A stretch of DNA of 64,000 nt from contig JAJTUQ010000005.1 in NCBI GenBank assembly GCA_021399445.1, forward strand, positions 124,001 to 188,000, written 5' to 3'. The stretch is from Xylogone sp. PMI_703. Its lineage: Eukaryota > Ascomycota > Leotiomycetes. The notes beneath the pieces are model-generated. The model was given only the letters and a program-made list of their open reading frames with translations. It had not been told where the DNA came from and did no database searches. Positions 1-64,000 of the stretch are shown piece after piece. Made by a program: the position numbers and the translations under genes. Position 1 is the stretch's first letter, and each line of letters starts with the position of its first letter.

Positions 1-1149
1 CAGCTCCCGTTGGCGTATCAAAGTCCTGCATCTCCACGGGGTGAACATGGAGGATTCAGTCCCCAGTCCTCTAATGACTCCTTCAACCACGAGTCCCGAC
101 TTGATCTAGATATTATTGATATGAAGTAAGGCTGGCCGTCTTCCTGGAAATATTCGACCCCTGCTACTGTTATGGATATTACTCCATTGTAATAGTACTT
201 GCTGGGTTCACGCTCATTGCTAATTATGAGCTATATCAGACTCTTGCACCACTACGCGACGTCTACCTATCGAACTCTAAGATGCGATCCAGTACAGAGG
301 ACTATATGGCAAATAAACGTTTGCGAGGTAGCTTTCTCTAATGATTTTGTGCTTCATGGGATTTTAGCCATTGCGGCCCTCCATCTAGCGTATCTTCGAC
401 CCAGCCAAAAAAATTTCTACATCACAAGGGGGACTATGCATTACCAATTAGGCCTGCGTGTGGCAACTAACTTGCTACCATCTATGAACGAAGCAAACTG
501 TACACCTCTCTGGCTCTTTTCATGTCTTGCTGGCATATTCGCTCTGGCGAGTCCTCGGACACCGGAAGACTTTCTTCTCGTGAACAGTAAAGGCTTTGCC
601 GACTGGATCGTATTGATAAGAGGCACAAACTCCATTATAGACTCGTCGGAACAGACCTTATATGCTGGGCCTCTGGGACTGATGTTTCAAACTGGACGCG
701 TTCGATTTGCATCACAGTCTTCCGAACCGTTCATGCTTGGATCGGAACATGATAATCAGGTTCAGCTGCTGCAACAACGTATTCTCAGCTCATGCGTTGA
801 TCCAGGCCGTACAGAAGCGTATACAATTGCTCTGAGTGAGATCCGCAAGTCCCTCAATGTCCTGTACTCCTTTGCAGAGACGTACGAAGCTACGGATGCT
901 TTCATTTGGGTTTTCAGAGCCCCTGAATCGTATTTTGCCTTGCTCAAGGATCAGGATCAGGACGCTTTATGTATTTTTGCGTTGTATTGCGTGCTGTTGC
1001 ATCAATTAACGACTCACTGGTGGGCTGAAGGATGGAGCATCCATCTCATGAATCAAATTTACCGGTTGTTGGATGACCAGCATCAATATTGGGTACAATG
1101 GCCGATCAAGCAGATAGGGGGGATGACGCTTTTGCGCGATGTGCATTGA
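1..1149 (+). CDS. Fungal transcription factor, UPC2-like (DUF3468) C-terminal part; 5' end outside window
   Basis: The 344 residues visible are the effector half of a Zn2Cys6 regulator of the sterol-uptake-control/DUF3468 type. The sequence is open in frame 1 from base 1, so the gene begins left of the window and its zinc cluster is not seen. Exons are 1..125 and 240..1149. The 114-nt intron starts GTAAGG and ends CAG, and splicing joins DIIDMK to LLHHY, matching the family's start of the conserved domain (usually LMHHY/F). The stretch FVLHGILAIAALHLA is the typical first helix. The end WPIKQIGGM is also family-like, so the C-terminus looks complete. Its target genes are unknown. The MFS pump downstream on the other strand is a possible one, but that is only inference from proximity. 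Confidence 0.8.
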
Positions 1150-1327
1150 GGATTTTGGGGTGAAGTTACCACGAATTTTGACGGAGTTTCCTAGATTTGA
1201 TACTCTATGACTGAGTATAAATTGTTTAGATTTAGTAAAAATTGTAGCATGGTATCTTATGCATCATTGATAGAGAAGAGGAAAAGGACTATCAAAATCC
1301 AAGTCGTTAAGTTGGGCTTGGATACAA

Positions 1328-3038
1328 TTATTCTCTGGGTTGAGAGAAGTTCCTCAATCTTGCACCAAAAATTCTGAAAGCGATTGGCAACGGTGCCATT
1401 GCTAGTGCGATGAATGCAAGCAGACTGTTTCCCCATCCAAGGCCGATTGCATTATACAGCTTCAGACCGCAGAGCGGTAAGAGACCACCAAGAGCACTTC
1501 TTAAACTGGCATTGGCAGCAGTGACGCTGGCAGCATGTACGGTATATGCATCTACGAGGTACGTCTGTATGCACATTAGGATGGTCATCATACCAAAGCT
1601 AATGATTACGGTGCCAATCTCAGGGACAATCCAGTGGACACGGTATTGGGCAGACCAACCGTATAAAAATAGCCCCAATGGAAGGCTGAGAGACGCCGGG
1701 ATCGTTAAGAGCAAAGGGAGACGATCTTCAGGCGTCGGTGTTTCCCCGAGAGCTTGTCTTTTTTTAATGCTCCTATCACTGAAGATTCCTCCGTATGCAA
1801 GACCAATGAAGGACCCGATTCCACTTCCCAGGAAGGAAAGTCCCGCATTAGAAACAGAAAAGCCATACTGATCTTCGAACACGAACGTAAAGGTTGTGAA
1901 GAGAATATACAGTGCTCCATAGAGGAAAGCAATATATAGACACATTGAGGTGACGATTGGGAAGGTAATTAGCATTTTCGCAGGTCGTATAATGCTTTCT
2001 TTTATAAGCTGCCGCGATGGCTTGTCTGTTGCAAGCTTCGAGTGGAAAAGGGGATTCCCTGTCGCCTTTCTCAACCGAGATGCTTTGCGCTCAAGAATAA
2101 CTGGTGCGTAAGTCTCCTGAAGGAATAAAGCAGCTGCCACTGTGATACTGCCAGCCTAGAAAACCATGTGTCAAATTAGTCGTCCTATTCAATGCTTGCG
2201 TTCAATGGAAAATTAACGGGAAGACTTTACCAGAATCACAATCACCCAGAAAACCCATCTCCAACCCCTTGCTTCCACCAGATATCCACCAGCAATTGGA
2301 CCGATGACAGGCCCAAGCAAAGGGCCCATAGACCACAGAGCCATTGCACGTCCCCTTTCAGCGGTTGGTAGCATATCTGCAATGGTCCCACTACCACAAG
2401 TCACTGTTGCGACCCCAGCAACGCCAGCCAAAAACCGAGCAGCCAGAAGCATACTGGCATCCTTTGCGATGGCACACAGCACTGTGAATACAATGAACAA
2501 AACATTGCACGTATTGTATATCGGGACGCGACCATAGCTCTCACTTAGGGGTGCTATTACTAGCGGGCCGACTGAGAACCCCAGCACGAAAATTGAGACA
2601 ACAAATGTTGCATAGACAGACGACGATACGTGGAATTCTGCCATGATATCAGGTACGGCGGGTGCAAGCATTGCCGAGGCCAATGGTCTGCTGTATTATT
2701 AGTATTTAGATTGTATTGATGATAGTGTGGAAAACATACGTTAGAAATGTGATGAAGGATATAATTCCGATAGTGGTCCATTTCTTCCAAGATGGCCACG
2801 CCATGGGATTCCCTGGGTCTTCGTCTGCGGGCTCATTCCACCACACCAAGTTCGGGTCGTGAGTAGAGCCCTCTACCTTGGCTCGTTCATTTGTTCCTCT
2901 ACAGCTGTCTCCTTCGTTCTGGCCATCATTCGTAGTACCCACGGGCTTCGGAGTCGAATTTGCTTCAAGATCAATGGGGTTTTGTTCTTTGTATTTGGGC
3001 GGCGGTATGGCGGATTCTGCCCCGAGGCCGTGAACCAT
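1328..3038 (-). CDS. MFS drug:H+ antiporter (DHA1 type), three exons
   Basis: Plasma-membrane efflux pump of the major facilitator superfamily. Exons on the minus strand are 3038..2740, 2690..2231 and 2155..1328, giving 528 aa. Introns are 49 and 75 nt (GTATGT..CAG and GTAAAG..TAG). The first ~85 residues are a hydrophilic cytosolic tail ending in the VWWNEPADEDPGNPMAW motif common before TM1 in fungal FLU1/polyamine-type pumps. Then come RPLASAMLAP, LSESYGRVPIYN (motif A between TM2 and TM3) and GPLLGPVIGPIAGGYL (antiporter motif C in TM5). The large loop ETYAPVILERKA precedes the second six-helix half. The gene looks intact. The substrate cannot be read from the sequence. It lies convergent to the UPC2-like regulator, 178 bp apart. 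Confidence 0.88.
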
Positions 3039-4070
3039 AGTGAGTGAGACGGTTCCAGTTGTCTATTTTGTCAGGTTCTCTCGTACTGCTTTTGAGACCT
3101 TTTGGATCATTACGATTAGGTGTCGTTGGTAAGCTGGCAATATCCCAATCGAGGGCCTTGCAAAGAAAGCATCTCGTGAACATTATGGGAGATAATAAGG
3201 GGTGTTAAGTAATAGTCTAACAGCCAGTAGTTGTTCTCGTATTCGCTCTCAGTTTATATGAACATGCAGCTAGACGGCTGAATGCTGGGCTACTGTGTCT
3301 TTGAATCACCGTCGGATTCGCTCGTACTCGGCGAGTATGGTGGGGAAGCTCGACACGGATAGCCTGGGCTCAGCCATCATATCGAGTGATCAGGGGGTTC
3401 TACGGCTATAAAGACGGTGGCTCCCGCCTGTAAATTGGGGAGCAAAGGCCAATCTGTATTCTATCTTTGAGTCTAGTTACCAGCATACACCCTCTATCTC
3501 ACTAGAGCCCCGGTGTATGCTTATAGTTGTAATATTCTAGCCGGATCTTGGCCTTCCTCCACTATATACGAAGCGTAGCCAATACGTTTGACACTCACAG
3601 ATAAACCATGCAACTAGACTGTATAGAGTAACGGGAATATATGCTTTACTGTGGGGTCTTGTGATATTGAATTGGGATATTACCTCTAGATCTTTCATTT
3701 TTATTTGTATAGTAAATATGTAATACTCATAGATCAAGCTACTGTGGTATTTCGAAGTAGTGAGTCAATTGGTATAGCTGGTAACGATGGCTTGGCAGTG
3801 TGCTATTTGAACGGGCTGCACACTTCTTGAGGCCTGAGAATCACTAAATATGTCCACAATTATAATAGATGGCTTTATTTATTGTTGCGGAGACTGAAAC
3901 CAGGCCCTTTGGACCAATGCTATCACCTCTATTAGCCGAGTGCAGAGTCGTTGGTTTGCTAACTACCAAGGGTAGCATAATTTGGAATTCTCTGCTATGG
4001 ACTAGATATTGTACTAGAAGACTGCTGAACTTAATTATTCAGCGAAATAGTTGAAATAGTTGGTTTCGTC
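3039..4070. other. Intergenic, no gene seen
   Basis: About 1 kb between the MFS start and the permease stop. Only short chance ORFs are present, with no recognisable domain or repeat. The first few hundred bases upstream of 3038 should hold the pump's promoter. Confidence 0.6.
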
Positions 4071-6176
4071 TCAAATGCTTGATGATCTCGCCGAGACTAT
4101 CGTAGTTGTAGCCCTAACCTCCTCGTTCCCTCCCTTACCTTCTTCAACTCCCGCCACGTTGTCGGTATCTTGTGTGATACCAGTAACTAAAACACCTGGT
4201 ATAGTCTTCGTTATAAGGGTGGGATGATGAGGCCAGAAATAGTTCAATGCATAGTATAGTACAGCCGATAGGGAGAATCCATACAACCAATTTATCGAAT
4301 ATAAATGCTGCAATCCGGCATCGATATGCACACTGTTAGGCGTTACAGCTTTTGCAAGGCCTGGTAGTAAAGGGACAGTAATGACCACAGTACAGACTAG
4401 AGCTCTCCAATCCGTACCATACTGATTTTCGCCTCTTGTTAGTGTGTATGAATAAAGCGGGATATATTGAGCGGACACACTTGGTAGTAATAGATACCAC
4501 GCGGATCATAAAGCGCGGGGACATCGTATTTACGACGCTTAACTAACCAGTAGTCGCAGAAAAAGATTCCAGCTATTGGTGCCATGAAGATAGCATATGC
4601 ACCCATAAAATTTAGAAATGACTGGCCACTCTTGATGATGATCCAGGGGCAGAGGGCCCAGCCACCGAGAAGCATGCAGACAACCATTCCACGGCGGATA
4701 TTGATCCATTTAGGCTGGACTGTGGTGAGGTCTATTATATATTATGAGTATCGTTAATAAAGGCTCAACAAATTGATTGAGGTAATGCTTACCGTTTGCA
4801 AAAGACATTGAATTTGCAGAGATATTCGCACATATCTGTGCTAGTAGCCATAGAGCAGAGCAGAAGAATGATGCAGCCCTGCCTGCAGGAGTACTCTGCC
4901 ACTGGCTAACAATTTGCAATGGATTCCATAATACAGTTCCATATATACGCTGTGAAGCACCTGCAGCTATAATTCCAAAAATATCAGTGATAACTTTGAA
5001 CACCGGGATAGCAGGAAGTTGCCATATTTGACTACCTGGCTTTTTGCTGAAACGGGAAAAGTCGGGAATATTCACAGTCAAAGTAGCGAAACCACCTAAT
5101 TTAATCATCCAACGGTTAGATAATTATCTTACAGAGTCAGATGACACATCGCACCTGTTATTGAGGTCATATTCATCAACCAGAGCCACGCACGGGCTGA
5201 GCCATATACGGTGGCAGGTTGACTGAAGAGCTTACTACCTCCGCCAGCTTTTACAGAGAGCCATATAACCATTGCTAGCGCCATAGGCGGGACCAATATT
5301 GATTTGAATAGGAACATATACTGTAGTCTATGTGGCGGAATAAATAGGAACGGTGCCTGAATAACATGATATAAAAAGTATGATACCATTCCTTGAGTTG
5401 TGATACCTGCGGATGCTGGTAGGTGATTTGGAAGATCGGCATAACTAGGCCATATTGCCGTAATGATCTGTTTGTTTGCATATTAAAAACAACCCAATTA
5501 TTAAGATGCTGAACGGGAAAAGTCTCACCGGTGTCACACATTGCCCTCCATATGCACTTTGGATGCCGAACCAAAAGAGAGCCAGGATAGCCCGCGATGC
5601 AATGCAGAAATAACTGAAATAGGACCCATAGCTTGCTCGAATGGCAATTGGAAATGGAATATGGAGATCGGCTCCGACCGCGCCGTTGAGAACTAGCTTT
5701 CGTCAATCCGTAATACACTAAAGAAGGGAGTTGGCACGACAAACCTGTAGGAACCGCGTTGCACAATGCTGCGACTAGCATTAGTAGCACTGTATCTGAC
5801 GCGGCTAGTCCTGAAGCAAAAGCTGAGCTGGCTGCCGACCAAGTTGAGACAGTAACAAGGTCGGAAAGCCAGTATTGCGTAAATATCCATCCGGTCCATG
5901 TGTGCCTTTCGGAAGGAACGGGGTCTTGATCTATATTGGTATCACCGCTTAGTAACCGGCTGATGAAATGAACAATAAAACATGTAGATGCTCACCTGCA
6001 TTACTCCAGACGTGCTCCGGGGCAATGCTGCTCGGCTGCTTAGGTAGAGCCCAGCTGCTGGGACCCGTCACTCGTGGCTGAAACTTGGACTCTACCCGCT
6101 GAGCCCATCGGCAGAGTTGACTTGCCATTGTGATTACAGTTTTGACCTGGCATTTTTCTTTCGACGACTTGTTCAA
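4071..6176 (-). CDS. NCS1 nucleobase/allantoin/uracil-type permease, seven exons
   Basis: Integral-membrane importer of the nucleobase:cation symporter-1 family (FUR/uracil-allantoin type). It appears as many short ORFs but resolves fully. Exons on the minus strand are 6176..5996, 5930..5745, 5692..5529, 5467..5155, 5095..4793, 4731..4479 and 4434..4071 (587 aa). All introns are 44-65 nt. Family landmarks in order are WSNADQDPVP before TM1, WLSDLVTVSTW, LNGAVGADLHIPFP, YFSYFCIASR, WFGIQSAYGGQC, NIPDFSRFSK, QICANISANSMS, GAYAIFMAPIAGI and DYWLVKRRKY. The last intron uses a weak donor (GTGTCC) and is the least certain. An in-frame ATG at 6128 gives 571 aa and may be the true start. The cytosolic tail after TM12 is acidic and Ser/Thr rich. 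Substrate is not decidable here. Confidence 0.88.
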
Positions 6177-7032
6177 ACTGCAATATAATATACACTTATC
6201 GCCACCATCTCTGCTTGCGGACGAGATACGAAGATGATGCTACCCTGCGCCACCCGATCTCGTGAGAAGATTTCAATCAGATGACACGCTATTCACCATT
6301 ATCTCTACATCCATGTCATTCTGGTATCACTTAATATCGACAAGCAATGAGCAGTTGTGCCAAGCGCCGATGAAAGTCTCGGCTGATGGCGAGAGTGGGT
6401 GCTTATGCACTGAGTGTAGCATTATTAGGGCAGACAGCTAAGGACGTGTCGATCAAACAGCTCGCTCGAAGGCTCAGCTGCGCACAGAAGCTCATTTATA
6501 CTACAAAAACCCGTACGCTCATTCTGCTAATGTCTGTATGCCTAAGGTCCTGATATATGAATGCAGATATCGGCTGGAAACGCCTTGCCTGTGTAGAGCG
6601 TACGTAGCCAGAAAAACCACCACGATGATGCGTTACTGTGTAGGGATTGTGCGCGAGAGTGCTTTACTATGGCGTTGGGGGTGTGTAGTCCATCCTTTGA
6701 ACTCGATATTTAATTTTAAGGCTTTTAAGTAATAGTTAACTCATCTTTCTCTGACGGCTGGTATGGTTGGGAGTGAATCCGCCACTCTATAACAGTATCC
6801 ATAATACTGTCGAGATTTATATTGTAGGTATGTAGAGTTACTCACCAGTAAACCCTCTTATCAGACTCTATTACGGACACACAAGTGACAGTGGGACTAG
6901 GGAACAATCATGAATGTAACAAATGGAGGAGAATACTGGCCACATGCAGGACACGAACGAACAAGATAAATAATAGAGCTAGAGCGACTGTGAAATTTGC
7001 CTGACATGAAGTATGGCCGATAAAGCTAGGTT
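6177..7032. other. Intergenic, no gene seen
   Basis: 856 bp between the permease start and the peptidase stop. It should contain the permease promoter. No domain, RNA gene or repeat was recognised; ORFs here are under 65 codons. Confidence 0.6.
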
Positions 7033-9219
7033 TTAAGGACTCAAATGCGTGATACAAAACCTCGACACCCGCCTTAGCAGATCGATCAAGTGAGCTGTTT
7101 CTCCAATGAGGTGCGGCTCTCTTGGATAAGTTGCCATCTCACATGATATACCATACGCTCGACATGCCCTGTGAAAGCTAACTGCCTGGCCAACCGGGAT
7201 CCTCTTATCTTCTTGTCCATGAAGGATAAGTATAGGAGGTACCGTTTCTGAGGATCTGTGTGCTCGAAGCCTTCTGATGGCACTAGCATTCTCAGCGATG
7301 GAATTATCTCTTTTTGGATCCCAGGGTGCGCCTCCAACAAGCTCGGCCTCGAAATAAGGATGGTCGCTAGTTAATGAGAGCATGTCAAGATCTGTGCCCC
7401 CTGCTCCGCATATTGCCCCCCTAATCATCCAGTCTCCGACTTTTACCTCCAGATTTCGTCTTGTTGCTAAGAGATAGGACAATATTCCTCCTTGACTCCA
7501 ACCACCAACAATAATCTTTTCCGGATCAACAAGGCCTTGTGCTATTCCTGCATCCACAAGAGAGATCACATCATCGTAATCAACAGTACCTACTCTACCA
7601 CGAGCGTACGCGGCAAACTTCTCTCCACGAGAGCTTCCTCCTCGATAATTTGGTTCAAGGATAGCAAAGTGATGTGGATCATGTGCTGAATTTTCAGCTT
7701 TCTGCAGAGAAAGAGATAGTATGAGTGCTTCCCAAAGCAGGTAAGCTGCACTCGAGTTGAAAGAAAAGGTTGCCCGCTCGTAGGGGCCGCCGTGGATGAA
7801 AACACAGGTCGGTAATTTTCGGAAAGGAGTTAAAGAAGGAGCAATAAACAGGGCATCTAAATCTGTTGTTCCATCCTGCGATTTGCATTTGATGACTTCT
7901 GAATAGATCTGAAGATCTAGTGAATCGGAAAGATTCTGGTTATGATGGCTTATTTGCTTGAGACTATCTGCGTGCAAGGGAAATTTTGTCATGGGAACCG
8001 TTTCTTTCAGATTGTCCCTAGTATTCCCGTCGATGGTAATTCTAATATCATCAACATTTATAATAGTGTGGACATGATTAACGTTATCAAAGTGATGCTC
8101 AGCCTTCACTGTGTACAGCTCTGGGGGACGAAGCGTATTACCCTTTGCTAATGCTAGAACGAATTCCCCTTCATTCGTAGCTCTCGCATCCCATGCATCT
8201 ATCTGTTCGTTGGCAGAGTAGATGACAAATTCAGCTTGATCGTGAATGCCCAGAACATGTATCTCGTCTGCCAGGCCTGATTGAACGTTCCCAAATGCAA
8301 GCCCCCGATCAGAACGAAGATCTGTGACACAGTCGATATCCCCATGAGAGTGCTTGTGCCATCTCCAAACTCCACCTTGCTGATGAAGGCAGTATATTGC
8401 CTGTGACGAATTAACTGAATTCGGACTCACCCCTGATACGAAGAAGATCTTATCATTCTCCCAGACAAGATTATCGCTTAATACTGGGCCTGGGAAAGTA
8501 GAGAGAAATTGTGATGCAACTGTAGAATGCCCACCAATCGACAGTACTTCAAATTGGGTGCCGAATCGATATGGAGAATCGAGCTCGGGGCTCCTATAAA
8601 TGGCGAGTAAAATCTGGGAAGCATCTGGAGACCACGATAACGTTTTGACTTGTGCATCTTTATCATACAACCTCATTACTTCACCAGTCTTTAGGTCTAA
8701 TAAGTATGGGCGCGTGTATTTCCACTCTCCAAAAACTTCAACATCATCACCAGGGGTTTCAGTACAGCCTTCTCTCTTATATTTCTGATCTGGGCTAAGA
8801 AAAGCAATAGACTTGCTATCCGGACTCCAGTAGAACTTGGTGATGTTGTGGACAACGCTTAGGCAGCGGAAGTTTGGCGCTTCTGTGTCGGAAAGATCCT
8901 TATCATCAAGTAGATATATGTAATAGCCTTCGCTAACATCTCTGTTGGATAAGAAAGCTACGGATCTTCCGTCCGGAGACCATTGAGGCGAAAAGTCGTA
9001 GTGTTGATCCAAGGTAAGCTGGCGGCATGATCCGGGAACCCCAACATCTGCGAACCATAGCGAAGAAACTTTATACCTCTCTCGATGGCCAAAGGATCTT
9101 ATGGTATAAATAATCTTTCTCCCAGATGGTGAGATGGAAATCTGGTCAATGACAAAGCTGTCCACGAGCCTTTCAATCACTGGGTTTTCTCGCACGACCG
9201 TCATTGAATGGGATATCAC
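7033..9219 (-). CDS. S9 family serine peptidase (prolyl oligopeptidase / acylaminoacyl-peptidase-like)
   Basis: Single-exon gene of 728 aa. The N-terminal ~450 residues form the WD-like beta-propeller of S9 enzymes, with repeated segments such as PQWSPDGRSVAFLSNR, WSPDSKSIAFLS and LSWSPDASQILLA. The C-terminal alpha/beta hydrolase domain has CVFIHGGP (oxyanion region), nucleophile GWSQGG (Ser575), HGQEDKRIP (Asp671) and PREPH (His703), so the catalytic triad is complete. There is no evident signal peptide, which points to a cytosolic oligopeptidase. It differs from secreted dipeptidyl-peptidase V, which has a leader. The length is normal for S9B/S9C enzymes. It borders the gene-poor, transposon-bearing stretch that precedes the cluster, and nothing links it to the metabolite pathway. 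Confidence 0.9.
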   Translation of the reverse strand: MISHSMTVVRENPVIERLVDSFVIDQISISPSGRKIIYTIRSFGHRERYKVSSLWFADVGVPGSCRQLTLDQHYDFSPQWSPDGRSVAFLSNRDVSEGYYIYLLDDKDLSDTEAPNFRCLSVVHNITKFYWSPDSKSIAFLSPDQKYKREGCTETPGDDVEVFGEWKYTRPYLLDLKTGEVMRLYDKDAQVKTLSWSPDASQILLAIYRSPELDSPYRFGTQFEVLSIGGHSTVASQFLSTFPGPVLSDNLVWENDKIFFVSGVSPNSVNSSQAIYCLHQQGGVWRWHKHSHGDIDCVTDLRSDRGLAFGNVQSGLADEIHVLGIHDQAEFVIYSANEQIDAWDARATNEGEFVLALAKGNTLRPPELYTVKAEHHFDNVNHVHTIINVDDIRITIDGNTRDNLKETVPMTKFPLHADSLKQISHHNQNLSDSLDLQIYSEVIKCKSQDGTTDLDALFIAPSLTPFRKLPTCVFIHGGPYERATFSFNSSAAYLLWEALILSLSLQKAENSAHDPHHFAILEPNYRGGSSRGEKFAAYARGRVGTVDYDDVISLVDAGIAQGLVDPEKIIVGGWSQGGILSYLLATRRNLEVKVGDWMIRGAICGAGGTDLDMLSLTSDHPYFEAELVGGAPWDPKRDNSIAENASAIRRLRAHRSSETVPPILILHGQEDKRIPVGQAVSFHRACRAYGISCEMATYPREPHLIGETAHLIDLLRRVSRFCITHLSP

Positions 9220-12200
9220 GTCGGGATTATGTGTAGAATTATGGCCATGGAGTGAGAGTTAAGATGAGGAATTTGGGAATGTGACGGAAGGCAGCCAGCA
9301 GCCAGCGAGGAACAGCGGCTTTTGTAGGCCTGTAGCTTACGAAGCGTGTGCGTGGCACCACCAGTACAGTACAAGAGCCAGGTGCCTAAAGACACGTATA
9401 TTAACATAGGTGGCACGATCAGACAAGGCATATGGTTATAGTTGAATTAAACTCGTAGCTCGGACTCGAGCTTGTAAATTAACCAGAGAGCCGCAGATGA
9501 TTAACTATGAATACGTTAATTATTTGGCAAGCAGCGACAAAACCCCGTCACGTGCCGGTGCACTCTGAAATGGCAGCCTCGCCACTGAGGCCTTGAACCA
9601 CATTCGCTGACTTCCCCGGAACCGTAACAAGCTCGCCTCGCTCGCCTAAGCTCTCCTAGTTCGCCTTCCAACTTTATATCCACAACCATCTGTGATGGTC
9701 GATATGAAAACAGCCCCTGGACTCAATCTCATCTATTTCGGTCGCAGATTCGCACTTTTGTCTTATGTCGGTTTTCCCTGTTTCCTTTTCACATTTTTCT
9801 TTTGAGCCCCCAAGTCCAAAGGAGCTATGCGTAAGAGGAGTTGCTCCCGTATCCGATTCAAAACTCAACACCTTTGACGCGGAAATAGTTGCACGTCACC
9901 CACACAAATTTGATACTGGGAGTCCAGTCATCTTAAGCAAGAGGATGTATTCCTGCTTCCTCTTAAACTTCCCCATGTGATGTGGGATAACGGCTTTCTT
10001 ACGAGATGGTACCTTTGTGACGTGAAGGGTGCTTCAATTCCTTCTACAATAAAGCTTGCCGGCTATTTCGTTCATATTGCGGCCGTAAGAGGCCGAAACC
10101 TATAACAAGAAGGTTTCTCTAATATAAAGATAATTGAAAGATGTTTCACTAAGGATTTCCCCCCTTCGCTAGTGAAGTCGGTTCTTTAGCTGCACTGAGA
10201 AGACCTTCAGCTTCTTTAGACCTACATCTTTGGGGAATTAGCTGAATCGAACAGGAGGAGATGAAGGCTCTAGCAAGCTTGTTTCGACCTGTCCCACTCC
10301 AAGCCGTCTTCGTGGGCGCTCGGGGGGTAATGCTATTGCTACCGAAGCATTTACGCCGCAGCCAATAATCCTGGCAAACAGGATTACGGTATCATAGCAG
10401 TGGGATGCCGCACGGGTGACTTTTAGGCCCGACACTGAGAGCCAACTCTTGACACATCGACATCGCCGATTGCTGCTGCTGCTTCGTAGAACCCTGTCAG
10501 CACACTTGTCGGCGGCGTGCTGTTGGCTTGCAGGAGCTGTGTGCTGACTGGCTGCACATGCCAAAGTAACCTTCCGGAGGTCTGCTCCGAAACCTCTGCT
10601 TCAGTAAGGCACGGGCCATGCGGGATGCTCGGGTAAGCGGAAGGCGTACCGAGGTAGCTAATTAATATTCCTGTGCTTACGCTCCCACGGCCGGATATAG
10701 CTAATAAATTGGGAGACAACACTCCGTAATTCCTCCTCAGCTCCCAGGGCGGAGCTCAAGCTCCGGATGTGGCTTGACCTACTTGTCTTGGCAGAGCCTA
10801 CCGTAAAGTACCGGGCTCTATATCCATGTATGAACAAGTGATTATTACATGGGGTGGGACACGGAGGCTTCTCCTGTAATAAATACGCTTTGTGAATAGG
10901 CCGCTCTACATCCCCGGACCGTACACTAACACCGCCCGTTAATAAAATGACTGGATGTTTAACTCAACTTGTCATGTTACACACCAATCTAAGCAGGCGT
11001 ACGGCCCAGCTCGTAAATTCTTTCGGATTTATTAGGGTGATCTCAATTGATGACAACTCTACAGCATGGTGGTAAACACGTTCCCTGAAATTAACCGACC
11101 AATTAACCGTAGTTCGTGTATCACAGCTTATCACACGAGGCTATTTAGCAAGTCGATGTTGTATTTGTACATGTATAATTGGCCATAGCTTGCCAGAAGA
11201 AGATAAAATCGGCCTCGTCAAGGTACCAACCACCTTTGCTGTAATTACTTACGTATATCCTGAATTCGAAATTGTCCTTTTCACTAGTCGAAACTGTTCG
11301 TTCTTGTGCGGAGTTGCAGCATGGTTGTGTGCACTTGCCAGAGCATTCGTAACATCTAGCTAAGGGGCTACATTAATGATTCCATTAGCAACACCACAAG
11401 AAAACGACCAGTCTAGGTCAATCTTAACGTATCTACGGAGGATCCAAGTAGCGTAATCCCATTCGAGTAGAACAAATAGAGTGGGTCAATTTGTGCATTC
11501 CACCAGTTTCCATACCGCAACGTGAATCGTCAGCCCGACCGATTGTCCGGTCCGATTGATTGATTAGATCCAACCGACAATGGAAACTATGGCAAAAGCC
11601 ACGGTAGCAAGGCTACGCTTTTAGTAACTTATAACAGGGCAATCTCGCTCATCCCACGTAACCGGGATTTCCGTGATGGGAAAGCGCAATATCAAGCAAC
11701 ATGCTCCTCGCATAAATGAGCTTGATCAGGCCCTCTTAACTCCCCACAACTGCGTCTGTGCAACGCAGCATGGCATTTTGACTCGATCTTAGCGCAGCTA
11801 TACACACGTGCGGACTCGTGTGGGCGGATGGCGACAAGAGCTCTGAAGTGCTTACCGGGTATTTGATTGCGCCTTATGCTCTTGAGTGAGGCATCGCCAT
11901 TACTGTACCGTGTATTACTGTGCTGGTGGGGTTCCCTAACAATCAAACAGGGGCAGCTGTATGTTTTTCCGTACTTAGGGCTGACATTACATACCACATA
12001 AAGAAAATGTACTTATTCGGCCACATTTCCGTTGTAACTTCCGTTGTAACCTGAGACTTTGCAGTAGTTATTTGTGCTCAATCGGCGATGATTTGCCAGG
12101 TGAAGGGACAGTTGCTAGCAGCCAATACGGTACGACTGCATGGGGCTGTTACTACCATAGCAACTCAGTTTCCAGAGATGTGCTAATGCAGGGTCGATGC

Positions 12201-12855
12201 CGCATTCCGTCTATTGCCCATGTATCGTGTATCTTCAGCCACAAATGCTACATTATTTACAGATATCCTGTGTAGGAAAATGATGGCCCGGACTCTTACT
12301 CGATTAGTGGTTTAACTACTCAACCAGAAGATATACCTGGATTATTAACGCAAGTGTTGCAATCAATTATGCATTAGCTTCACTTTGTTATATCCAAGTT
12401 CATACGGCATGTCCGGTTGATTGGATCCAAAATTCAAAGATTTAGGCGTTCCAGGTACTTGTCAGCTTACTCGACTAAAGCTAAGTATGGCTAGCTTGCT
12501 AGACCATGAGTTTGAGATCCTACGGCTCAGTACGGCACGGTACGGGCGGCATGCCTAAAACTACTGTAATCAATTCTACTCGTATCTAGTCGAGTCTCGA
12601 ACGCGTAGCTATAATGCGGTATTTTCGTACGACTGGGGAAGCTCATAACATGGGTTGTGATTATTGTACACGTAAAGGAAACTATAGGACGTATCATAGA
12701 AGAGTATGGTTTGTACAGAAAGCAAAGAAAAAAGTTCCCTCAGGAATGCAAAGTTAATACTATTCGAGTATTATCAACTGATTAATTAGATCCGAGTTGT
12801 ATAAGCGGCTCAAGGACATAAAACTTGGTATGCGAACACAACAAGTTAGAAGTAA
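9220..12855. other. Gene-poor stretch of 3.6 kb
   Basis: No ORF above 110 codons and no recognisable protein domain on either strand. Base composition is mixed rather than strongly AT-rich. Small features are a doubled 12-mer TTCCGTTGTAAC at about 12028-12051 and a CGG-rich patch near 12535-12560. The first few hundred bases beside 9219 should hold the peptidase promoter. The stretch could be decayed transposon sequence, but no diagnostic motif was seen. Confidence 0.6.
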
Positions 12856-13103
12856 GCCTACCACCCGGCTAACCGTCACCCCCCCTAACCGACACCCATT
12901 TCCCACACAAAATTACGATTTTCAATAATTAATAACTTTACAACCATTAGAGTTATTGCCTTAGAAATTTAAATATAGATACTTTTAATATTAATTACTT
13001 AAAATATCACAATATTATTAACATATTATAATTCAATCTGTTGTAATAATGAAACAAATAAAACCATCAAATTTACCGCAAAAATGACCCCCTTGTAATT
13101 TTA
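12856..13103 (+). repeat. Left terminal inverted repeat
   Basis: Outer end GCCTACCACCCGG; inner end near GACCCCCTTGTAATTTTA. It pairs with 13377..13623 in inverted orientation at nearly every base. Confidence 0.88.
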
Positions 13104-13376
13104 ATAGTATTTTAATATTTTAATCTTAAAAATTAAATTTATAATTATAAAGTTTATTTATTTATTATTTTAAAGTCTAAATTAATTTATATAAAGTTAT
13201 TATTAAAATATTTAACAGAGAAGACACTTACATATAAAAATTTCTTAGTGTAAAATTAAAAACCAATTTTTATAACACTTATAAAGGTTATTAATAAAAG
13301 AATACAAAAACTTAATTAATTTATATATAAATTTCCAGAATTTTCACTTTTATAAATTTAAATATTATATTATTAA

Positions 13377-13623
13377 TAAAATTACAAGGGGGTCATTTTT
13401 GCGGTAAATTTGATGTTTTATTTGTTTCATTATTACAACAGATTGAATTATAATATGTTAATAATATTGTGATATTTTAAGTAATTAATATTAAAAGTAT
13501 CTATATTTAAATTTCTAAGGCAATAACTCTAATGGTTGTAAAGTTATTAATTATTGAAAATCGTAATTTTGTGTGGGAAATGGGTGTCGGTTAGGGGGGG
13601 TGACGGTTAGCCGGGTGGTGGGC
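13377..13623 (-). repeat. Right terminal inverted repeat
   Basis: Inverted copy of 12856..13103. It begins at about TAAAATTACAAGGGGGTC and ends in CGGGTGGTGGGC. Compared with the left arm it has one base fewer in the AAACCATC/AAACATC segment and one substitution near the outer end. Confidence 0.88.
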
Positions 13624-13633
13624 TTAGAACGTA

Positions 13634-14147
13634 TAAATAGTATAGTGCAACAAGTATAGCCTGTAGTAATGCAAATTGGAGCAACAGGCATTTACAGACG
13701 GAAATACGAGGGTAATACCGTATTGTCACTTCAGGAAGGTAAGCGAAATCGTAAAGATGCTGATCTACGTAAGACACGGAATTATTCGATCTTGCCCACG
13801 CCCATTCTCTATTGGAGTGATGCAGGGGCTTGAAAATTACCTACGCCACAACTGTACCGATAATATAAACATTTATGTATATCACTAGCTAGAAAGAGTA
13901 TAAGTCAGGATAGAACGAAGTTATCTATCTTCTGAAACGACTTTCCTATCCGGTTTCTCCAGTATCTATCTAAACGACTTCAAAGTAAGCACCAGGACTT
14001 ATTAGTGCGCGTACAGCTAATTCTCCACAGGACATGAACATATCATATCATCAGTTGCCATCGCAGGGGCGTTAAGTCACCCCTCCGCTGTCACGACTAC
14101 TTAGTCTACCGATATCAAACACAATTGTAGATCGACGTTTAACTAAC
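13634..14147. other. Intergenic; upstream region of the AflR-like regulator
   Basis: 514 bp between the transposon and the regulator's ATG. No gene or clear operator was recognised. The transposon insertion lies about 520 bp upstream of the start codon, close enough to affect its expression. Confidence 0.5.
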
Positions 14148-15782
14148 ATGAGCAATCCAATTATTTCCAATGGTGGCAACAATGCCAATAAAGTTCAACA
14201 CAAAATCCGCACATCATGTGACGCCTGTCAAGACGCAAAAGTTCGATGTGGCCGAGAAAAGCCTACGTGTCGACGGTGTGAGAACCAGGAGAGAACGTGC
14301 ATATACAGCCATGCTCGACCACTGGGGCGGCCACGGAAAGTTAACAGTACCTCATCGGTAGCTTCTGCCACTAATACTACAACAATGGATGCACACAGGC
14401 ATTTCACTAGTCTACCTGAGCATAGAGTAGCGTCTGAGCAGGCCACCCCGATAGCTAGCGACATGAATAGAAACGCAGGACATGCGCATTCAACAAGACC
14501 GAGGTCGACGTCGAGAGAAAGCGATAATGTTAATAATGATAACAGCATTGAAATAAGCATAAACAATGACTGGCTAGACATCTCCCCATTACCTAGTGCA
14601 GAATCACGAACACCAATAGATATTTTGTTACCAGACAGTGACAATATCGGACAATCATCTATGTTCGGGGAGCAATCTCACAACATTGGAATTGACCCAA
14701 TGATACTGGAAAACGCGGACATGGATATTTCTTTGCCCGCTAGATTGTCGGGTAGTTTACAAGAGTCTTCTACATCGACGGACTATCATCTTTTACCCCC
14801 CTTGGAAGATAAACCGGAAGAATCTCAACAGCAACATTACCAAACTACCGGCGGCTCCGCATCAGATCAGATGACCACAAGTACAACGGACTGGGTCTTG
14901 GGGCTTAAATTTGACCAGAGACTGTCCTCAGCGTCATCGTCTCTTAATCCTGGAATGGAATTTACCCATAGTGGTGGTCCCCGCGAGAACCTATCAGACA
15001 GTCACTTCTTATTTGGTAGCCATCTTAATAGTAGTAGTGCAGGAGAGAGAGGCTCTTATACTGAGCATTTTAATCTGCGCCATCCCTTATCCACACTTGG
15101 CTCGAAAAGCCCCAATACTTCCACTGTATTACGCAGTACTAGCAGCCGTGGTAGTTCAGGTCCTCAAGGGCAGGGCGTCTTATTATTATCTCGTCAACGG
15201 ATGCAATGCACCTGTTGTGACTCTATACTCCAGACATTAGTCGACCTTGATATGCATCTTTCAGGCCGGTCGGCAATTAGCCTCGACTCAATAATGAAAT
15301 TTGAGAAAGAAACACGGATACAGACGCTGACAATTCTTAAATGTGATTCTTGTTCGCAAAAGTTTCGGCCACGAATACTCTTACTCATGGGAGTTGTTTT
15401 AGAGGCTGTTGTTGAGTTGTTGGAAGGAGTGCTGAATCAGACCCAGCAGCTGAGTGCATCGGCAACATCCATATCATCTTCGTCGAAGTTGGCCTCGCCG
15501 CCAGCGTCGATTTTCGAAGACAATACTACGAGTAGCACCCCGGGAGAAACAGTTAATAGCTGTTCCCTATGGTTAGGAGATTATGAAATCTCCGGACAAG
15601 AGAAGACCCAATTCCTCAAGCATCTAGTAACTACTCGACTACACGATATCGCAGACACGGTTCATCAACTATGCGAGAGTGTAGAGCAGTATTGCAATCG
15701 ACCAGCCTTTAAAGTAGGCACGTCAATGCTTGTTGAAGTCTATCGACATATACAAGCTATAGTCAAGTCACTGAAGCAATGA
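14148..15782 (+). CDS. Zn2Cys6 transcription factor with AflR-type C-terminal domain; probable pathway regulator
   Basis: Single-exon gene of 544 aa. The zinc cluster occupies residues 24-51 with spacing CX2CX6CX6CX2CX6C (C24, C27, C34, C41, C44, C51). A basic linker with GRPRK follows, as in aflatoxin-type regulators. Residues ~60-330 are low-complexity Ser/Thr/Asn-rich. The C-terminal ~200 residues carry the AflR regulatory-domain pattern: a Cys-rich QCTCCDSILQTLVDLDMHL start, the helix LLLMGVVLEAVVELLEGVL and a final helix ending IQAIVKSLKQ. It lies at the left edge of the PKS cluster next to the non-haem iron oxygenase. The inferred role is cluster-specific activation by binding CGG-type sites. 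No shared operator was established by eye. Confidence 0.88.
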   Translation: MSNPIISNGGNNANKVQHKIRTSCDACQDAKVRCGREKPTCRRCENQERTCIYSHARPLGRPRKVNSTSSVASATNTTTMDAHRHFTSLPEHRVASEQATPIASDMNRNAGHAHSTRPRSTSRESDNVNNDNSIEISINNDWLDISPLPSAESRTPIDILLPDSDNIGQSSMFGEQSHNIGIDPMILENADMDISLPARLSGSLQESSTSTDYHLLPPLEDKPEESQQQHYQTTGGSASDQMTTSTTDWVLGLKFDQRLSSASSSLNPGMEFTHSGGPRENLSDSHFLFGSHLNSSSAGERGSYTEHFNLRHPLSTLGSKSPNTSTVLRSTSSRGSSGPQGQGVLLLSRQRMQCTCCDSILQTLVDLDMHLSGRSAISLDSIMKFEKETRIQTLTILKCDSCSQKFRPRILLLMGVVLEAVVELLEGVLNQTQQLSASATSISSSSKLASPPASIFEDNTTSSTPGETVNSCSLWLGDYEISGQEKTQFLKHLVTTRLHDIADTVHQLCESVEQYCNRPAFKVGTSMLVEVYRHIQAIVKSLKQ

Positions 15783-16492
15783 TATTTCATTACGATCTAT
15801 GCTTCCGCAGAGCACTTGGTTGGGTTGAGAGTGGCTAACAATGCTGTTGGAATCAAATCCGGTAACCGGCAGATGTAAGGAACCAAGGTATTGTATTGAT
15901 CAAGTATCATAATGTATAAACTTGTTACGGCCTTCGTGTATACTTTACTACAGGCTGCAATGCTTCATACCTTTATCTGTGCATATTCGCCGAATACTAT
16001 GGAAACAGTGCACAGACAAAAAAGGCGTAGAATATTACGACCTATATGAAGTAGCTATGTATATACGCACCCCATGAGGGCAAAGTATAGATTATAAGTT
16101 GAATAGATACAACTATATCTCCAAAGGTGTGCAATCTCCGCAACCAAAAGGCTCCCTCCTTACTCACATTCTCTCGCTGTAAAATTGTATTCGAGTTCCT
16201 TTGGATAGAGCAAAGATCCGGTAGTAAATCGTATGATACAATCGTATGATGCCTATTTGATTCGGGTCTTTTTGTAAATTGATCCAAAGCTGATGCCGGC
16301 ATATTTCGGGGGATTGTATCCCTGACCCTGATTGGACGAATTCAGGGCCATCGAGTCACTAGAGCGATCTAGACAGGCATATAACCAAATCGAAAATGAC
16401 TCGACACAAATAGAGATGAAAAAGAGGTAAATAAAGAAATACAACGAATCACATTACCGTTCGGGAAAAGTGAAAGAACCAAAGAAGTCAAA
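15783..16492. other. Intergenic, no gene seen
   Basis: 710 bp between the regulator stop and the oxygenase ATG, with only short chance ORFs. It should hold the oxygenase promoter and the regulator's 3' UTR. Confidence 0.55.
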
Positions 16493-17385
16493 ATGCCGCA
16501 CGCCAACTACGAGACCCCAGAAGTCATTCTTCAATACTTTGCACCGAACCAAGATGGCTCTCCGCCAGATGCCAACGATCTCGAAATTCAATACGGAGCC
16601 AAGAATCTTCATCTCGCTGCAGTCACTCTAAATGACCTTCGGTCTGATAAAGATAAGGTCACCCTGACTGAGCATGGACTCCAGCTCATCAATCACGAGA
16701 CTGCGATGGCTTATGAAGATTTCAAAGACCCGGAGAAGATTAAAAAACAATACTATCCTGAAGTTGCAGAGGCGATCAAAAAGACGTATATATACCCATA
16801 TCATCCCGTTCGCTACGAATTGCATTGGTTAACAAGAAGATCAGTACCGGGGCTCAAAAGGTCATCTGTTTCAACCACAATGTCCGCTCCGAGGCTGCCC
16901 CAAAGCTCGATATTTCCAAGCATAAAGTAGATCATATCGGCCCCATGCGCCGGGTTCACGTGGATGTTGCGCCCCGCGGCACCTTCGAGGCTGTCGAGAA
17001 ACGGGCTGGAGAGGCTCTGATGTCCTCAATCCGAGGACGCTGGAAGATCATCAATTCTTGGAAGCCACTGAAGACTGTGCAGCGAGACCCGCTCGCTATA
17101 GCAACCGGGCCTTCGTGCCCAGATGAGGACCTCGTGGAATTGACTCGTTATCGTCCGGATGGCTCTTTGAGCGAGTCAAGGTACTCGGTGTTGTATGATC
17201 AGAGACATAAGTGGTATTGGGTTCCGATGCAGAAGCCAGATGAAATGCTGCTTTTTAACCAGTACAGCGATGATCCAAATCGCACGACGGCGGATCGTGT
17301 GGCTCACTGTGGTTTTACATTACCTGGTGCGGAGAATAAAGAGATTAGAGAGAGTGTTGAAGTGCGCGCTTTGGTCATCTATTGA
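16493..17385 (+). CDS. Non-haem iron oxygenase / CmcJ-AsaB-NvfI family hydroxylase-methyltransferase-like
   Basis: Two exons, 16493..16785 and 16845..17385 (277 aa); the 59-nt intron is GTATAT..CAG. The protein belongs to the fungal AsaB/CmcJ-like family. Its members include 2-oxoglutarate-dependent oxygenases such as NvfI and EfuI-type proteins and are common in metabolite clusters. The family core FNHNVR is present, followed by VHVD (His136, Asp138), AHCGF (His252) and VRALVIY near the C-terminus (Arg272). These give the expected 2-His-1-carboxylate iron site and a co-substrate arginine. Known maleidride clusters also use 2-oxoglutarate oxygenases for late hydroxylations, so a tailoring role is likely. 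The exact position oxidised is unknown. It is convergent with the MFS gene, 176 bp apart. Confidence 0.82.
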
Positions 17386-17561
17386 GCCCTCTGAGTCAAA
17401 AAGTTTACGCAGTAGAAACAGTAGTTTTATTTCCGAATAAGAGTAGTTAGAATTTATTTCCTTATTCGTTACGCCGGGGGACTTGATTATAACAGCTGTA
17501 CACTTATTTCTCAATCTAATATAATAATAGTTAACTTCCCTAGGCTTTCCGTCTGTGACAA

Positions 17562-19094
17562 TCACTGCTCGCTGCTCTCCTGAAATGCTACAAGCATAAT
17601 CAGAGGACTTAATACAATCCAGACTCCGGAAATTACCACAAACGTCCAACCCATCCCAATAGTGTTAATAAGAGGCATAATAACCATCGCGCCCAATGCA
17701 CCTAGCATACAACGCACCAGATTATTCGCAGCTGTAGCGGTAGCTGGTGATTTGAGATTTAAATCAACAATCAACACATTCATGCCGGAATATGCGGCTG
17801 TGCCCATCCACCCAAAGGCAAACAACAATGCAAGGGGCACAGCAGGGGTAAGTGCTAGACGTACGGACCAGCCATAGGCAATCATCGCTGACATGGCGAA
17901 TAAGACAGCCGGTATGACAATTTGTAGACGGGCGCGTTCGATGTGGAAACCAAGAGCAAGTCCTGTTTCGTGGTCAAGATGCTCGCCGCGAGCAAGAGTT
18001 CGACCGAGAACGTTCTTAATAGATCGTCGGTAGTTCCAATCAAGGAGGAACCCATTGCTGAGAGCCGCAAGCATGCTGCCAAGGCCGATGGGTATATAGG
18101 AAAGTCCAATCTGGATTTCGTCAAAGTGGTAAGTGCTAGCAAAAGACCAAGTAAGACTGGTAGTGACAGCGTAATACGTGGCAAATGTGAAGCCATTGAA
18201 AAGAATGACACAGCCAGTGGGGTGTGTAAAGAGCAGTGTTAGGGACTTCCATGGTGTCGGCCTGCCACCTTTTTTTCGAGCAGCTTCAATGGCCTGCTGC
18301 CCTTCAATAATTTCGTCTTGGTCTTCATTACCTTTCCTCTTGAGAAGTAAAGATATTAGGGGTTTATTCCACACGGAAGGTGGTTCGAGTGATCCATTTC
18401 CGACAATATTTCGACATGTTTCAGGCAAGAAGACAACAATGAAAGCCAGCATAACAAGAGCCAGCCCTGTTAAGACAACAAAAATGTATCTCCATCCATA
18501 GTACTGACTGATCGCACCTCCAATTATAGGACCTAAGGTAGGGCCGATAATAGGGCCAACAGATGCTAGTCCAACGTATCGGCCTCGCTCAGCAGATGTC
18601 ACGACGTCGGCAGTTACACCATAGGCGAGGTTAACTGTCGAGCTGCTTCCGGAGCTTTGAAGACATCGAAGTAGGAGGAGTCCGATAAAAGTGGTTTGAA
18701 ATATTAACCCAACATTGGCGGCAATGTAGATAAGAAAACAGACAATGTATACTGGGCGCCGTCCAATTGTATCCGATAGCGATCCAATGAAGGTAGGTGA
18801 AAGGCCTTGGAATATCTAAATCATTGGTTACCCGTTCGTCGTTTGCAATATTCCGCGTTTATGCGATGAACCTACCATATAAGAGGTTATTGTCATATTA
18901 AGCATTCCCTCGCTTATGCCAAGCTCTTTTTGAATCGCGCTCAACGCCGGGTAGTAGATATTCGCAGAAAGGGGAGAAAATACGGATGCCAGAGTGGCAG
19001 TAAGAATAATGAGCAGTTTCTTACTGTTAGAAAACACAGTATAGGGGGGCTTCCTGTGGGAACCCAGCAGGGGAGTCTGCCCTGAAACTGTCAT
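17562..19094 (-). CDS. MFS transporter (DHA1 type), cluster efflux pump A
   Basis: Exons on the minus strand are 19094..18876 and 18815..17562 (490 aa); the 60-nt intron is GTAGGT..TAG. Landmarks are a short N-terminal tail, [20 protein letters not shown] in TM1, [14 protein letters not shown] (motif A) and [16 protein letters not shown] (motif C of antiporters). [14 protein letters not shown] starts the central loop, and six more helices follow. It is clearly related to the pump at 26323..28021, sharing FSPLSA-IYYPAL, PETCR-IVGNG and ATYYAV-like segments, so the two are probably paralogues. It is divergently transcribed from the FSH1 hydrolase across 352 bp. Export of, or self-protection from, the cluster product is inferred from context. 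Confidence 0.88.
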
Positions 19095-19446
19095 TTTGCT
19101 GGAAGTGTTGTAAACGGGATTGTGTGAGAAATTGTAAAGCAGATTGCATCAGAGTAGATGTAAAAGAGGGAAAATAAACAAAACTTCATGTATGAGTGTG
19201 CGAAGTGATGATATACTTGTTGAGTTAAGTTGTCAAGCCCTATGGATTATCAGTAGTACGATTTAGTCGCTTCGGTTCTTTATTGATAGGAAATAGTCAA
19301 TAATGTGCCGAACCCATAACAACCAGACATACAGATAAAGCTGAGAGGTTGTTAAGTTATGTTCATTCTACACCGTGTTGATAGATCTCCAGGGTTCAAT
19401 CCGGGCAGATCTTCAGGAGGAAAAATCTCCCTCCATCGCTCACACG
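19095..19446. promoter_or_regulatory. Divergent promoter region, MFS pump A / hydrolase
   Basis: 352 bp separating two divergent start codons (19094 minus, 19447 plus). Both genes must draw on this stretch, so co-regulation is likely. No operator could be proved by eye. A TTCGG...GCCGAA pair around 19275-19315 is the kind of CGG half-site arrangement used by Zn2Cys6 factors, but it is unverified. Confidence 0.5.
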
Positions 19447-20191
19447 ATGCCTGCGCTGAAGATCCTCTGCTTACATGGGGCTGGCATGAATTCCGAGGTA
19501 TCATACCCATTACTTGGTATTGTTTCAATTCTAATGGGTAAAATAGATAATGAAATCGCATCTTTCATACTTGACTAAGATTCTTGAAGAACGCAATATT
19601 GCTCAGTTTGAATACGCCGAGGGATCCGTCGAAACAGAGCCTGGTCCCGGCATTACTCCAGGCTTATACGAAGGACCCTATTACTCCTTTTTCACTTGGC
19701 CTCCAAAAGTAGGAAATTTACAGGATGAAGAATCGGTTCAAAATGCATATGAAGAGCTCCTGGAGGTAATCGATGAGGAGGGCCCATTTGACGGATTACT
19801 GGGGTTCTCCCACGGCGGTTCATTCCTGGCTGAACTGTTGGCTGGATACGCTCGCGAGAAAACTGGATCAGAAGTTGAGCGGCTGGCTCGCTGCGCGATC
19901 TTTATTAATTCATTTCCACCTTTTCGTATGGATCCGGAGCAGAATCCGATTATTGACTATGAGCTGTTGAAGTCCTTTCCGAAGATCCCGACATTACATA
20001 TTATCGGTATGTCGGATTTTGTGCATGAGTATTCGACAATCTTGTATAAAGAGTTACATCAGAGGGCGCCGACATCCACGATTTTAGTTCCCCATCCTAA
20101 AGGTCATGAGATTCCGAGAGATCCAAGTATCGCGAAAAATATCATTGCTGGTTTTGAGGCATTGAATTTGGCCGTTTCTTTCAACCATTGA
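19447..20191 (+). CDS. FSH1-family serine hydrolase; probable PKS chain-release enzyme
   Basis: Exons 19447..19497 and 19547..20191 (231 aa); the 49-nt intron is GTATCA..TAG. The start MPALKILCLHGAGMNSE is the standard FSH1/DUF341 opening. The nucleophile elbow is GFSHGG (Ser105), a conserved acid lies in GMSDF, and the histidine is in PKGHEIP (His204). Length is typical. The PKS in this window ends at its ACP and has no thioesterase or reductase, so a trans-acting hydrolase is needed. In characterised maleidride clusters a homologous hydrolase is a core gene. The role of freeing the acyl chain before alkylcitrate synthesis is therefore inferred with good support. There is no signal peptide or C-terminal peroxisomal signal, so it is probably cytosolic. 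Confidence 0.88.
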
Positions 20192-20351
20192 CTGTAGGTA
20201 ATTTTAGTTTGATTTTTCTACCCAGACACAAAGCTAATTTGGCTTTCTAACAATGCTATGGTTTCTTTTAAAACTGTACTATATTGGAGTTTATATCTAA
20301 TTAATTTAGGAGGAGTCAAGGCACCACAAATCAATGTGAGAGATCTCCTCT

Positions 20352-21003
20352 TCAGTATGTCGCAGTCAGAAACCAATTCCCAGCTATTGGCTCTCCCAGC
20401 CCAGCTTCCTTTACAAGCTGCTCGATGTTAAAACCCAGCCTTGCCGCAATCGTGTTTCCCAAATACTTTTCAAACTCTTCTGGTAGTTTATATTCTTCAG
20501 GTTGTACGAATAACACTTCAACGTAACGGTGAGCTGGCCCCGGTGGAGGTGCTGGACCAGCATACATCGCTTTGGGCAAGGTGCTATCACTTGCAACCGA
20601 TAATTCATGGGTCTGGTCGTTGAGGACGAGGTCCGGCTGATACCAATGTAGGAGAGGGTACTTCATGCCACTGCGGTCAACGTCCATGTCGATCATGAAA
20701 ACCATGTATTTCCAAGACAGATGGTAGATTGGTGTTTGGAGATGGCGAACTGTCAGGAGGGAGTTCAGGTTAAGTCGAGGAGCAGATTGAGTTTCTGGTG
20801 TATTGATTAGCATCATCCAGATCGGCGGAGTTAAACCGAGTAAATTTACCATTTACGTATAATTCATGACCTGGATGAACTGAAACACCATGTTGGAACG
20901 TTACACCTAGACGCAACTTGGTTGATGGTTTGAATCCGGGGGGTGTCTGACAATGCACGTTGATGGCGGCAAGAAGGGCTACGGAAATAGAGAAGAAAAT
21001 CAT
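20352..21003 (-). CDS. PEBP-like protein 1, secretory; maleidride dimerisation partner
   Basis: Exons on the minus strand are 21003..20850 and 20794..20352 (198 aa); the 55-nt intron is GTAAAT..CAG. Residues 1-18 (MIFFSISVALLAAINVHC) form a signal peptide. The mature protein has the phosphatidylethanolamine-binding-protein fold: MVFMIDMDV replaces the classical DPDAP loop (residues 87-90), LHWYQPDL corresponds to the CHWI strand, and YAGPAPPPGPAHRYV (129-143) is the PEBP motif-2 region with GPAHRY. A sequon NET at residue 51 fits passage through the ER. In maleidride pathways, PEBP proteins assist KSI-like enzymes in monomer coupling. It lies between the hydrolase (convergent) and the alkylcitrate dehydratase (same strand). 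No lipid-binding function is implied. Confidence 0.88.
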
Positions 21004-21331
21004 TGTGACAAGAGAAACTGCCCCTAAAGAGAATCGATGATTGTGATCATCAAAAGCCAGGAGTAGCCAAAAAATTGCGAGGAAGGATATGTTTATGTCA
21101 GAACCATGCGCTAGTAACGGGTCAGATGCTGAGGCTGGCTATCTTAATTAGACTTTGCAGTAGACCGCGAAAAGAGCCGATTTAATACTGGAGAGCCAAT
21201 CTAGTCTAAGTATACCCCATAATTGAACCACCGTGCTAAATAGGTATGCTGGCGTTTATTATTTCTTTGCTCCTGATTTGAGGCCATATGTGAGGGTGAG
21301 TCTGGTTTTGACGAGCGTCAATTTTATAGTT
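21004..21331. other. Intergenic between PEBP 1 and alkylcitrate dehydratase
   Basis: 328 bp with no gene. It is the promoter side of PEBP 1 and the 3' side of the dehydratase; both genes run on the minus strand. Confidence 0.55.
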
Positions 21332-22825
21332 TTATAGTTTTGCTATCCCATTTGTATCTTTCGTAAATAAGTCTACAAATGTCGAAACAGGCATATCATG
21401 CTGCTCAATACTCCTGGATATATTTGCAATCTCAGCATCGGTAAAGCCCAATCTCATATTCCTCTCAAACTTCCGCTGCTGTAGTTCCTTCGTTCTCGAA
21501 TTTTTCAAATGTCCAGCTGGATATTCCACTAGGACTTCATCTAGTACGGCCCCATTGTTCAGATAAACAGTCATGCCAGCTCCACAACTTTTAGTCTCCG
21601 GATCGAGATATCTTTGGGTAAAACCTTGATCAACTCTGATGATGATCTTTTCTCGCAAATCATCCATCTCCTTGCTATTTGCATACGGACTGTCATCCAT
21701 GTAATCTTCCGCATCCGGAAACCTGCCTTTTAGAAATACAAGCGCAATTACATATTGAATACAATGATCGCGATCGGCTGGATTAGATAATTGACCTGTT
21801 TTGTTAATGATCAAATTCGCAGCTGCTGTGACGCGCAGATCAATGCTCTTTATGTCACCGACTATGTGACCACGGGATTTCAATCTATCGCCTTGTACAA
21901 GTGCTGCTTCCGCGGATGATATTCCATGCCCTTCGCATGGCATCAACTTGGTAAACACATTTTGAATTGCCCAATCACCAAAAGCCCTGGGCAATGCGAA
22001 TCCGGCCTCGAGACCAAACGTATGTACCAAAAACCCATAACGTTGATCCGTCAGTGCCTGCTTTGATCCCAATTGACCGGCCTGGGTAAGCAAACAGAGA
22101 TGCACTGCCTTCATTGCAGCATCACCAGCTGCCCACCCCTTGCGCGAAGTAGTGTTGGCTCCCGATCTGTAGACACGGGATGGATGACCGTCCATCCAGA
22201 CGTGAGAAATAACATGCATCGTTTGTGTTTCAGTCATACCCATCAGCCACGAACATACAGAAGCTGCCGCAAGTTTGACGAGAATCACATGGTCAATGCC
22301 ATATGCATTGAAAGCATTCTGAAGCTGATAACATCCTTGGATTTCGTAGGCCTTTATCGCTGCTTCTAACAATGTCCTGATTGTCAATGGTGGATCTCTT
22401 CTGATAGTGGCGGAAGTGGCGGGGCTTCTCTGCTCCTCTCGACATAACCAGTCCATTATCGCGATAGTAGCAGACAGTGTATCCGACGGATGCCCCCATT
22501 CTGCTCCACCCAAAGCATCATTGTGATCGAGGTATCTGATCAAAATCCCTAGATCAAACGTTCCCTTGACAGGATCAAGAACATAAGATGTTCCAGGAAG
22601 ATGAAAGCCGCAAGGAACGGTTGTTCCAGGAATAATAGGTCCAAGCAATGTACGCGCCTCGGCAGATCTGTGTAATGTTTCTATGGCGCAGCCAAGGGAA
22701 TCGAGAATAGCGGTGCGGGCATGGCCAATGGAAGCTGATGATGAGGGAATGGTGTAGTTGTGTACATAGGATGCAATGTCGCGGATAGGTTTATCGAAGA
22801 GTATCTCGTCCTTCATTGTGACCAT
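21332..22825 (-). CDS. Alkylcitrate dehydratase (2-methylcitrate dehydratase, MmgE/PrpD family)
   Basis: Single exon, 497 aa, the usual length of fungal 2-methylcitrate dehydratases. PrpD-family stretches include ILDSLGCAIETL near the N-terminus, the GTSYVLDPVKGTFDLGILIRYLDHNDA region, WAAGDAAMKAVHLCLL, and MPCEGHGISSAEAAL (usual K-P-C-HG motif). In maleidride pathways this enzyme dehydrates the alkylcitrate so that the maleic anhydride monomer forms. In primary metabolism the family acts on 2-methylcitrate in the propionate cycle. The C-terminus reads GIAKL, and AKL is a good PTS1 peroxisomal signal. There is no obvious mitochondrial presequence, unlike the primary-metabolism enzyme. It is oriented the same way as the alkylcitrate synthase, 1.3 kb downstream of it. 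Confidence 0.9.
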   Translation of the reverse strand: MVTMKDEILFDKPIRDIASYVHNYTIPSSSASIGHARTAILDSLGCAIETLHRSAEARTLLGPIIPGTTVPCGFHLPGTSYVLDPVKGTFDLGILIRYLDHNDALGGAEWGHPSDTLSATIAIMDWLCREEQRSPATSATIRRDPPLTIRTLLEAAIKAYEIQGCYQLQNAFNAYGIDHVILVKLAAASVCSWLMGMTETQTMHVISHVWMDGHPSRVYRSGANTTSRKGWAAGDAAMKAVHLCLLTQAGQLGSKQALTDQRYGFLVHTFGLEAGFALPRAFGDWAIQNVFTKLMPCEGHGISSAEAALVQGDRLKSRGHIVGDIKSIDLRVTAAANLIINKTGQLSNPADRDHCIQYVIALVFLKGRFPDAEDYMDDSPYANSKEMDDLREKIIIRVDQGFTQRYLDPETKSCGAGMTVYLNNGAVLDEVLVEYPAGHLKNSRTKELQQRKFERNMRLGFTDAEIANISRSIEQHDMPVSTFVDLFTKDTNGIAKL

Positions 22826-24100
22826 AGATGATTTCCTAATTGGTATGTTTATGAGGGTATGTATGTTGACCTATCGCCTATCTATTAGGAGACACCATTC
22901 TTGACAATACACGGTGTTATGCCTACTACATGCGTGAGAAATTTGTGTACTCCGTATCACATTTGGCCGTATGCTTGTGCTCTACACTTTCCTCTCCATA
23001 GAGATCCGGATTGCTAGCGATGGGACTAGTCAATAACCCGTAGTTCGTAACCCATAGCTTCATGTAAGCCACCCCCTAAAGACTACCTCGGCATGCTACA
23101 TAATACGTACACTACCATCCACACTGGATATTTACGATGCAGTTATTGAGTTTACAGTACTGCATTATCGAATTTACAGGTGTCATCATTTACGGTTGAA
23201 TGTAGCCGTAGCCGTCGGTAGGCTTACAGAGGAATGGATACAAGACGTAATTCCCCGGAGCATCAAGTGATATATGATAGATTTGGCGTTGATATCCACT
23301 TGTATACAAGTACTGCACTACAGTAGAATCATCGTGGCCTTCAGACATATAAAGTGCCCGAGGAGCTTTTTTGATTTGTGCTCGGGTCATTTCCATCTCA
23401 GCAGCGCCTGTCTCAGGGAGGAGTCTGCAGGTAAGACCGCCCAGACGGCTCCACGCGGCTTGGGCTGCTTGGGTTGCTTGGGTTGCTTTGACTGCGGCAG
23501 CCACTAAGATCAACCAGCTTAGCTCACTTTTAGCGCGAAACTAGAAGAATTAAGCCCGTTCGGCTAAAAGTGCTAAAAGTATATCCAGCTAGATGAGCTA
23601 GTACAAGTATGCTCTAGCGTGTCTAGCTCGGTAACATTTAGCGAGCTACCGTACAAGTGGGCCAAAGGAATAGGCAAATTTCGCGTTCTCCATGAACACG
23701 AACGTCTCCTTACATTTCCACCCATTCTTATTGGATTCCTTTATCTTTTAACAGCGCCATGCGAAGAATATACACTCTAGGCTGTTTCCAACTACGGCAT
23801 TTGAGACTTTGAAAATCGACATATGTTTTCTCTGGCTATTCTTGCCGACGTTACCTCAGTCTATTATTCTTCACGATTAGTTGTATTCGCGTATCATAAA
23901 CTGGTGGGAAGCACGTAGGAGTATCTTGGGAGGTTTTCATTCAAAGTGGATGGTTGGAGCGGCATAAAGAGCGCCGATATTCCTGAACACATAATCTACA
24001 TGGAGAAGACAGAGAAAGAGGATTCTGCACGAATTGTGATTATTTTCTCTTGGAAATAAATAAATATACAAATGTATTTATACATTCGGTTTAAGAATAT
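22826..24100. other. Intergenic 1.3 kb between dehydratase and alkylcitrate synthase
   Basis: No credible gene. A 107-codon minus ORF at 23190..23513 has an Ala/Gln-repeat start created by a short TTGGG(C/T)TGC(T)-type tandem run near 23459-23495, and shows no domain. A 10-bp inverted repeat (CACTTTTAGC / GCTAAAAGTG) lies at 23525-23534 and 23563-23572, followed by several CTAG-rich words. It could be a small transposon scar. The dehydratase promoter should lie just right of 22825. Confidence 0.55.
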
Positions 24101-25643
24101 TTAAAGCCTGGCCTGAATCTTGGTCTCCGCATCACCCGTACGGCTGTCCTCTTGAGCTAACCCTGGCCCGACGTATAAGTCTGTAGCTCTGAAAATCTTG
24201 ATCGGTTGATCTATAGCAAAGTTAGTTCTTATCCTTGAACGAGATGACGGGAGGAAAGCACATACCCATAGCTTCGCGCCAGTGAGCCATTAAACCAATA
24301 ATTCTATGGAACATGTTTGCAGCACAGATCATATCCCAATCAAACCCCCTATATCCGGCTATGTTAGATCAAAATGAAACCAGGAAGAAGTCAAACATTG
24401 ATACGGACCATGCTTTAAACAAGAAATGCGTATAGAAATCCGCATTCGCCCTCAGATTTCTCTTGATGAAATACTCATCCGACGATGCAAGCCTGTCAAT
24501 CTCCTGCGCCAATCCCAACATTGGCTCCTTCTCTGGCGTAAAATCCATCATCTTCAGCCATCTCTTCACCGATGCTAGACGCGGATCCTCACGCTTATGT
24601 AGTCGATGACCAAACCCGAATAGTCTCCTCTCACGCCGTTTGACTTGTTCCAAGAAAAGAGGCACCTTATCGACGGATCCGATCGATTTCAAGGTTATAG
24701 CACCGGCTTCTTGCGCTCCGTAGTGTAAGGGTCCATACGCGGCGGTAATCGCACTAATCAGGCATGAGATTGGGTCAGGAAGTGAAGAGGCGGTAGAAAG
24801 CATGACGACAGTCGATTGAGTCATTCCATTGTCACTATTCAATACCATGCCTTCACGGAATGTAACCAGATAGTTGTGATCAACGGGGCAGCGCATCATG
24901 GTGAAGACGTTTTGGTAGAACGATTTCTTGGGGTCGGCAGGAATGTAAGGAAGCTGCTTCCTGTGAGAGTTGATGAGGCCCATGACTACTGCAAAGGCAG
25001 CTGTTGCTTGAATGACCCCTTCATCGCAGAGAGCACTGTTACCGTGATAAATGTTATCACCATGGATGACTGGCAATGAGGATGGATTGGCAGAGAGGAA
25101 TGCAGCCAAGCCAGCAACGATCATTGGAAGGGGATGCGATGTGCGTCTTTAAACTAGATATATCAGCTTTCTTCCGGATTTTTAGAAGAAAGTTACATAC
25201 GGAAAAGCCTGTATGACTTTAACAACAGTCTCCGGGACATTGGTCATCGCGTTAGCAAGGCGCCGACGTAGCTTCTCTCTTTCTTCTGGGAAGGGATCCT
25301 TTCCAAACACCAGAAGGTGAAAATGGTCTTCAAAGTCGGCATCCCGTCCCCAAATTTGATTTGCCAGGAAGCCTCTAAAAAGTGTAATTCCAGATACGGG
25401 GTCCCTATGTGAAACCGCATTTAGCATGACTCAAATACATGCAATATTGATCTATACACACCGCCCGGTAACCTGAGTTTTCTTGATAATTGTGTTTTGC
25501 AAGCCCGGGTCATAAAGGGCGAGTTTTCCTGTCGGCGATGTAATCTTTTGAAAATCTGTAGCAGAGACTGTATCAGCTGTGATAGGGATTGTGTATTGTT
25601 TGGATGTGCGAGAGTCCTGGACGAGGAGCGTACCGTCCGACAT
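24101..25643 (-). CDS. Alkylcitrate synthase (citrate synthase family), five exons
   Basis: Exons on the minus strand are 25643..25462, 25404..25201, 25146..24409, 24348..24266 and 24210..24101 (438 aa). Introns of 54-60 nt all end in AG. It condenses an acyl thioester with oxaloacetate. Citrate-synthase active-site residues are in place: GPLHYGAQEAG (His270), GFGHRLHKREDPRL (His309) and ADFYTHF (Asp365). In primary citrate synthases the first segment is usually HGGAN, so HYGAQ is a local substitution beside the catalytic His that could suit a bulky acyl chain. There is no mitochondrial presequence, and the protein ends in ARL, a PTS1-type tripeptide. The start MSDGTLLVQ is the first ATG in frame. 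Its position beside dehydratase, KSI, PEBP and PKS genes argues against a primary-metabolism copy. Confidence 0.9.
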
Positions 25644-26322
25644 GTTGACGTTCGTTTGTGGATGTGTATATTTTATCAATTAACAATGTTCATCAAAAAG
25701 TGGGTTGATCTTGACAACTTGAGCATTCCCAACAACATATATGTCTGCGAAAGTAGCTATCCTAAAAGTACCCGAACCGAGGCTATTATTCTGTTTAATA
25801 AGCTACGTATGTGGTATAACCGGTAAGCAGGTTTGCTACTTTGAATGCTTGTATAGGATAGCTATTTGGCATTTTTATAGTTCAATGTTAATGAAGAACT
25901 TTTGTTTAGGGGTAGAGTGTGTCCATAAGCTTGAGAGCTACATAACCATATAACGAACGTGAAATTTTATGCTAAAGTAAACTTATCTATTAGAAGAACA
26001 AGAGCGGTTTCATTATAAAAATAAAGAGAACTGGTAAATTTGGCGACAAGGTGTTCTATTTGTGAGAGTAATGTAGCTGGAAGGAATTTGCGTTACCATA
26101 TACCGCCATTCTCTTGAGTTACAGAGTATTGTGATGTAAAGCCGCGATTAATTCTTTGACTGAGGTCGGAAAGATCTGCGTCATACAATAATGACTACCA
26201 GCTCATTCATCTCTTGGTGCATGTTCTGTTCATTTTTGGTATAGCGTGTGGAACGTACATAGGCTGTTGGTAGATAAATCCAACCGCTTCTCCCTCTTTC
26301 CAAAATCCGTCAACGGCAAACA
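25644..26322. promoter_or_regulatory. Divergent promoter region, alkylcitrate synthase / MFS pump B
   Basis: 679 bp between opposed start codons. No coding function recognised. Shared regulation of the two genes is likely from the layout; no operator was identified. Confidence 0.5.
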
Positions 26323-28021
26323 ATGATGTCGGTGCCGCTCAACCCTCCCGCTATGTCTCTTCCTCCAGATACTCCGTCCAAAGAGGAAGATGCTAGATTT
26401 CAAGACTCGAACCAGACAGCAGAAAAACCACAAAACAAAATAGAGCAAGCGCAGCAGGATTCGCATCCAACGCAGCCGGCAAATGATGAACCATACTCTG
26501 TTCATGGCACTGGCGCCAAAAGGCTAATCGTACTAGCTGCATCGGTTGCTGGTTTCTTTTCTCCTTTGTCTGCTAGTATATACTATCCTGCGTTGCCAGC
26601 GATTGAGAAGGCGCTGAATGTATCGGGTACGAAGGTTAATTTGACAGTCACTACATATTTGGTATGTTTGTTACCATCGGGGCTGTCATCGATACGTGCA
26701 ATTTCTTGACTAGATACAGATTCTACAAGGCTTAGCGCCCATGGTCACAGCCAGTTTCAGTGACAGTGCCGGACGCCGACCAGGTTACGCAGTATGTTTC
26801 ATAGTCTACGTTTTTGCCAACTTGGGTCTTGGGTTGCAGAACAGCTATGCTGCATTAATGGTATTGAGAGCACTACAATCAGCTGGAAGTAGTGGGGCTA
26901 TAGCAATTGCGAACGGTGTTGTCAGCGATATCATCACGCCGCAAGAGCGAGGAAGTTACATCGCGTTTGCCTCAGTTGGATCGATTTTGGGACCGTCTCT
27001 GTCGCCCATTATTGGGGGTCTATTTGCGCAGTATACGGACTGGCATTGGATTTTCTGGTTCTTGTTGATCTTCAGTGGCGCATTTTGCGTCCCTTTCTTT
27101 CTCTTTTTTCCGGAAACATGTCGTAAGATTGTGGGTAATGGGCGAGGATTACCACCGTTCTGGAACCGCAATCTACTAGACATCATGCGTGCGCGAAAGG
27201 AGAAGCATCAACATCAGCATCTCGAGCACGAAGAAGGACCTGCAAACCGACAACGCCCCCGTCTATCTATCCCAAACCCCCTCGGAGTCTTCGTCGTTTT
27301 CACCAATCTCCAAACCGTCATGACCCTTTGCCCCGCTGGCGTGGCATTTGGAAGCTACTATGCGGTTTTGACAGGCGCCTCAAGTGAATTTACACGTGTT
27401 TACCACTTCAGCGAGATCAAAGTTGCCCTCATATTCTTACCCATTGGCGTCGGTGGATTGGTCTCAGCTCTAAGTACAGGCAAACTAGTGAATTGGAATT
27501 TTAGCCGTCACGCCCGCAAACTCGGTATCACTGTTGCTCGGAATCGAAGGCAAGAATTGCTAAATTTCCCCATTGAGCGAGCAAGACTCGAGATTGCCCT
27601 TCCGGTGTTCTGTCTAGGATGCGCCTGTACCGTGGTCTATGGCTGGTTAATGACTCGACATGTAAATGTGTCCGGCCCAATCATTCTACTCTTCGTAATG
27701 AGTTGGTCTTTTGCTGCATTTTATCAGGTCCTTAATGTCTTGTTAGTTGACACTTATCCCGGCCGAGGTGCAATGGTGACTGCGGTCGTAAACTTGGTTA
27801 GATGTGAGCTGGGCGCGGGCATGGCGGCATTGATCGGTCCGTTGACAAACGCTACTGGTTCAGGGTGGTCATATACAATAATTGCCTTGATAGGGCTTGC
27901 TGCGACTAGTCCATTGCTTATCACAATGAAGTATGGGATGAAATGGAGACAGGAGAGTGCGGCGAAGGCGGAAGAGAAGAAGAAGAGGAGCCTGGAGGCG
28001 AGGCAAAGCCAGCAAGCTTAG
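26323..28021 (+). CDS. MFS transporter (DHA1 type), cluster efflux pump B
   Basis: Exons 26323..26661 and 26720..28021 (546 aa); the 58-nt intron is GTATGT..CAG at the same place as in pump A, after the TTY-hydrophobic stretch before motif A. The N-terminal ~65 residues are hydrophilic (Pro/Gln/Glu rich). Landmarks are FSPLSASIYYPALPAIEKAL, SFSDSAGRRPGYAV (motif A), SVGSILGPSLSPIIGG (motif C) and FFPETCRKIVGNGRG. The second half has family-like RARLEIALPVF and VVNLVRCELGAGMAAL segments. The C-terminal tail is Lys/Glu rich. Shared intron position and motifs make it a paralogue of 17562..19094. Product export is inferred. Confidence 0.88.
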
Positions 28022-28451
28022 ATGGAGTACCCGCTTGAAGGACTCGGGCAAAATTTAGAAGGTAATGTTATAACTAATGGGCTTGTTTTAAAGAGATAAA
28101 CAGTGGATCATAATCAAAACAGTAGTATAAAGGGAATCAAAGTAACGTTATTCCTTATGAAGCAAATAACTGAACTTCAAATGTTCCATGTATTATCATC
28201 CTGTGTGTAGACAACAAAGTTTGTCGAGATCAAAATGCTTATTAAAAAGCATTTCCAAATATCCAAACAAAAATAGAAAGAGAAGAAAAAGGCCCGATAA
28301 AGTAACTGTGAATCCTCATAAACGTGCCGATTACAACCCCTGATATATCTGTCACTTATTGGCCACATTTTCCTTTCCAATCTGTCCACTGCCAAGCCTT
28401 ACTCATTGGACATCTTTGATTGAAATAACTAAAATATAGAAGACAAATACA
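28022..28451. other. Intergenic, promoter side of the methyltransferase
   Basis: 430 bp between the pump B stop and the methyltransferase ATG. No gene recognised. Confidence 0.5.
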
Positions 28452-29456
28452 ATGGCAGCAGTAACAACCACAGAAGCAGCATCTCAGCCTCGTGATAGAG
28501 GTGATAATGCCTGGGCCTACAAAAAAGATGTTGCCTGGTATCGTCAAGATCTCAGTGAGGACACCATTGGCGAAATGCGCTCTGTTCTCGAGAGGTACAG
28601 CAAGATTCCATCCGAGAGAGTAGTTGATCATATTAAAGAAGTGAGGGATAAAGCTTGGGAGGTCGTGAGTAGCTAGAGCCGGATGAAATGCACAATGGCT
28701 AATGCGCAACTAAATTATAGTACCCCTATGGCAGTGTCGGTATGTTTGGGTTCCTAACCCTGAACATGCCGTACATGCCGGAATATACGGAAATTCTCGA
28801 TCGTCTGAGAACTGGGGATCAGAAATTTATTGATGTTGGATGTTGTTTTGGACAGGAAATTCGTAGATTGGTCAGCTACAGCAATTTTCTGCATACAAGG
28901 AACGCAAAGGTTGACACAGATACAACAGGTCTACGATGGTGTTCCATCTGAAAACCTCTACGGTTTGGACCTACACAAAGGCTTCATGGATATTGGCTAT
29001 GACCTATTTTGCGACAAGGCAACACTCCAATCAACCTTTATCGCAGCCGATATTTTCGATTCTTCTAACCCGGCCTTTGAGAATATCGCGGGGAAGATAG
29101 ATATCGTTCATGCGGGTTCTTTTTTCCATCTCTTTAGCTGGGATGAGCAAGTGAAAGCTGCCAAGCAGATTGTTAACTTCCTGAAGCCCCAACTAGGCAG
29201 TATGCTAGTTGGTAAACACGCTGGAGACATCAATCCAGGAAACAAGAGTAGACCAGGTCGTCTGGGATCTAGGTATAGGCACAATGGGGAGACATGGAAG
29301 AAGATGTGGGAGCAAATTGGAGAGGAGACGGGGACTAAGTGGGAGGTCCAAGTGGATGAGTTGGCTGATAATGAGTATTTCAAGGATGGGAGACAGTATG
29401 GTGACTGGGATTCAGAGACTACGAGGCGGTTGCAGTTTTGTGTGCGCAGATTGTAG
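28452..29456 (+). CDS. SAM-dependent methyltransferase, AusD/Trt5-like
   Basis: Exons 28452..28664, 28721..28870 and 28929..29456 (296 aa); introns are 56 and 58 nt. The N-terminal helix region ([20 protein letters not shown]) and [13 protein letters not shown] match the small methyltransferase family of fungal meroterpenoid clusters (AusD, Trt5, AdrK and relatives), which often methylate carboxylates. Motif I is [15 protein letters not shown], the motif II acid is in [10 protein letters not shown], then ADIFDSS, and [14 protein letters not shown]. The second donor, GTCAGC, is unusual, but splicing restores the RRL-VYDG joint typical of the family. In this cluster it might methylate a maleate/anhydride-derived carboxylate or a side-chain acid. 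That is inference; such an enzyme is not part of the known maleidride core. Confidence 0.85.
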
Positions 29457-29768
29457 ATTTCTATGAAGTTGAGGCGGAAGAGAAGCGTCAGTCTGTTCTG
29501 GATTGATAGAATACAAAATTTTACTATTGGAGTAATATGCTAGACTTGTAGGATAACTTGTTAATGTAACATGGACGCCTCTATATTGCTAGCTAAAAGA
29601 AATAATATGTAATAAGAAATAGACAGAGATAGGGTAAAGGAAAAGCGAGGATATTAGTGGACCTTTCTCGTTCTACCCGACAACAGACTAATCGCAGCTT
29701 TTGATACAATGGAGCTACACTATCTGCGTTATGAACACCAGTGACATTGACAGAAACCACGACATGTA
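29457..29768. other. Convergent intergenic region
   Basis: 312 bp between two stop codons (methyltransferase plus, KSI-like minus). It holds the 3' UTRs; nothing else seen. Confidence 0.5.
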
Positions 29769-30510
29769 TTATAGTTCAGCCTTCAAGTCAGTCTTATTCA
29801 GCATCGGCGGCAAACCGCCAGGGCCAGGAATGAAATCGTAGTGATGAACGCGATCACTTGAGTTGAACCAAATCTCATTATCCCACAGGGTGCGCATGAT
29901 CTGGCCGGCATCAACCCAGGTGCGAACCTCGCGGATGAGTCCGTCTTCGTCCCAGCGGGAGACCCAGAGACTAGTCAATTCCCATGGTTGTCCTGTATCC
30001 ATCAGCACTGTTCTTTCAATCAGAAGCAATCAAGCGAGGAATAAGATTCTCACCCTTGTTGGTAGTCGCATTGAAGTAAAATTCCTGCACACTCCATGCC
30101 TGGTCACATCCGCCGTGAATAGCCCAGAGTTTCGCATCAACTTTCGCATCCTTCAAGCAGTTATTCAACCGCCAAAGCGAATTGACAAACGCCATCTTGG
30201 GATTGTGGTAGTATCCCGCAAACGGATGATGGCCCATGATTCTGACGTGCAGATCAGGATGAGCGTACTTAAAGACAGCCTCCATATCATCGCTGACACT
30301 GTTGAAGGCTTCATAGATCCATGGCTGCGAGACGTATTTGCAATTGGTCTCAGGATTCTCGAATTCGAAGTGAGAAGGAAAGTCTGGGTCGTCGAGGGAG
30401 TAGGATGTCGATTGAATGGGCTCTTGGGTGTCGGCAGGAGAAAAAACTCGTGCAGAGACATAGCTGCTGCTTCCAACGAGAAAGAGAGAGGGGAGGATGG
30501 GCAAGCGCAT
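29769..30510 (-). CDS. Ketosteroid-isomerase-like (SnoaL/NTF2 fold) protein, secretory; probable maleidride dimerising enzyme
   Basis: Exons on the minus strand are 30510..30054 and 30007..29769 (231 aa); the 46-nt intron is GTGAGA..CAG. Residues 1-20 (MRLPILPSLFLVGSSSYVSA) form a signal peptide. An in-frame upstream ATG at 30552 would bury it and is less likely. The body has NTF2-like features: an N-terminal helix WIYEAFNSVSDDMEAVFKYAHPDLHVRIMGHHPFAG, the strand FYFNATT and the paired strands TSLWVSRWDEDGLIREVRTWVD. Three sequons (NAT, NSS, NKT) agree with ER entry. KSI-like proteins are the established enzymes of anhydride dimerisation in byssochlamic acid and related pathways. It is divergent from PEBP 2 across 456 bp. 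Only one KSI copy is visible here, while some known clusters have two. Confidence 0.82.
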
Positions 30511-30966
30511 TGTGATTGATTCAATGTGGAGATTTTCACGGTAAAAGTTCACACAGCAATGGACGGCGGATAAGAATAGATATCATCAAAGAAAAATTGC
30601 TTTGTTCTTTACACTCTTCCCTCTCTACCATCTCCTTGCCGCGTTGCTGGCTAGTACAACGGTACAGTCTGCCAAGAGCTGCCGCCCTCCAGTAAATCAC
30701 CCGAGCTGATTCCCTAAATAGGAACTCTAGGGACAAAAAGCCCCCGGGCCAGTGAGCGCAAGAATTTGCCGACAGCCCAGGCCCAAAGTCAGCAGTGGCT
30801 CCGATCTTAACGCACAGCGATAGTTGGCAAGTTGCTCCTCTTGATCTATCTTCCTTACCAGTACCACGGCACCTGCCACTCCCACACATCTCTTTACCTG
30901 TCTATCTGAGAAAGAAGAATAGTACAGCCGCATTTGTCGAGTCCTACGGTCAGCCTGAGGTAATCG
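30511..30966. promoter_or_regulatory. Divergent promoter region, KSI-like / PEBP 2
   Basis: 456 bp between opposed start codons of two dimerisation-related genes. The arrangement favours co-expression. No specific operator was proved. Confidence 0.5.
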
Positions 30967-31599
30967 TTGACAATGTGGTTCATCTTGCGCTGCCTTGAAT
31001 GGACACTTGCCAAACTCCTCTACCGCCGACGAGGCTATGATCATGATCTCTTCTACAAAGGCCTTGCATTTGAGAAATTTCCTAAACCAACTTTTGATGT
31101 CATATCGCCGGATTGCGGGCCAACAGGCGCAAAGCTCGGTGTCGAATACTCTCAATGGGGATCAGGCAAAGTGCCCCGATTAACATGGCCAGCTGGCGGC
31201 CCAGAAGTCAAAGAATACATTATCGTAATCGAGGACCCCGACGCGCCCATGGGACATTCCAATGTTCATGGCATTTACTGTTGCGTCCCAGGGGACAAGA
31301 CCAGCTTTGGTCCGGAGGATCTTGAGCTTCTTAGCGAGGATAAGAATGGCTTGAAGCGGATTAGTAGTGGATATCTTGTGGGCAAGAACAGACGCAATAT
31401 TGTGTATATTGCACCGAGGCCGCCTTTGGGCCATGGGCCGCATCGATACTTTTTTGAGGTTATTTCCCTGAGTCAGTCGTTGGATTCGCAGAAGTTAAGT
31501 GCCGTACCAACCAAGCAGGAGCTATCAGATGCGGTTATTGGCATGGTGTGTGGTTGGGGACTGTGGATTGCAACTTTTGAGCAGAAGTGGTCTATGTGA
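30967..31599 (+). CDS. PEBP-like protein 2 (YbhB/Raf-kinase-inhibitor-like fold)
   Basis: Single exon, 210 aa. Phosphatidylethanolamine-binding-protein signatures are clear: DPDAP at residues 90-94, NVHGIYCCVPG in place of the CHW-type strand, and GHGPHRYFF at 155-163 (motif 2). The first ~20 residues (MWFILRCLEWTLAKLLYRRR) are hydrophobic then basic. They could be a signal anchor rather than a cleaved leader. Unlike PEBP 1 it keeps the canonical DPDAP loop and lacks sequons, so the two are divergent and may have different partners or places. In maleidride clusters PEBP-like proteins raise the yield of KSI-catalysed coupling. An ATG two codons further in is an alternative start. Confidence 0.88.
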   Translation: MTMWFILRCLEWTLAKLLYRRRGYDHDLFYKGLAFEKFPKPTFDVISPDCGPTGAKLGVEYSQWGSGKVPRLTWPAGGPEVKEYIIVIEDPDAPMGHSNVHGIYCCVPGDKTSFGPEDLELLSEDKNGLKRISSGYLVGKNRRNIVYIAPRPPLGHGPHRYFFEVISLSQSLDSQKLSAVPTKQELSDAVIGMVCGWGLWIATFEQKWSM

Positions 31600-32920
31600 C
31601 AAGCTATTTTGGTTGTAGCATCGATACAATTGATATGTTTTACTTTGTCGTAAATTAGAAGCAGAGGAAACCAATGATTCTAGTCTTCGCAGCCCAACAT
31701 CCTTTCTTCCATGCATTTCGGGAGTAATAATGATACTATATTCATAATCTCAATCAATTGATGTACTGCATGCTGTAAAATGACATACTCAAAGTCCAAA
31801 ACCGTGTAGAAGTAGAACACTAATTAGGCTATAGTCCGACAGAATCTCCGGCATGGATATCCCGATCTCCAAAGCTCTGATCGCCTCAGCTTATCCACCA
31901 CTGCTATAGTTGGATCAAGAGCGGCGGCAATTGTCGCTGCAGCGGTAAATGTTTAATCATAAAGTCCTTCAAATAAGAATTTAGAGCGTCTAGTAGCTGC
32001 TGCAGATGTATCACAGCGGAGGCAACAACGTGCTTCACTCCTTTGTTCTCTGAAGGGAAGCACGGGTTCCTGCATGAGAGAGATCTACTGGTAGAGATTC
32101 TGTTCTTTCTTAATGTAGTGCCAGTTTCGGAGGGTTCTATTTCTAGACTATGCTGAGGCTAGAGTGGGTTTACTAGAGTTGAGTTTGATTCGATGAGCAT
32201 AGTGGGATAAGGGCATCTTTTGCCTGTTTTGTCGACAGTAAGATTCATCGTTACAGTGGAAGATAGTTGGAGATCAGCAATACACGTTCGCACATGGCAA
32301 ACACGCGCAAATTGGAGCTAGAATGTAGGACACTGCCCCGGTAGAATTCACATGCAGACTGTAGTCTTTCCAGCCGGCCAACTTCTTCCATGTGTATATG
32401 ATTACTAGACTTCTTGTGACTGGACATCGATCTCAACCAATGACAAAAGTTCTACTTCCATAAAAATAAAAAATGCCCCGGGGCCAAGATAGTGTAGTGC
32501 ATGTTGTGAGACAGTCAGCTTCGGGCATTTCTGTCTCTAGTCTGGTCTCTACTTCGAAGGCTTCCATTAGAGTCTACGGTTACATAAGGTAGATTGGTAA
32601 TTTGTTATCGAAAGGTAGCCGTTGGCAAGCAGGTTGCTCATAAACTATAATTAACGCTTTCAGAGAAGTTTTAATCTTACCAGGAGTCCAAGGCAAATGA
32701 TATAATTGCCGGTTCATGTCTGTAACTTGTCTTCTCTAACAAGTACATACATACTTGTCTGCCTGTAATACTGATCTCGAAATATCTCGACAATCCTCTA
32801 TGACTGCGTGTACACCCCGAGTCCTGATTTGACTGCATGTCTTTGCTTGTCTAGCTTCGAAGGCATTCGATACATCATACACTCGTCCCACCTCCTACTT
32901 ACAATATCCCTTGCTACAAC
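31600..32920. other. Intergenic 1.3 kb upstream of the PKS
   Basis: No credible ORF or repeat recognised. It contains the PEBP 2 3' region and the PKS promoter. Pyrimidine-rich tracts precede the PKS ATG, as is common in fungal promoters. Confidence 0.55.
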
Positions 32921-35900
32921 ATGTCACCTCTTATCCAAGATGATAAACTATATCAATCGAATGCGGCTATGCCTATTGCTGTTGTAGGCATTGGCTTCCG
33001 TGGTCCTGGGGATGCAACAAATGTCGAAAATTTGCTGAGGATGATCGCCGAGGGAAGGGAGAGTCGAACTGAGATACCCAAGGAGAAGTGGAACCATGAA
33101 GCTTTTTATCATCCTGACCCTAACCGATTTGGAACTGTGAGTAGTATTAAACAGTATTGAACATTCATCATGACCAATTGATGAGAGATGAAAGACGAGG
33201 AGGCTAATGAGGGGCAGCATAATGTCACTGGAGGACATTACTTCCAACAAGACGTCTCGCGTTTTGATGCGCCATTCTTTAATATGACAGCCGCCGAAGC
33301 AGCCGCCCTTGATCCTCAACAAAGAATCCTTCTAGAATGCACATACGAAGCTGTAGAGAACTCAGGCATGAAATTGCACAGTTTTTCTGGTAGTAATACA
33401 TCTGTTTTTGTCGGTTCGTTCTGTGCCGATTACGCCGATGTTCTCTGGCGCGATGCAGAAACGGTACCTATGTATCAATGCACAAATGCTGGCCATTCTC
33501 GCGCAAATACGGCCAATCGCATTTCGTACACTTATGATTTGAAAGGACCCAGCGTTACTATAGATACAGCGTGTTCAGCAAGTCTGGTAGCTCTGCACCT
33601 GGCGTGTCAGAGTTTGAGGTCTGGGGATGCGGAACAGGCCCTCGTCGCTGGCTGCAGTGCAATTCTGAGCCATGAAGGAATGGTTACTATGAGTATGATG
33701 AGGTATGTTTGACCCGGAATTGCGCTAGATGATCCGAAGTGAAACTGGGGACCCCTGGAAAACTAACACTATATACCTACAGACTCCTCTCTCCAGAAGG
33801 GCGCTGTTACACATTCGACGAGCGCGCAGGGGGCTATGCCCGAGGTGATGGCGTTGGTGCCATCCTTCTGAAACCTCTCCATGACGCTCTTGAAGCAGGA
33901 GATACAATCCGAGCGATCATTCGGGGCACTGGGTCAAACCAAGATGGGAAAACTCCTGGAATTACCATGCCGAATGGCCTGGCACAAGAGGCTCTTGTTC
34001 GTAGTGTATATGAGAGGGTTGGTCTAAATCCACTCGATACAAGCTACGTCGAATGTCACGGAACTGGAACTCAAGCTGGTGAGGTGATATTCACTTGTGG
34101 GAATGGAAGCTTGCTAATAAACTCTTTGGAATAGGCGATTTCACGGAGACAAGCGCCCTTGCTCGTGTCTTTGAACCGGGACGACCTCATAATGAACCAC
34201 TCATAATCGGCTCTGTGAAGACCAACATTGGTCATTTGGAGGGTGCAAGTGGTGTTGCTGGAGTCATTAAAACCATTCTTATGTTAGAGAATGGCCTGAT
34301 TCTTCCAAACAGGAATTTTCAGAAGGGAAATCCGAAGATTCTCTTCGATGAGTGGAAATTACGAGTATGAGGTGACTCCTTTGTAGTGTCTTATGCATCC
34401 ACTGAAACCAATATAGGTCCCGTTAGCAGTCGAGAACTGGGAAATACCCAAACCTCGCCGCGCCTCTGTCAACAGTTTTGGATACGGAGGTGCCAATGCA
34501 CATGTCATTTTGGAGAACGCAGAAGATTACTTGCGAAGCCATAACTGGGATTTCCGGACTTGCACGAGGAAATCTGCAATTGGCGCTGTTCTGTCAAAGA
34601 GCAAGCTGACTTGTACCGCAACCGTCCTTGAAAATGGGTCTGCTACTATAGAATCCGCGGATAGCGCTGCATCTACTCCTACCTCAGAATTATCTGGCAC
34701 TAGCACACCTTCGAACTCCGGTCCTCGCGGCCGTCTCTTCGTCTTCTCATCATTTGACGAGACGACGGGAAAGAATTACGTCAAGAGTTATGAGAGGTAT
34801 CTCGAGGATAGATTGCAAATAGCTGAACCAGATAAATTTCTTGATGACCTTGCATATACTCTGGGTGAGCGACGAACGGATCATACCTGGCGTACAGCCA
34901 TTCCGGCTTGGTCAGCAGAGGAGCTTTTGCGCAAACTGCGTGAAGGCATAACTCTTGACAAAGCTAACCAGACTAAGAATCGCAAGATTGGGTTCGTATT
35001 CACTGGTCAGGGTGCGCAGTGGTGTGGCATGGGCAAGGAATTGATTGATCAATATCCTGTCTTTAAAGAGGCGATCGAGAGGGCTGGCGCTGCGTGCAAG
35101 AAGGCTGGTATAGCGTTTGATCTGAAAAGTAAGATATTAATCCGCAAATTGAGATTTTGACTCTATTAACTGGCATCACAGCTGAGCTCTACAAGGACCC
35201 CAAAGAGTCCGAAATCAACCGCGCAATCTATTCCCAGCCTCTTTCAACAGCTGTTCAGTTAGCTCTAGTAGATCTGCTAGCTTCTTGGGGCGTGAGACCT
35301 ACCTCTGTTACCGGTCACTCCAGCGGTGAGATTGCTTCTGCTTATGCTGCCAGAATTCTCAGCCTCGAGGATGCTATGCTGGTATCCTGTCATCGTGGTA
35401 TTGTTTCTAGTAGTATGGCGGAGCGTGCTGCCGTACCCGGGTGCATGATAGCTGTTGGCATGTCAAAGGAGGAGATCCTCCCTATTATCTCAACACTCAC
35501 CCGGGGTAAAGCTGTAGTGGCATGCTCTAACAGTCCATCCAGTGTGACCGTATCTGGTGATTTGCCTGCCATTGATGAATTGCATACTGTCCTAGATGGA
35601 AAGGGCGTCTTCAATCGCAAGCTGGTTGTGCAGGTAGCCTACCACTCTCACCACATGGAGTTGGTAGCGGAGGAGTATAGGAAAGCCATCTCCGCTATTA
35701 AAGTTCTGCCCGGTAACGACGTCGAGTTCTTCTCTTCCGTCACGGGTGAACGGGCAGTGCCGTCAGATCTTGGTCCAGATTACTGGGTATCTAATATGGT
35801 TGGCGAGGTCAAGTTCGATGATTCTCTCCGTCGTTTATGCATTGAGACTCAAGGTCCATCAGCAAACACCAAGAAGAGCATGCAGCGCCGCAAATCCAAG

Positions 35901-38900
35901 GTTTCTCCTGTGAGCACTCTTATTGAGATTGGTCCGCATTCAGCTCTCGCTGGTCCCATCAAGCAGATCATTCAGGCAAATGAGACTCTTAATAAGGCAT
36001 CTATCAAGTACTACTCCGCCTTACTTAGGAACAAAGATGCTGTTACTACCGCTCTCAACTTGATCGGACAACTCTTTGTTGCTGGGCACGAACCAAATCT
36101 TGGAGAAGTCAACAGACCTACAGGTCTTGAAAGTCATTCGGTCCTCATCGATCTGCCTCCATATCCCTGGAATCACCAGAATTCGTATTGGGCGGAGTCA
36201 CGTATTAGCAAGTTTTACCGTGAACGACGCTTTCCACGAACCGATCTTCTAGGTGGTCTGGAGAGAAACTCGAGCTCAATCGAACCTCGCTGGCGCAATC
36301 ACATTCGATTATCAGAAATCCCCTGGGTTCGCGACCACAAGATCCAAGGCAACATCATTTACCCAGCAGCTGGATACCTTGCCATGGCTATCGAGGCAGC
36401 CTGTCAGCATGCTAGTACAGTTAAATCAATTCCTGTAATCACAGGCTACAAGCTTCGTGAGGTTGTTATTGACTCTGCTCTCATTATTCCAGAGGATCCC
36501 GGTGAGGTCGAAGTTGCTATCACATTGAAATCATTCACGGACAGCATCCGGAATCCTTCCGATATGTGGGATGAATTTGTCATTTCGTCTGTCAACGCTG
36601 ACAGCCGCTGGACGGAACATTGCCGTGGGCTCGTGTCTGTTGTGGCTCCCCAAAAGGTCGTTAATATCATTGATGGACAAGCTCAACAGATTGCTGAGAA
36701 GCAAGGGTACGCTGAGCTTGTTGCCAGCTACGAGGCCAAATGCCGCCGAAACATCAACATTCCTCAATTCTATGAGCAGCTCACTGAGCTTGGTCTCGAG
36801 TATGGGCCAACTTTTGCCAATCTTAAAGAGGCCAAAGCAGCCCCTAATGCTTGTGTTGGCGAGTTGGAAATTCCGGATACAGCAGCTGTTATGCCCTATA
36901 ACTTCCAATTCTCATTCGTCATTCACCCAGCTACTTTGGATGCCTTGTTCCATACAATTTTTGTTGCCTTATCTACTGCCAATGGTGGTGTTTTCAAGGA
37001 CCCTGCAGTACCCGTCTCCGCTGGCGAAATCTTCGTTTCCGCCAATATTACCTCTAGTCCCGGTAGCAAGCTCGCAACATTCACATCAACCGAACAGAAA
37101 GACTACCGTTTCATGTCTGCCTCTATGACTGTGTTCCATGAAACCCATAAGCAACAAGGAGAGTTCCGGCCTGTTATTGAGATCAAAGACCTTACCTGTG
37201 CCACGCTTGCCCGTGAAGGCGCTGATAATTCGGCCAACGGCCAGTTGACTCGGGCCTATAACTTGGCTTGGAAGCCAAGTATTGACTTGCTCTCCGAAGC
37301 TGAGATCTTGGAGTTGTGTTCCTCATCAGGTTCATCGGAAGCTAAGGCCAATGGCATAAATGCGAGAGAGCTACTTGAGCGTGCCGCCTATTATTTATTG
37401 AAGAGGGCTGTTGCAGGCTCCGCCCCTTCTGAGACTGGGTCCACTTATGCTCAAAATTTATGGTCATTCTTTAAATCACAGAGCAGAATCGCTTCGTGGA
37501 AACATGCATACGATGGATGGGACCAACTATTCAAAGCGGATGTTGATGCTTTCATTGAAAGAGTAGTGTCTTCATCTAATGTTGGGAGGTTCTTAGGCGA
37601 GATTGGTGGAAAGCTATCTAAACTTCTGACTGGAGAGCTTTCTTCTGCTGAGTTTATAAAGGAATTAGATCTTAGGGTCTTTGTGGATAATATTCAACTG
37701 TTCCAAAACACCCAGTCAGCAGCAAAATACTTAGAGCTACTTGCACACAAGACACCAAGCTTGTCCATTCTTGCTGTTGGCCCCGGTTCAGGGGTCGCGT
37801 CTCTCGGATTCCTCAGTTTACTTGAGAAGAAGACATTTGCTCCATTTGCACGCTACGAACACAATGACATCGAATTCGACATCAGCGAGGTGGTCAAGGA
37901 GAGGTTCCCACAATGGGCTCACCTTGTTGGAACTCAACCAGTCGACATCAACCATGATATCCAAGGTCAGCAGGATGTTAAGACCAATTCGGTTGATGTC
38001 CTTTTAGCTTTCCATGTACTTGGTGACGCGGCTGCAATGAACAATGTACTTGTTCAATCCAAGCAGCTTCTCAAGCCGGATGGTAAGCTATTGTTTATTG
38101 GGCGTCCATTGAGGTCGCTTGTCGCGTCTGTTCTTTTCGGATATGTCCCTTCTGTTTTAGCAGAGAACGTATCCAAATCAGAGTGTAGTTTGTCGTCGAC
38201 AGAGATTGAGAGCTTGGTCGCCGAGAACGGATTTTCTAAAGATGCAGCTATTTCTACTGCTATTAACAGTGATAACTACAGCATGATGATAGCTTCGGTA
38301 AATACTCCTCAGGATACGAGTGCAAAACCCCAGAAGGTCCTAGTCATAACCGAGGACGAGAGTACCAACCTAGGGTCCCTTCCAACTCGACTCAGAGGTA
38401 CTGAAGTTACAGTTTCTCCTCTTTCGGAAGCTAGCCCAACCTCAGACCACACGTGCATCGTGCTCAGTGATCTATCCAGCAAAGCAGTCCTATCGGATCC
38501 ATCTTCTCAAGAATGGGAAGCTCTAAAGAAGATTATGCTCGAAGCCAACGGTTTATTGTGGGTAACGCGCGGTGGTGCCATTACTACGACCAATCCTAAT
38601 GGTAATATGGCCACTGGCCTGGTCCGCACCATTCGCTCTGAAAGAGGAGATGTCCCCGTTGTGACCCTTGATCTCGATGCGGAAAACCAACTTAATGAGG
38701 TGACAACAATGGATATTATCTTCAAAGTCTTCCGCCAGAGCTTCTATCCGGCTTTCAATGCCTCTGAAGTTGAGCAAGAGTACGCAGAGAGAAACGGACA
38801 ACTTCTTATTCCTCGTGTGGTCGAAGATGAAGAATTGACCAAGACGCTCGCTATTGCATCAGATAATATCCAGCCTCAACTTGAGCCTCTCCATCAACCT

Positions 38901-41163
38901 GGACGTGCTTTGCGCATGTTTGTTGGTACCCCTGGTCTCCTCGACAGCATTTTCTGGACTGATGACGATCGTATTGAGGCTCCTTTGCTTGATGACTGGG
39001 TTGAGATAGAAGTCAAGGCATCTGGCTTCAACTTCAAAGATGTCATGATGGCCATGGGGCAAATCAAAGTTGAAAACCTGGGTTGGGAGTGCAGCGGCGT
39101 CCTCACTAAGGTTGGTTCAGCAGTCAGCGGATTTACTATAGGTGATCGTGTTGTGTGCCATGCCTCTGGAACTTTTTGTACCAATGCCCGGGTGCATATA
39201 GACAATGTGCGAAAGATCCCCGATAGCATGACCTTCGAGACTGCAGCATCTCTACCAGTTACTTATGTGACTGCATACCACTCCATCTACAATATCGCTC
39301 GACTCCAAAAGGATGAGACAATTCTAGTCCACGCAGCAACTGGAGGCCTCGGTCAAGCTATCATAGAATTATGCCAATTAATCGGTGCTGAGATCTTTGC
39401 TACTGTAGGTACCCTGGATAAGAAGAAATTTCTCATAGACCACTTTCACATTCCAGAGGATCACATTTTCTTCAGTCGCGATCACAGTTTTGCCTCTGGG
39501 ATCAAACGTATGACTAAGGGTAAAGGTGTCGACGCAGTGATGAACTCTCTTGCTGGCGAAGGCTTGCGTCTTTCTTGGGAATGTATTGCGCCGTATGGAC
39601 GATTTGTGGAGCTTGGTCAGCGTGATATCGGTATCAACTCGCGTCTTGAGATGGGACAATTCATTAAGAATACCTCATTCACGGCGTTTAACTTAGCTTA
39701 CATGGTTCAGTATAATCCTAAGGTGGCGAATGAGGTGTTTACGAATGTTTTGGATCTGTTCTGGAAAGGTGCCATTAAGGGCCCTTCGCCCGTCGAGGTG
39801 TATAGCTTCTCGGATGTTGAGAAAGCATTTAGAAGAATGCAGACCGGCGGTCATATGGGTAAACTAGTTGGAAGAGCTGATGCAGACGCTATGGTTAAGG
39901 TCGGTCTTTCTTTTCTATAAGGTTAGATTATAAACTAACATATATTATTTAGGTCATTCCGCTTAATAGAAGCAAGCCATTGCTCCGCCCAGATGCTGCA
40001 TATGTCCTAGTCGGTGGCCTCGGTGGTATCGGGAGAGCCACTGCTCTCTGGATGGTTGGGCATGGTGCTCGTAACATTATCTTTGTTAACCGTAGCGGTG
40101 TCAAGTCCGACGAGGCTCGAGAGACTATTCGCGTATTGGAAGAGATGGAATGCAAGACCGCCGTATTTCCATGCGATATCACTAACGAGGAGCAAGTTAA
40201 ATCATTTACTGAGGATACTGCGAAAGTCATGCCACCTATTAAAGGTGTCATTCAGGGTGCTATGTTACTCAGGGTATGTTAATGTTTCCATGTCATCAGT
40301 TAGTATATTTGACACTGAGAAATGACAAACAGGACACACTATTTGAGAAAATGTCTCTCGAGGACTACACTACAGTCCTCCGCCCTAAGGTTCAAGGAAC
40401 CTGGAATCTACACAAGTTCCTACCTAAAGATATGGATTTCTTCATTATGGAGTCTTCTGTCAGCGGGATCGTGGGTAATGCTTCCCAGGCCGCCTACGCT
40501 GCTGGAAATACATTCCTCGACGCATTTGCAACGTATCGCACGTCCCAAGGCCTGCCCGCCACAACCATCGATCTCAGCGCCATCTCTGGCGTGGGATACC
40601 TCGCCAATAACTCGGAACTCAAACAAGCTATGGAGCGTCAGGGATTTGAATTCACCAATCCTAAGCGTCTAATGGCGCTGATTGAGTCTGCGATCCGTAA
40701 TCCAGCGCGTCCTGGCCAACAAGCTCATATTATCACTGGGTTAGGAACTTGGAACGAAGACAGTACACTTGGAGCGTTGACTCTGCCATTGTTCTCACAT
40801 TTCCGAAAATTATGCGCTGGTAACACAGACTCGAACAAATCTGGAGGCGGCCATAACCTCAAGGAAGCACTCAAAGCCGCAAAGACTCTCGATGATGCAA
40901 GCGAGTTAATCTTGGCTGCATTGGTGGAGAAGATTTCCTCTCGATCTGGAATTGGACTTGAGAACATCAACACCTCCAAGTCGATGCCTGACTATGGTAT
41001 TGACTCGTTGGTTGCGGTGGAGATGAGAAACTGGATCACAAAGGATATGGATAGTACCTTGCCGGTGCTGGAATTGTTGGCAAGTGATCCATTGACGCAC
41101 TTGGCTTCCAAAATTGCGCAGAGATCACGGTTGGTGCGGGTCACGGAGCAATCACAAGATTAG
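32921..41163 (+). CDS. Highly reducing type I iterative polyketide synthase (KS-AT-DH-cMT(degenerate)-ER-KR-ACP)
   Basis: Eight exons: 32921..33136, 33188..33702, 33783..34078, 34135..34364, 34417..35128, 35182..39899, 39953..40273 and 40333..41163 (2612 aa). Introns are 51-80 nt. Domains in order are as follows. KS ~1-430 has DTACSA (Cys201), ECHGTGT and TNIGHLEGASG. AT ~600-900 has FTGQGAQW and GHSSGE (Ser703). DH ~1009-1339 has HKIQGNIIYP (His1042) and HPATLDALFH (Asp1243). The cMT-like region ~1500-1640 has motif I reduced to AVGPGSGVAS, so methylation is doubtful. ER ~1890-2229 has HAATGGLGQA. KR ~2240-2430 has VGGLGGIGRA and SSVSGIVGNASQAAYAAGN. ACP ~2530-2600 has YGIDSL (Ser2561). There is no terminal release domain, which fits off-loading by the FSH1 hydrolase at 19447. 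All domains needed for a fully reduced or enoyl chain are present. It is the backbone enzyme of the proposed maleidride cluster. Confidence 0.95.
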
Positions 41164-41511
41164 ACTTTCTTTTTTTCCGTCCAGTATCTCTTGTATCTGT
41201 ATTCCCAGTCGCATATGTGGATTTTATATCGTGTCTGTATATAATTAATGAGTAATAGAAACCCTTTTCTCATGAGTACGGTGTCAAGTTTTATGCGAAC
41301 TGTATAGTAATTAAAATTTGACAGCTGAATGCAATGAAATTCTACGTTAATTTTGTTCAATTTCATCTCTCTGAAGATAATAGTGATATATTCAACAAGT
41401 TTTAATGTATGGAAAGATCCTCATTAACGTGCATCTGTAACATAATAACGTCAATCCTATTTAAGAATTAGACGTAATATTCATAGTGAATCAGTGTCAA
41501 AATAAAAAGGC
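41164..41511. other. Convergent intergenic region, right edge of the core cluster
   Basis: 348 bp, AT-rich, between the PKS stop and the GNAT stop. It holds the 3' regions; no gene seen. Confidence 0.5.
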
Positions 41512-42030
41512 TTACCATCGGTCAAACTTACGTCCAACCCGTTCCATGCGTCCAATTTCCCTAAACCCTGAACGAACATAAAAGTCTCTGAGACCTAATC
41601 CTCCATCCCTACCTCCTTCATCCACCGCCATAACAGCAAGCAGTTCCTTAAGAAATGTTCGCTCTATTGCAGCTAATAACGCTTGTAGTAAAGCTGACCC
41701 AACTCCTTTATATTTATGCTCATGATGCACTAGCAATGTCATCTCCCCTGTGTACTGGTATGCTGCTTTCTGAGGTCTCCATGGGGTAATATATATGATC
41801 CCGATCACCTCGGAACTGACATCGTCGATGGATAATGGATGATGCGTGGCGACTAGGAAGGGAAAGTTGTTTTCCTGGGTCAGCTGCAGAAACTTTGCTC
41901 TCAGCCCCGACTCTGTTTCTGGTTCTGTTGTAAATGTTATGACGGTGTTAAGAATATAGTAATTGATAATTGCGGCGATGGAGGGTACATCCTGTTCTCG
42001 CGCGGGCCTGATAACAAAATCTTTATCCAT
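41512..42030 (-). CDS. GNAT N-acetyltransferase (phosphinothricin-acetyltransferase-like)
   Basis: Single exon, 172 aa, the whole length of a GNAT domain. The opening FVIRPAREQDVPSIAAIINYYI, with ITFTTEPET after it, is the PAT/Pat-like N-terminus. Motif A is EMTLLVHHEHKYKGVGSALL, with the acetyl-CoA pyrophosphate loop at KYKGVGSA, and FYVRSGFREIGRMERVGRKFDRW is the C-terminal half. Likely reaction: acetyl transfer from acetyl-CoA to a small amine. The substrate is unknown and no link to the neighbouring cluster is visible. It is convergent with the PKS. Confidence 0.82.
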   Translation of the reverse strand: MDKDFVIRPAREQDVPSIAAIINYYILNTVITFTTEPETESGLRAKFLQLTQENNFPFLVATHHPLSIDDVSSEVIGIIYITPWRPQKAAYQYTGEMTLLVHHEHKYKGVGSALLQALLAAIERTFLKELLAVMAVDEGGRDGGLGLRDFYVRSGFREIGRMERVGRKFDRW

Positions 42031-42672
42031 CCCTGGATGTATTTCTCTTTGCGTTGTTCACGTCTTCTCGTCGAAATTATCAGAGAATAATTATGAGTCA
42101 CGAAGAGGTCGAAGCAAGCTGTCGATACCCAGGAATTACGTAATACAATGTATATTTCAACTCGACCAGTTACTTTTGATTGACGTAAGTGGGGAGATCG
42201 TAAGGGGTCTAATAGATCTGCATCTACAGACGTCTACATCCATAACAAGTTGGGCGAATATCTATATCGGATAATATACTCTGAATACACTATCAGATCC
42301 TCTCAGTACTGCCCCTACAATGCCGGTTGTTATTAATTGTAGAAAAGAGGCCAGTGTGGAGAATTCTTCTATCGTTTTGTAGACACCTGCATTATTGTAC
42401 CCATCCCCACCTACCATCCTTTTACTTGAGTCGTCAGTTGGTGACACACCCTAGCTTTAACTGGATATATTTCAGAGTTCTGAAAATCTATCGCTTGAAA
42501 TGTCGTCTAATGCAATAGACAATACTAAAAGACGAATGCGCCACTAATTGAGAATGCAAATAGAAAATTTTACAAACACATCATAAACTCTACCAAATAT
42601 AGGGGAAATGGATTGTAACTGCAATAGAAATCCTGCACGTGTTTTACCTGATGACCAGGGTCAGGCTCGGAC
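42031..42672. other. Intergenic, no gene seen
   Basis: 642 bp between the GNAT start and the stop of the membrane protein, both on the minus strand. Short chance ORFs only. Confidence 0.5.
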
Positions 42673-43548
42673 CTAGTTTGTCGTAGTCTCCCTAACTGGC
42701 TTGCTTCCCAGGGCATCGTTTTGCACAGCTTCCCCTTCTTCCGGTAGACCTGTACTACTGCCATCAAGACGTCCCATTTCCATCAGTCTTGCTGCCTCTT
42801 CTTGTCTGTCCACCTTAACACCAGACATAAGCGCTCGAGTCCAGCGCACCCCAAGCTTTACCAATCCCGAAACAAGAAACCAAGCAAAGGCAAAGGGGAA
42901 AAAAGCGACGAAAATAATCGCAATTAGGCCAAATGCTGGCTCGATAGATACTTTATATGCCACGTCTGGGCCTGACAGGTAGTCGCGGAGCAACACAGCC
43001 CAGGAGGTGGCACCGAAAGTAGCCCAGAGGACAACGAAAGCATATAGAAACCACCACCCGATAGCTACGATGCGGATTTCGCCCACAGTCGGATTAGGAT
43101 TCGAAGGCCATTTAGCACAGAACACTATGCATTCAATAGCAAAAGCGAGCAACACTAGTAGGAGGATGTTAAGGGCAAAGAGAATCGTGCCATACATGAA
43201 GGCTGTCGTGGTTCTGAGTTTGGAGACCTGGATCTTCTTCGCACGTGCTGAGGCCGACGGAGATTCCTCAGCTGTCGATTGCTCTTCTTCCGAGTAAGGA
43301 GGCGGCAGGTCTTCAGAGATTTGGACTCCGCTGTCTGGGGAAGGGACTGGGCTTGATGCAGCTGGGGCAGCTGAGGAAGGATCTGGCGAGCCTATGACAT
43401 GGCCTAGCACGGAACGACGCAAAAGCGCAGTCAACAAAATCGAGTTTATAGCCAAGGCGAAAAATATGGCATAGGCAGCGGGCTGGTAGGTGGTATGGCG
43501 AAAGATACCAGCACGGGCGGCACACGCGTGAGCTCTGTCCATGGTCAT
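42673..43548 (-). CDS. Uncharacterised four-helix membrane protein with PPPY motif
   Basis: Single exon, 291 aa, family not recognised. Four hydrophobic segments are apparent: about 24-44, 118-142, 163-187 and 203-235. Between the first and second lies a Pro/Ser/Glu-rich loop (52-108) containing LPPPYSEEEQ. The PPxY core is a typical ligand of WW domains such as those of Rsp5/Nedd4 ubiquitin ligases, so ubiquitin-dependent sorting is a reasonable guess. The C-terminal ~50 residues are hydrophilic and acidic. An ATG two codons further in is an alternative start. The sequence looks like a normal expressed fungal gene with intact reading frame. No connection to the metabolite genes is evident. 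Confidence 0.65.
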   Translation of the reverse strand: MTMDRAHACAARAGIFRHTTYQPAAYAIFFALAINSILLTALLRRSVLGHVIGSPDPSSAAPAASSPVPSPDSGVQISEDLPPPYSEEEQSTAEESPSASARAKKIQVSKLRTTTAFMYGTILFALNILLLVLLAFAIECIVFCAKWPSNPNPTVGEIRIVAIGWWFLYAFVVLWATFGATSWAVLLRDYLSGPDVAYKVSIEPAFGLIAIIFVAFFPFAFAWFLVSGLVKLGVRWTRALMSGVKVDRQEEAARLMEMGRLDGSSTGLPEEGEAVQNDALGSKPVRETTTN

Positions 43549-45000
43549 AATGAGAAGATGAGAGGTGGCACGTGTAAACTCTCTACAGATGAAGCATATT
43601 GTGACAAATAATACTTTAGAATGAAAGTGTTGAAAGTTGAAGGATTTATGGACGCGAAAGGAAAAGTGTGTTGGTGGTGGTTGGATTTAATTATTCAAGC
43701 CACACGCGATGCCTAACGGAGGCGAAGTCCTTGGCAAGGCTTTTGGGAAGGCGTCTAGTGGACTCTCCTCCGCAATTGATGGCTCTTTCAATTTCGTAGA
43801 CCGGGCCCTGATTGAGTTATTCCTTCTAAGTTAGTTTAATAACGGTCTAACTAGCATATTAGATAATCGTTATAGGCAGCTTGGCTACAGTATGCTCATA
43901 CTGTAGAATTAGTTTGGCAATATCTACTGTACATAGCATCCCTCTGCCTAGACTGTCAAGCACGCAACAAATATCTTCAAAAGTTCTTTTTACGCGAGTA
44001 CAGTGATTGCTCCTTCCTTCCTGCCTGCCTTGCTCAGATGAAGCTTAATGAAATGCTTATATGAGACACGGAACATAAAATACAATGAGACGATGTGAAT
44101 GTCCTAGCTTCACCTTCACCCCTAGCTGCCCCTTATCTTTCTTTTTACAAGGCACTAGAATTCCATTTGGATCCAATGTGTCCTTCAGCTGATTATTAAG
44201 CTTGAGCAGCGGCCTATTATTGTAATTGTAGGTACTGTACCCATCAACTGATCTGCAACACCAAATGTGTCTTACACTCACCCATGCCCAGCCAGCTCAT
44301 ATGGCTCTTTTGACACCATTATTGAAATTTATCTTCTTCTATCATTAAGTAGTGTCATATTCGAACTAGAAGCTTTCCATGGCGGTTTCATACCCCAGCT
44401 CCATAGTGAAGCCCTCCACCTAGCCACCGGCTTTAGCATCAAACCCAGACTCCATGATGGCCATAGAAGTTTTATTATATCTATACAGTCCGGTAAAAGC
44501 CCCCTTTTAGACATCTGGGGTGAATTTTTCGTATAATATACTGTATACACTGATTATTGAACCTAGTTCTATTATGCACCCCTATAACAAATCAGTGCTG
44601 TGCGCACGTGCTGATACAAAGCTTTCAACTTGTTGTCAGGACATTTGCATAGCATTAGACATCTCTAGATAACTAGCCGTCTAAATTACTTTAGGATGTG
44701 TACTTAGACGCTATTCTTTGTTCTAGAAGGAGCAAACCGTATTATTCATGCTAAATCGTTTTGTGACTGCATGTTCGAGACATATTGTTTGAGACAATCG
44801 CTACCATGCCAATCCTTTGTTTGCATTTTATGTTGTGTTCATACTTCAACTTCCCACAGCCCTATCTGGCATACCACTGCTGTTCCAACTCTACTTCATC
44901 ATCAATACTTGCTTCTTTGGTATTTCAAGTCTAAAGATTCTTCGAGCCAACAAATAGCCTTCAAACAGTTGACAGTATATTGGATCATATATCTCTCAGG
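43549..45000. other. Intergenic 1.45 kb
   Basis: No recognisable gene. One nearly perfect hairpin occurs at 43885-43906: 10-bp arms CTACAGTATG / CATACTGTAG around two bases. ORFs of 74-89 codons around 44057-44550 overlap on both strands and show no domain. Confidence 0.55.
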
Positions 45001-45402
45001 ATGGGGAAGAAGAGAACTGTCAAACGCGACATCGTAAAGGACTTCACAACTTATTTTGGTGAAGAAAGCAAGCTTGCCAACTGGCAAAAGCTATGTAGAG
45101 ACCTAGGAATGCTTGAAATCCCACCAAGCATTACAAAGTGCAGAAAGGTTAGCTACGTGACCCAGTGTTCCTATCATTGCATAGCTGTTGCTAATATGTC
45201 AATGGTGCAATAGGCCATCAAGAAGGTGAGCGTCAATATATGCGATTTTGTCGATGCCATAAACACCGGATACCCTATTCGGTTCTTCAGCAGCAAGAAT
45301 GAGCTTGCAAGGTACACTAGAGAAACTGGCAAAATCTACCCCAGGAAACACATAAAGAAGGGAGACCCGGCATCCGCGTTGTTAGCTACGATTTTCCACT
45401 GA
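45001..45402 (+). CDS. Small basic hypothetical protein, two exons
   Basis: Exons 45001..45147 and 45214..45402 encode 111 aa; the 66-nt intron is GTTAGC..TAG. The reading frame runs through both exons, and the joint CRK-AIKKV is natural. The protein is rich in Lys/Arg, has no signal peptide or membrane segment, and contains ordered-looking stretches (LANWQKLCRDLGM, NICDFVDAINTG, NELARYTRETGKIYPRK). I recall proteins of this general look (ENWQ-LC-D-G, C-K-A, V-N--DFVDA, F-S---LA-YT---GKI-P) as widespread uncharacterised fungal proteins, often lineage-expanded, but cannot name a family. An in-frame ATG at 44980 adds seven residues and could be the start. Function unknown. Confidence 0.62.
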
Positions 45403-46815
45403 AAATCTGGACAAAATTAGCATTTGGATATAGGATAGTGAACCGCATTGTGATCTCGTTTAGTGTCATCAGTATCAGCTCATGTAGCACCTTAAATAAT
45501 GACAGTAACATGATAACATAGCTGGACAGAGTGTTTCAAGAAGTATAAACTATTGCTTTACCTCTGCCTCGTGATTATCATCTCATATACTCCCCGTACC
45601 TGCCAACAGGATAGCAAGACCGGCCCAGCATTTCCACCATGGCTATGAAAACCTACCATTACAAAGGTTGAAACTTATAGTCACTTTTCTTTTCCTATTA
45701 TCGACACACCCAAACTTTAACTTTCCCGATGTCGCCCACAAAGATGATGATGACTCAATTCCTTCTCTCCAATTGTGTATGGTTTTCGTACGGGCCCCAG
45801 GAAAGATAATGCCCGCTTAGACATTCCTTTCTGTATTCCAGGCCACTGCATCTACTTTTCCTTTACGTAGAGGAATTGAACATTACAAAGCTAGCCCTAT
45901 CTGAACATGCCATAATAACTCAAATATACAAAGGTGGAGCTAACCTAATTCTGCATTGGTCTGGTACCATAACGGCCAGTGCTTTGCTCTATCAGGGGGT
46001 CAGCTTACCCATCATGCCCATATACATTGGTTATTTGTTCACCAGCTCCACCTTGTTATATTTGAGCAATAACGGTAATGTGGGCTGACTTTAAGGCTAT
46101 TGAAAAGATCATGTTAAAAGCAAAACACACTCGCGAATAGTTACCATAACAAGGGCTTCATCTAGCATTATCGTTAGTGATACTCGCTAGCAACGGATAA
46201 GATGCTTCCGTCGAAATGCTGTGGACGAAATATCCGTCTAGAATTTTGCCTTAGGCTTACTGTACGGGCTGTGCCGGACTTTTACGGGCTATACCGCACT
46301 TTACGGGCTGTACCGTATCGCCAACGCTCTGCGGCCGTTTGCTCTCTTTCAGCATGCTTATAGGGACTCATAATTCAATAGTGAGCACTAGGTATTTCTA
46401 GGAAATGAGTGCAGCCAATCATGCAGTCACCACGGTGCTGTGCGATAAGTCTGAATTCCGTATCCACTTTGATTTCACGCAAATCCAATGAAATTCACAT
46501 ATTTAGCATTACAGCCAATCAGAAAAGATCCAGGTACAGGCAGTATCCAACCTTCTTATATCCTGTTGTAGGTTAATAACTCATACCGCCTATTCCCACC
46601 AACCCCACACATAACGTTATTACCGTAGACTGATGGCTTAACACGTAAGAGTGTGGCTTTGAAGATTCTGAAGAAAACTCATTCGCATGTCGTACTTTTA
46701 CTCCTTAAATATCCAACCGTCTCCACTCTAGGATGATTGTGAGTTTGGTGCCATAGACCAAGAGATAAGAATACACCCATCTGTGTATCGTTGTTGTCCG
46801 TATCTGAAATACAGT
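45403..46815. other. Intergenic 1.4 kb with a short tandem repeat
   Basis: No gene recognised. It includes the three-copy ~20-bp repeat at 46261-46320, listed separately. The last few hundred bases should hold the O-methyltransferase promoter. Confidence 0.5.
46261..46320. repeat. Three-copy imperfect tandem repeat, ~20 bp unit
   Basis: Three successive copies share the word TACGGGCT(G/A)T(G/A)CCG, spaced 18-20 bp. A related word (TACGGCACGGTACGGG) occurs near 12530-12545 in the gene-poor region. Such CGG-containing units can be transposon ends or binding-site arrays; nothing more can be said. Confidence 0.6.
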
Positions 46816-48354
46816 ATGGCTTCACCGACACTGATCAATGATGATTCGTTCCATGGCATTGCCGCAAGGCTACGAAAGGCACTTGACGATTATGAAAAGC
46901 ACCTTGGCTCTGCAAATCCAACGATTCATCCCAATACCGAGCCTACTACACAGAACTCAGAGATGGTTAAAATAAGAGGCGAACTAGTAGATTCTTTGGA
47001 AAGGCTGAATGCACTAGTAGTCGATCCAGTGGAACAGACAACACTTTTCAGTTTCCGAGTACGTATTCATGACTACGGGGTAGGGAGATTATATGCTCAC
47101 AAGATACAGGCTGGTCCGCTCGCTGCTCTCGCCATTGCCAATCAGCTCGATCTATTCAATGTGATACCACTGGATGGTACTATGACATTAGAGGAACTCT
47201 CTAAAGCAACAGGGGCCCATGAAGATGTCCTCTTAAGACACATTCGTCTCCTGGTCAGCGAATATATATTGGTGGAGGTTGCTGCCAACACCTACGCTCA
47301 CTCCCGACTATCTGCACCACTTAGGAACAAGACACATTTGGCATTTATGCTTCTCCAGTAAGTCCAACATTGAGTTTAATATAGAATTCTAGTTGTAAAG
47401 CGATATTTTTACTAGTGATCTAATCATTTTTAATACCAAAAACGTTTCCCAGCTCGCACGCATCATATGCGCGACAACTAACGTTTTTAATCCAGATGTC
47501 AATATATGAGCAAGGCGGTCCTCTTCTCACCTGACTACTACAAGAAGAACAATCACCAGAACATCGACCACCCTTATAACTCCCCCTTCCAGTTAGGATA
47601 TAGCACTCACCTCGAATTATTTAAATATGCACAGACAAACAAAGACTTCACACAATCATTTCACACAGCAATGGAAGGTACTCAAGTTAGTACAAATAAA
47701 GCGCTTAGGGATTCCTTTCCCTTCAATGAAGCTTTGAAGTCCGGGGATGGGAAACCTAAAATCATAGTCGATGTAGGAGGAAGCAGAGGCCAGGTCATGA
47801 TTCTCCTTAAAGAAATCTGGCCTGAACTAGACTTCCATGCCATTGTCCAAGACCTTCCTGAGGCATTTCAGGGATTAGATTTGAAAGTCTATCCTTGGCT
47901 AGAATATCAGGTGCACAATTTCATGAACCCACAACCCGTTAAAGGCAAGTCCAGCGCACTTTTGACTCACTTCTTGCCGCTAGGAAATACCTCTTCAGCG
48001 TTAATATAGGCTAGCAGCATATACTAACAAGCGGAGATAGGTGCTGATATATACTTGTTACGACATATTCTACACGATTGGCCAACCAGTTATTGTGAGA
48101 AGATTCTCCACGAGGTGGTAGCTGCTATGGCTCAACATAGCAAGCTTCTCATATGCGACTCAGTGGTACCCGAGGTTGCGGCATCCAAGCTAATCATAGG
48201 CTTCGATTCATGTGTCAATGCCGGCTTTGGAGGAATGGAGCGCACCGAAAAGCAATGGCTAGATCTCTTCTCTAAGGTGGACAAACGACTTCATCTAGTG
48301 AAGGTGTGGGGAGAACCAAGTCCAGAACAAGTCCTGGAGGTCATTCTAGACTGA
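46816..48354 (+). CDS. O-methyltransferase (plant/fungal OMT family), three exons with a GC-AG intron
   Basis: Exons 46816..47357, 47496..47944 and 48041..48354 (434 aa). The N-terminal ~190 residues form the winged-helix dimerisation domain (QLDLFNVIPLDGTMTLEELSKATG, then LLRHIRLLVSEYILVEV). The catalytic part has motif I at about residue 270 (VDVGGSRG), then HNFMNPQPVKGADIYLLRHILHDW, with the catalytic His-Asp-Trp near 343, and a C-terminal MERTEKQW segment. Intron 1 is 138 nt (GTAAGT..CAG). Intron 2 starts GCAAGT after AAAG and ends TAG with a TACTAAC branch site, so it is a GC-AG intron; without it the frame closes early. Related enzymes methylate aromatic or enol hydroxyls of polyketides. 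It is probably functional. The nearest biosynthetic partners are the PKS cluster to the left or the FMO/P450 group to the right. Confidence 0.85.
47945..48040 (+). other. GC-AG intron in the O-methyltransferase
   Basis: Donor AAAG|GCAAGT matches the strong consensus of the rare GC-AG class. The branch site TACTAAC is about 15 bases before the TAG acceptor. Splicing joins QPVKG to ADIYLL exactly as in intact family members, while read-through stops after 31 codons. Confidence 0.8.
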
Positions 48355-50555
48355 GTCAATTGAACTTAGCAGATAAGATTGTTGTTGCCGGGCTTAACTT
48401 AGAAATCCATGAGCGAAACCATCCAAGCCAAAATTCATTATCGATCTTGTGAACTGTGCCTCGTAGATCATAGCAGATGTACCAAGTCATTGCGCGGGTC
48501 ACATCGCCAATCCAAGCTAAGCCCACAAGTGCCCTGCGGTTGATGCGCCTCGACCATAGCATAAAGCCTTGGTCAACTGCAGTGAGTTTGAGTAGTAGTA
48601 CATAGCTTAGTACTGTAAGAACAATGAAGAATGTAGCTCATGAAGATCTAAGACATGTAGACCCGGGGACAAATATCGAGGAAGTAGAAGAACCGGATCC
48701 ACGAGATAGGAAAGCCACTCCTCAAATTGCGTAAGCCACTTACTGTGTTCATATAACAAGCGGAAAATGTACCATCATAGTCCTGAGTTAGAGAGTCGAG
48801 TGCCATTACATGTGTTGTATATTACGTGTATTAAATGTAGCGATAATATTATGAACCGTAAAGTAAATACCCCTTTAGAATACTTATTATTAGCGTCTTA
48901 TAGATCTCTAGCATTGTGACATTTTTCGGCGTCTCGTCAGAATATGTGCTGGGGGCTTTGTTAGGCAATCAAGTCATGTAATATTTGCGGTTCTCTACGT
49001 CTTATTATTAGCAACCTCAACAGATTCTTGATGATTCGATCTCGTAAGCAAGGCACATAGCAGAATTACTAGCTCATTCCACCCAGTATTATCATAGATG
49101 TTAGTAATATGGAATTCTTGGTAAGACAACAGTCAGCAGTGTATAATTAGATAGAGTCAATAGGAAATCCAACACATGCATCCAGCCAAGGCGTAGCGAC
49201 CTCACAGATTCCTAATCCTCTCCAACTACTATGGTCGTAAACCTATGATTCCTGGGTCTTTTTATAAGTCACCAGTATTAGTATAGCTAAGAGAAGTATA
49301 ATTGTCCCTTCTGTATTCACAGCGCTCTTTCTTCAACATTTCCCAGAGGAGGTGAGATTACTATACTAATTATGACGGTGTGACAAGTTCAAATCTTCCC
49401 ACTATACCAATATTTTTCAAGATATAGCTGTTCTTCATCAATATACACAACACCGAGATATCTATAACTAGGCAAGAGTTAAATGCCGGCTATAATTAAT
49501 ACCGTGTTAGAACAGAGGAAGACACCGGATCCATAGGCGGTAAACCTCTCAACTCTGTCTGAGCTTTATTATGCGTTGTCGATTTGTGGGAACGAGCCAT
49601 CGGACCGGCGTGTGTATGGCACTAGAGGTGCTCGTTCCGTGTCCGAGATGCAGGGACTTGGTGTATCGAACCCTCACCTACTTTATGCAGATGGTGCCAG
49701 CTGTGTTGAATAGGTAGCGGCCGGTTTGTTGAGTTGGGTAAGACTCCAATCTCTACTGCTTACTATATGGGCGATCGACAGAAACACTTTCAACTCGAAC
49801 TAACTGAAATAACTGAGGTTACGATGCCATGATTCACCGAGACACACGAATACTAGACTGAGCGAATTACAAGCGACAGCCTGGACGGCTATATATGTTC
49901 CGGTCCACAGGTAAATATAATTCAAATAAGGGTATGCTATTCTACAAAAAGCTTTCAATTTGGTTGTTCTCAAGGGAAGTCTTTTCCTTATACGTGATAT
50001 TTATTATATACTTATGATAGATTTCAAGTCGTTAATTTTGAGTTTTATACTAAGTGTATCTACATATTGGCCGACCGGTTAGCTAACGTAAAATATCGAG
50101 CCATGGGCCGGCATATTTGCTAATGGGCCGGTCAATTGGGGACACTGGGCCACATTAGGCTGTTGGCCAAGACTCATACAAGACAAGTCAGCGTATGAAT
50201 GCCATGTTTGAAACGGTACCTAATAGCGAACACTAAACACGTCCAGCCATTCACGAGAGAGGAAGCTTACTGAAAGGGAACTTGACTTTACCATAGAGGG
50301 TATCCAACTTTACGTTAGTCGTCCGCATCTCAGGCGCACTCACCAGTCATAAGGCTGAGCCAAGAGCTGAACATGATACGGTTACCCTGGTAGCACACCC
50401 ATTATGATTACTATGCCAATGCACCACTAGGCCTAAAATCTGACTGCAAGTTAATAAAACCACGTTTTGTCTTCAGCCCAGTATTCTTACTGTAGAACTT
50501 TACTATTATTTTAACTGTAGCTGCGCTCACAGAAAATCTATCCTTTCTGAATACA
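48355..50555. other. Intergenic 2.2 kb, no gene seen
   Basis: Only short ORFs. GGGCCGG/GGCCGACCGG words recur around 50070-50170. Near 49590-49650 ACGAGCC...GGCACTAGAGGTGCTCGT gives a weak inverted repeat. These could be old transposon remnants, but no diagnostic motif is present. Confidence 0.5.
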
Positions 50556-51413
50556 ATGGCGAGTATGGCGACTAGCACTATTACAACTTCCGATAATGTT
50601 ACTTTGCGATACATTGATAGCGGCTTGAAGTCGGGGCCCGTTCTTGTGCTCATACCCGGCTGGTGCCAAAGTGCTATCCAATTCAAAAAGCAGATTGCGT
50701 ATTTCGGTACTACATACCGGGTCATATCTATGGACCATCGCGGCCATGGTGATTCCGACAAGCCGGATCGAGGCTACCGGATACCACGTTTGGCGGCTGA
50801 CTTACACGAACTCATTACGCAGCTTGATCTTAAAGATCTGACCTTGCTTGGCCATTCCATGGGGTGCTCAGTAATCTGGTCCTACTGGGACACTTACGTA
50901 GAGTCTCGCACTCGGATTTCAAAGCTTGTACTTGTAGACCAGTCTGTGTGCATGATAGCAAATCCAACCTGGGAGGAGGGAGTTGCTACATCACTTGCTG
51001 CCATATTCACTCCAGCGAACGTTCTAGAGATAGGCGCAGGAATGTGTGGCCCCGAGGGCAAGCAGGTCACCACGGGACTCATTACATCTATGTTTACGCC
51101 GTCGGTAGACCCAAAAGACCTTGAGTGGACCTTGTCGAGATGCTTCAAAGTAAGCCCAAAGCATGCTGCCACACTATTGGCCAACCACGCCGCTCAAGAC
51201 TGGCGAGATGTTCTCCCTACAATCAACGTACCCAGTCTTGTTATCGGTGCCGAGGGCAGTTTGCTGAATAAAGAGGGAACTGAATACATTGCTGCACATA
51301 TTCCGGGCGCGAAGTTGGAGATCTTCAAGAAAGAAGAGGGTGGTAGCCACTTCATGTATTGGGAGAATGATAAGAAGTTCAATCAGATTGTGGAGGAGTT
51401 TCTTCAAAGTTGA
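50556..51413 (+). CDS. Alpha/beta hydrolase (haloperoxidase/esterase-like)
   Basis: Single exon, 285 aa, full-length alpha/beta hydrolase fold. LIPGWCQSA is the oxyanion loop (HGW in relatives), MDHRGHGDSDKP is the typical strand-4 region, GHSMGC holds the nucleophile Ser101, and GGSHFMYWEN holds His265. The acid is expected after strand 6 or 7 (LVDQS or VIGAEGSLL). The second has Glu where Asp is common, so the acid residue is uncertain. The fold is shared by non-haem chloroperoxidases and lactone/ester hydrolases. No signal peptide is evident. A second ATG three codons in is possible. It lies beside the FMO-ADC gene and probably belongs to the same pathway, which is inference. Confidence 0.85.
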   Translation: MASMATSTITTSDNVTLRYIDSGLKSGPVLVLIPGWCQSAIQFKKQIAYFGTTYRVISMDHRGHGDSDKPDRGYRIPRLAADLHELITQLDLKDLTLLGHSMGCSVIWSYWDTYVESRTRISKLVLVDQSVCMIANPTWEEGVATSLAAIFTPANVLEIGAGMCGPEGKQVTTGLITSMFTPSVDPKDLEWTLSRCFKVSPKHAATLLANHAAQDWRDVLPTINVPSLVIGAEGSLLNKEGTEYIAAHIPGAKLEIFKKEEGGSHFMYWENDKKFNQIVEEFLQS

Positions 51414-52268
51414 TAGATTGTGGTAGCCTGAGCGTGCCCTTGTCCTGGATTTGGTAGCACAAGATTGAGGGAAGGTTAGGGAGCTAGGGAGCTTGTATCG
51501 CAGGACAGGATCTCCAGTATGGCTCGAGCTTTATTGTAGTGTTATGTGGGATAGTTTTTTCTTCTGGAATGGAATCCATATTAACCCATGAACCAGCAGA
51601 CCATGGGGAGGAGTGCATGCATTTATAGCCATAGGAGACCAGCAACTAGCCTTCCGCCGCGCCTCTAGCAGCCTGCCCGCTCCTGCCGCTCTGACAAGTT
51701 CTGTAAAATAAGTCCCTACCCCGGGTACGCGCCACCTAAATTTTTGGCCAAAAATGATAGGGTATAATGATGTTACCACACTATCTCTGAGAATCTCGAT
51801 ACTTACTCTTTATAGGTAATTTCGCTAGTATAGAGCAGATGGTCACTGCTTGAATCTCAGTGGATGATATCGTTGACAACGGTTTCAAAGAGCTCATTAA
51901 TCACAAAAATGGTCACATCTGCATAATGGTTTCGTCAAAGCTGCACTCAAATTTTTGATCTGAGAGAAACTCACAGAAGTCGATTATGGTGAACCATTGC
52001 GTACACTGCGGTGACAATACTACGAGCTACATGGCCTAAGTCAATACAATTGAATAAGGTGGCATGAAGATTGTAATTGGCCTTCTCGGACAGTTGGAAT
52101 GCATTCAATAGATTGGGTGTTTCTCAACCTAGCCGGTGCCACTTTAACTATACAGTTATCTATGAAATACTTTTTGCTTTATGACACGTAATCGGATTCT
52201 GCTAAGAGTATATAATCTATTCTAAGACAACGCGAACAAAATATGGATTTCTGATCCACACTATTTAT
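51414..52268. other. Convergent intergenic region
   Basis: 855 bp between the hydrolase stop and the stop of the FMO-ADC gene. An 82-codon minus ORF at 51531..51779 has no recognisable feature. Confidence 0.5.
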
Positions 52269-54660
52269 TTATTCGATTTTTTCTACCTCTGTCAAGTCTG
52301 TAACACCTTGTTCTTCCGATATTCCAGCATAAATGATATCAAAAATCGGAATTTCAGCTAGTCGGCTCACAATATGATGCAGTGTGGGCAATTTTTTGGC
52401 CCCCAGATCATTAATTTTGAACCCGGCATGATCTGATTTCAGACCCCATTTCTTGCTAATAGGCCCTACACCAGTTTCTGGAGGAGGCGGAATAAAAACA
52501 TCGTACTCTACTTCAGCTCTTTTTCCAGCCGCATATTTTCCACCAGTTACTGGAATGCATTTATGCACAAAGGTTCCAGGAACGTCACTCGGCTGCTCTG
52601 GGGACTCGTCGGCTCCATTCTTCAAGGCGGAAATTGTGTTTCATTCTTTATTTTGTCCTTCTTCATACGTATCATGCCAGTCAAATGTAGCCCATTCTGT
52701 CCCCCGCCAACTTATCTTGACGTGGCGAGAACTGGAATTGGTTTCCACAATTTGGATATCCGAGTAGAGCTTTGGAAAGCCAAGTTCTTCGCGGCCTGAG
52801 AGAATTGGATCGGTCAAGTTTTCGAACATTATAGGACAATACGACCCACGGAGTATTTTACCATCTTGTTTTGTATATTGCACTCCGTGAATGTAAAGAG
52901 CACATAGATCATAGCTACCGCCACCAAGCCAATCCATGTCTTTCAGTGTCTGAATTGAGAAACTTGCGATTACAACGCTATCTGGTCGGGCAAAGCTGTA
53001 TGACCTATTGGGAAATAAGTTACGAAGAAGGGTCGCGCTGGTATTAAAGTGAATAGTTGAAGTGATCGTGGAGGAACTTGCCAAAGTCAGAGTTCTTGAG
53101 TGTCCTTCAAAATCTTGTCGTGGGCCTGGAAGAGGACCAAACACGACAGGTTGACGCCAACGGATATTTGGCTTTAGATTCCAAGTATACTCGCGTAGGA
53201 TTTGCGTTGAAGCATGATATTCATCATGGCTCATAGCATAATCCCAAAATTCGTCCACTATAGCTTGGTTAGTGATTTGTATTTTAAGGATAGACGGAAT
53301 ACTCACATGTCTGTGCTGACGCCGTGCCATCGCCACCAGCGATTCTGGAATTATTCTGGACAGTGGTTGCTCGTTTGTACCTCGCTTCATTATAAAGCTT
53401 CAGACGTTCTGAGATCTCCTCGGGCTTTGTGCCAAGTGGGAGCATCACGCCCAACGAGACGGCATCTTCGATAGCCATGGCACCCCCTTGTGCCAGATGG
53501 GGAGTAAATGGATGGGCCGCATCACCAATAACTGCGAGTTTGTCGTTTATAAAGGTAGGAAGAGTTTCCATATCGTAAAGAGGAAAAACTTTCAGACTCT
53601 CTGCCGCGGATTTCTTAAGCAAATGCACCATTCTTGGGTCAAAATCTCGGTATATCTCAAGCAATTTTTGTTGTGATACCGGTTCGTTATATTCATCTGA
53701 GGATCCAGAAAGGTGCGACGGATGAATACAAACGAAGTTGAGAAGAGTACTGTTTACACATGGGTATATTACAATTTTGCGGTTCGAGCCATACCACATG
53801 TCCATGGACCCATCCTCTGTAACAAGATCTCTAGTGATAGGATCAGCGAGGGCAGACTCCCGAGAAATCAAGAATCGAATTGCATTCTCGTGTGATTTGT
53901 ATGACCGGAATTGTTTACCCGTAATAGCAGATCGGGTGGCAGAATGGACCCCATCGGCACCCACGATCAGATCACCATAAACGCAAGTGCCGTCACACAA
54001 CACTACTGTACCAAGGTGTGGATCGACCTTGTCAACCTTGCTGGAAGTATGGACTTGAACCGGTATACCTTCTCCCTCGGGAGCGGTAGCCACGGTCTTC
54101 AAATGGTTATGAAGATTAACTCGATGCGCCATATACCATTTCTACGGCATGTCAGTAAGTAGACTTAATCTGAAAAGATAGAATACGGACATTTTCCCAT
54201 TTTCCCGCTGTCTTCAGATTATCTTTTGTAGCCAAGAGCTTTCCACTTTGATCAAAATATCTAGTCTAGGAGATAGATAAGATTATGATTCGAGGGTACG
54301 AATATTTGCAGGGAAGATTTCTCCTACCTGCTTCAACAAGACAGAACCCTCTTCAGGACCCACCCCAAGCCGTCGAAGCACGCCGACAGCATTTGGCACC
54401 AGATGTATCGCCGCACCTATCTCGCTCGCAAATCTAGATTGCTCATATACCTTTGAAAATATTAGCTGGCAAGTTATGCTAATTGAACAGAGATATTATG
54501 TACTAACATTTACAATGTGTCCCTGTCGTCTTAGGGCAATTGCAGCTGTAAATCCTCCTATTCCTCCACCCACAATCACGACTTTTAATCTAGAAGCCGG
54601 AATGGCCTCTACATCCTGCTCATTGGCTTGTTCAATTCCGTTGACAGATGATGTAGACAT
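52269..54660 (-). CDS. FAD-dependent monooxygenase fused to an acetoacetate-decarboxylase-like domain
   Basis: Exons on the minus strand are 54660..54508, 54450..54328, 54265..54191, 54141..53307, 53257..52669 and, if the last intron is real, 52587..52269 (697 aa). Residues ~25-400 are a salicylate-hydroxylase-type FAD monooxygenase: VVIVGGGIGGFTAAIALRRQGH, DLIVGADGVHSATR and LAVIGDAAHPFTPHLAQGGA. A 49-nt GTGAGT..TAG intron joins it in frame to HDEYHASTQILREYTW, then VVFGPLPGPRQDF and an ADC-like domain (~440-697: LLRNLFPNRSYSF, SYDLCALYIHGV, GSYCPIMFENLTDPILSGREELGFPK, LPTLHHIVSRLAEIP). The shared frame shows one polypeptide. An in-frame TGA at 52643-52641 falls inside the last exon. Either an 81-nt intron (52668..52588, GTATGA..GAG) removes it, or the protein ends at 600 aa without its last strands. 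Confidence 0.8.
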
Positions 54661-55201
54661 GGTAAGACCGCAAGCAATAATTCTTCGGTAGGCTCAATCA
54701 GCTATAATATTCCTATAAATTGATATATACTTGCAGTCATGATGGACCTTTTGAATTCATAAATAAGACTTGGTTCTACAAGTGACCATAACGGTCCATG
54801 AGGCAGGGGATAAAACTAATGCACAATCTTCCGAGGTGAACAATACTCGTCTGGGTTCTTCGGCCAGTGTGGGGTAGGCGGATAACAAAGAACATTTGAT
54901 CCATCTCAATATCCATATTTGATAATTCTGAACCAGAGTCTGGCGATGGAATTATTGAGACCGGAGAACTTTGCGGGGTTTGAAGGCGCTGAAGGGCCGT
55001 GATTTCGGAATGTGTTGGGGTGGTTCAGATAACTTGAGATTCCTCGAATCTCCAGTGACAAACCATTTTCTCCACAAGGTACCGCTGATCGCTCGACGGT
55101 GGCAGAGGATGGCGGAAGTTTTACGATAGCATTGTGCTTTGCTGATCAGTTTAATCTAAACTAAAACCGGTCATAGCAATCTTGTAATGTTAGCGGAATT
55201 A
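54661..55201. other. Intergenic, upstream of the FMO-ADC gene
   Basis: 541 bp with no gene recognised. It is the promoter side of the fusion gene and 3' side of the regulator-like gene. Confidence 0.5.
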
Positions 55202-57101
55202 TCAGGACTTATCATTCATCAGGTGATCGAGCGTATCTGCCATAGGTTTGCAACAGGGCCAACGCATGGTTCGCAGCTGTTTACTGAACAAACTAAGAAC
55301 TTGAAGTGAACCGTAGACTCCTGATTTTCCCCTGTAGAATATCATGGCCCACACTACCAGACCTGCGTGAAACAAGACAATGGGGGTCCATATTGTACTT
55401 GTAGCCGATGATTCATTAATAGACTCGAGAATAAGCCAGGAATATCGTAGCGGCTCGGTGTTGCCCTGCAAGTCTTCAATAATGTACCTCTCCAAAGTTT
55501 CTCTGGAAGTCCAGTTGAAACACGTGGCTTGGGGATACCTGGATAAAGCCAAGAGAGAAGGGAGGTTTGGAAACTCCAGACATAGCTTGCTGAAGTAGAA
55601 TAGCGGCCGAACATTGGAATCTACGATTCTCATACAGTTCTCCTCCCAAGATGATAGTGCTCTGTGAAACTTACCCCGAGCTTGGGTAGTGTTTCCTTCA
55701 ATAGAATGTGGCAAATAAGGATTATGGTAATCTTGAGAACCTAAATAATTCATTCGTGAAGGTTCGCCAGACCCTTGTCGTTGACGAAGGAGAGTTGAAA
55801 ATACTGTGGAAAGGGTAATAATCTCCGACAAGATGCCGATGAGGATCATAAGCGCGCTATCTGAATTCAGGTCTCTTAGTACGGGGTTGGAGCCAACCAA
55901 GACGGAGTCAAGCACCGAGCCAAGATCGTGCGATTCCAGAGGTAATGGCATAGAGAGCTCCGATAGAGCGACGTTTGGTGGTAGGCCACAGTGGGTCGCT
56001 CTTAGTATATCTACCAATATAAAAAAAGACATTATACAACTGTTCGCCATTAATATATGCTCAAGAAGACGCCTTCACAGGTGAAAGAGATTACGAACCG
56101 GCTATGTTCAGTGTGAGGCAGCTGGGAGCCGTCTTTTTGCGTCGAGTTCACATCGCTCTCTATCAGCTTAAAAATCTTCCTGGCTGACTGCATTTTACCC
56201 GGTTCAGTTAGTACGAGAAAGATAGAATGAGGCGATTGGAAGTGTTTTGAATAGGGGTAAACATACAGTCTCGAGGTAACCATGAGTGATGTTTGTTCTC
56301 TTCCAAGTCAAGGGGTCTGAACTTAGGATCCCGTAAGTCACAAGAAGTATCCCCTAACGTCCTGTCAAATGGAGATCGTCTACAATAAGCCCATTCCAAC
56401 TCAAACTTACACCTGTCACGAGTCTCAGCTTTCTCGCTTCGCGGTTATCGATTTCCATTTCGGCAGCAATTAGCAAATTGCCAGCCTGCCAAATATCCTC
56501 TGTGCATGCAAAAGAGAGAAACTGAGGCTCTAGAGATCCCAGGCACGCTGTAGCAAAATTAAAATATGATGGCCTTTCGTCTCGTCTATAAATGCTGGGA
56601 GGCAGAGATCGTAGGAACACTGTGGAGGACTGGAAACTATGAAAAGCTGCACTCATTTGCTCCAACACTTCAGGACTCGGGAGACTCGGAAACTGGCAGA
56701 ACAGAGCCAAAGGGTAGAAGACCTGTTTTCATCGATTATGAGTCAGTTTCCCGTCTAACTGGTGGTTAGTGGACATCACCGTCGTAATGTTGGATGAAGT
56801 TTCGTATCGTAGGGGAAACTCCGCATCGTCGTCGAAAAAAATCTCCCAACGCGGGGTTCCTCTCGTCTGCAGTTGCCAAAGCTTGTTGGAAGGATTCAAT
56901 AAATTCTCTCTGAGGGATCTTGTGAGCAAGAGTTGCATCCATCTGGCTCGGATCCCACTCTCCCGTCCATGTGTCGTCGGACCCAGGAGAGGCTTCACTG
57001 GTAGCTAGGTTGGGCGTCAAGTCCCTGGGGAGTGACATACTCGTGCTGTGCTGTTTGCAGCCATCATGTGGAGCTGGCCGCGGTGAGGTGTAATAAACCA
57101 T
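55202..57101 (-). CDS. Fungal transcription-factor-domain protein without visible zinc finger
   Basis: Exons on the minus strand are 57101..56775, 56722..56411, 56353..56267, 56187..56099 and 56039..55202 (550 aa). Introns are 52-79 nt. The body resembles the middle homology region of fungal-specific regulators (PF04082 type). Seen in order are VFYPLALFCQFPSLPSPEVLEQM, CTEDIWQAGNLLIAAE, LLVTYGILSSDPLTWKRT, and SFFILVDILRATHCGLPPNVALSELSMPLP, the counterpart of the usual LLxDxxRA--GRPPNI--SE-S-PLP stretch. No Cys6 cluster or C2H2 finger precedes it, and the first exon starts with an ordinary hydrophilic tail. Two introns use weak donors (GTCCAC, GTTCGT). It is divergent from the C2H2/Zn2Cys6 factor across 403 bp. 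It may act as a partner or antagonist of that factor, or be a regulator that lost its DNA-binding part. Confidence 0.68.
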
Positions 57102-57504
57102 ATGTGCTCAAAGAGGCCTGCTCTATCGCATTGGATAGGAGTTGGAGATGAAGGATGCTCCGGAATTCCCCAGATCTGTTACAGTAACGTGCCTCTTACT
57201 GGCGGTAGTTGCGCACTTACCACCCTAAGGCAACAACTGTTTAAGGGTACAGCCTCGGTCTTCGCATACGCTATAGGTAAGCCACTCATCCCCCCGCAGT
57301 GGAATTGGACAGTCATCCTACAGAGCCCTGGCTCGCCTGAAGTGTCTCGACCTTTCAGGATACCATTGGCCCCGATTCGTCTTGTTCTCTTTCCGCTTAT
57401 CAGTATTCACAGTTTCAGAATCCAATCTCAGCTTTGGTCTCGAACGGAAAATTGCGTAGTCTCTGCTCATGCCCATATTCCCAGGTTGTACGTGTAATAT
57501 CAGT
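57102..57504. promoter_or_regulatory. Divergent promoter region of the two regulators
   Basis: 403 bp between opposed start codons. A 131-codon plus ORF (57102..57497) crosses it, but it shows no domain and is taken as chance. Confidence 0.5.
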
Positions 57505-60210
57505 ATGCCCAATTCACAGGAAAGTCATGGGCTGAAGCACAAGATTATTCCAGCCAGGAGTTCTAAGACTGTAAGTGTAACCAAGCTGAACTGGAGCTCT
57601 CGGAGTATTTCTTTGCATCTTGGATATCCCTTCAACTGCTGAAAAAACTACAGTGCGCTTATTGTGACCGCTCGTTTGCAGGTCGAGAGCATCTGTTGCG
57701 TCATGAGAGAACACGTATGTTGGAAACGTTCATGATTGGGATGAATGCTGAAATTTATTAGATACACAAGAGAGGCCATTTGCATGTCCTAAATGCCAGC
57801 AGCGTTTCCAAAGGCAAGATGCGCAAGCCCGACATACAACTAGGTTCTGTGCAAATGCCTCAAGTGTGTTTCCCTCTTCTACAAAAAGGAGAAAGACGAG
57901 GTCCGCATGTGATGCATGCCATTACAAAAAGCAGAAGTGTAATGGATATCAACCTTGCTCTTCCTGCGCAGCACGATCTGTAACATGCACCTATACCCGA
58001 GATGGTTTGATTGAAGAGGCATCGAAAGATACGCCAGGAACTGAGATTAGTGCAACCAACACCAATGTAGAGATTTCTAAGAACGAACAGCCTAAAGATC
58101 ACACCCCAACACCCCATACAGTGCTTCTCATGGCGTCAGAGGATGCATTGCACACTCTGCAGCAGTCTCCACGCCATCTCTCTCAGACTGCTGTCTCGTA
58201 TGAATTGTCCACTCGAAGCTCATTTGAGCCGCCTGAACTTGAGTCTAATAATGGTAAGGTCAAACCAACTGTTATTTTCTGGAGCCAGTTTGCTAATATT
58301 CTGCAGCCCCGACAGGGACCGATACTTTATCCCAATCCATTGACACTTTCCTAGAGACTCAAACAGCAAATATAATGCAAAATGTGGGTGCTGGAGAATC
58401 CGGAGATCAGGATAATCTAGCCGAGTCATGGAGTGGCTCGGTATATGTGAGTAATTCTTATACTCCAATGGTTTTGACTGACTCCTCAGCTTCCTGAAAC
58501 TTAGCCTGATCCTTACCCCTTTCTTTTGTATGATACTCTATCATACGAAGACTGCCTATCGCACTCCCCACTGCTGAACAACCATTTCAGCTATGGCCTT
58601 AAAGAGACTCTTGATCCGACGTCCATCACTGACCCGGCCGTGTCAATAACCCTTGCCAGGTTACATACACAAATAAACTCACATCCAGCTTCAGAGCAAC
58701 TGATTCAGTGGTTGAAATATGTTCCAGCATTGAATCATTATAGCAAGCCTATGCTTAACTCTTTTTTAAGCTACTTTGCAGCCAACGTGACTCCAACTTT
58801 CCCGGTTTTCAAAGGATTCCGAGTGAAGCAAAACACGTTACCTGAGTTGACCTTGGCAATGGCGGGCGTAGGTGGTCTATTTTGCAGGGTCCCAGGGAAT
58901 TTTGTTGTGGCTCGAGCAATGTACAATGGTGCACACCGCATGCTTGCGACACGGGTACGCGTAAATACTCCTATGGGATTATTCCCAAAAGGACACATCT
59001 TCGTAGCGATAAGTAAAGCTAACTCCATACAGATGTACTCGAACCAAGACTTTTCCCAGAATAATCAAGAATTTAAACTAGGTCTCGTACAGGCTTATAT
59101 ATTATTCGAGCTCTTTGGACTCTTTGGGGGAGACAAGAGAAATTACGAATATTGCCAGGCATTTCATATGCAGATGATCCAGGTAAATTTCCCATAGCTA
59201 GGGCTATATGACCTGTACTTACTCCAATTATAGATCATCCACGAATATCAATTACTGAGCCCTATATCCACGGGCAAAGCTGAGGACGACAGTTCTCGCC
59301 AAAGGTCTGTGCAATCAGTTCTGCTGCAACGCCTAAGTTGCAACTACTAATCCGACTTACAGACTTGTGGATGCTGTTCGCATGGTCGAATGCTATCGAG
59401 TAATCTTGCTCCAGCACCCCCCGGAATTGTATCTCCTTGGCAGCGAGGAACTTGGTTCAGAATCAGACGGTGCCACGAATGGTGATGGAGCAAGACTTTT
59501 CACTCGTATAATGGATTTAATGACTCCCGACAGCCCAGTAGTGCCAATCACCTGTCAAGATGCTGGTAGATCAGCACTGAGTGCTCTTGCTGCTCTTTCC
59601 TGGCAAGCCATATGCACTAGCTCTCGGAGTTCCCAGTCAGGTCGTATTTGGCCTCCAGAGATGTTTGATCTTGCACTGAATAGATGGGTTCAAGCTCATC
59701 ATATACCCATTGACGATGCGACAATGATCCTCTTCCATACAATTTCGATCGTGATGCGTACCAATATGACTCATATTCACCAGGCTCGTGTCGCTCCACC
59801 TGCGCACTACGCTTCGTTCTAGTTGCTTATGGGATATCGCGGTCAACCCATGGGCTAAGCTGAACGAATGCACGATTGCGAAGTGGCATGCAGAGAAAGT
59901 TGTTGGACTTGCGAGGGAGGAGATTAACCTAAGGAACGAAGTCGGGAGCTACAAGCGTAGGCAAAAAGGACCAAGCGGCACGATATCTGAAGCACCTCAC
60001 GTTGCACTATGTGCGTATTACGCATATTTGACCCTATGGGCTGCCACCGTCTTAAATAAAGATTCGCCGATGAAATCGGCCGCTGAGATTTTGGACGCGA
60101 GTATTGAAACCTTGGGTTCCTTCCATGTTCGCATTGCTGAAATTCTGACGAACACGCTGCGATCACTGAGAATGCGCCCAGATCCCGATGAGGCGCAGCC
60201 TCAGATATGA
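57505..60210 (+). CDS. C2H2 / Zn2Cys6 hybrid transcription factor, eight exons
   Basis: Exons 57505..57570, 57654..57714, 57762..58253, 58307..58446, 58505..59182, 59234..59304, 59363..59789 and 59860..60210 (761 aa). The N-terminus carries two classical fingers split by introns. Finger 1 is CX2CX12HX3H (C23, C26, H39, H43). Finger 2 is CX2CX12HX4C. A KRRK basic patch and a Zn2Cys6 cluster (CX2CX6CX5CX2CX6C, CDACHYKKQKC) follow. Then come a Ser/Thr linker and the fungal regulatory domain (FLSYFAANVTPTFPVF, LLTLAM-like helix, YEYCQAFHMQMIQ). This architecture is typical of large fungal regulators. The last junction is the weak point. The 3' exon is in another frame and only a 70-nt intron with a poor GTCGCT donor (59790..59859) reconnects it; otherwise the protein ends after ARVAPPAHYASF. 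Confidence 0.78.
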
Positions 60211-60658
60211 AATTATAAGCCGCAGTCTAGCTAAGAGGAGATTGGATATCCACACTTTTAGGGTTACTTGTATTGTTCGAATTAGATCAAGTTAATAATT
60301 AGATAAAGAGTCAGTCAAGGTCAGGAGACCCACTCAATATTCATCTGCCTAGCTGGACCCTCTCAACTCGCACCAATGTGGAAAGAAAGGTGAATAGTAA
60401 ATGCTATCCATATGGAGTAACTCTACTCTGTACAGTACAACCAAGTCAAGAGAAGCCGGAATAAGGGGTACTGCAATTAAGGTTTGTGTGGGGTCATGAC
60501 TTCTGTGGGGTCTCTGTGGGGTTACTAACCGAGGATGCGGCTATAGGCTCTCAGTTACGAATAACGGTAACGATTTGAAGAGAGCGGACATAACAGCGGA
60601 TCAATTACACAGTACCCCGAGATATATATTATAATCCCACTAAAACAACATGTAAAGG
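60211..60658. other. Convergent intergenic region
   Basis: 448 bp between the regulator stop and the P450 stop. No gene seen; it contains a GTGGGGT-repeated run near 60485-60525. Confidence 0.5.
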
Positions 60659-62371
60659 CTACAACTTAGAGAATACAAGGTCACACCTTCCACACGCCGG
60701 GAGCGTGAGGAAATGATCCTTCATATCCATATCCCCTGGCTTCATAGAATCTGCGACCTCGATCTTGAATTGCTTAACCACAGCAGCAACGACCAATTTT
60801 AGTTCCATCATAGCAAGGTTCTTCCCTAGGCATGCACGCGTACCCTTCGAGAAAGGCATTTGGTACAGGTTCATTTGCACCAAATCTCGCGGCTCCTGCA
60901 TCCATCGGGTCGGATTGAAAGTTTCGGGATCGTCGAAAACAGTTGCGTCACGCTGAGTTGTATAACACTGCATTGAAACAACGGTCTGCGTAGAATTAGC
61001 TCTTATAAATAATCGTTACAGAGAGCACATACACCACCGGGAATGTAGTATCCGCTTAATTCACATCCTTCCTTCGGCGCCTCGCGTTGCAAACTGGCCG
61101 GTGCTGCTGGGAACAGTCTCAGACTCTCGGCAATGACCGCGTCAAGGATTCTGTATTTCTCAAGGGTTTTAAAATTAGCTATACCTTCAACTAGTTGGAG
61201 ATCTGACAACTCATTACGGAGCTCGTCTTGCCATTGGCATTGCGCAAGCTGCCAGAATAAGTACGTCAGTGTTGTACTAGTGGTATCCGTCCCGGCAAAA
61301 ACTAGATTGCCAATTTCTATGCTTATTTCTTCATCCGTCATCTGGACGAAGTCGGTTTTCGTATCTAAGGTATTCGGAGGCGCGAGCATTTTGATAAGTA
61401 GATCTTTGTGGGTTGAGCCTTTGTGCCTGTATCCTTGGCGAAAACGATAATCCCTTAGGGCATCTTCACCATACTGGAAAGACGAGTCAACATTATTTGC
61501 CAATCAATTGCAATATTTCCCAAGGCTGTCACAGCTGAGACTTACAGTGTGTAGCCTGCTTGGAGCTTGTTGGAACATCCGCCATGGCTTATAGGGAAAG
61601 TAAGAGGCCAATCGGTAAAGCCACGGGAAACTACTTTCCAAGCCAACGGCCATAAAGTATGCATCGAGATCTTGGATAAATGCCGGAGGCTCAGTGCTAC
61701 TGAGTGCACAGAAGGATTTTCCTAGAAACAACTCCCCTGGGTTATGCGTCAGAATCTGATATGTCCTCCTTAATGATTGTACCACTTACCAACGACATCA
61801 AGGGCAAACATTCTCAGCAGAGAGAGAGCATTGACTGGTTTTCCAGCTGATTGTTCAATCCTTCCAAGGAGTTGTTTAATAATGCCTCCTATAACAGGCT
61901 CGATCTCCAGTAAGTTGGACTGGGAGAATGCATGGCTTAGGAGTTTACGCCTTTGCCGGTGCTCCTCTTTTTTACGCATGCTGAAAACGCCGACTGGAGG
62001 GAGCGAAAACTTATCGTAGATTGGTGCTTTCAAAAAATCGGACGCTTGACCATATATCTCTTTGATAACATTTCCATCTGAAAATGAAACTTCGTTTGGT
62101 GCAATTCTCACGGCCTCGCCATATTTTTCGTGAAGCTTATGAATTGTTACTGTACGGAACCCAGCCAAATCGACAAGTATCAGCCATTTCGAAGTAATCT
62201 TGGCCAAAAATGGACCTGGAATTGGGGCAAGCGCAGATAAAAAGACATTGTTAATTATCTTGCAAATTTTAGTAACGTGATTTTCAGAGAACTTATAAAG
62301 GGTAGTAAGCTTACTCTCCATACAACAAAGACCAGTATGGCAAAAACGCCTAATACTATATAGACATACAT
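60659..62371 (-). CDS. Cytochrome P450 monooxygenase, five exons
   Basis: Exons on the minus strand are 62371..62315, 62258..61790, 61721..61546, 61473..61033 and 60985..60659 (489 aa). Introns are 47-72 nt. Exon 1 encodes the membrane anchor YIVLGVFAILVFVVWR. It is followed by the Pro-rich hinge LAPIPGPFLAKI, the C-helix region FSMRKKEEHRQRRKLLSHAF, the I-helix FAGTDTTSTTL, the ESLR K-helix motif, FNPTRW and the haem loop FSKGTRACLGKN (Cys433). All key residues are present. It belongs to the group of E-class fungal P450s found in metabolite clusters (benzoate-hydroxylase/pisatin-demethylase-like). The C-terminus reads FSKL, but an anchored ER enzyme should not use it as a peroxisomal signal. 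It is convergent with the C2H2/Zn2Cys6 factor. The substrate is unknown. Confidence 0.9.
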
Positions 62372-64000
62372 AACAAGGAGTAATGATGCCGTTCAACGTG
62401 AAATACTTGTAGGACTTGTAGGTAGTGCGAGTAGAGAGTCGTATATCAAAATATTTCGACCACCAGTAGACGTAGCCAGGATTCATTGAATCATCTGTAT
62501 TAAGTTACCCTTACGGCTATATGGGGTATTAATAACCAGTAGATCTCTACACAGTTATCGTCTACTCCACAGATAGACCGAATACCCCACAGTCCGGCAG
62601 CCACTAATAACGGGGAAGGAAAGCATTTAACTAACGAGAGTAAGTCTAAAGGAATATTTTGTTCTTATTTATTTTACTATGCTAATACTTTATAATAATA
62701 CAGATTTATTAGATCCAGAGGGGTTACTTGACCTGTACTTAACCCAGAAGTTCAAAAAGGGTCTAAATCTAGGAGTTCATCTTTAAAACTTTTTTACTTA
62801 ACGAGGTTATTTATTTATTTTAAATCTTTAAAGGTAAACAAAAGTTTTATGTTTAATTTAATTAGTTACTCTTAAATTATTAATAAGTAATAACTTGATT
62901 ATATTAATATTTTTCTTTTTTTAGCTCTGTTTATACTTAATATACCAGATTAGTAATTTTAACCTTTGATAACTTCAAGAATTTTTACTCTTAATAAGGT
63001 TATATTGTATTACTCTACTTACTCATGTTACGAAAATTTTAACCCACGTTAAACTGTAAGCCTTATATTGTGTACCGAGAGAGGCATCGTGATGGTAGAC
63101 TCGCGGATGGTATGCGCTGGGGCCGCAAAACAGGATAGTGCAAGCCCTCCAAAAACGCAACAAAGCTTTTTTCCCTTACATTTGTCAGCGTTGCTTCTGC
63201 GGAAGTCAATTGCGCAGCTAAAATGCTGCAACACAAAGCTCGGAAGGTTTGTCTTAACCGCAATTTTTGTTTTGACTGCCACCACTTGCTGTACCGAAGG
63301 ACTAACATAATCCTGACCAGGCGTGCGACTTTTGTTACCGCAGGAGAATCAAACGCGACGCATAAAAGCCCTGATGCTCTGATTGCATACTTCGTGACTC
63401 AATCGTGCCTTTGGAGCTATAAGCCGTAAAGCGCGGGCTAGGCATTAGGAGTCGGGCGAAGACATTGGGGTACTGCGATTACAAGTAGAGCATCTCGAAT
63501 CAAGTCTTGACCAGGAATGGTGGTATTCAGAGACGGGGATTTCCCAGATCAGAAAACGCTGCACCATCATGATGCAAGGCATTGCATCGTAATTACGAGG
63601 GCGTGAAGCAGCATCATATCATGGAGCAGCCTCTGGAGGGGCAGGGCGTATGCAAGTCTCCACTATTACTGCAGATAATATTCCCTCCGGTTCTTGTCCT
63701 CGTTCCCTTGGACATGTTTCTGCGAGGTCAGCTTGAGGATGAGGTTGTATTAGGTTGCGTGGGCCCGCAACGGAGGGAAGAGGCTTAAGTCCATGGCACT
63801 TTGGCAGCTCGGCAAGGAAATACGGAGGCACTGACTACACTTAGTAATTCTCTACTCTAACGCCATGGAGATTGGGCTACAGTACCCATGTGTCCCTGGG
63901 GGCAGTACAATAATACCATAGTACAGCAGTACGTACACTAGCACGACTAGGTAGATGCGTACACTGGTAGCGTACGGATATACGCCGGAGAATAGAACTC
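62372..64000. other. AT-rich stretch and right window edge, no gene seen
   Basis: About 62640-63050 is markedly AT-rich, with few ORFs and many TTTA/TAAT words, as in decayed or mutated (RIP-like) repeats. From 63050 to 64000 the composition returns to normal with only 60-80 codon ORFs. It contains the P450 promoter at its left end. No tRNA or transposase motif recognised. Confidence 0.5.

What the first reader, a model, noticed from the sequence alone, without database searches (positions are those of the whole stretch)
14148..41163. A complete maleidride-type gene set, with extra tailoring genes
In 27 kb the window encodes HR-PKS, FSH1 hydrolase, alkylcitrate synthase, alkylcitrate dehydratase, a KSI-like protein and two PEBP-like proteins. 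This combination is the known core for dimeric anhydrides such as byssochlamic acid and rubratoxin. Alkylcitrate pathways without dimerisation normally lack the KSI/PEBP pair. The added AsaB/NvfI-like oxygenase and AusD-like methyltransferase suggest a product that is oxidised and perhaps O-methylated, possibly undescribed.
Basis: partly seen in the sequence, partly recalled or inferred. Interest (0 to 1): 0.88.

Follow-up and report, generated by a model that had tools for sequence, protein, structure and literature searches.

The report
Phomoidride-like gene cluster in Xylogone
The finding is real but mostly of a known kind: a complete set of fungal genes for making a dimeric anhydride, closest to the phomoidride type, in the fungus Xylogone sp. 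PMI_703, with hints of transfer between distant fungi and of a pathway split between cell compartments.

Summary
The gene set is present and open at 14.1-41.2 kb: regulator, AsaB/NvfI-like oxygenase, two MFS pumps, FSH1 hydrolase, two PEBPs, alkylcitrate synthase (ACS) and dehydratase (ACDH), AusD-like methyltransferase, KSI-like dimerising cyclase and one HR-PKS. The genome is Xylogone sp. PMI_703. The maleidride assignment holds. The 'extra' oxygenase and methyltransferase do not point to an undescribed product: both types occur in published phomoidride-type clusters. The cyclase is 93% identical to Talaromyces stipitatus TstC and 62% to PhiC, the methyltransferase 63% to PhiE, the PKS 62% to PhiA. 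But the PKS does not form an exclusive clade with PhiA, so chain length and product stay inferred. The 93% match crosses classes and exceeds three housekeeping comparisons (65-75%), so horizontal transfer is likely, resting on one gene; no T. stipitatus PKS was among the 120 listed hits. A second, scytalidin-like cluster exists in the genome. New lead: ACS and ACDH of both clusters, and the second cluster's enoyl-CoA isomerase-like protein, end in peroxisomal-type signals, while the cyclase looks secretory. New member of a known kind.

The parts
14148..15782 (+). Zn2Cys6 transcription factor, 544 aa, likely pathway regulator
   Evidence: Pfam Zn_clus above cut-off; open frame; role inferred from position
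16493..17385 (+). AsaB/CmcJ-NvfI family Fe(II)/2-oxoglutarate oxygenase, 277 aa; exons 16493-16785, 16845-17385 (PhiK/TstK-like role inferred)
   Evidence: NF041278 182.9 bits against cut-off 80; NvfI in PDB E about 1e-22, with H136, D138 and H252 aligned to its metal-binding residues
17562..19094 (-). MFS transporter 1, 490 aa; exons 18876-19094, 17562-18815
   Evidence: Pfam MFS_1; model
19447..20191 (+). FSH1-type serine hydrolase, 231 aa; exons 19447-19497, 19547-20191; GFSHG nucleophile motif
   Evidence: Pfam FSH1; motif
20352..21003 (-). PEBP-like protein 1, 198 aa, hydrophobic N-terminus; exons 20850-21003, 20352-20794
   Evidence: Pfam PBP; N-terminus
21332..22816 (-). alkylcitrate dehydratase (PrpD-like), 494 aa, one exon, ends IAKL (PTS1-like)
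   Evidence: Pfam MmgE_PrpD N and C; PrpD models of NCBIfam, below their cut-offs; C-terminus
24101..25643 (-). alkylcitrate synthase (citrate synthase fold), 438 aa, five exons, ends QARL (PTS1-like)
   Evidence: Pfam Citrate_synt; citrate synthase models of NCBIfam, below their cut-offs; C-terminus
26323..28021 (+). MFS transporter 2, 546 aa; exons 26323-26661, 26720-28021
   Evidence: Pfam MFS_1; model
28452..29456 (+). AusD/Trt5-like O-methyltransferase, 296 aa; exons 28452-28664, 28721-28870, 28929-29456 (PhiE homologue)
   Evidence: 100% to F5884DRAFT_859021, 63% to PhiE; Pfam Methyltransf_25
29769..30510 (-). KSI-like maleidride dimerising cyclase (TstC/PhiC homologue), 226 aa; exons 30054-30510, 29769-29992
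   Evidence: TstC 93%, PhiC 62%; NTF2-like fold predicted for TstC
30973..31599 (+). PEBP-like protein 2, 208 aa, one exon
   Evidence: Pfam PBP
32921..41163 (+). highly reducing PKS KS-AT-DH-cMT-ER-KR-ACP, about 2600 aa, model of 8 exons, PhiA homologue
   Evidence: Pfam domains; motifs; PhiA 62%; trees

Best explanation
This is an intact maleidride cluster of the phomoidride type in Xylogone sp. PMI_703. Likely route: the HR-PKS builds a linear chain (hexaketide is the first guess, from PhiA being its nearest named relative); the FSH1 hydrolase releases the acid; a host CoA ligase activates it; the ACS joins it to oxaloacetate and the ACDH dehydrates to the maleic anhydride monomer; the MDC, helped by the PEBPs, couples two monomers to the nine-membered ring; the AsaB-like oxygenase and AusD-like methyltransferase tailor it to a phomoidride or close analogue; MFS pumps export it. 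Shown here: gene content, open frames, diagnostic motifs, homology to named phi/tst proteins, predicted fold of the TstC cyclase. Taken from published work on relatives: the enzyme steps. Inferred: chain length, product, compartments, and horizontal transfer between Eurotiomycetes and Leotiomycetes.
For: All six core functions of maleidride clusters (PKS, hydrolase, ACS, ACDH, MDC, PEBP; list in PMC8851701) lie in one 27-kb block. MDC 93% to TstC, 62% to PhiC. OMT 63% to PhiE and PKS 62% to PhiA, each the best named hit apart from the protein itself. In the trees the PKS lies on the PhiA side, apart from the scytalidin-like, cornexistin, T. atroroseus and Cercospora PKSs (100/100). Oxygenase in the CmcJ/NvfI family with its metal-binding residues. 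No isochorismatase was seen in the ORFs scanned, and PMC12231587 says the phomoidride cluster has no such gene (passages).
Against: No metabolite or expression data. The PKS is not an exclusive sister of PhiA: it branches outside a group that joins PhiA and a Delitschia PKS with five PKSs of Lindgomyces, Bipolaris, Didymella and Penicillium, and holding window, PhiA and Delitschia together is rejected (p-AU 0.003), so chain length is weakly supported. No T. stipitatus PKS appears among the 120 listed of 7,887 PKS hits, so cluster-wide likeness to tst is unproven. Coleophoma crateriformis, whose PKS PMC8851701 puts in a pentaketide clade, also has close MDC and OMT relatives (63%, 57%), so those two genes do not fix the product. 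No FMN oxidoreductase (PhiQ) was seen, but not every ORF was scanned. T. stipitatus BGC1 is reported to have an enoyl-CoA isomerase; no ECH_1 match was listed in the window (best candidates only).
Confidence: 0.7

Rival explanations
1. A maleidride cluster whose product is not a phomoidride: same core, but another chain length or different oxidation or methylation, hence an undescribed nonadride.
For: PKS only 62% to PhiA and outside the PhiA/Delitschia pair, exclusive clade rejected; Coleophoma MDC and OMT are about as close as PhiC and PhiE; AsaB-like oxygenases do varied reactions (PMC8851701).
Against: Each of the three proteins searched has a phi or tst protein as best named hit apart from itself; the tailoring gene types match the phomoidride set.
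Confidence: 0.3
2. Vertical inheritance instead of transfer: the cyclase is simply very conserved.
For: Only the cyclase could be compared with T. stipitatus; T. stipitatus PKS not listed. A 146-aa metagenome fragment (P0005) is also fairly close: 72% to the window cyclase over 61% of it, 79% to TstC.
Against: PhiC, Coleophoma (Leotiomycetes) and the window/TstC pair are 60-63% from one another; window and TstC pair on short branches, support 88/88; methylcitrate synthase, UAP1 and NMT of this genome are 75.0, 73.4 and 65.1% identical to PDB proteins that I recall as Aspergillus fumigatus.
Confidence: 0.25
3. A non-dimerising alkylcitrate cluster (sporothriolide or squalestatin type).
For: PKS, ACS and ACDH alone would allow it.
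Against: MDC and two PEBPs are present, and the MDC is 93% to a protein named dimerizing cyclase tstC.
Confidence: 0.03
4. A silent cluster that makes nothing under ordinary conditions.
For: No expression data; place 124-188 kb from one end of a 5.55-Mb contig.
Against: All 12 models are open with no internal stops; PKS, hydrolase and oxygenase active-site motifs kept.
Confidence: 0.1

Closest known systems
tst cluster (cluster 1) of Talaromyces stipitatus ATCC 10500
   Same: MDC 93% identical to TstC; AsaB-like oxygenase reported there (PMC8851701); monomer made by tstA, I, J in A. oryzae (PMC9890510)
   Different: Other class of fungi; enoyl-CoA isomerase reported there, not found here; the T. 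stipitatus PKS, methyltransferase and oxygenase could not be compared
phi cluster of the phomoidride producer ATCC 74256
   Same: PKS 62% (PhiA), MDC 62% (PhiC), OMT 63% (PhiE); hydrolase PhiM and oxygenase PhiK reported there (PMC9890510)
   Different: Moderate identity; PKS not in an exclusive clade with PhiA; FMN oxidoreductase PhiQ reported there, not seen here
putative maleidride cluster of Coleophoma crateriformis
   Same: Same class; MDC 63%, OMT 57%; AsaB-like oxygenase reported
   Different: PMC8851701 puts its PKS in a pentaketide clade; it has an enoyl-CoA isomerase
byssochlamic acid cluster of Paecilomyces fulvus
   Same: Same core functions; one KSI-like protein 44% to the window MDC
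   Different: Two KSI-like proteins; triketide chain (PMC8851701)
scytalidin cluster of Scytalidium album
   Same: Core set; ScyPKS 52% to the window PKS
   Different: Fits the second cluster of this genome (contig C3, PKS 77%) much better than the window

Membership tests
Maleidride biosynthetic gene cluster | HR-PKS with KS, AT, DH, cMT, ER, KR, ACP | tested here: met
   Pfam domains and motifs; cMT motif degenerate (AVGPGSG)
Maleidride biosynthetic gene cluster | AlnB-like serine hydrolase | tested here: met
   Pfam FSH1 and GFSHG motif; the AlnB subfamily itself was not tested
Maleidride biosynthetic gene cluster | Alkylcitrate synthase and alkylcitrate dehydratase | tested here: met
   Citrate_synt, MmgE_PrpD; matches of 45% and 50% at the second locus. 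Clade of ACS and ACDH not tested by tree
Maleidride biosynthetic gene cluster | Maleidride dimerising cyclase (KSI-like, NTF2 fold) | tested here: met
Maleidride biosynthetic gene cluster | Type 1 PEBP-like protein | tested here: inconclusive
   Two PBP-domain proteins present; type 1 or 2 not assigned by phylogeny
Phomoidride-type (phi/tst) cluster | PKS in the PhiA/TstA (hexaketide) clade | tested here: inconclusive
   On the PhiA side of the tree (100/100), but an exclusive window+PhiA+Delitschia clade is rejected, p-AU 0.003 (quick tree agrees); TstA was not available
Phomoidride-type (phi/tst) cluster | AusD-like methyltransferase (PhiE) | tested here: met
   63% to PhiE, best named hit apart from itself
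Phomoidride-type (phi/tst) cluster | AsaB-like oxygenase orthologous to PhiK/TstK | tested here: inconclusive
   Family confirmed; orthology to PhiK/TstK not tested
Phomoidride-type (phi/tst) cluster | Makes phomoidrides | not testable with these tools
   No metabolite data
CmcJ/NvfI oxidoreductase family | Profile match above cut-off and HxD...H facial triad | tested here: met
   NF041278 182.9 bits against 80; H136, D138, H252 align with NvfI
Scytalidin-type cluster (considered) | PKS close to ScyPKS; enoyl-CoA hydratase and isochorismatase genes | tested here: not met
   Window PKS only 52% to ScyPKS; no ECH_1 match listed in the window; no isochorismatase in the ORFs scanned

The most novel reading that the evidence does not exclude
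Maleidride synthesis is split between compartments: the polyketide acid enters peroxisomes, where ACS, ACDH and (in scytalidin-type clusters) the enoyl-CoA isomerase act on CoA esters, using peroxisomal CoA ligase and oxaloacetate; the monomer is then dimerised by a secreted or ER-lumenal, disulphide- and glycan-bearing cyclase with a secretory PEBP. This would explain the missing CoA ligase in many clusters and the low-yielding dimerisation in cell-free work. In addition, the phomoidride-type cluster moved recently between Eurotiomycetes and Leotiomycetes.
Probability: 0.45. Interest if true: 0.7.

Novelty: new member of a known kind. Interest (0 to 1): 0.42.

Why it matters
It adds a contiguous, intact phomoidride-like cluster to the two compared in the literature (phi and tst, from Dothideomycetes and Eurotiomycetes by PMC8851701), in a genome that also holds a scytalidin-like cluster, so two dimerisation systems can be compared in one cell. 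[quoted passage not shown] How the cyclase controls dimerisation, and what the PEBPs do, are open questions named in that review; the targeting signals described here make a simple localisation test possible.

Tried and rejected
Non-dimerising alkylcitrate cluster: rejected on the MDC and PEBPs. Byssochlamic or rubratoxin type: rejected as closest model, since the best named hits are phi/tst. Undescribed tailoring as an argument: not supported. T. stipitatus as source organism: rejected; the 5,548,043-bp contig and two identical proteins are Xylogone sp. PMI_703. Whole-cluster 93% likeness to tst: could not be shown; no T. stipitatus PKS in the 120 listed hits and no separate T. stipitatus methyltransferase among the 120 listed; the methyltransferase's 90%-identity cluster has 4 members, of which only Xylogone is named.

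My first gene predictions with loose intron settings chained genes together and were discarded; stricter settings were used, and the MDC, FSH1 and methyltransferase models were finished by hand. The isocitrate lyase comparison (81.5%) was dropped as a Eurotiales baseline because I recall the matched entry 5e9f as from a Sordariomycete; its model also kept what looks like an intron. The C20 KSI-like match (about 29%) had no other maleidride-like neighbour in 30 kb by tblastn with the window proteins except a weak MFS hit; of its ORFs one was scanned, without a Pfam hit. L052 (9.9 kb spanning the two C20 copies of the repeat arm) has no ORF of 150 aa. The paper searches for phomoidride enzyme names and for secretory terms gave nothing relevant. 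Prediction gave no model for the C3 PEBP and the C3 citrate-synthase fragment. My note says three cysteines are invariant in all seven cyclases; that is wrong: they are invariant in the 11 sequences aligned, while the C3 cyclase keeps two.
Full report
WHAT IS THERE. The window is G000:C21:124001-188000 of a 50.1-Mb fungal genome. Pfam scans of the long frames and spliced models give twelve genes between 14148 and 41163, in order: Zn2Cys6 regulator (+), AsaB/NvfI-like oxygenase (+), MFS (-), FSH1 hydrolase (+), PEBP (-), alkylcitrate dehydratase (-), alkylcitrate synthase (-), MFS (+), methyltransferase (+), KSI-like cyclase (-), PEBP (+), HR-PKS (+). All 12 models are open. The methyltransferase model is identical to an annotated protein and the PKS model differs from the annotated one by a single 10-aa stretch at a splice site; the other ten were not checked against annotation.

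WHOSE GENOME. The methyltransferase and PKS match Xylogone sp. PMI_703 proteins whose contig has 5,548,043 bases, the length of C21. Xylogone is in the Leotiomycetes. The search 'Xylogone sp. PMI_703' in the paper library returned one paper, on prokaryote-derived gene transfer (listing only). In a search for at least two of Xylogone, maleidride, phomoidride and nonadride, 16 papers matched and none of the 15 listed contained Xylogone. So I found no report of this cluster in print; that rests in an open-access library only.

WHAT THE PKS TREES SAY. A quick tree of 26 of the 120 listed proteins and a careful tree of 16 agree: the window PKS lies on the PhiA side, away from the scytalidin-like C3, cornexistin, T. 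atroroseus and Cercospora PKSs (100/100), but it branches outside a group that joins PhiA and Delitschia winteri with five PKSs of Lindgomyces, Bipolaris, Didymella and two Penicillium species. Holding window, PhiA and Delitschia together costs 44 log units, p-AU 0.003. I named that group after seeing the quick tree. TstA was not available. So the PKS is a PhiA relative, not proven to be a PhiA orthologue, and hexaketide length is a first guess.

WHY THE 'EXTRA' GENES ARE NOT EXTRA. PMC8851701 states that, of compound-linked clusters, only the phomoidride cluster has an AusD-like methyltransferase, with five more in orphan clusters, and that T. stipitatus cluster 1 has an AsaB-like oxygenase. 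PMC9890510 (outline, passages, sections 15 and 16 and part 1 of section 14) names PhiK as the likely phomoidride oxygenase. PMC12231587 (passages) credits TstK with a significant role and says the phomoidride cluster lacks an isochorismatase-like gene. From memory, and from no call, UniProt assigns tstE the methyl step and tstK the oxidations. So the set matches a published type. PMC13042317 (passages) lists a T. trachyspermus region with 46% fungiSMASH similarity to the phomoidride cluster, so further Talaromyces relatives may exist.

HOW IT LIKELY WORKS. PKS chain, hydrolytic release, CoA activation, condensation with oxaloacetate, dehydration, dimerisation by the MDC aided by PEBPs, oxidation and methylation, export. 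The enzyme steps are taken from published work on relatives in the papers above. The PKS methyltransferase motif is degenerate (AVGPGSG), in line with unmethylated maleidride chains (PMC8851701).

HORIZONTAL TRANSFER. The window cyclase is 93% identical to that of a Eurotiomycete (for its class), while PhiC, the Leotiomycete Coleophoma and this pair are 60-63% from one another. The seven-sequence tree pairs window and TstC on short branches, support 88/88. A 146-aa metagenome fragment, P0005, of unknown host, is closer than PhiC: 72% to the window cyclase over 61% of it and 79% to TstC. Housekeeping comparisons of this genome with PDB proteins that I recall as Aspergillus fumigatus: methylcitrate synthase 330/440 = 75.0%, UAP1 356/485 = 73.4%, NMT 265/407 = 65.1%. 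Even the second cluster's PKS and ScyPKS of Scytalidium, also Leotiomycetes, share only 77%. Against it: only one gene could be compared, and no T. stipitatus PKS was listed. PMC8851701 already suggests transfer of maleidride clusters between classes (zopfiellin and scytalidin; passage), so the idea is not new. I put transfer at about 0.7 for the cyclase.

SECOND CLUSTER. Contig C3 at about 186-217 kb has a cyclase, ACS, ECH-like protein, FSH1, PKS, two AsaB-like oxygenase matches (28-37% by tblastn, without a Pfam hit), two isochorismatase-like proteins, ACDH, MFS and a PEBP. Its PKS is 77% identical to ScyPKS, and the gene types match the scytalidin table in PMC8162798 (passages).

COMPARTMENTS (the new lead). 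Two of 12 window models end in a PTS1-like tripeptide: ACS (ARL) and ACDH (AKL). Of 12 models from C3, three do: ACS (SKL), ACDH (SKL) and the ECH-like protein (AKL). Expectation is 0.0026 per protein from composition; among the 252 proteins fetched by the cyclase, methyltransferase and PKS searches, one has such an end. The PF03972 (PrpD) search listed 15 matches at about ten places; eight places were fetched and seven gave a model, of which only the two cluster ACDHs end so. Against uniqueness: the primary citrate synthase model also ends in SKM, while methylcitrate synthase and the ATP-citrate lyase part do not. The cyclase has a hydrophobic N-terminus in the six sequences scored (best 11-residue mean 1.9-2.2, against 0.45-1.3 for ACS, ACDH, oxygenase, methyltransferase, FSH1 and PEBP2) and in the C3 one by eye, and an NSS/NST sequon in all seven. 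Three cysteines are invariant in the 11 aligned sequences, two of them kept in C3. The five phomoidride-type cyclases end in EL, perhaps an ER-retention remnant; this is weak. PEBP1 also starts with a hydrophobic stretch (2.6). No signal-peptide program was run, and no ACS or ACDH from another species could be examined. The word 'peroxis' occurs only in the reference list of PMC8851701, not in PMC9890510 or PMC4982102. In the search the only listed papers with both maleidride and peroxisom were PMC8851701 and a Streptomyces mining paper; (38 papers, 15 listed) showed none that appeared to link peroxisomes to this chemistry. These papers were otherwise seen only in the listing.

VERDICT. A real, complete maleidride cluster, closest to the phomoidride type: new member of a known kind.

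Noticed in passing
G000 contig C3, about 186-217 kb (loci L022-L026): Second maleidride cluster in the same genome, scytalidin-like (PKS 77% to ScyPKS), with an ECH-like, two isochorismatase-like and two AsaB-like oxygenase genes.
   Followed up: partly
C3:208436-209010 (L025): Citrate-synthase-like fragment with in-frame stops between oxygenase and ACDH, perhaps a relic of a second ACS. Left as found.
   Followed up: no
window 12853-13626: 774-bp AT-rich foldback element with 212-nt arms 100% complementary, just left of the cluster; the same arm occurs twice on C20 at 99%, in opposite orientation about 9.5 kb apart, with no ORF of 150 aa between.
   Followed up: partly
C20:1118335-1118881 (L042): Third, distant KSI-like match (about 29%) to the cyclase, with no other maleidride-like gene found within the 30 kb fetched except a weak MFS hit.
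   Followed up: partly
window 46-62.5 kb: Right flank holds an O-methyltransferase-like gene, an alpha/beta hydrolase, FAD_binding_3 and acetoacetate-decarboxylase-like frames, a Zn2Cys6 regulator and a P450: perhaps another small secondary-metabolism group without a core synthase in the ORFs scanned.
   Followed up: no
C1:4376121-4377164 (L027): The primary citrate synthase model ends in SKM, a possible peroxisomal signal, besides a mitochondrial-looking N-terminus: possible dual targeting.
   Followed up: no
PKS P0135, Delitschia winteri: A Delitschia winteri PKS is 60% identical to the window PKS and pairs with PhiA in the quick tree: its gene neighbourhood might be another phomoidride-like cluster.
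   Followed up: no
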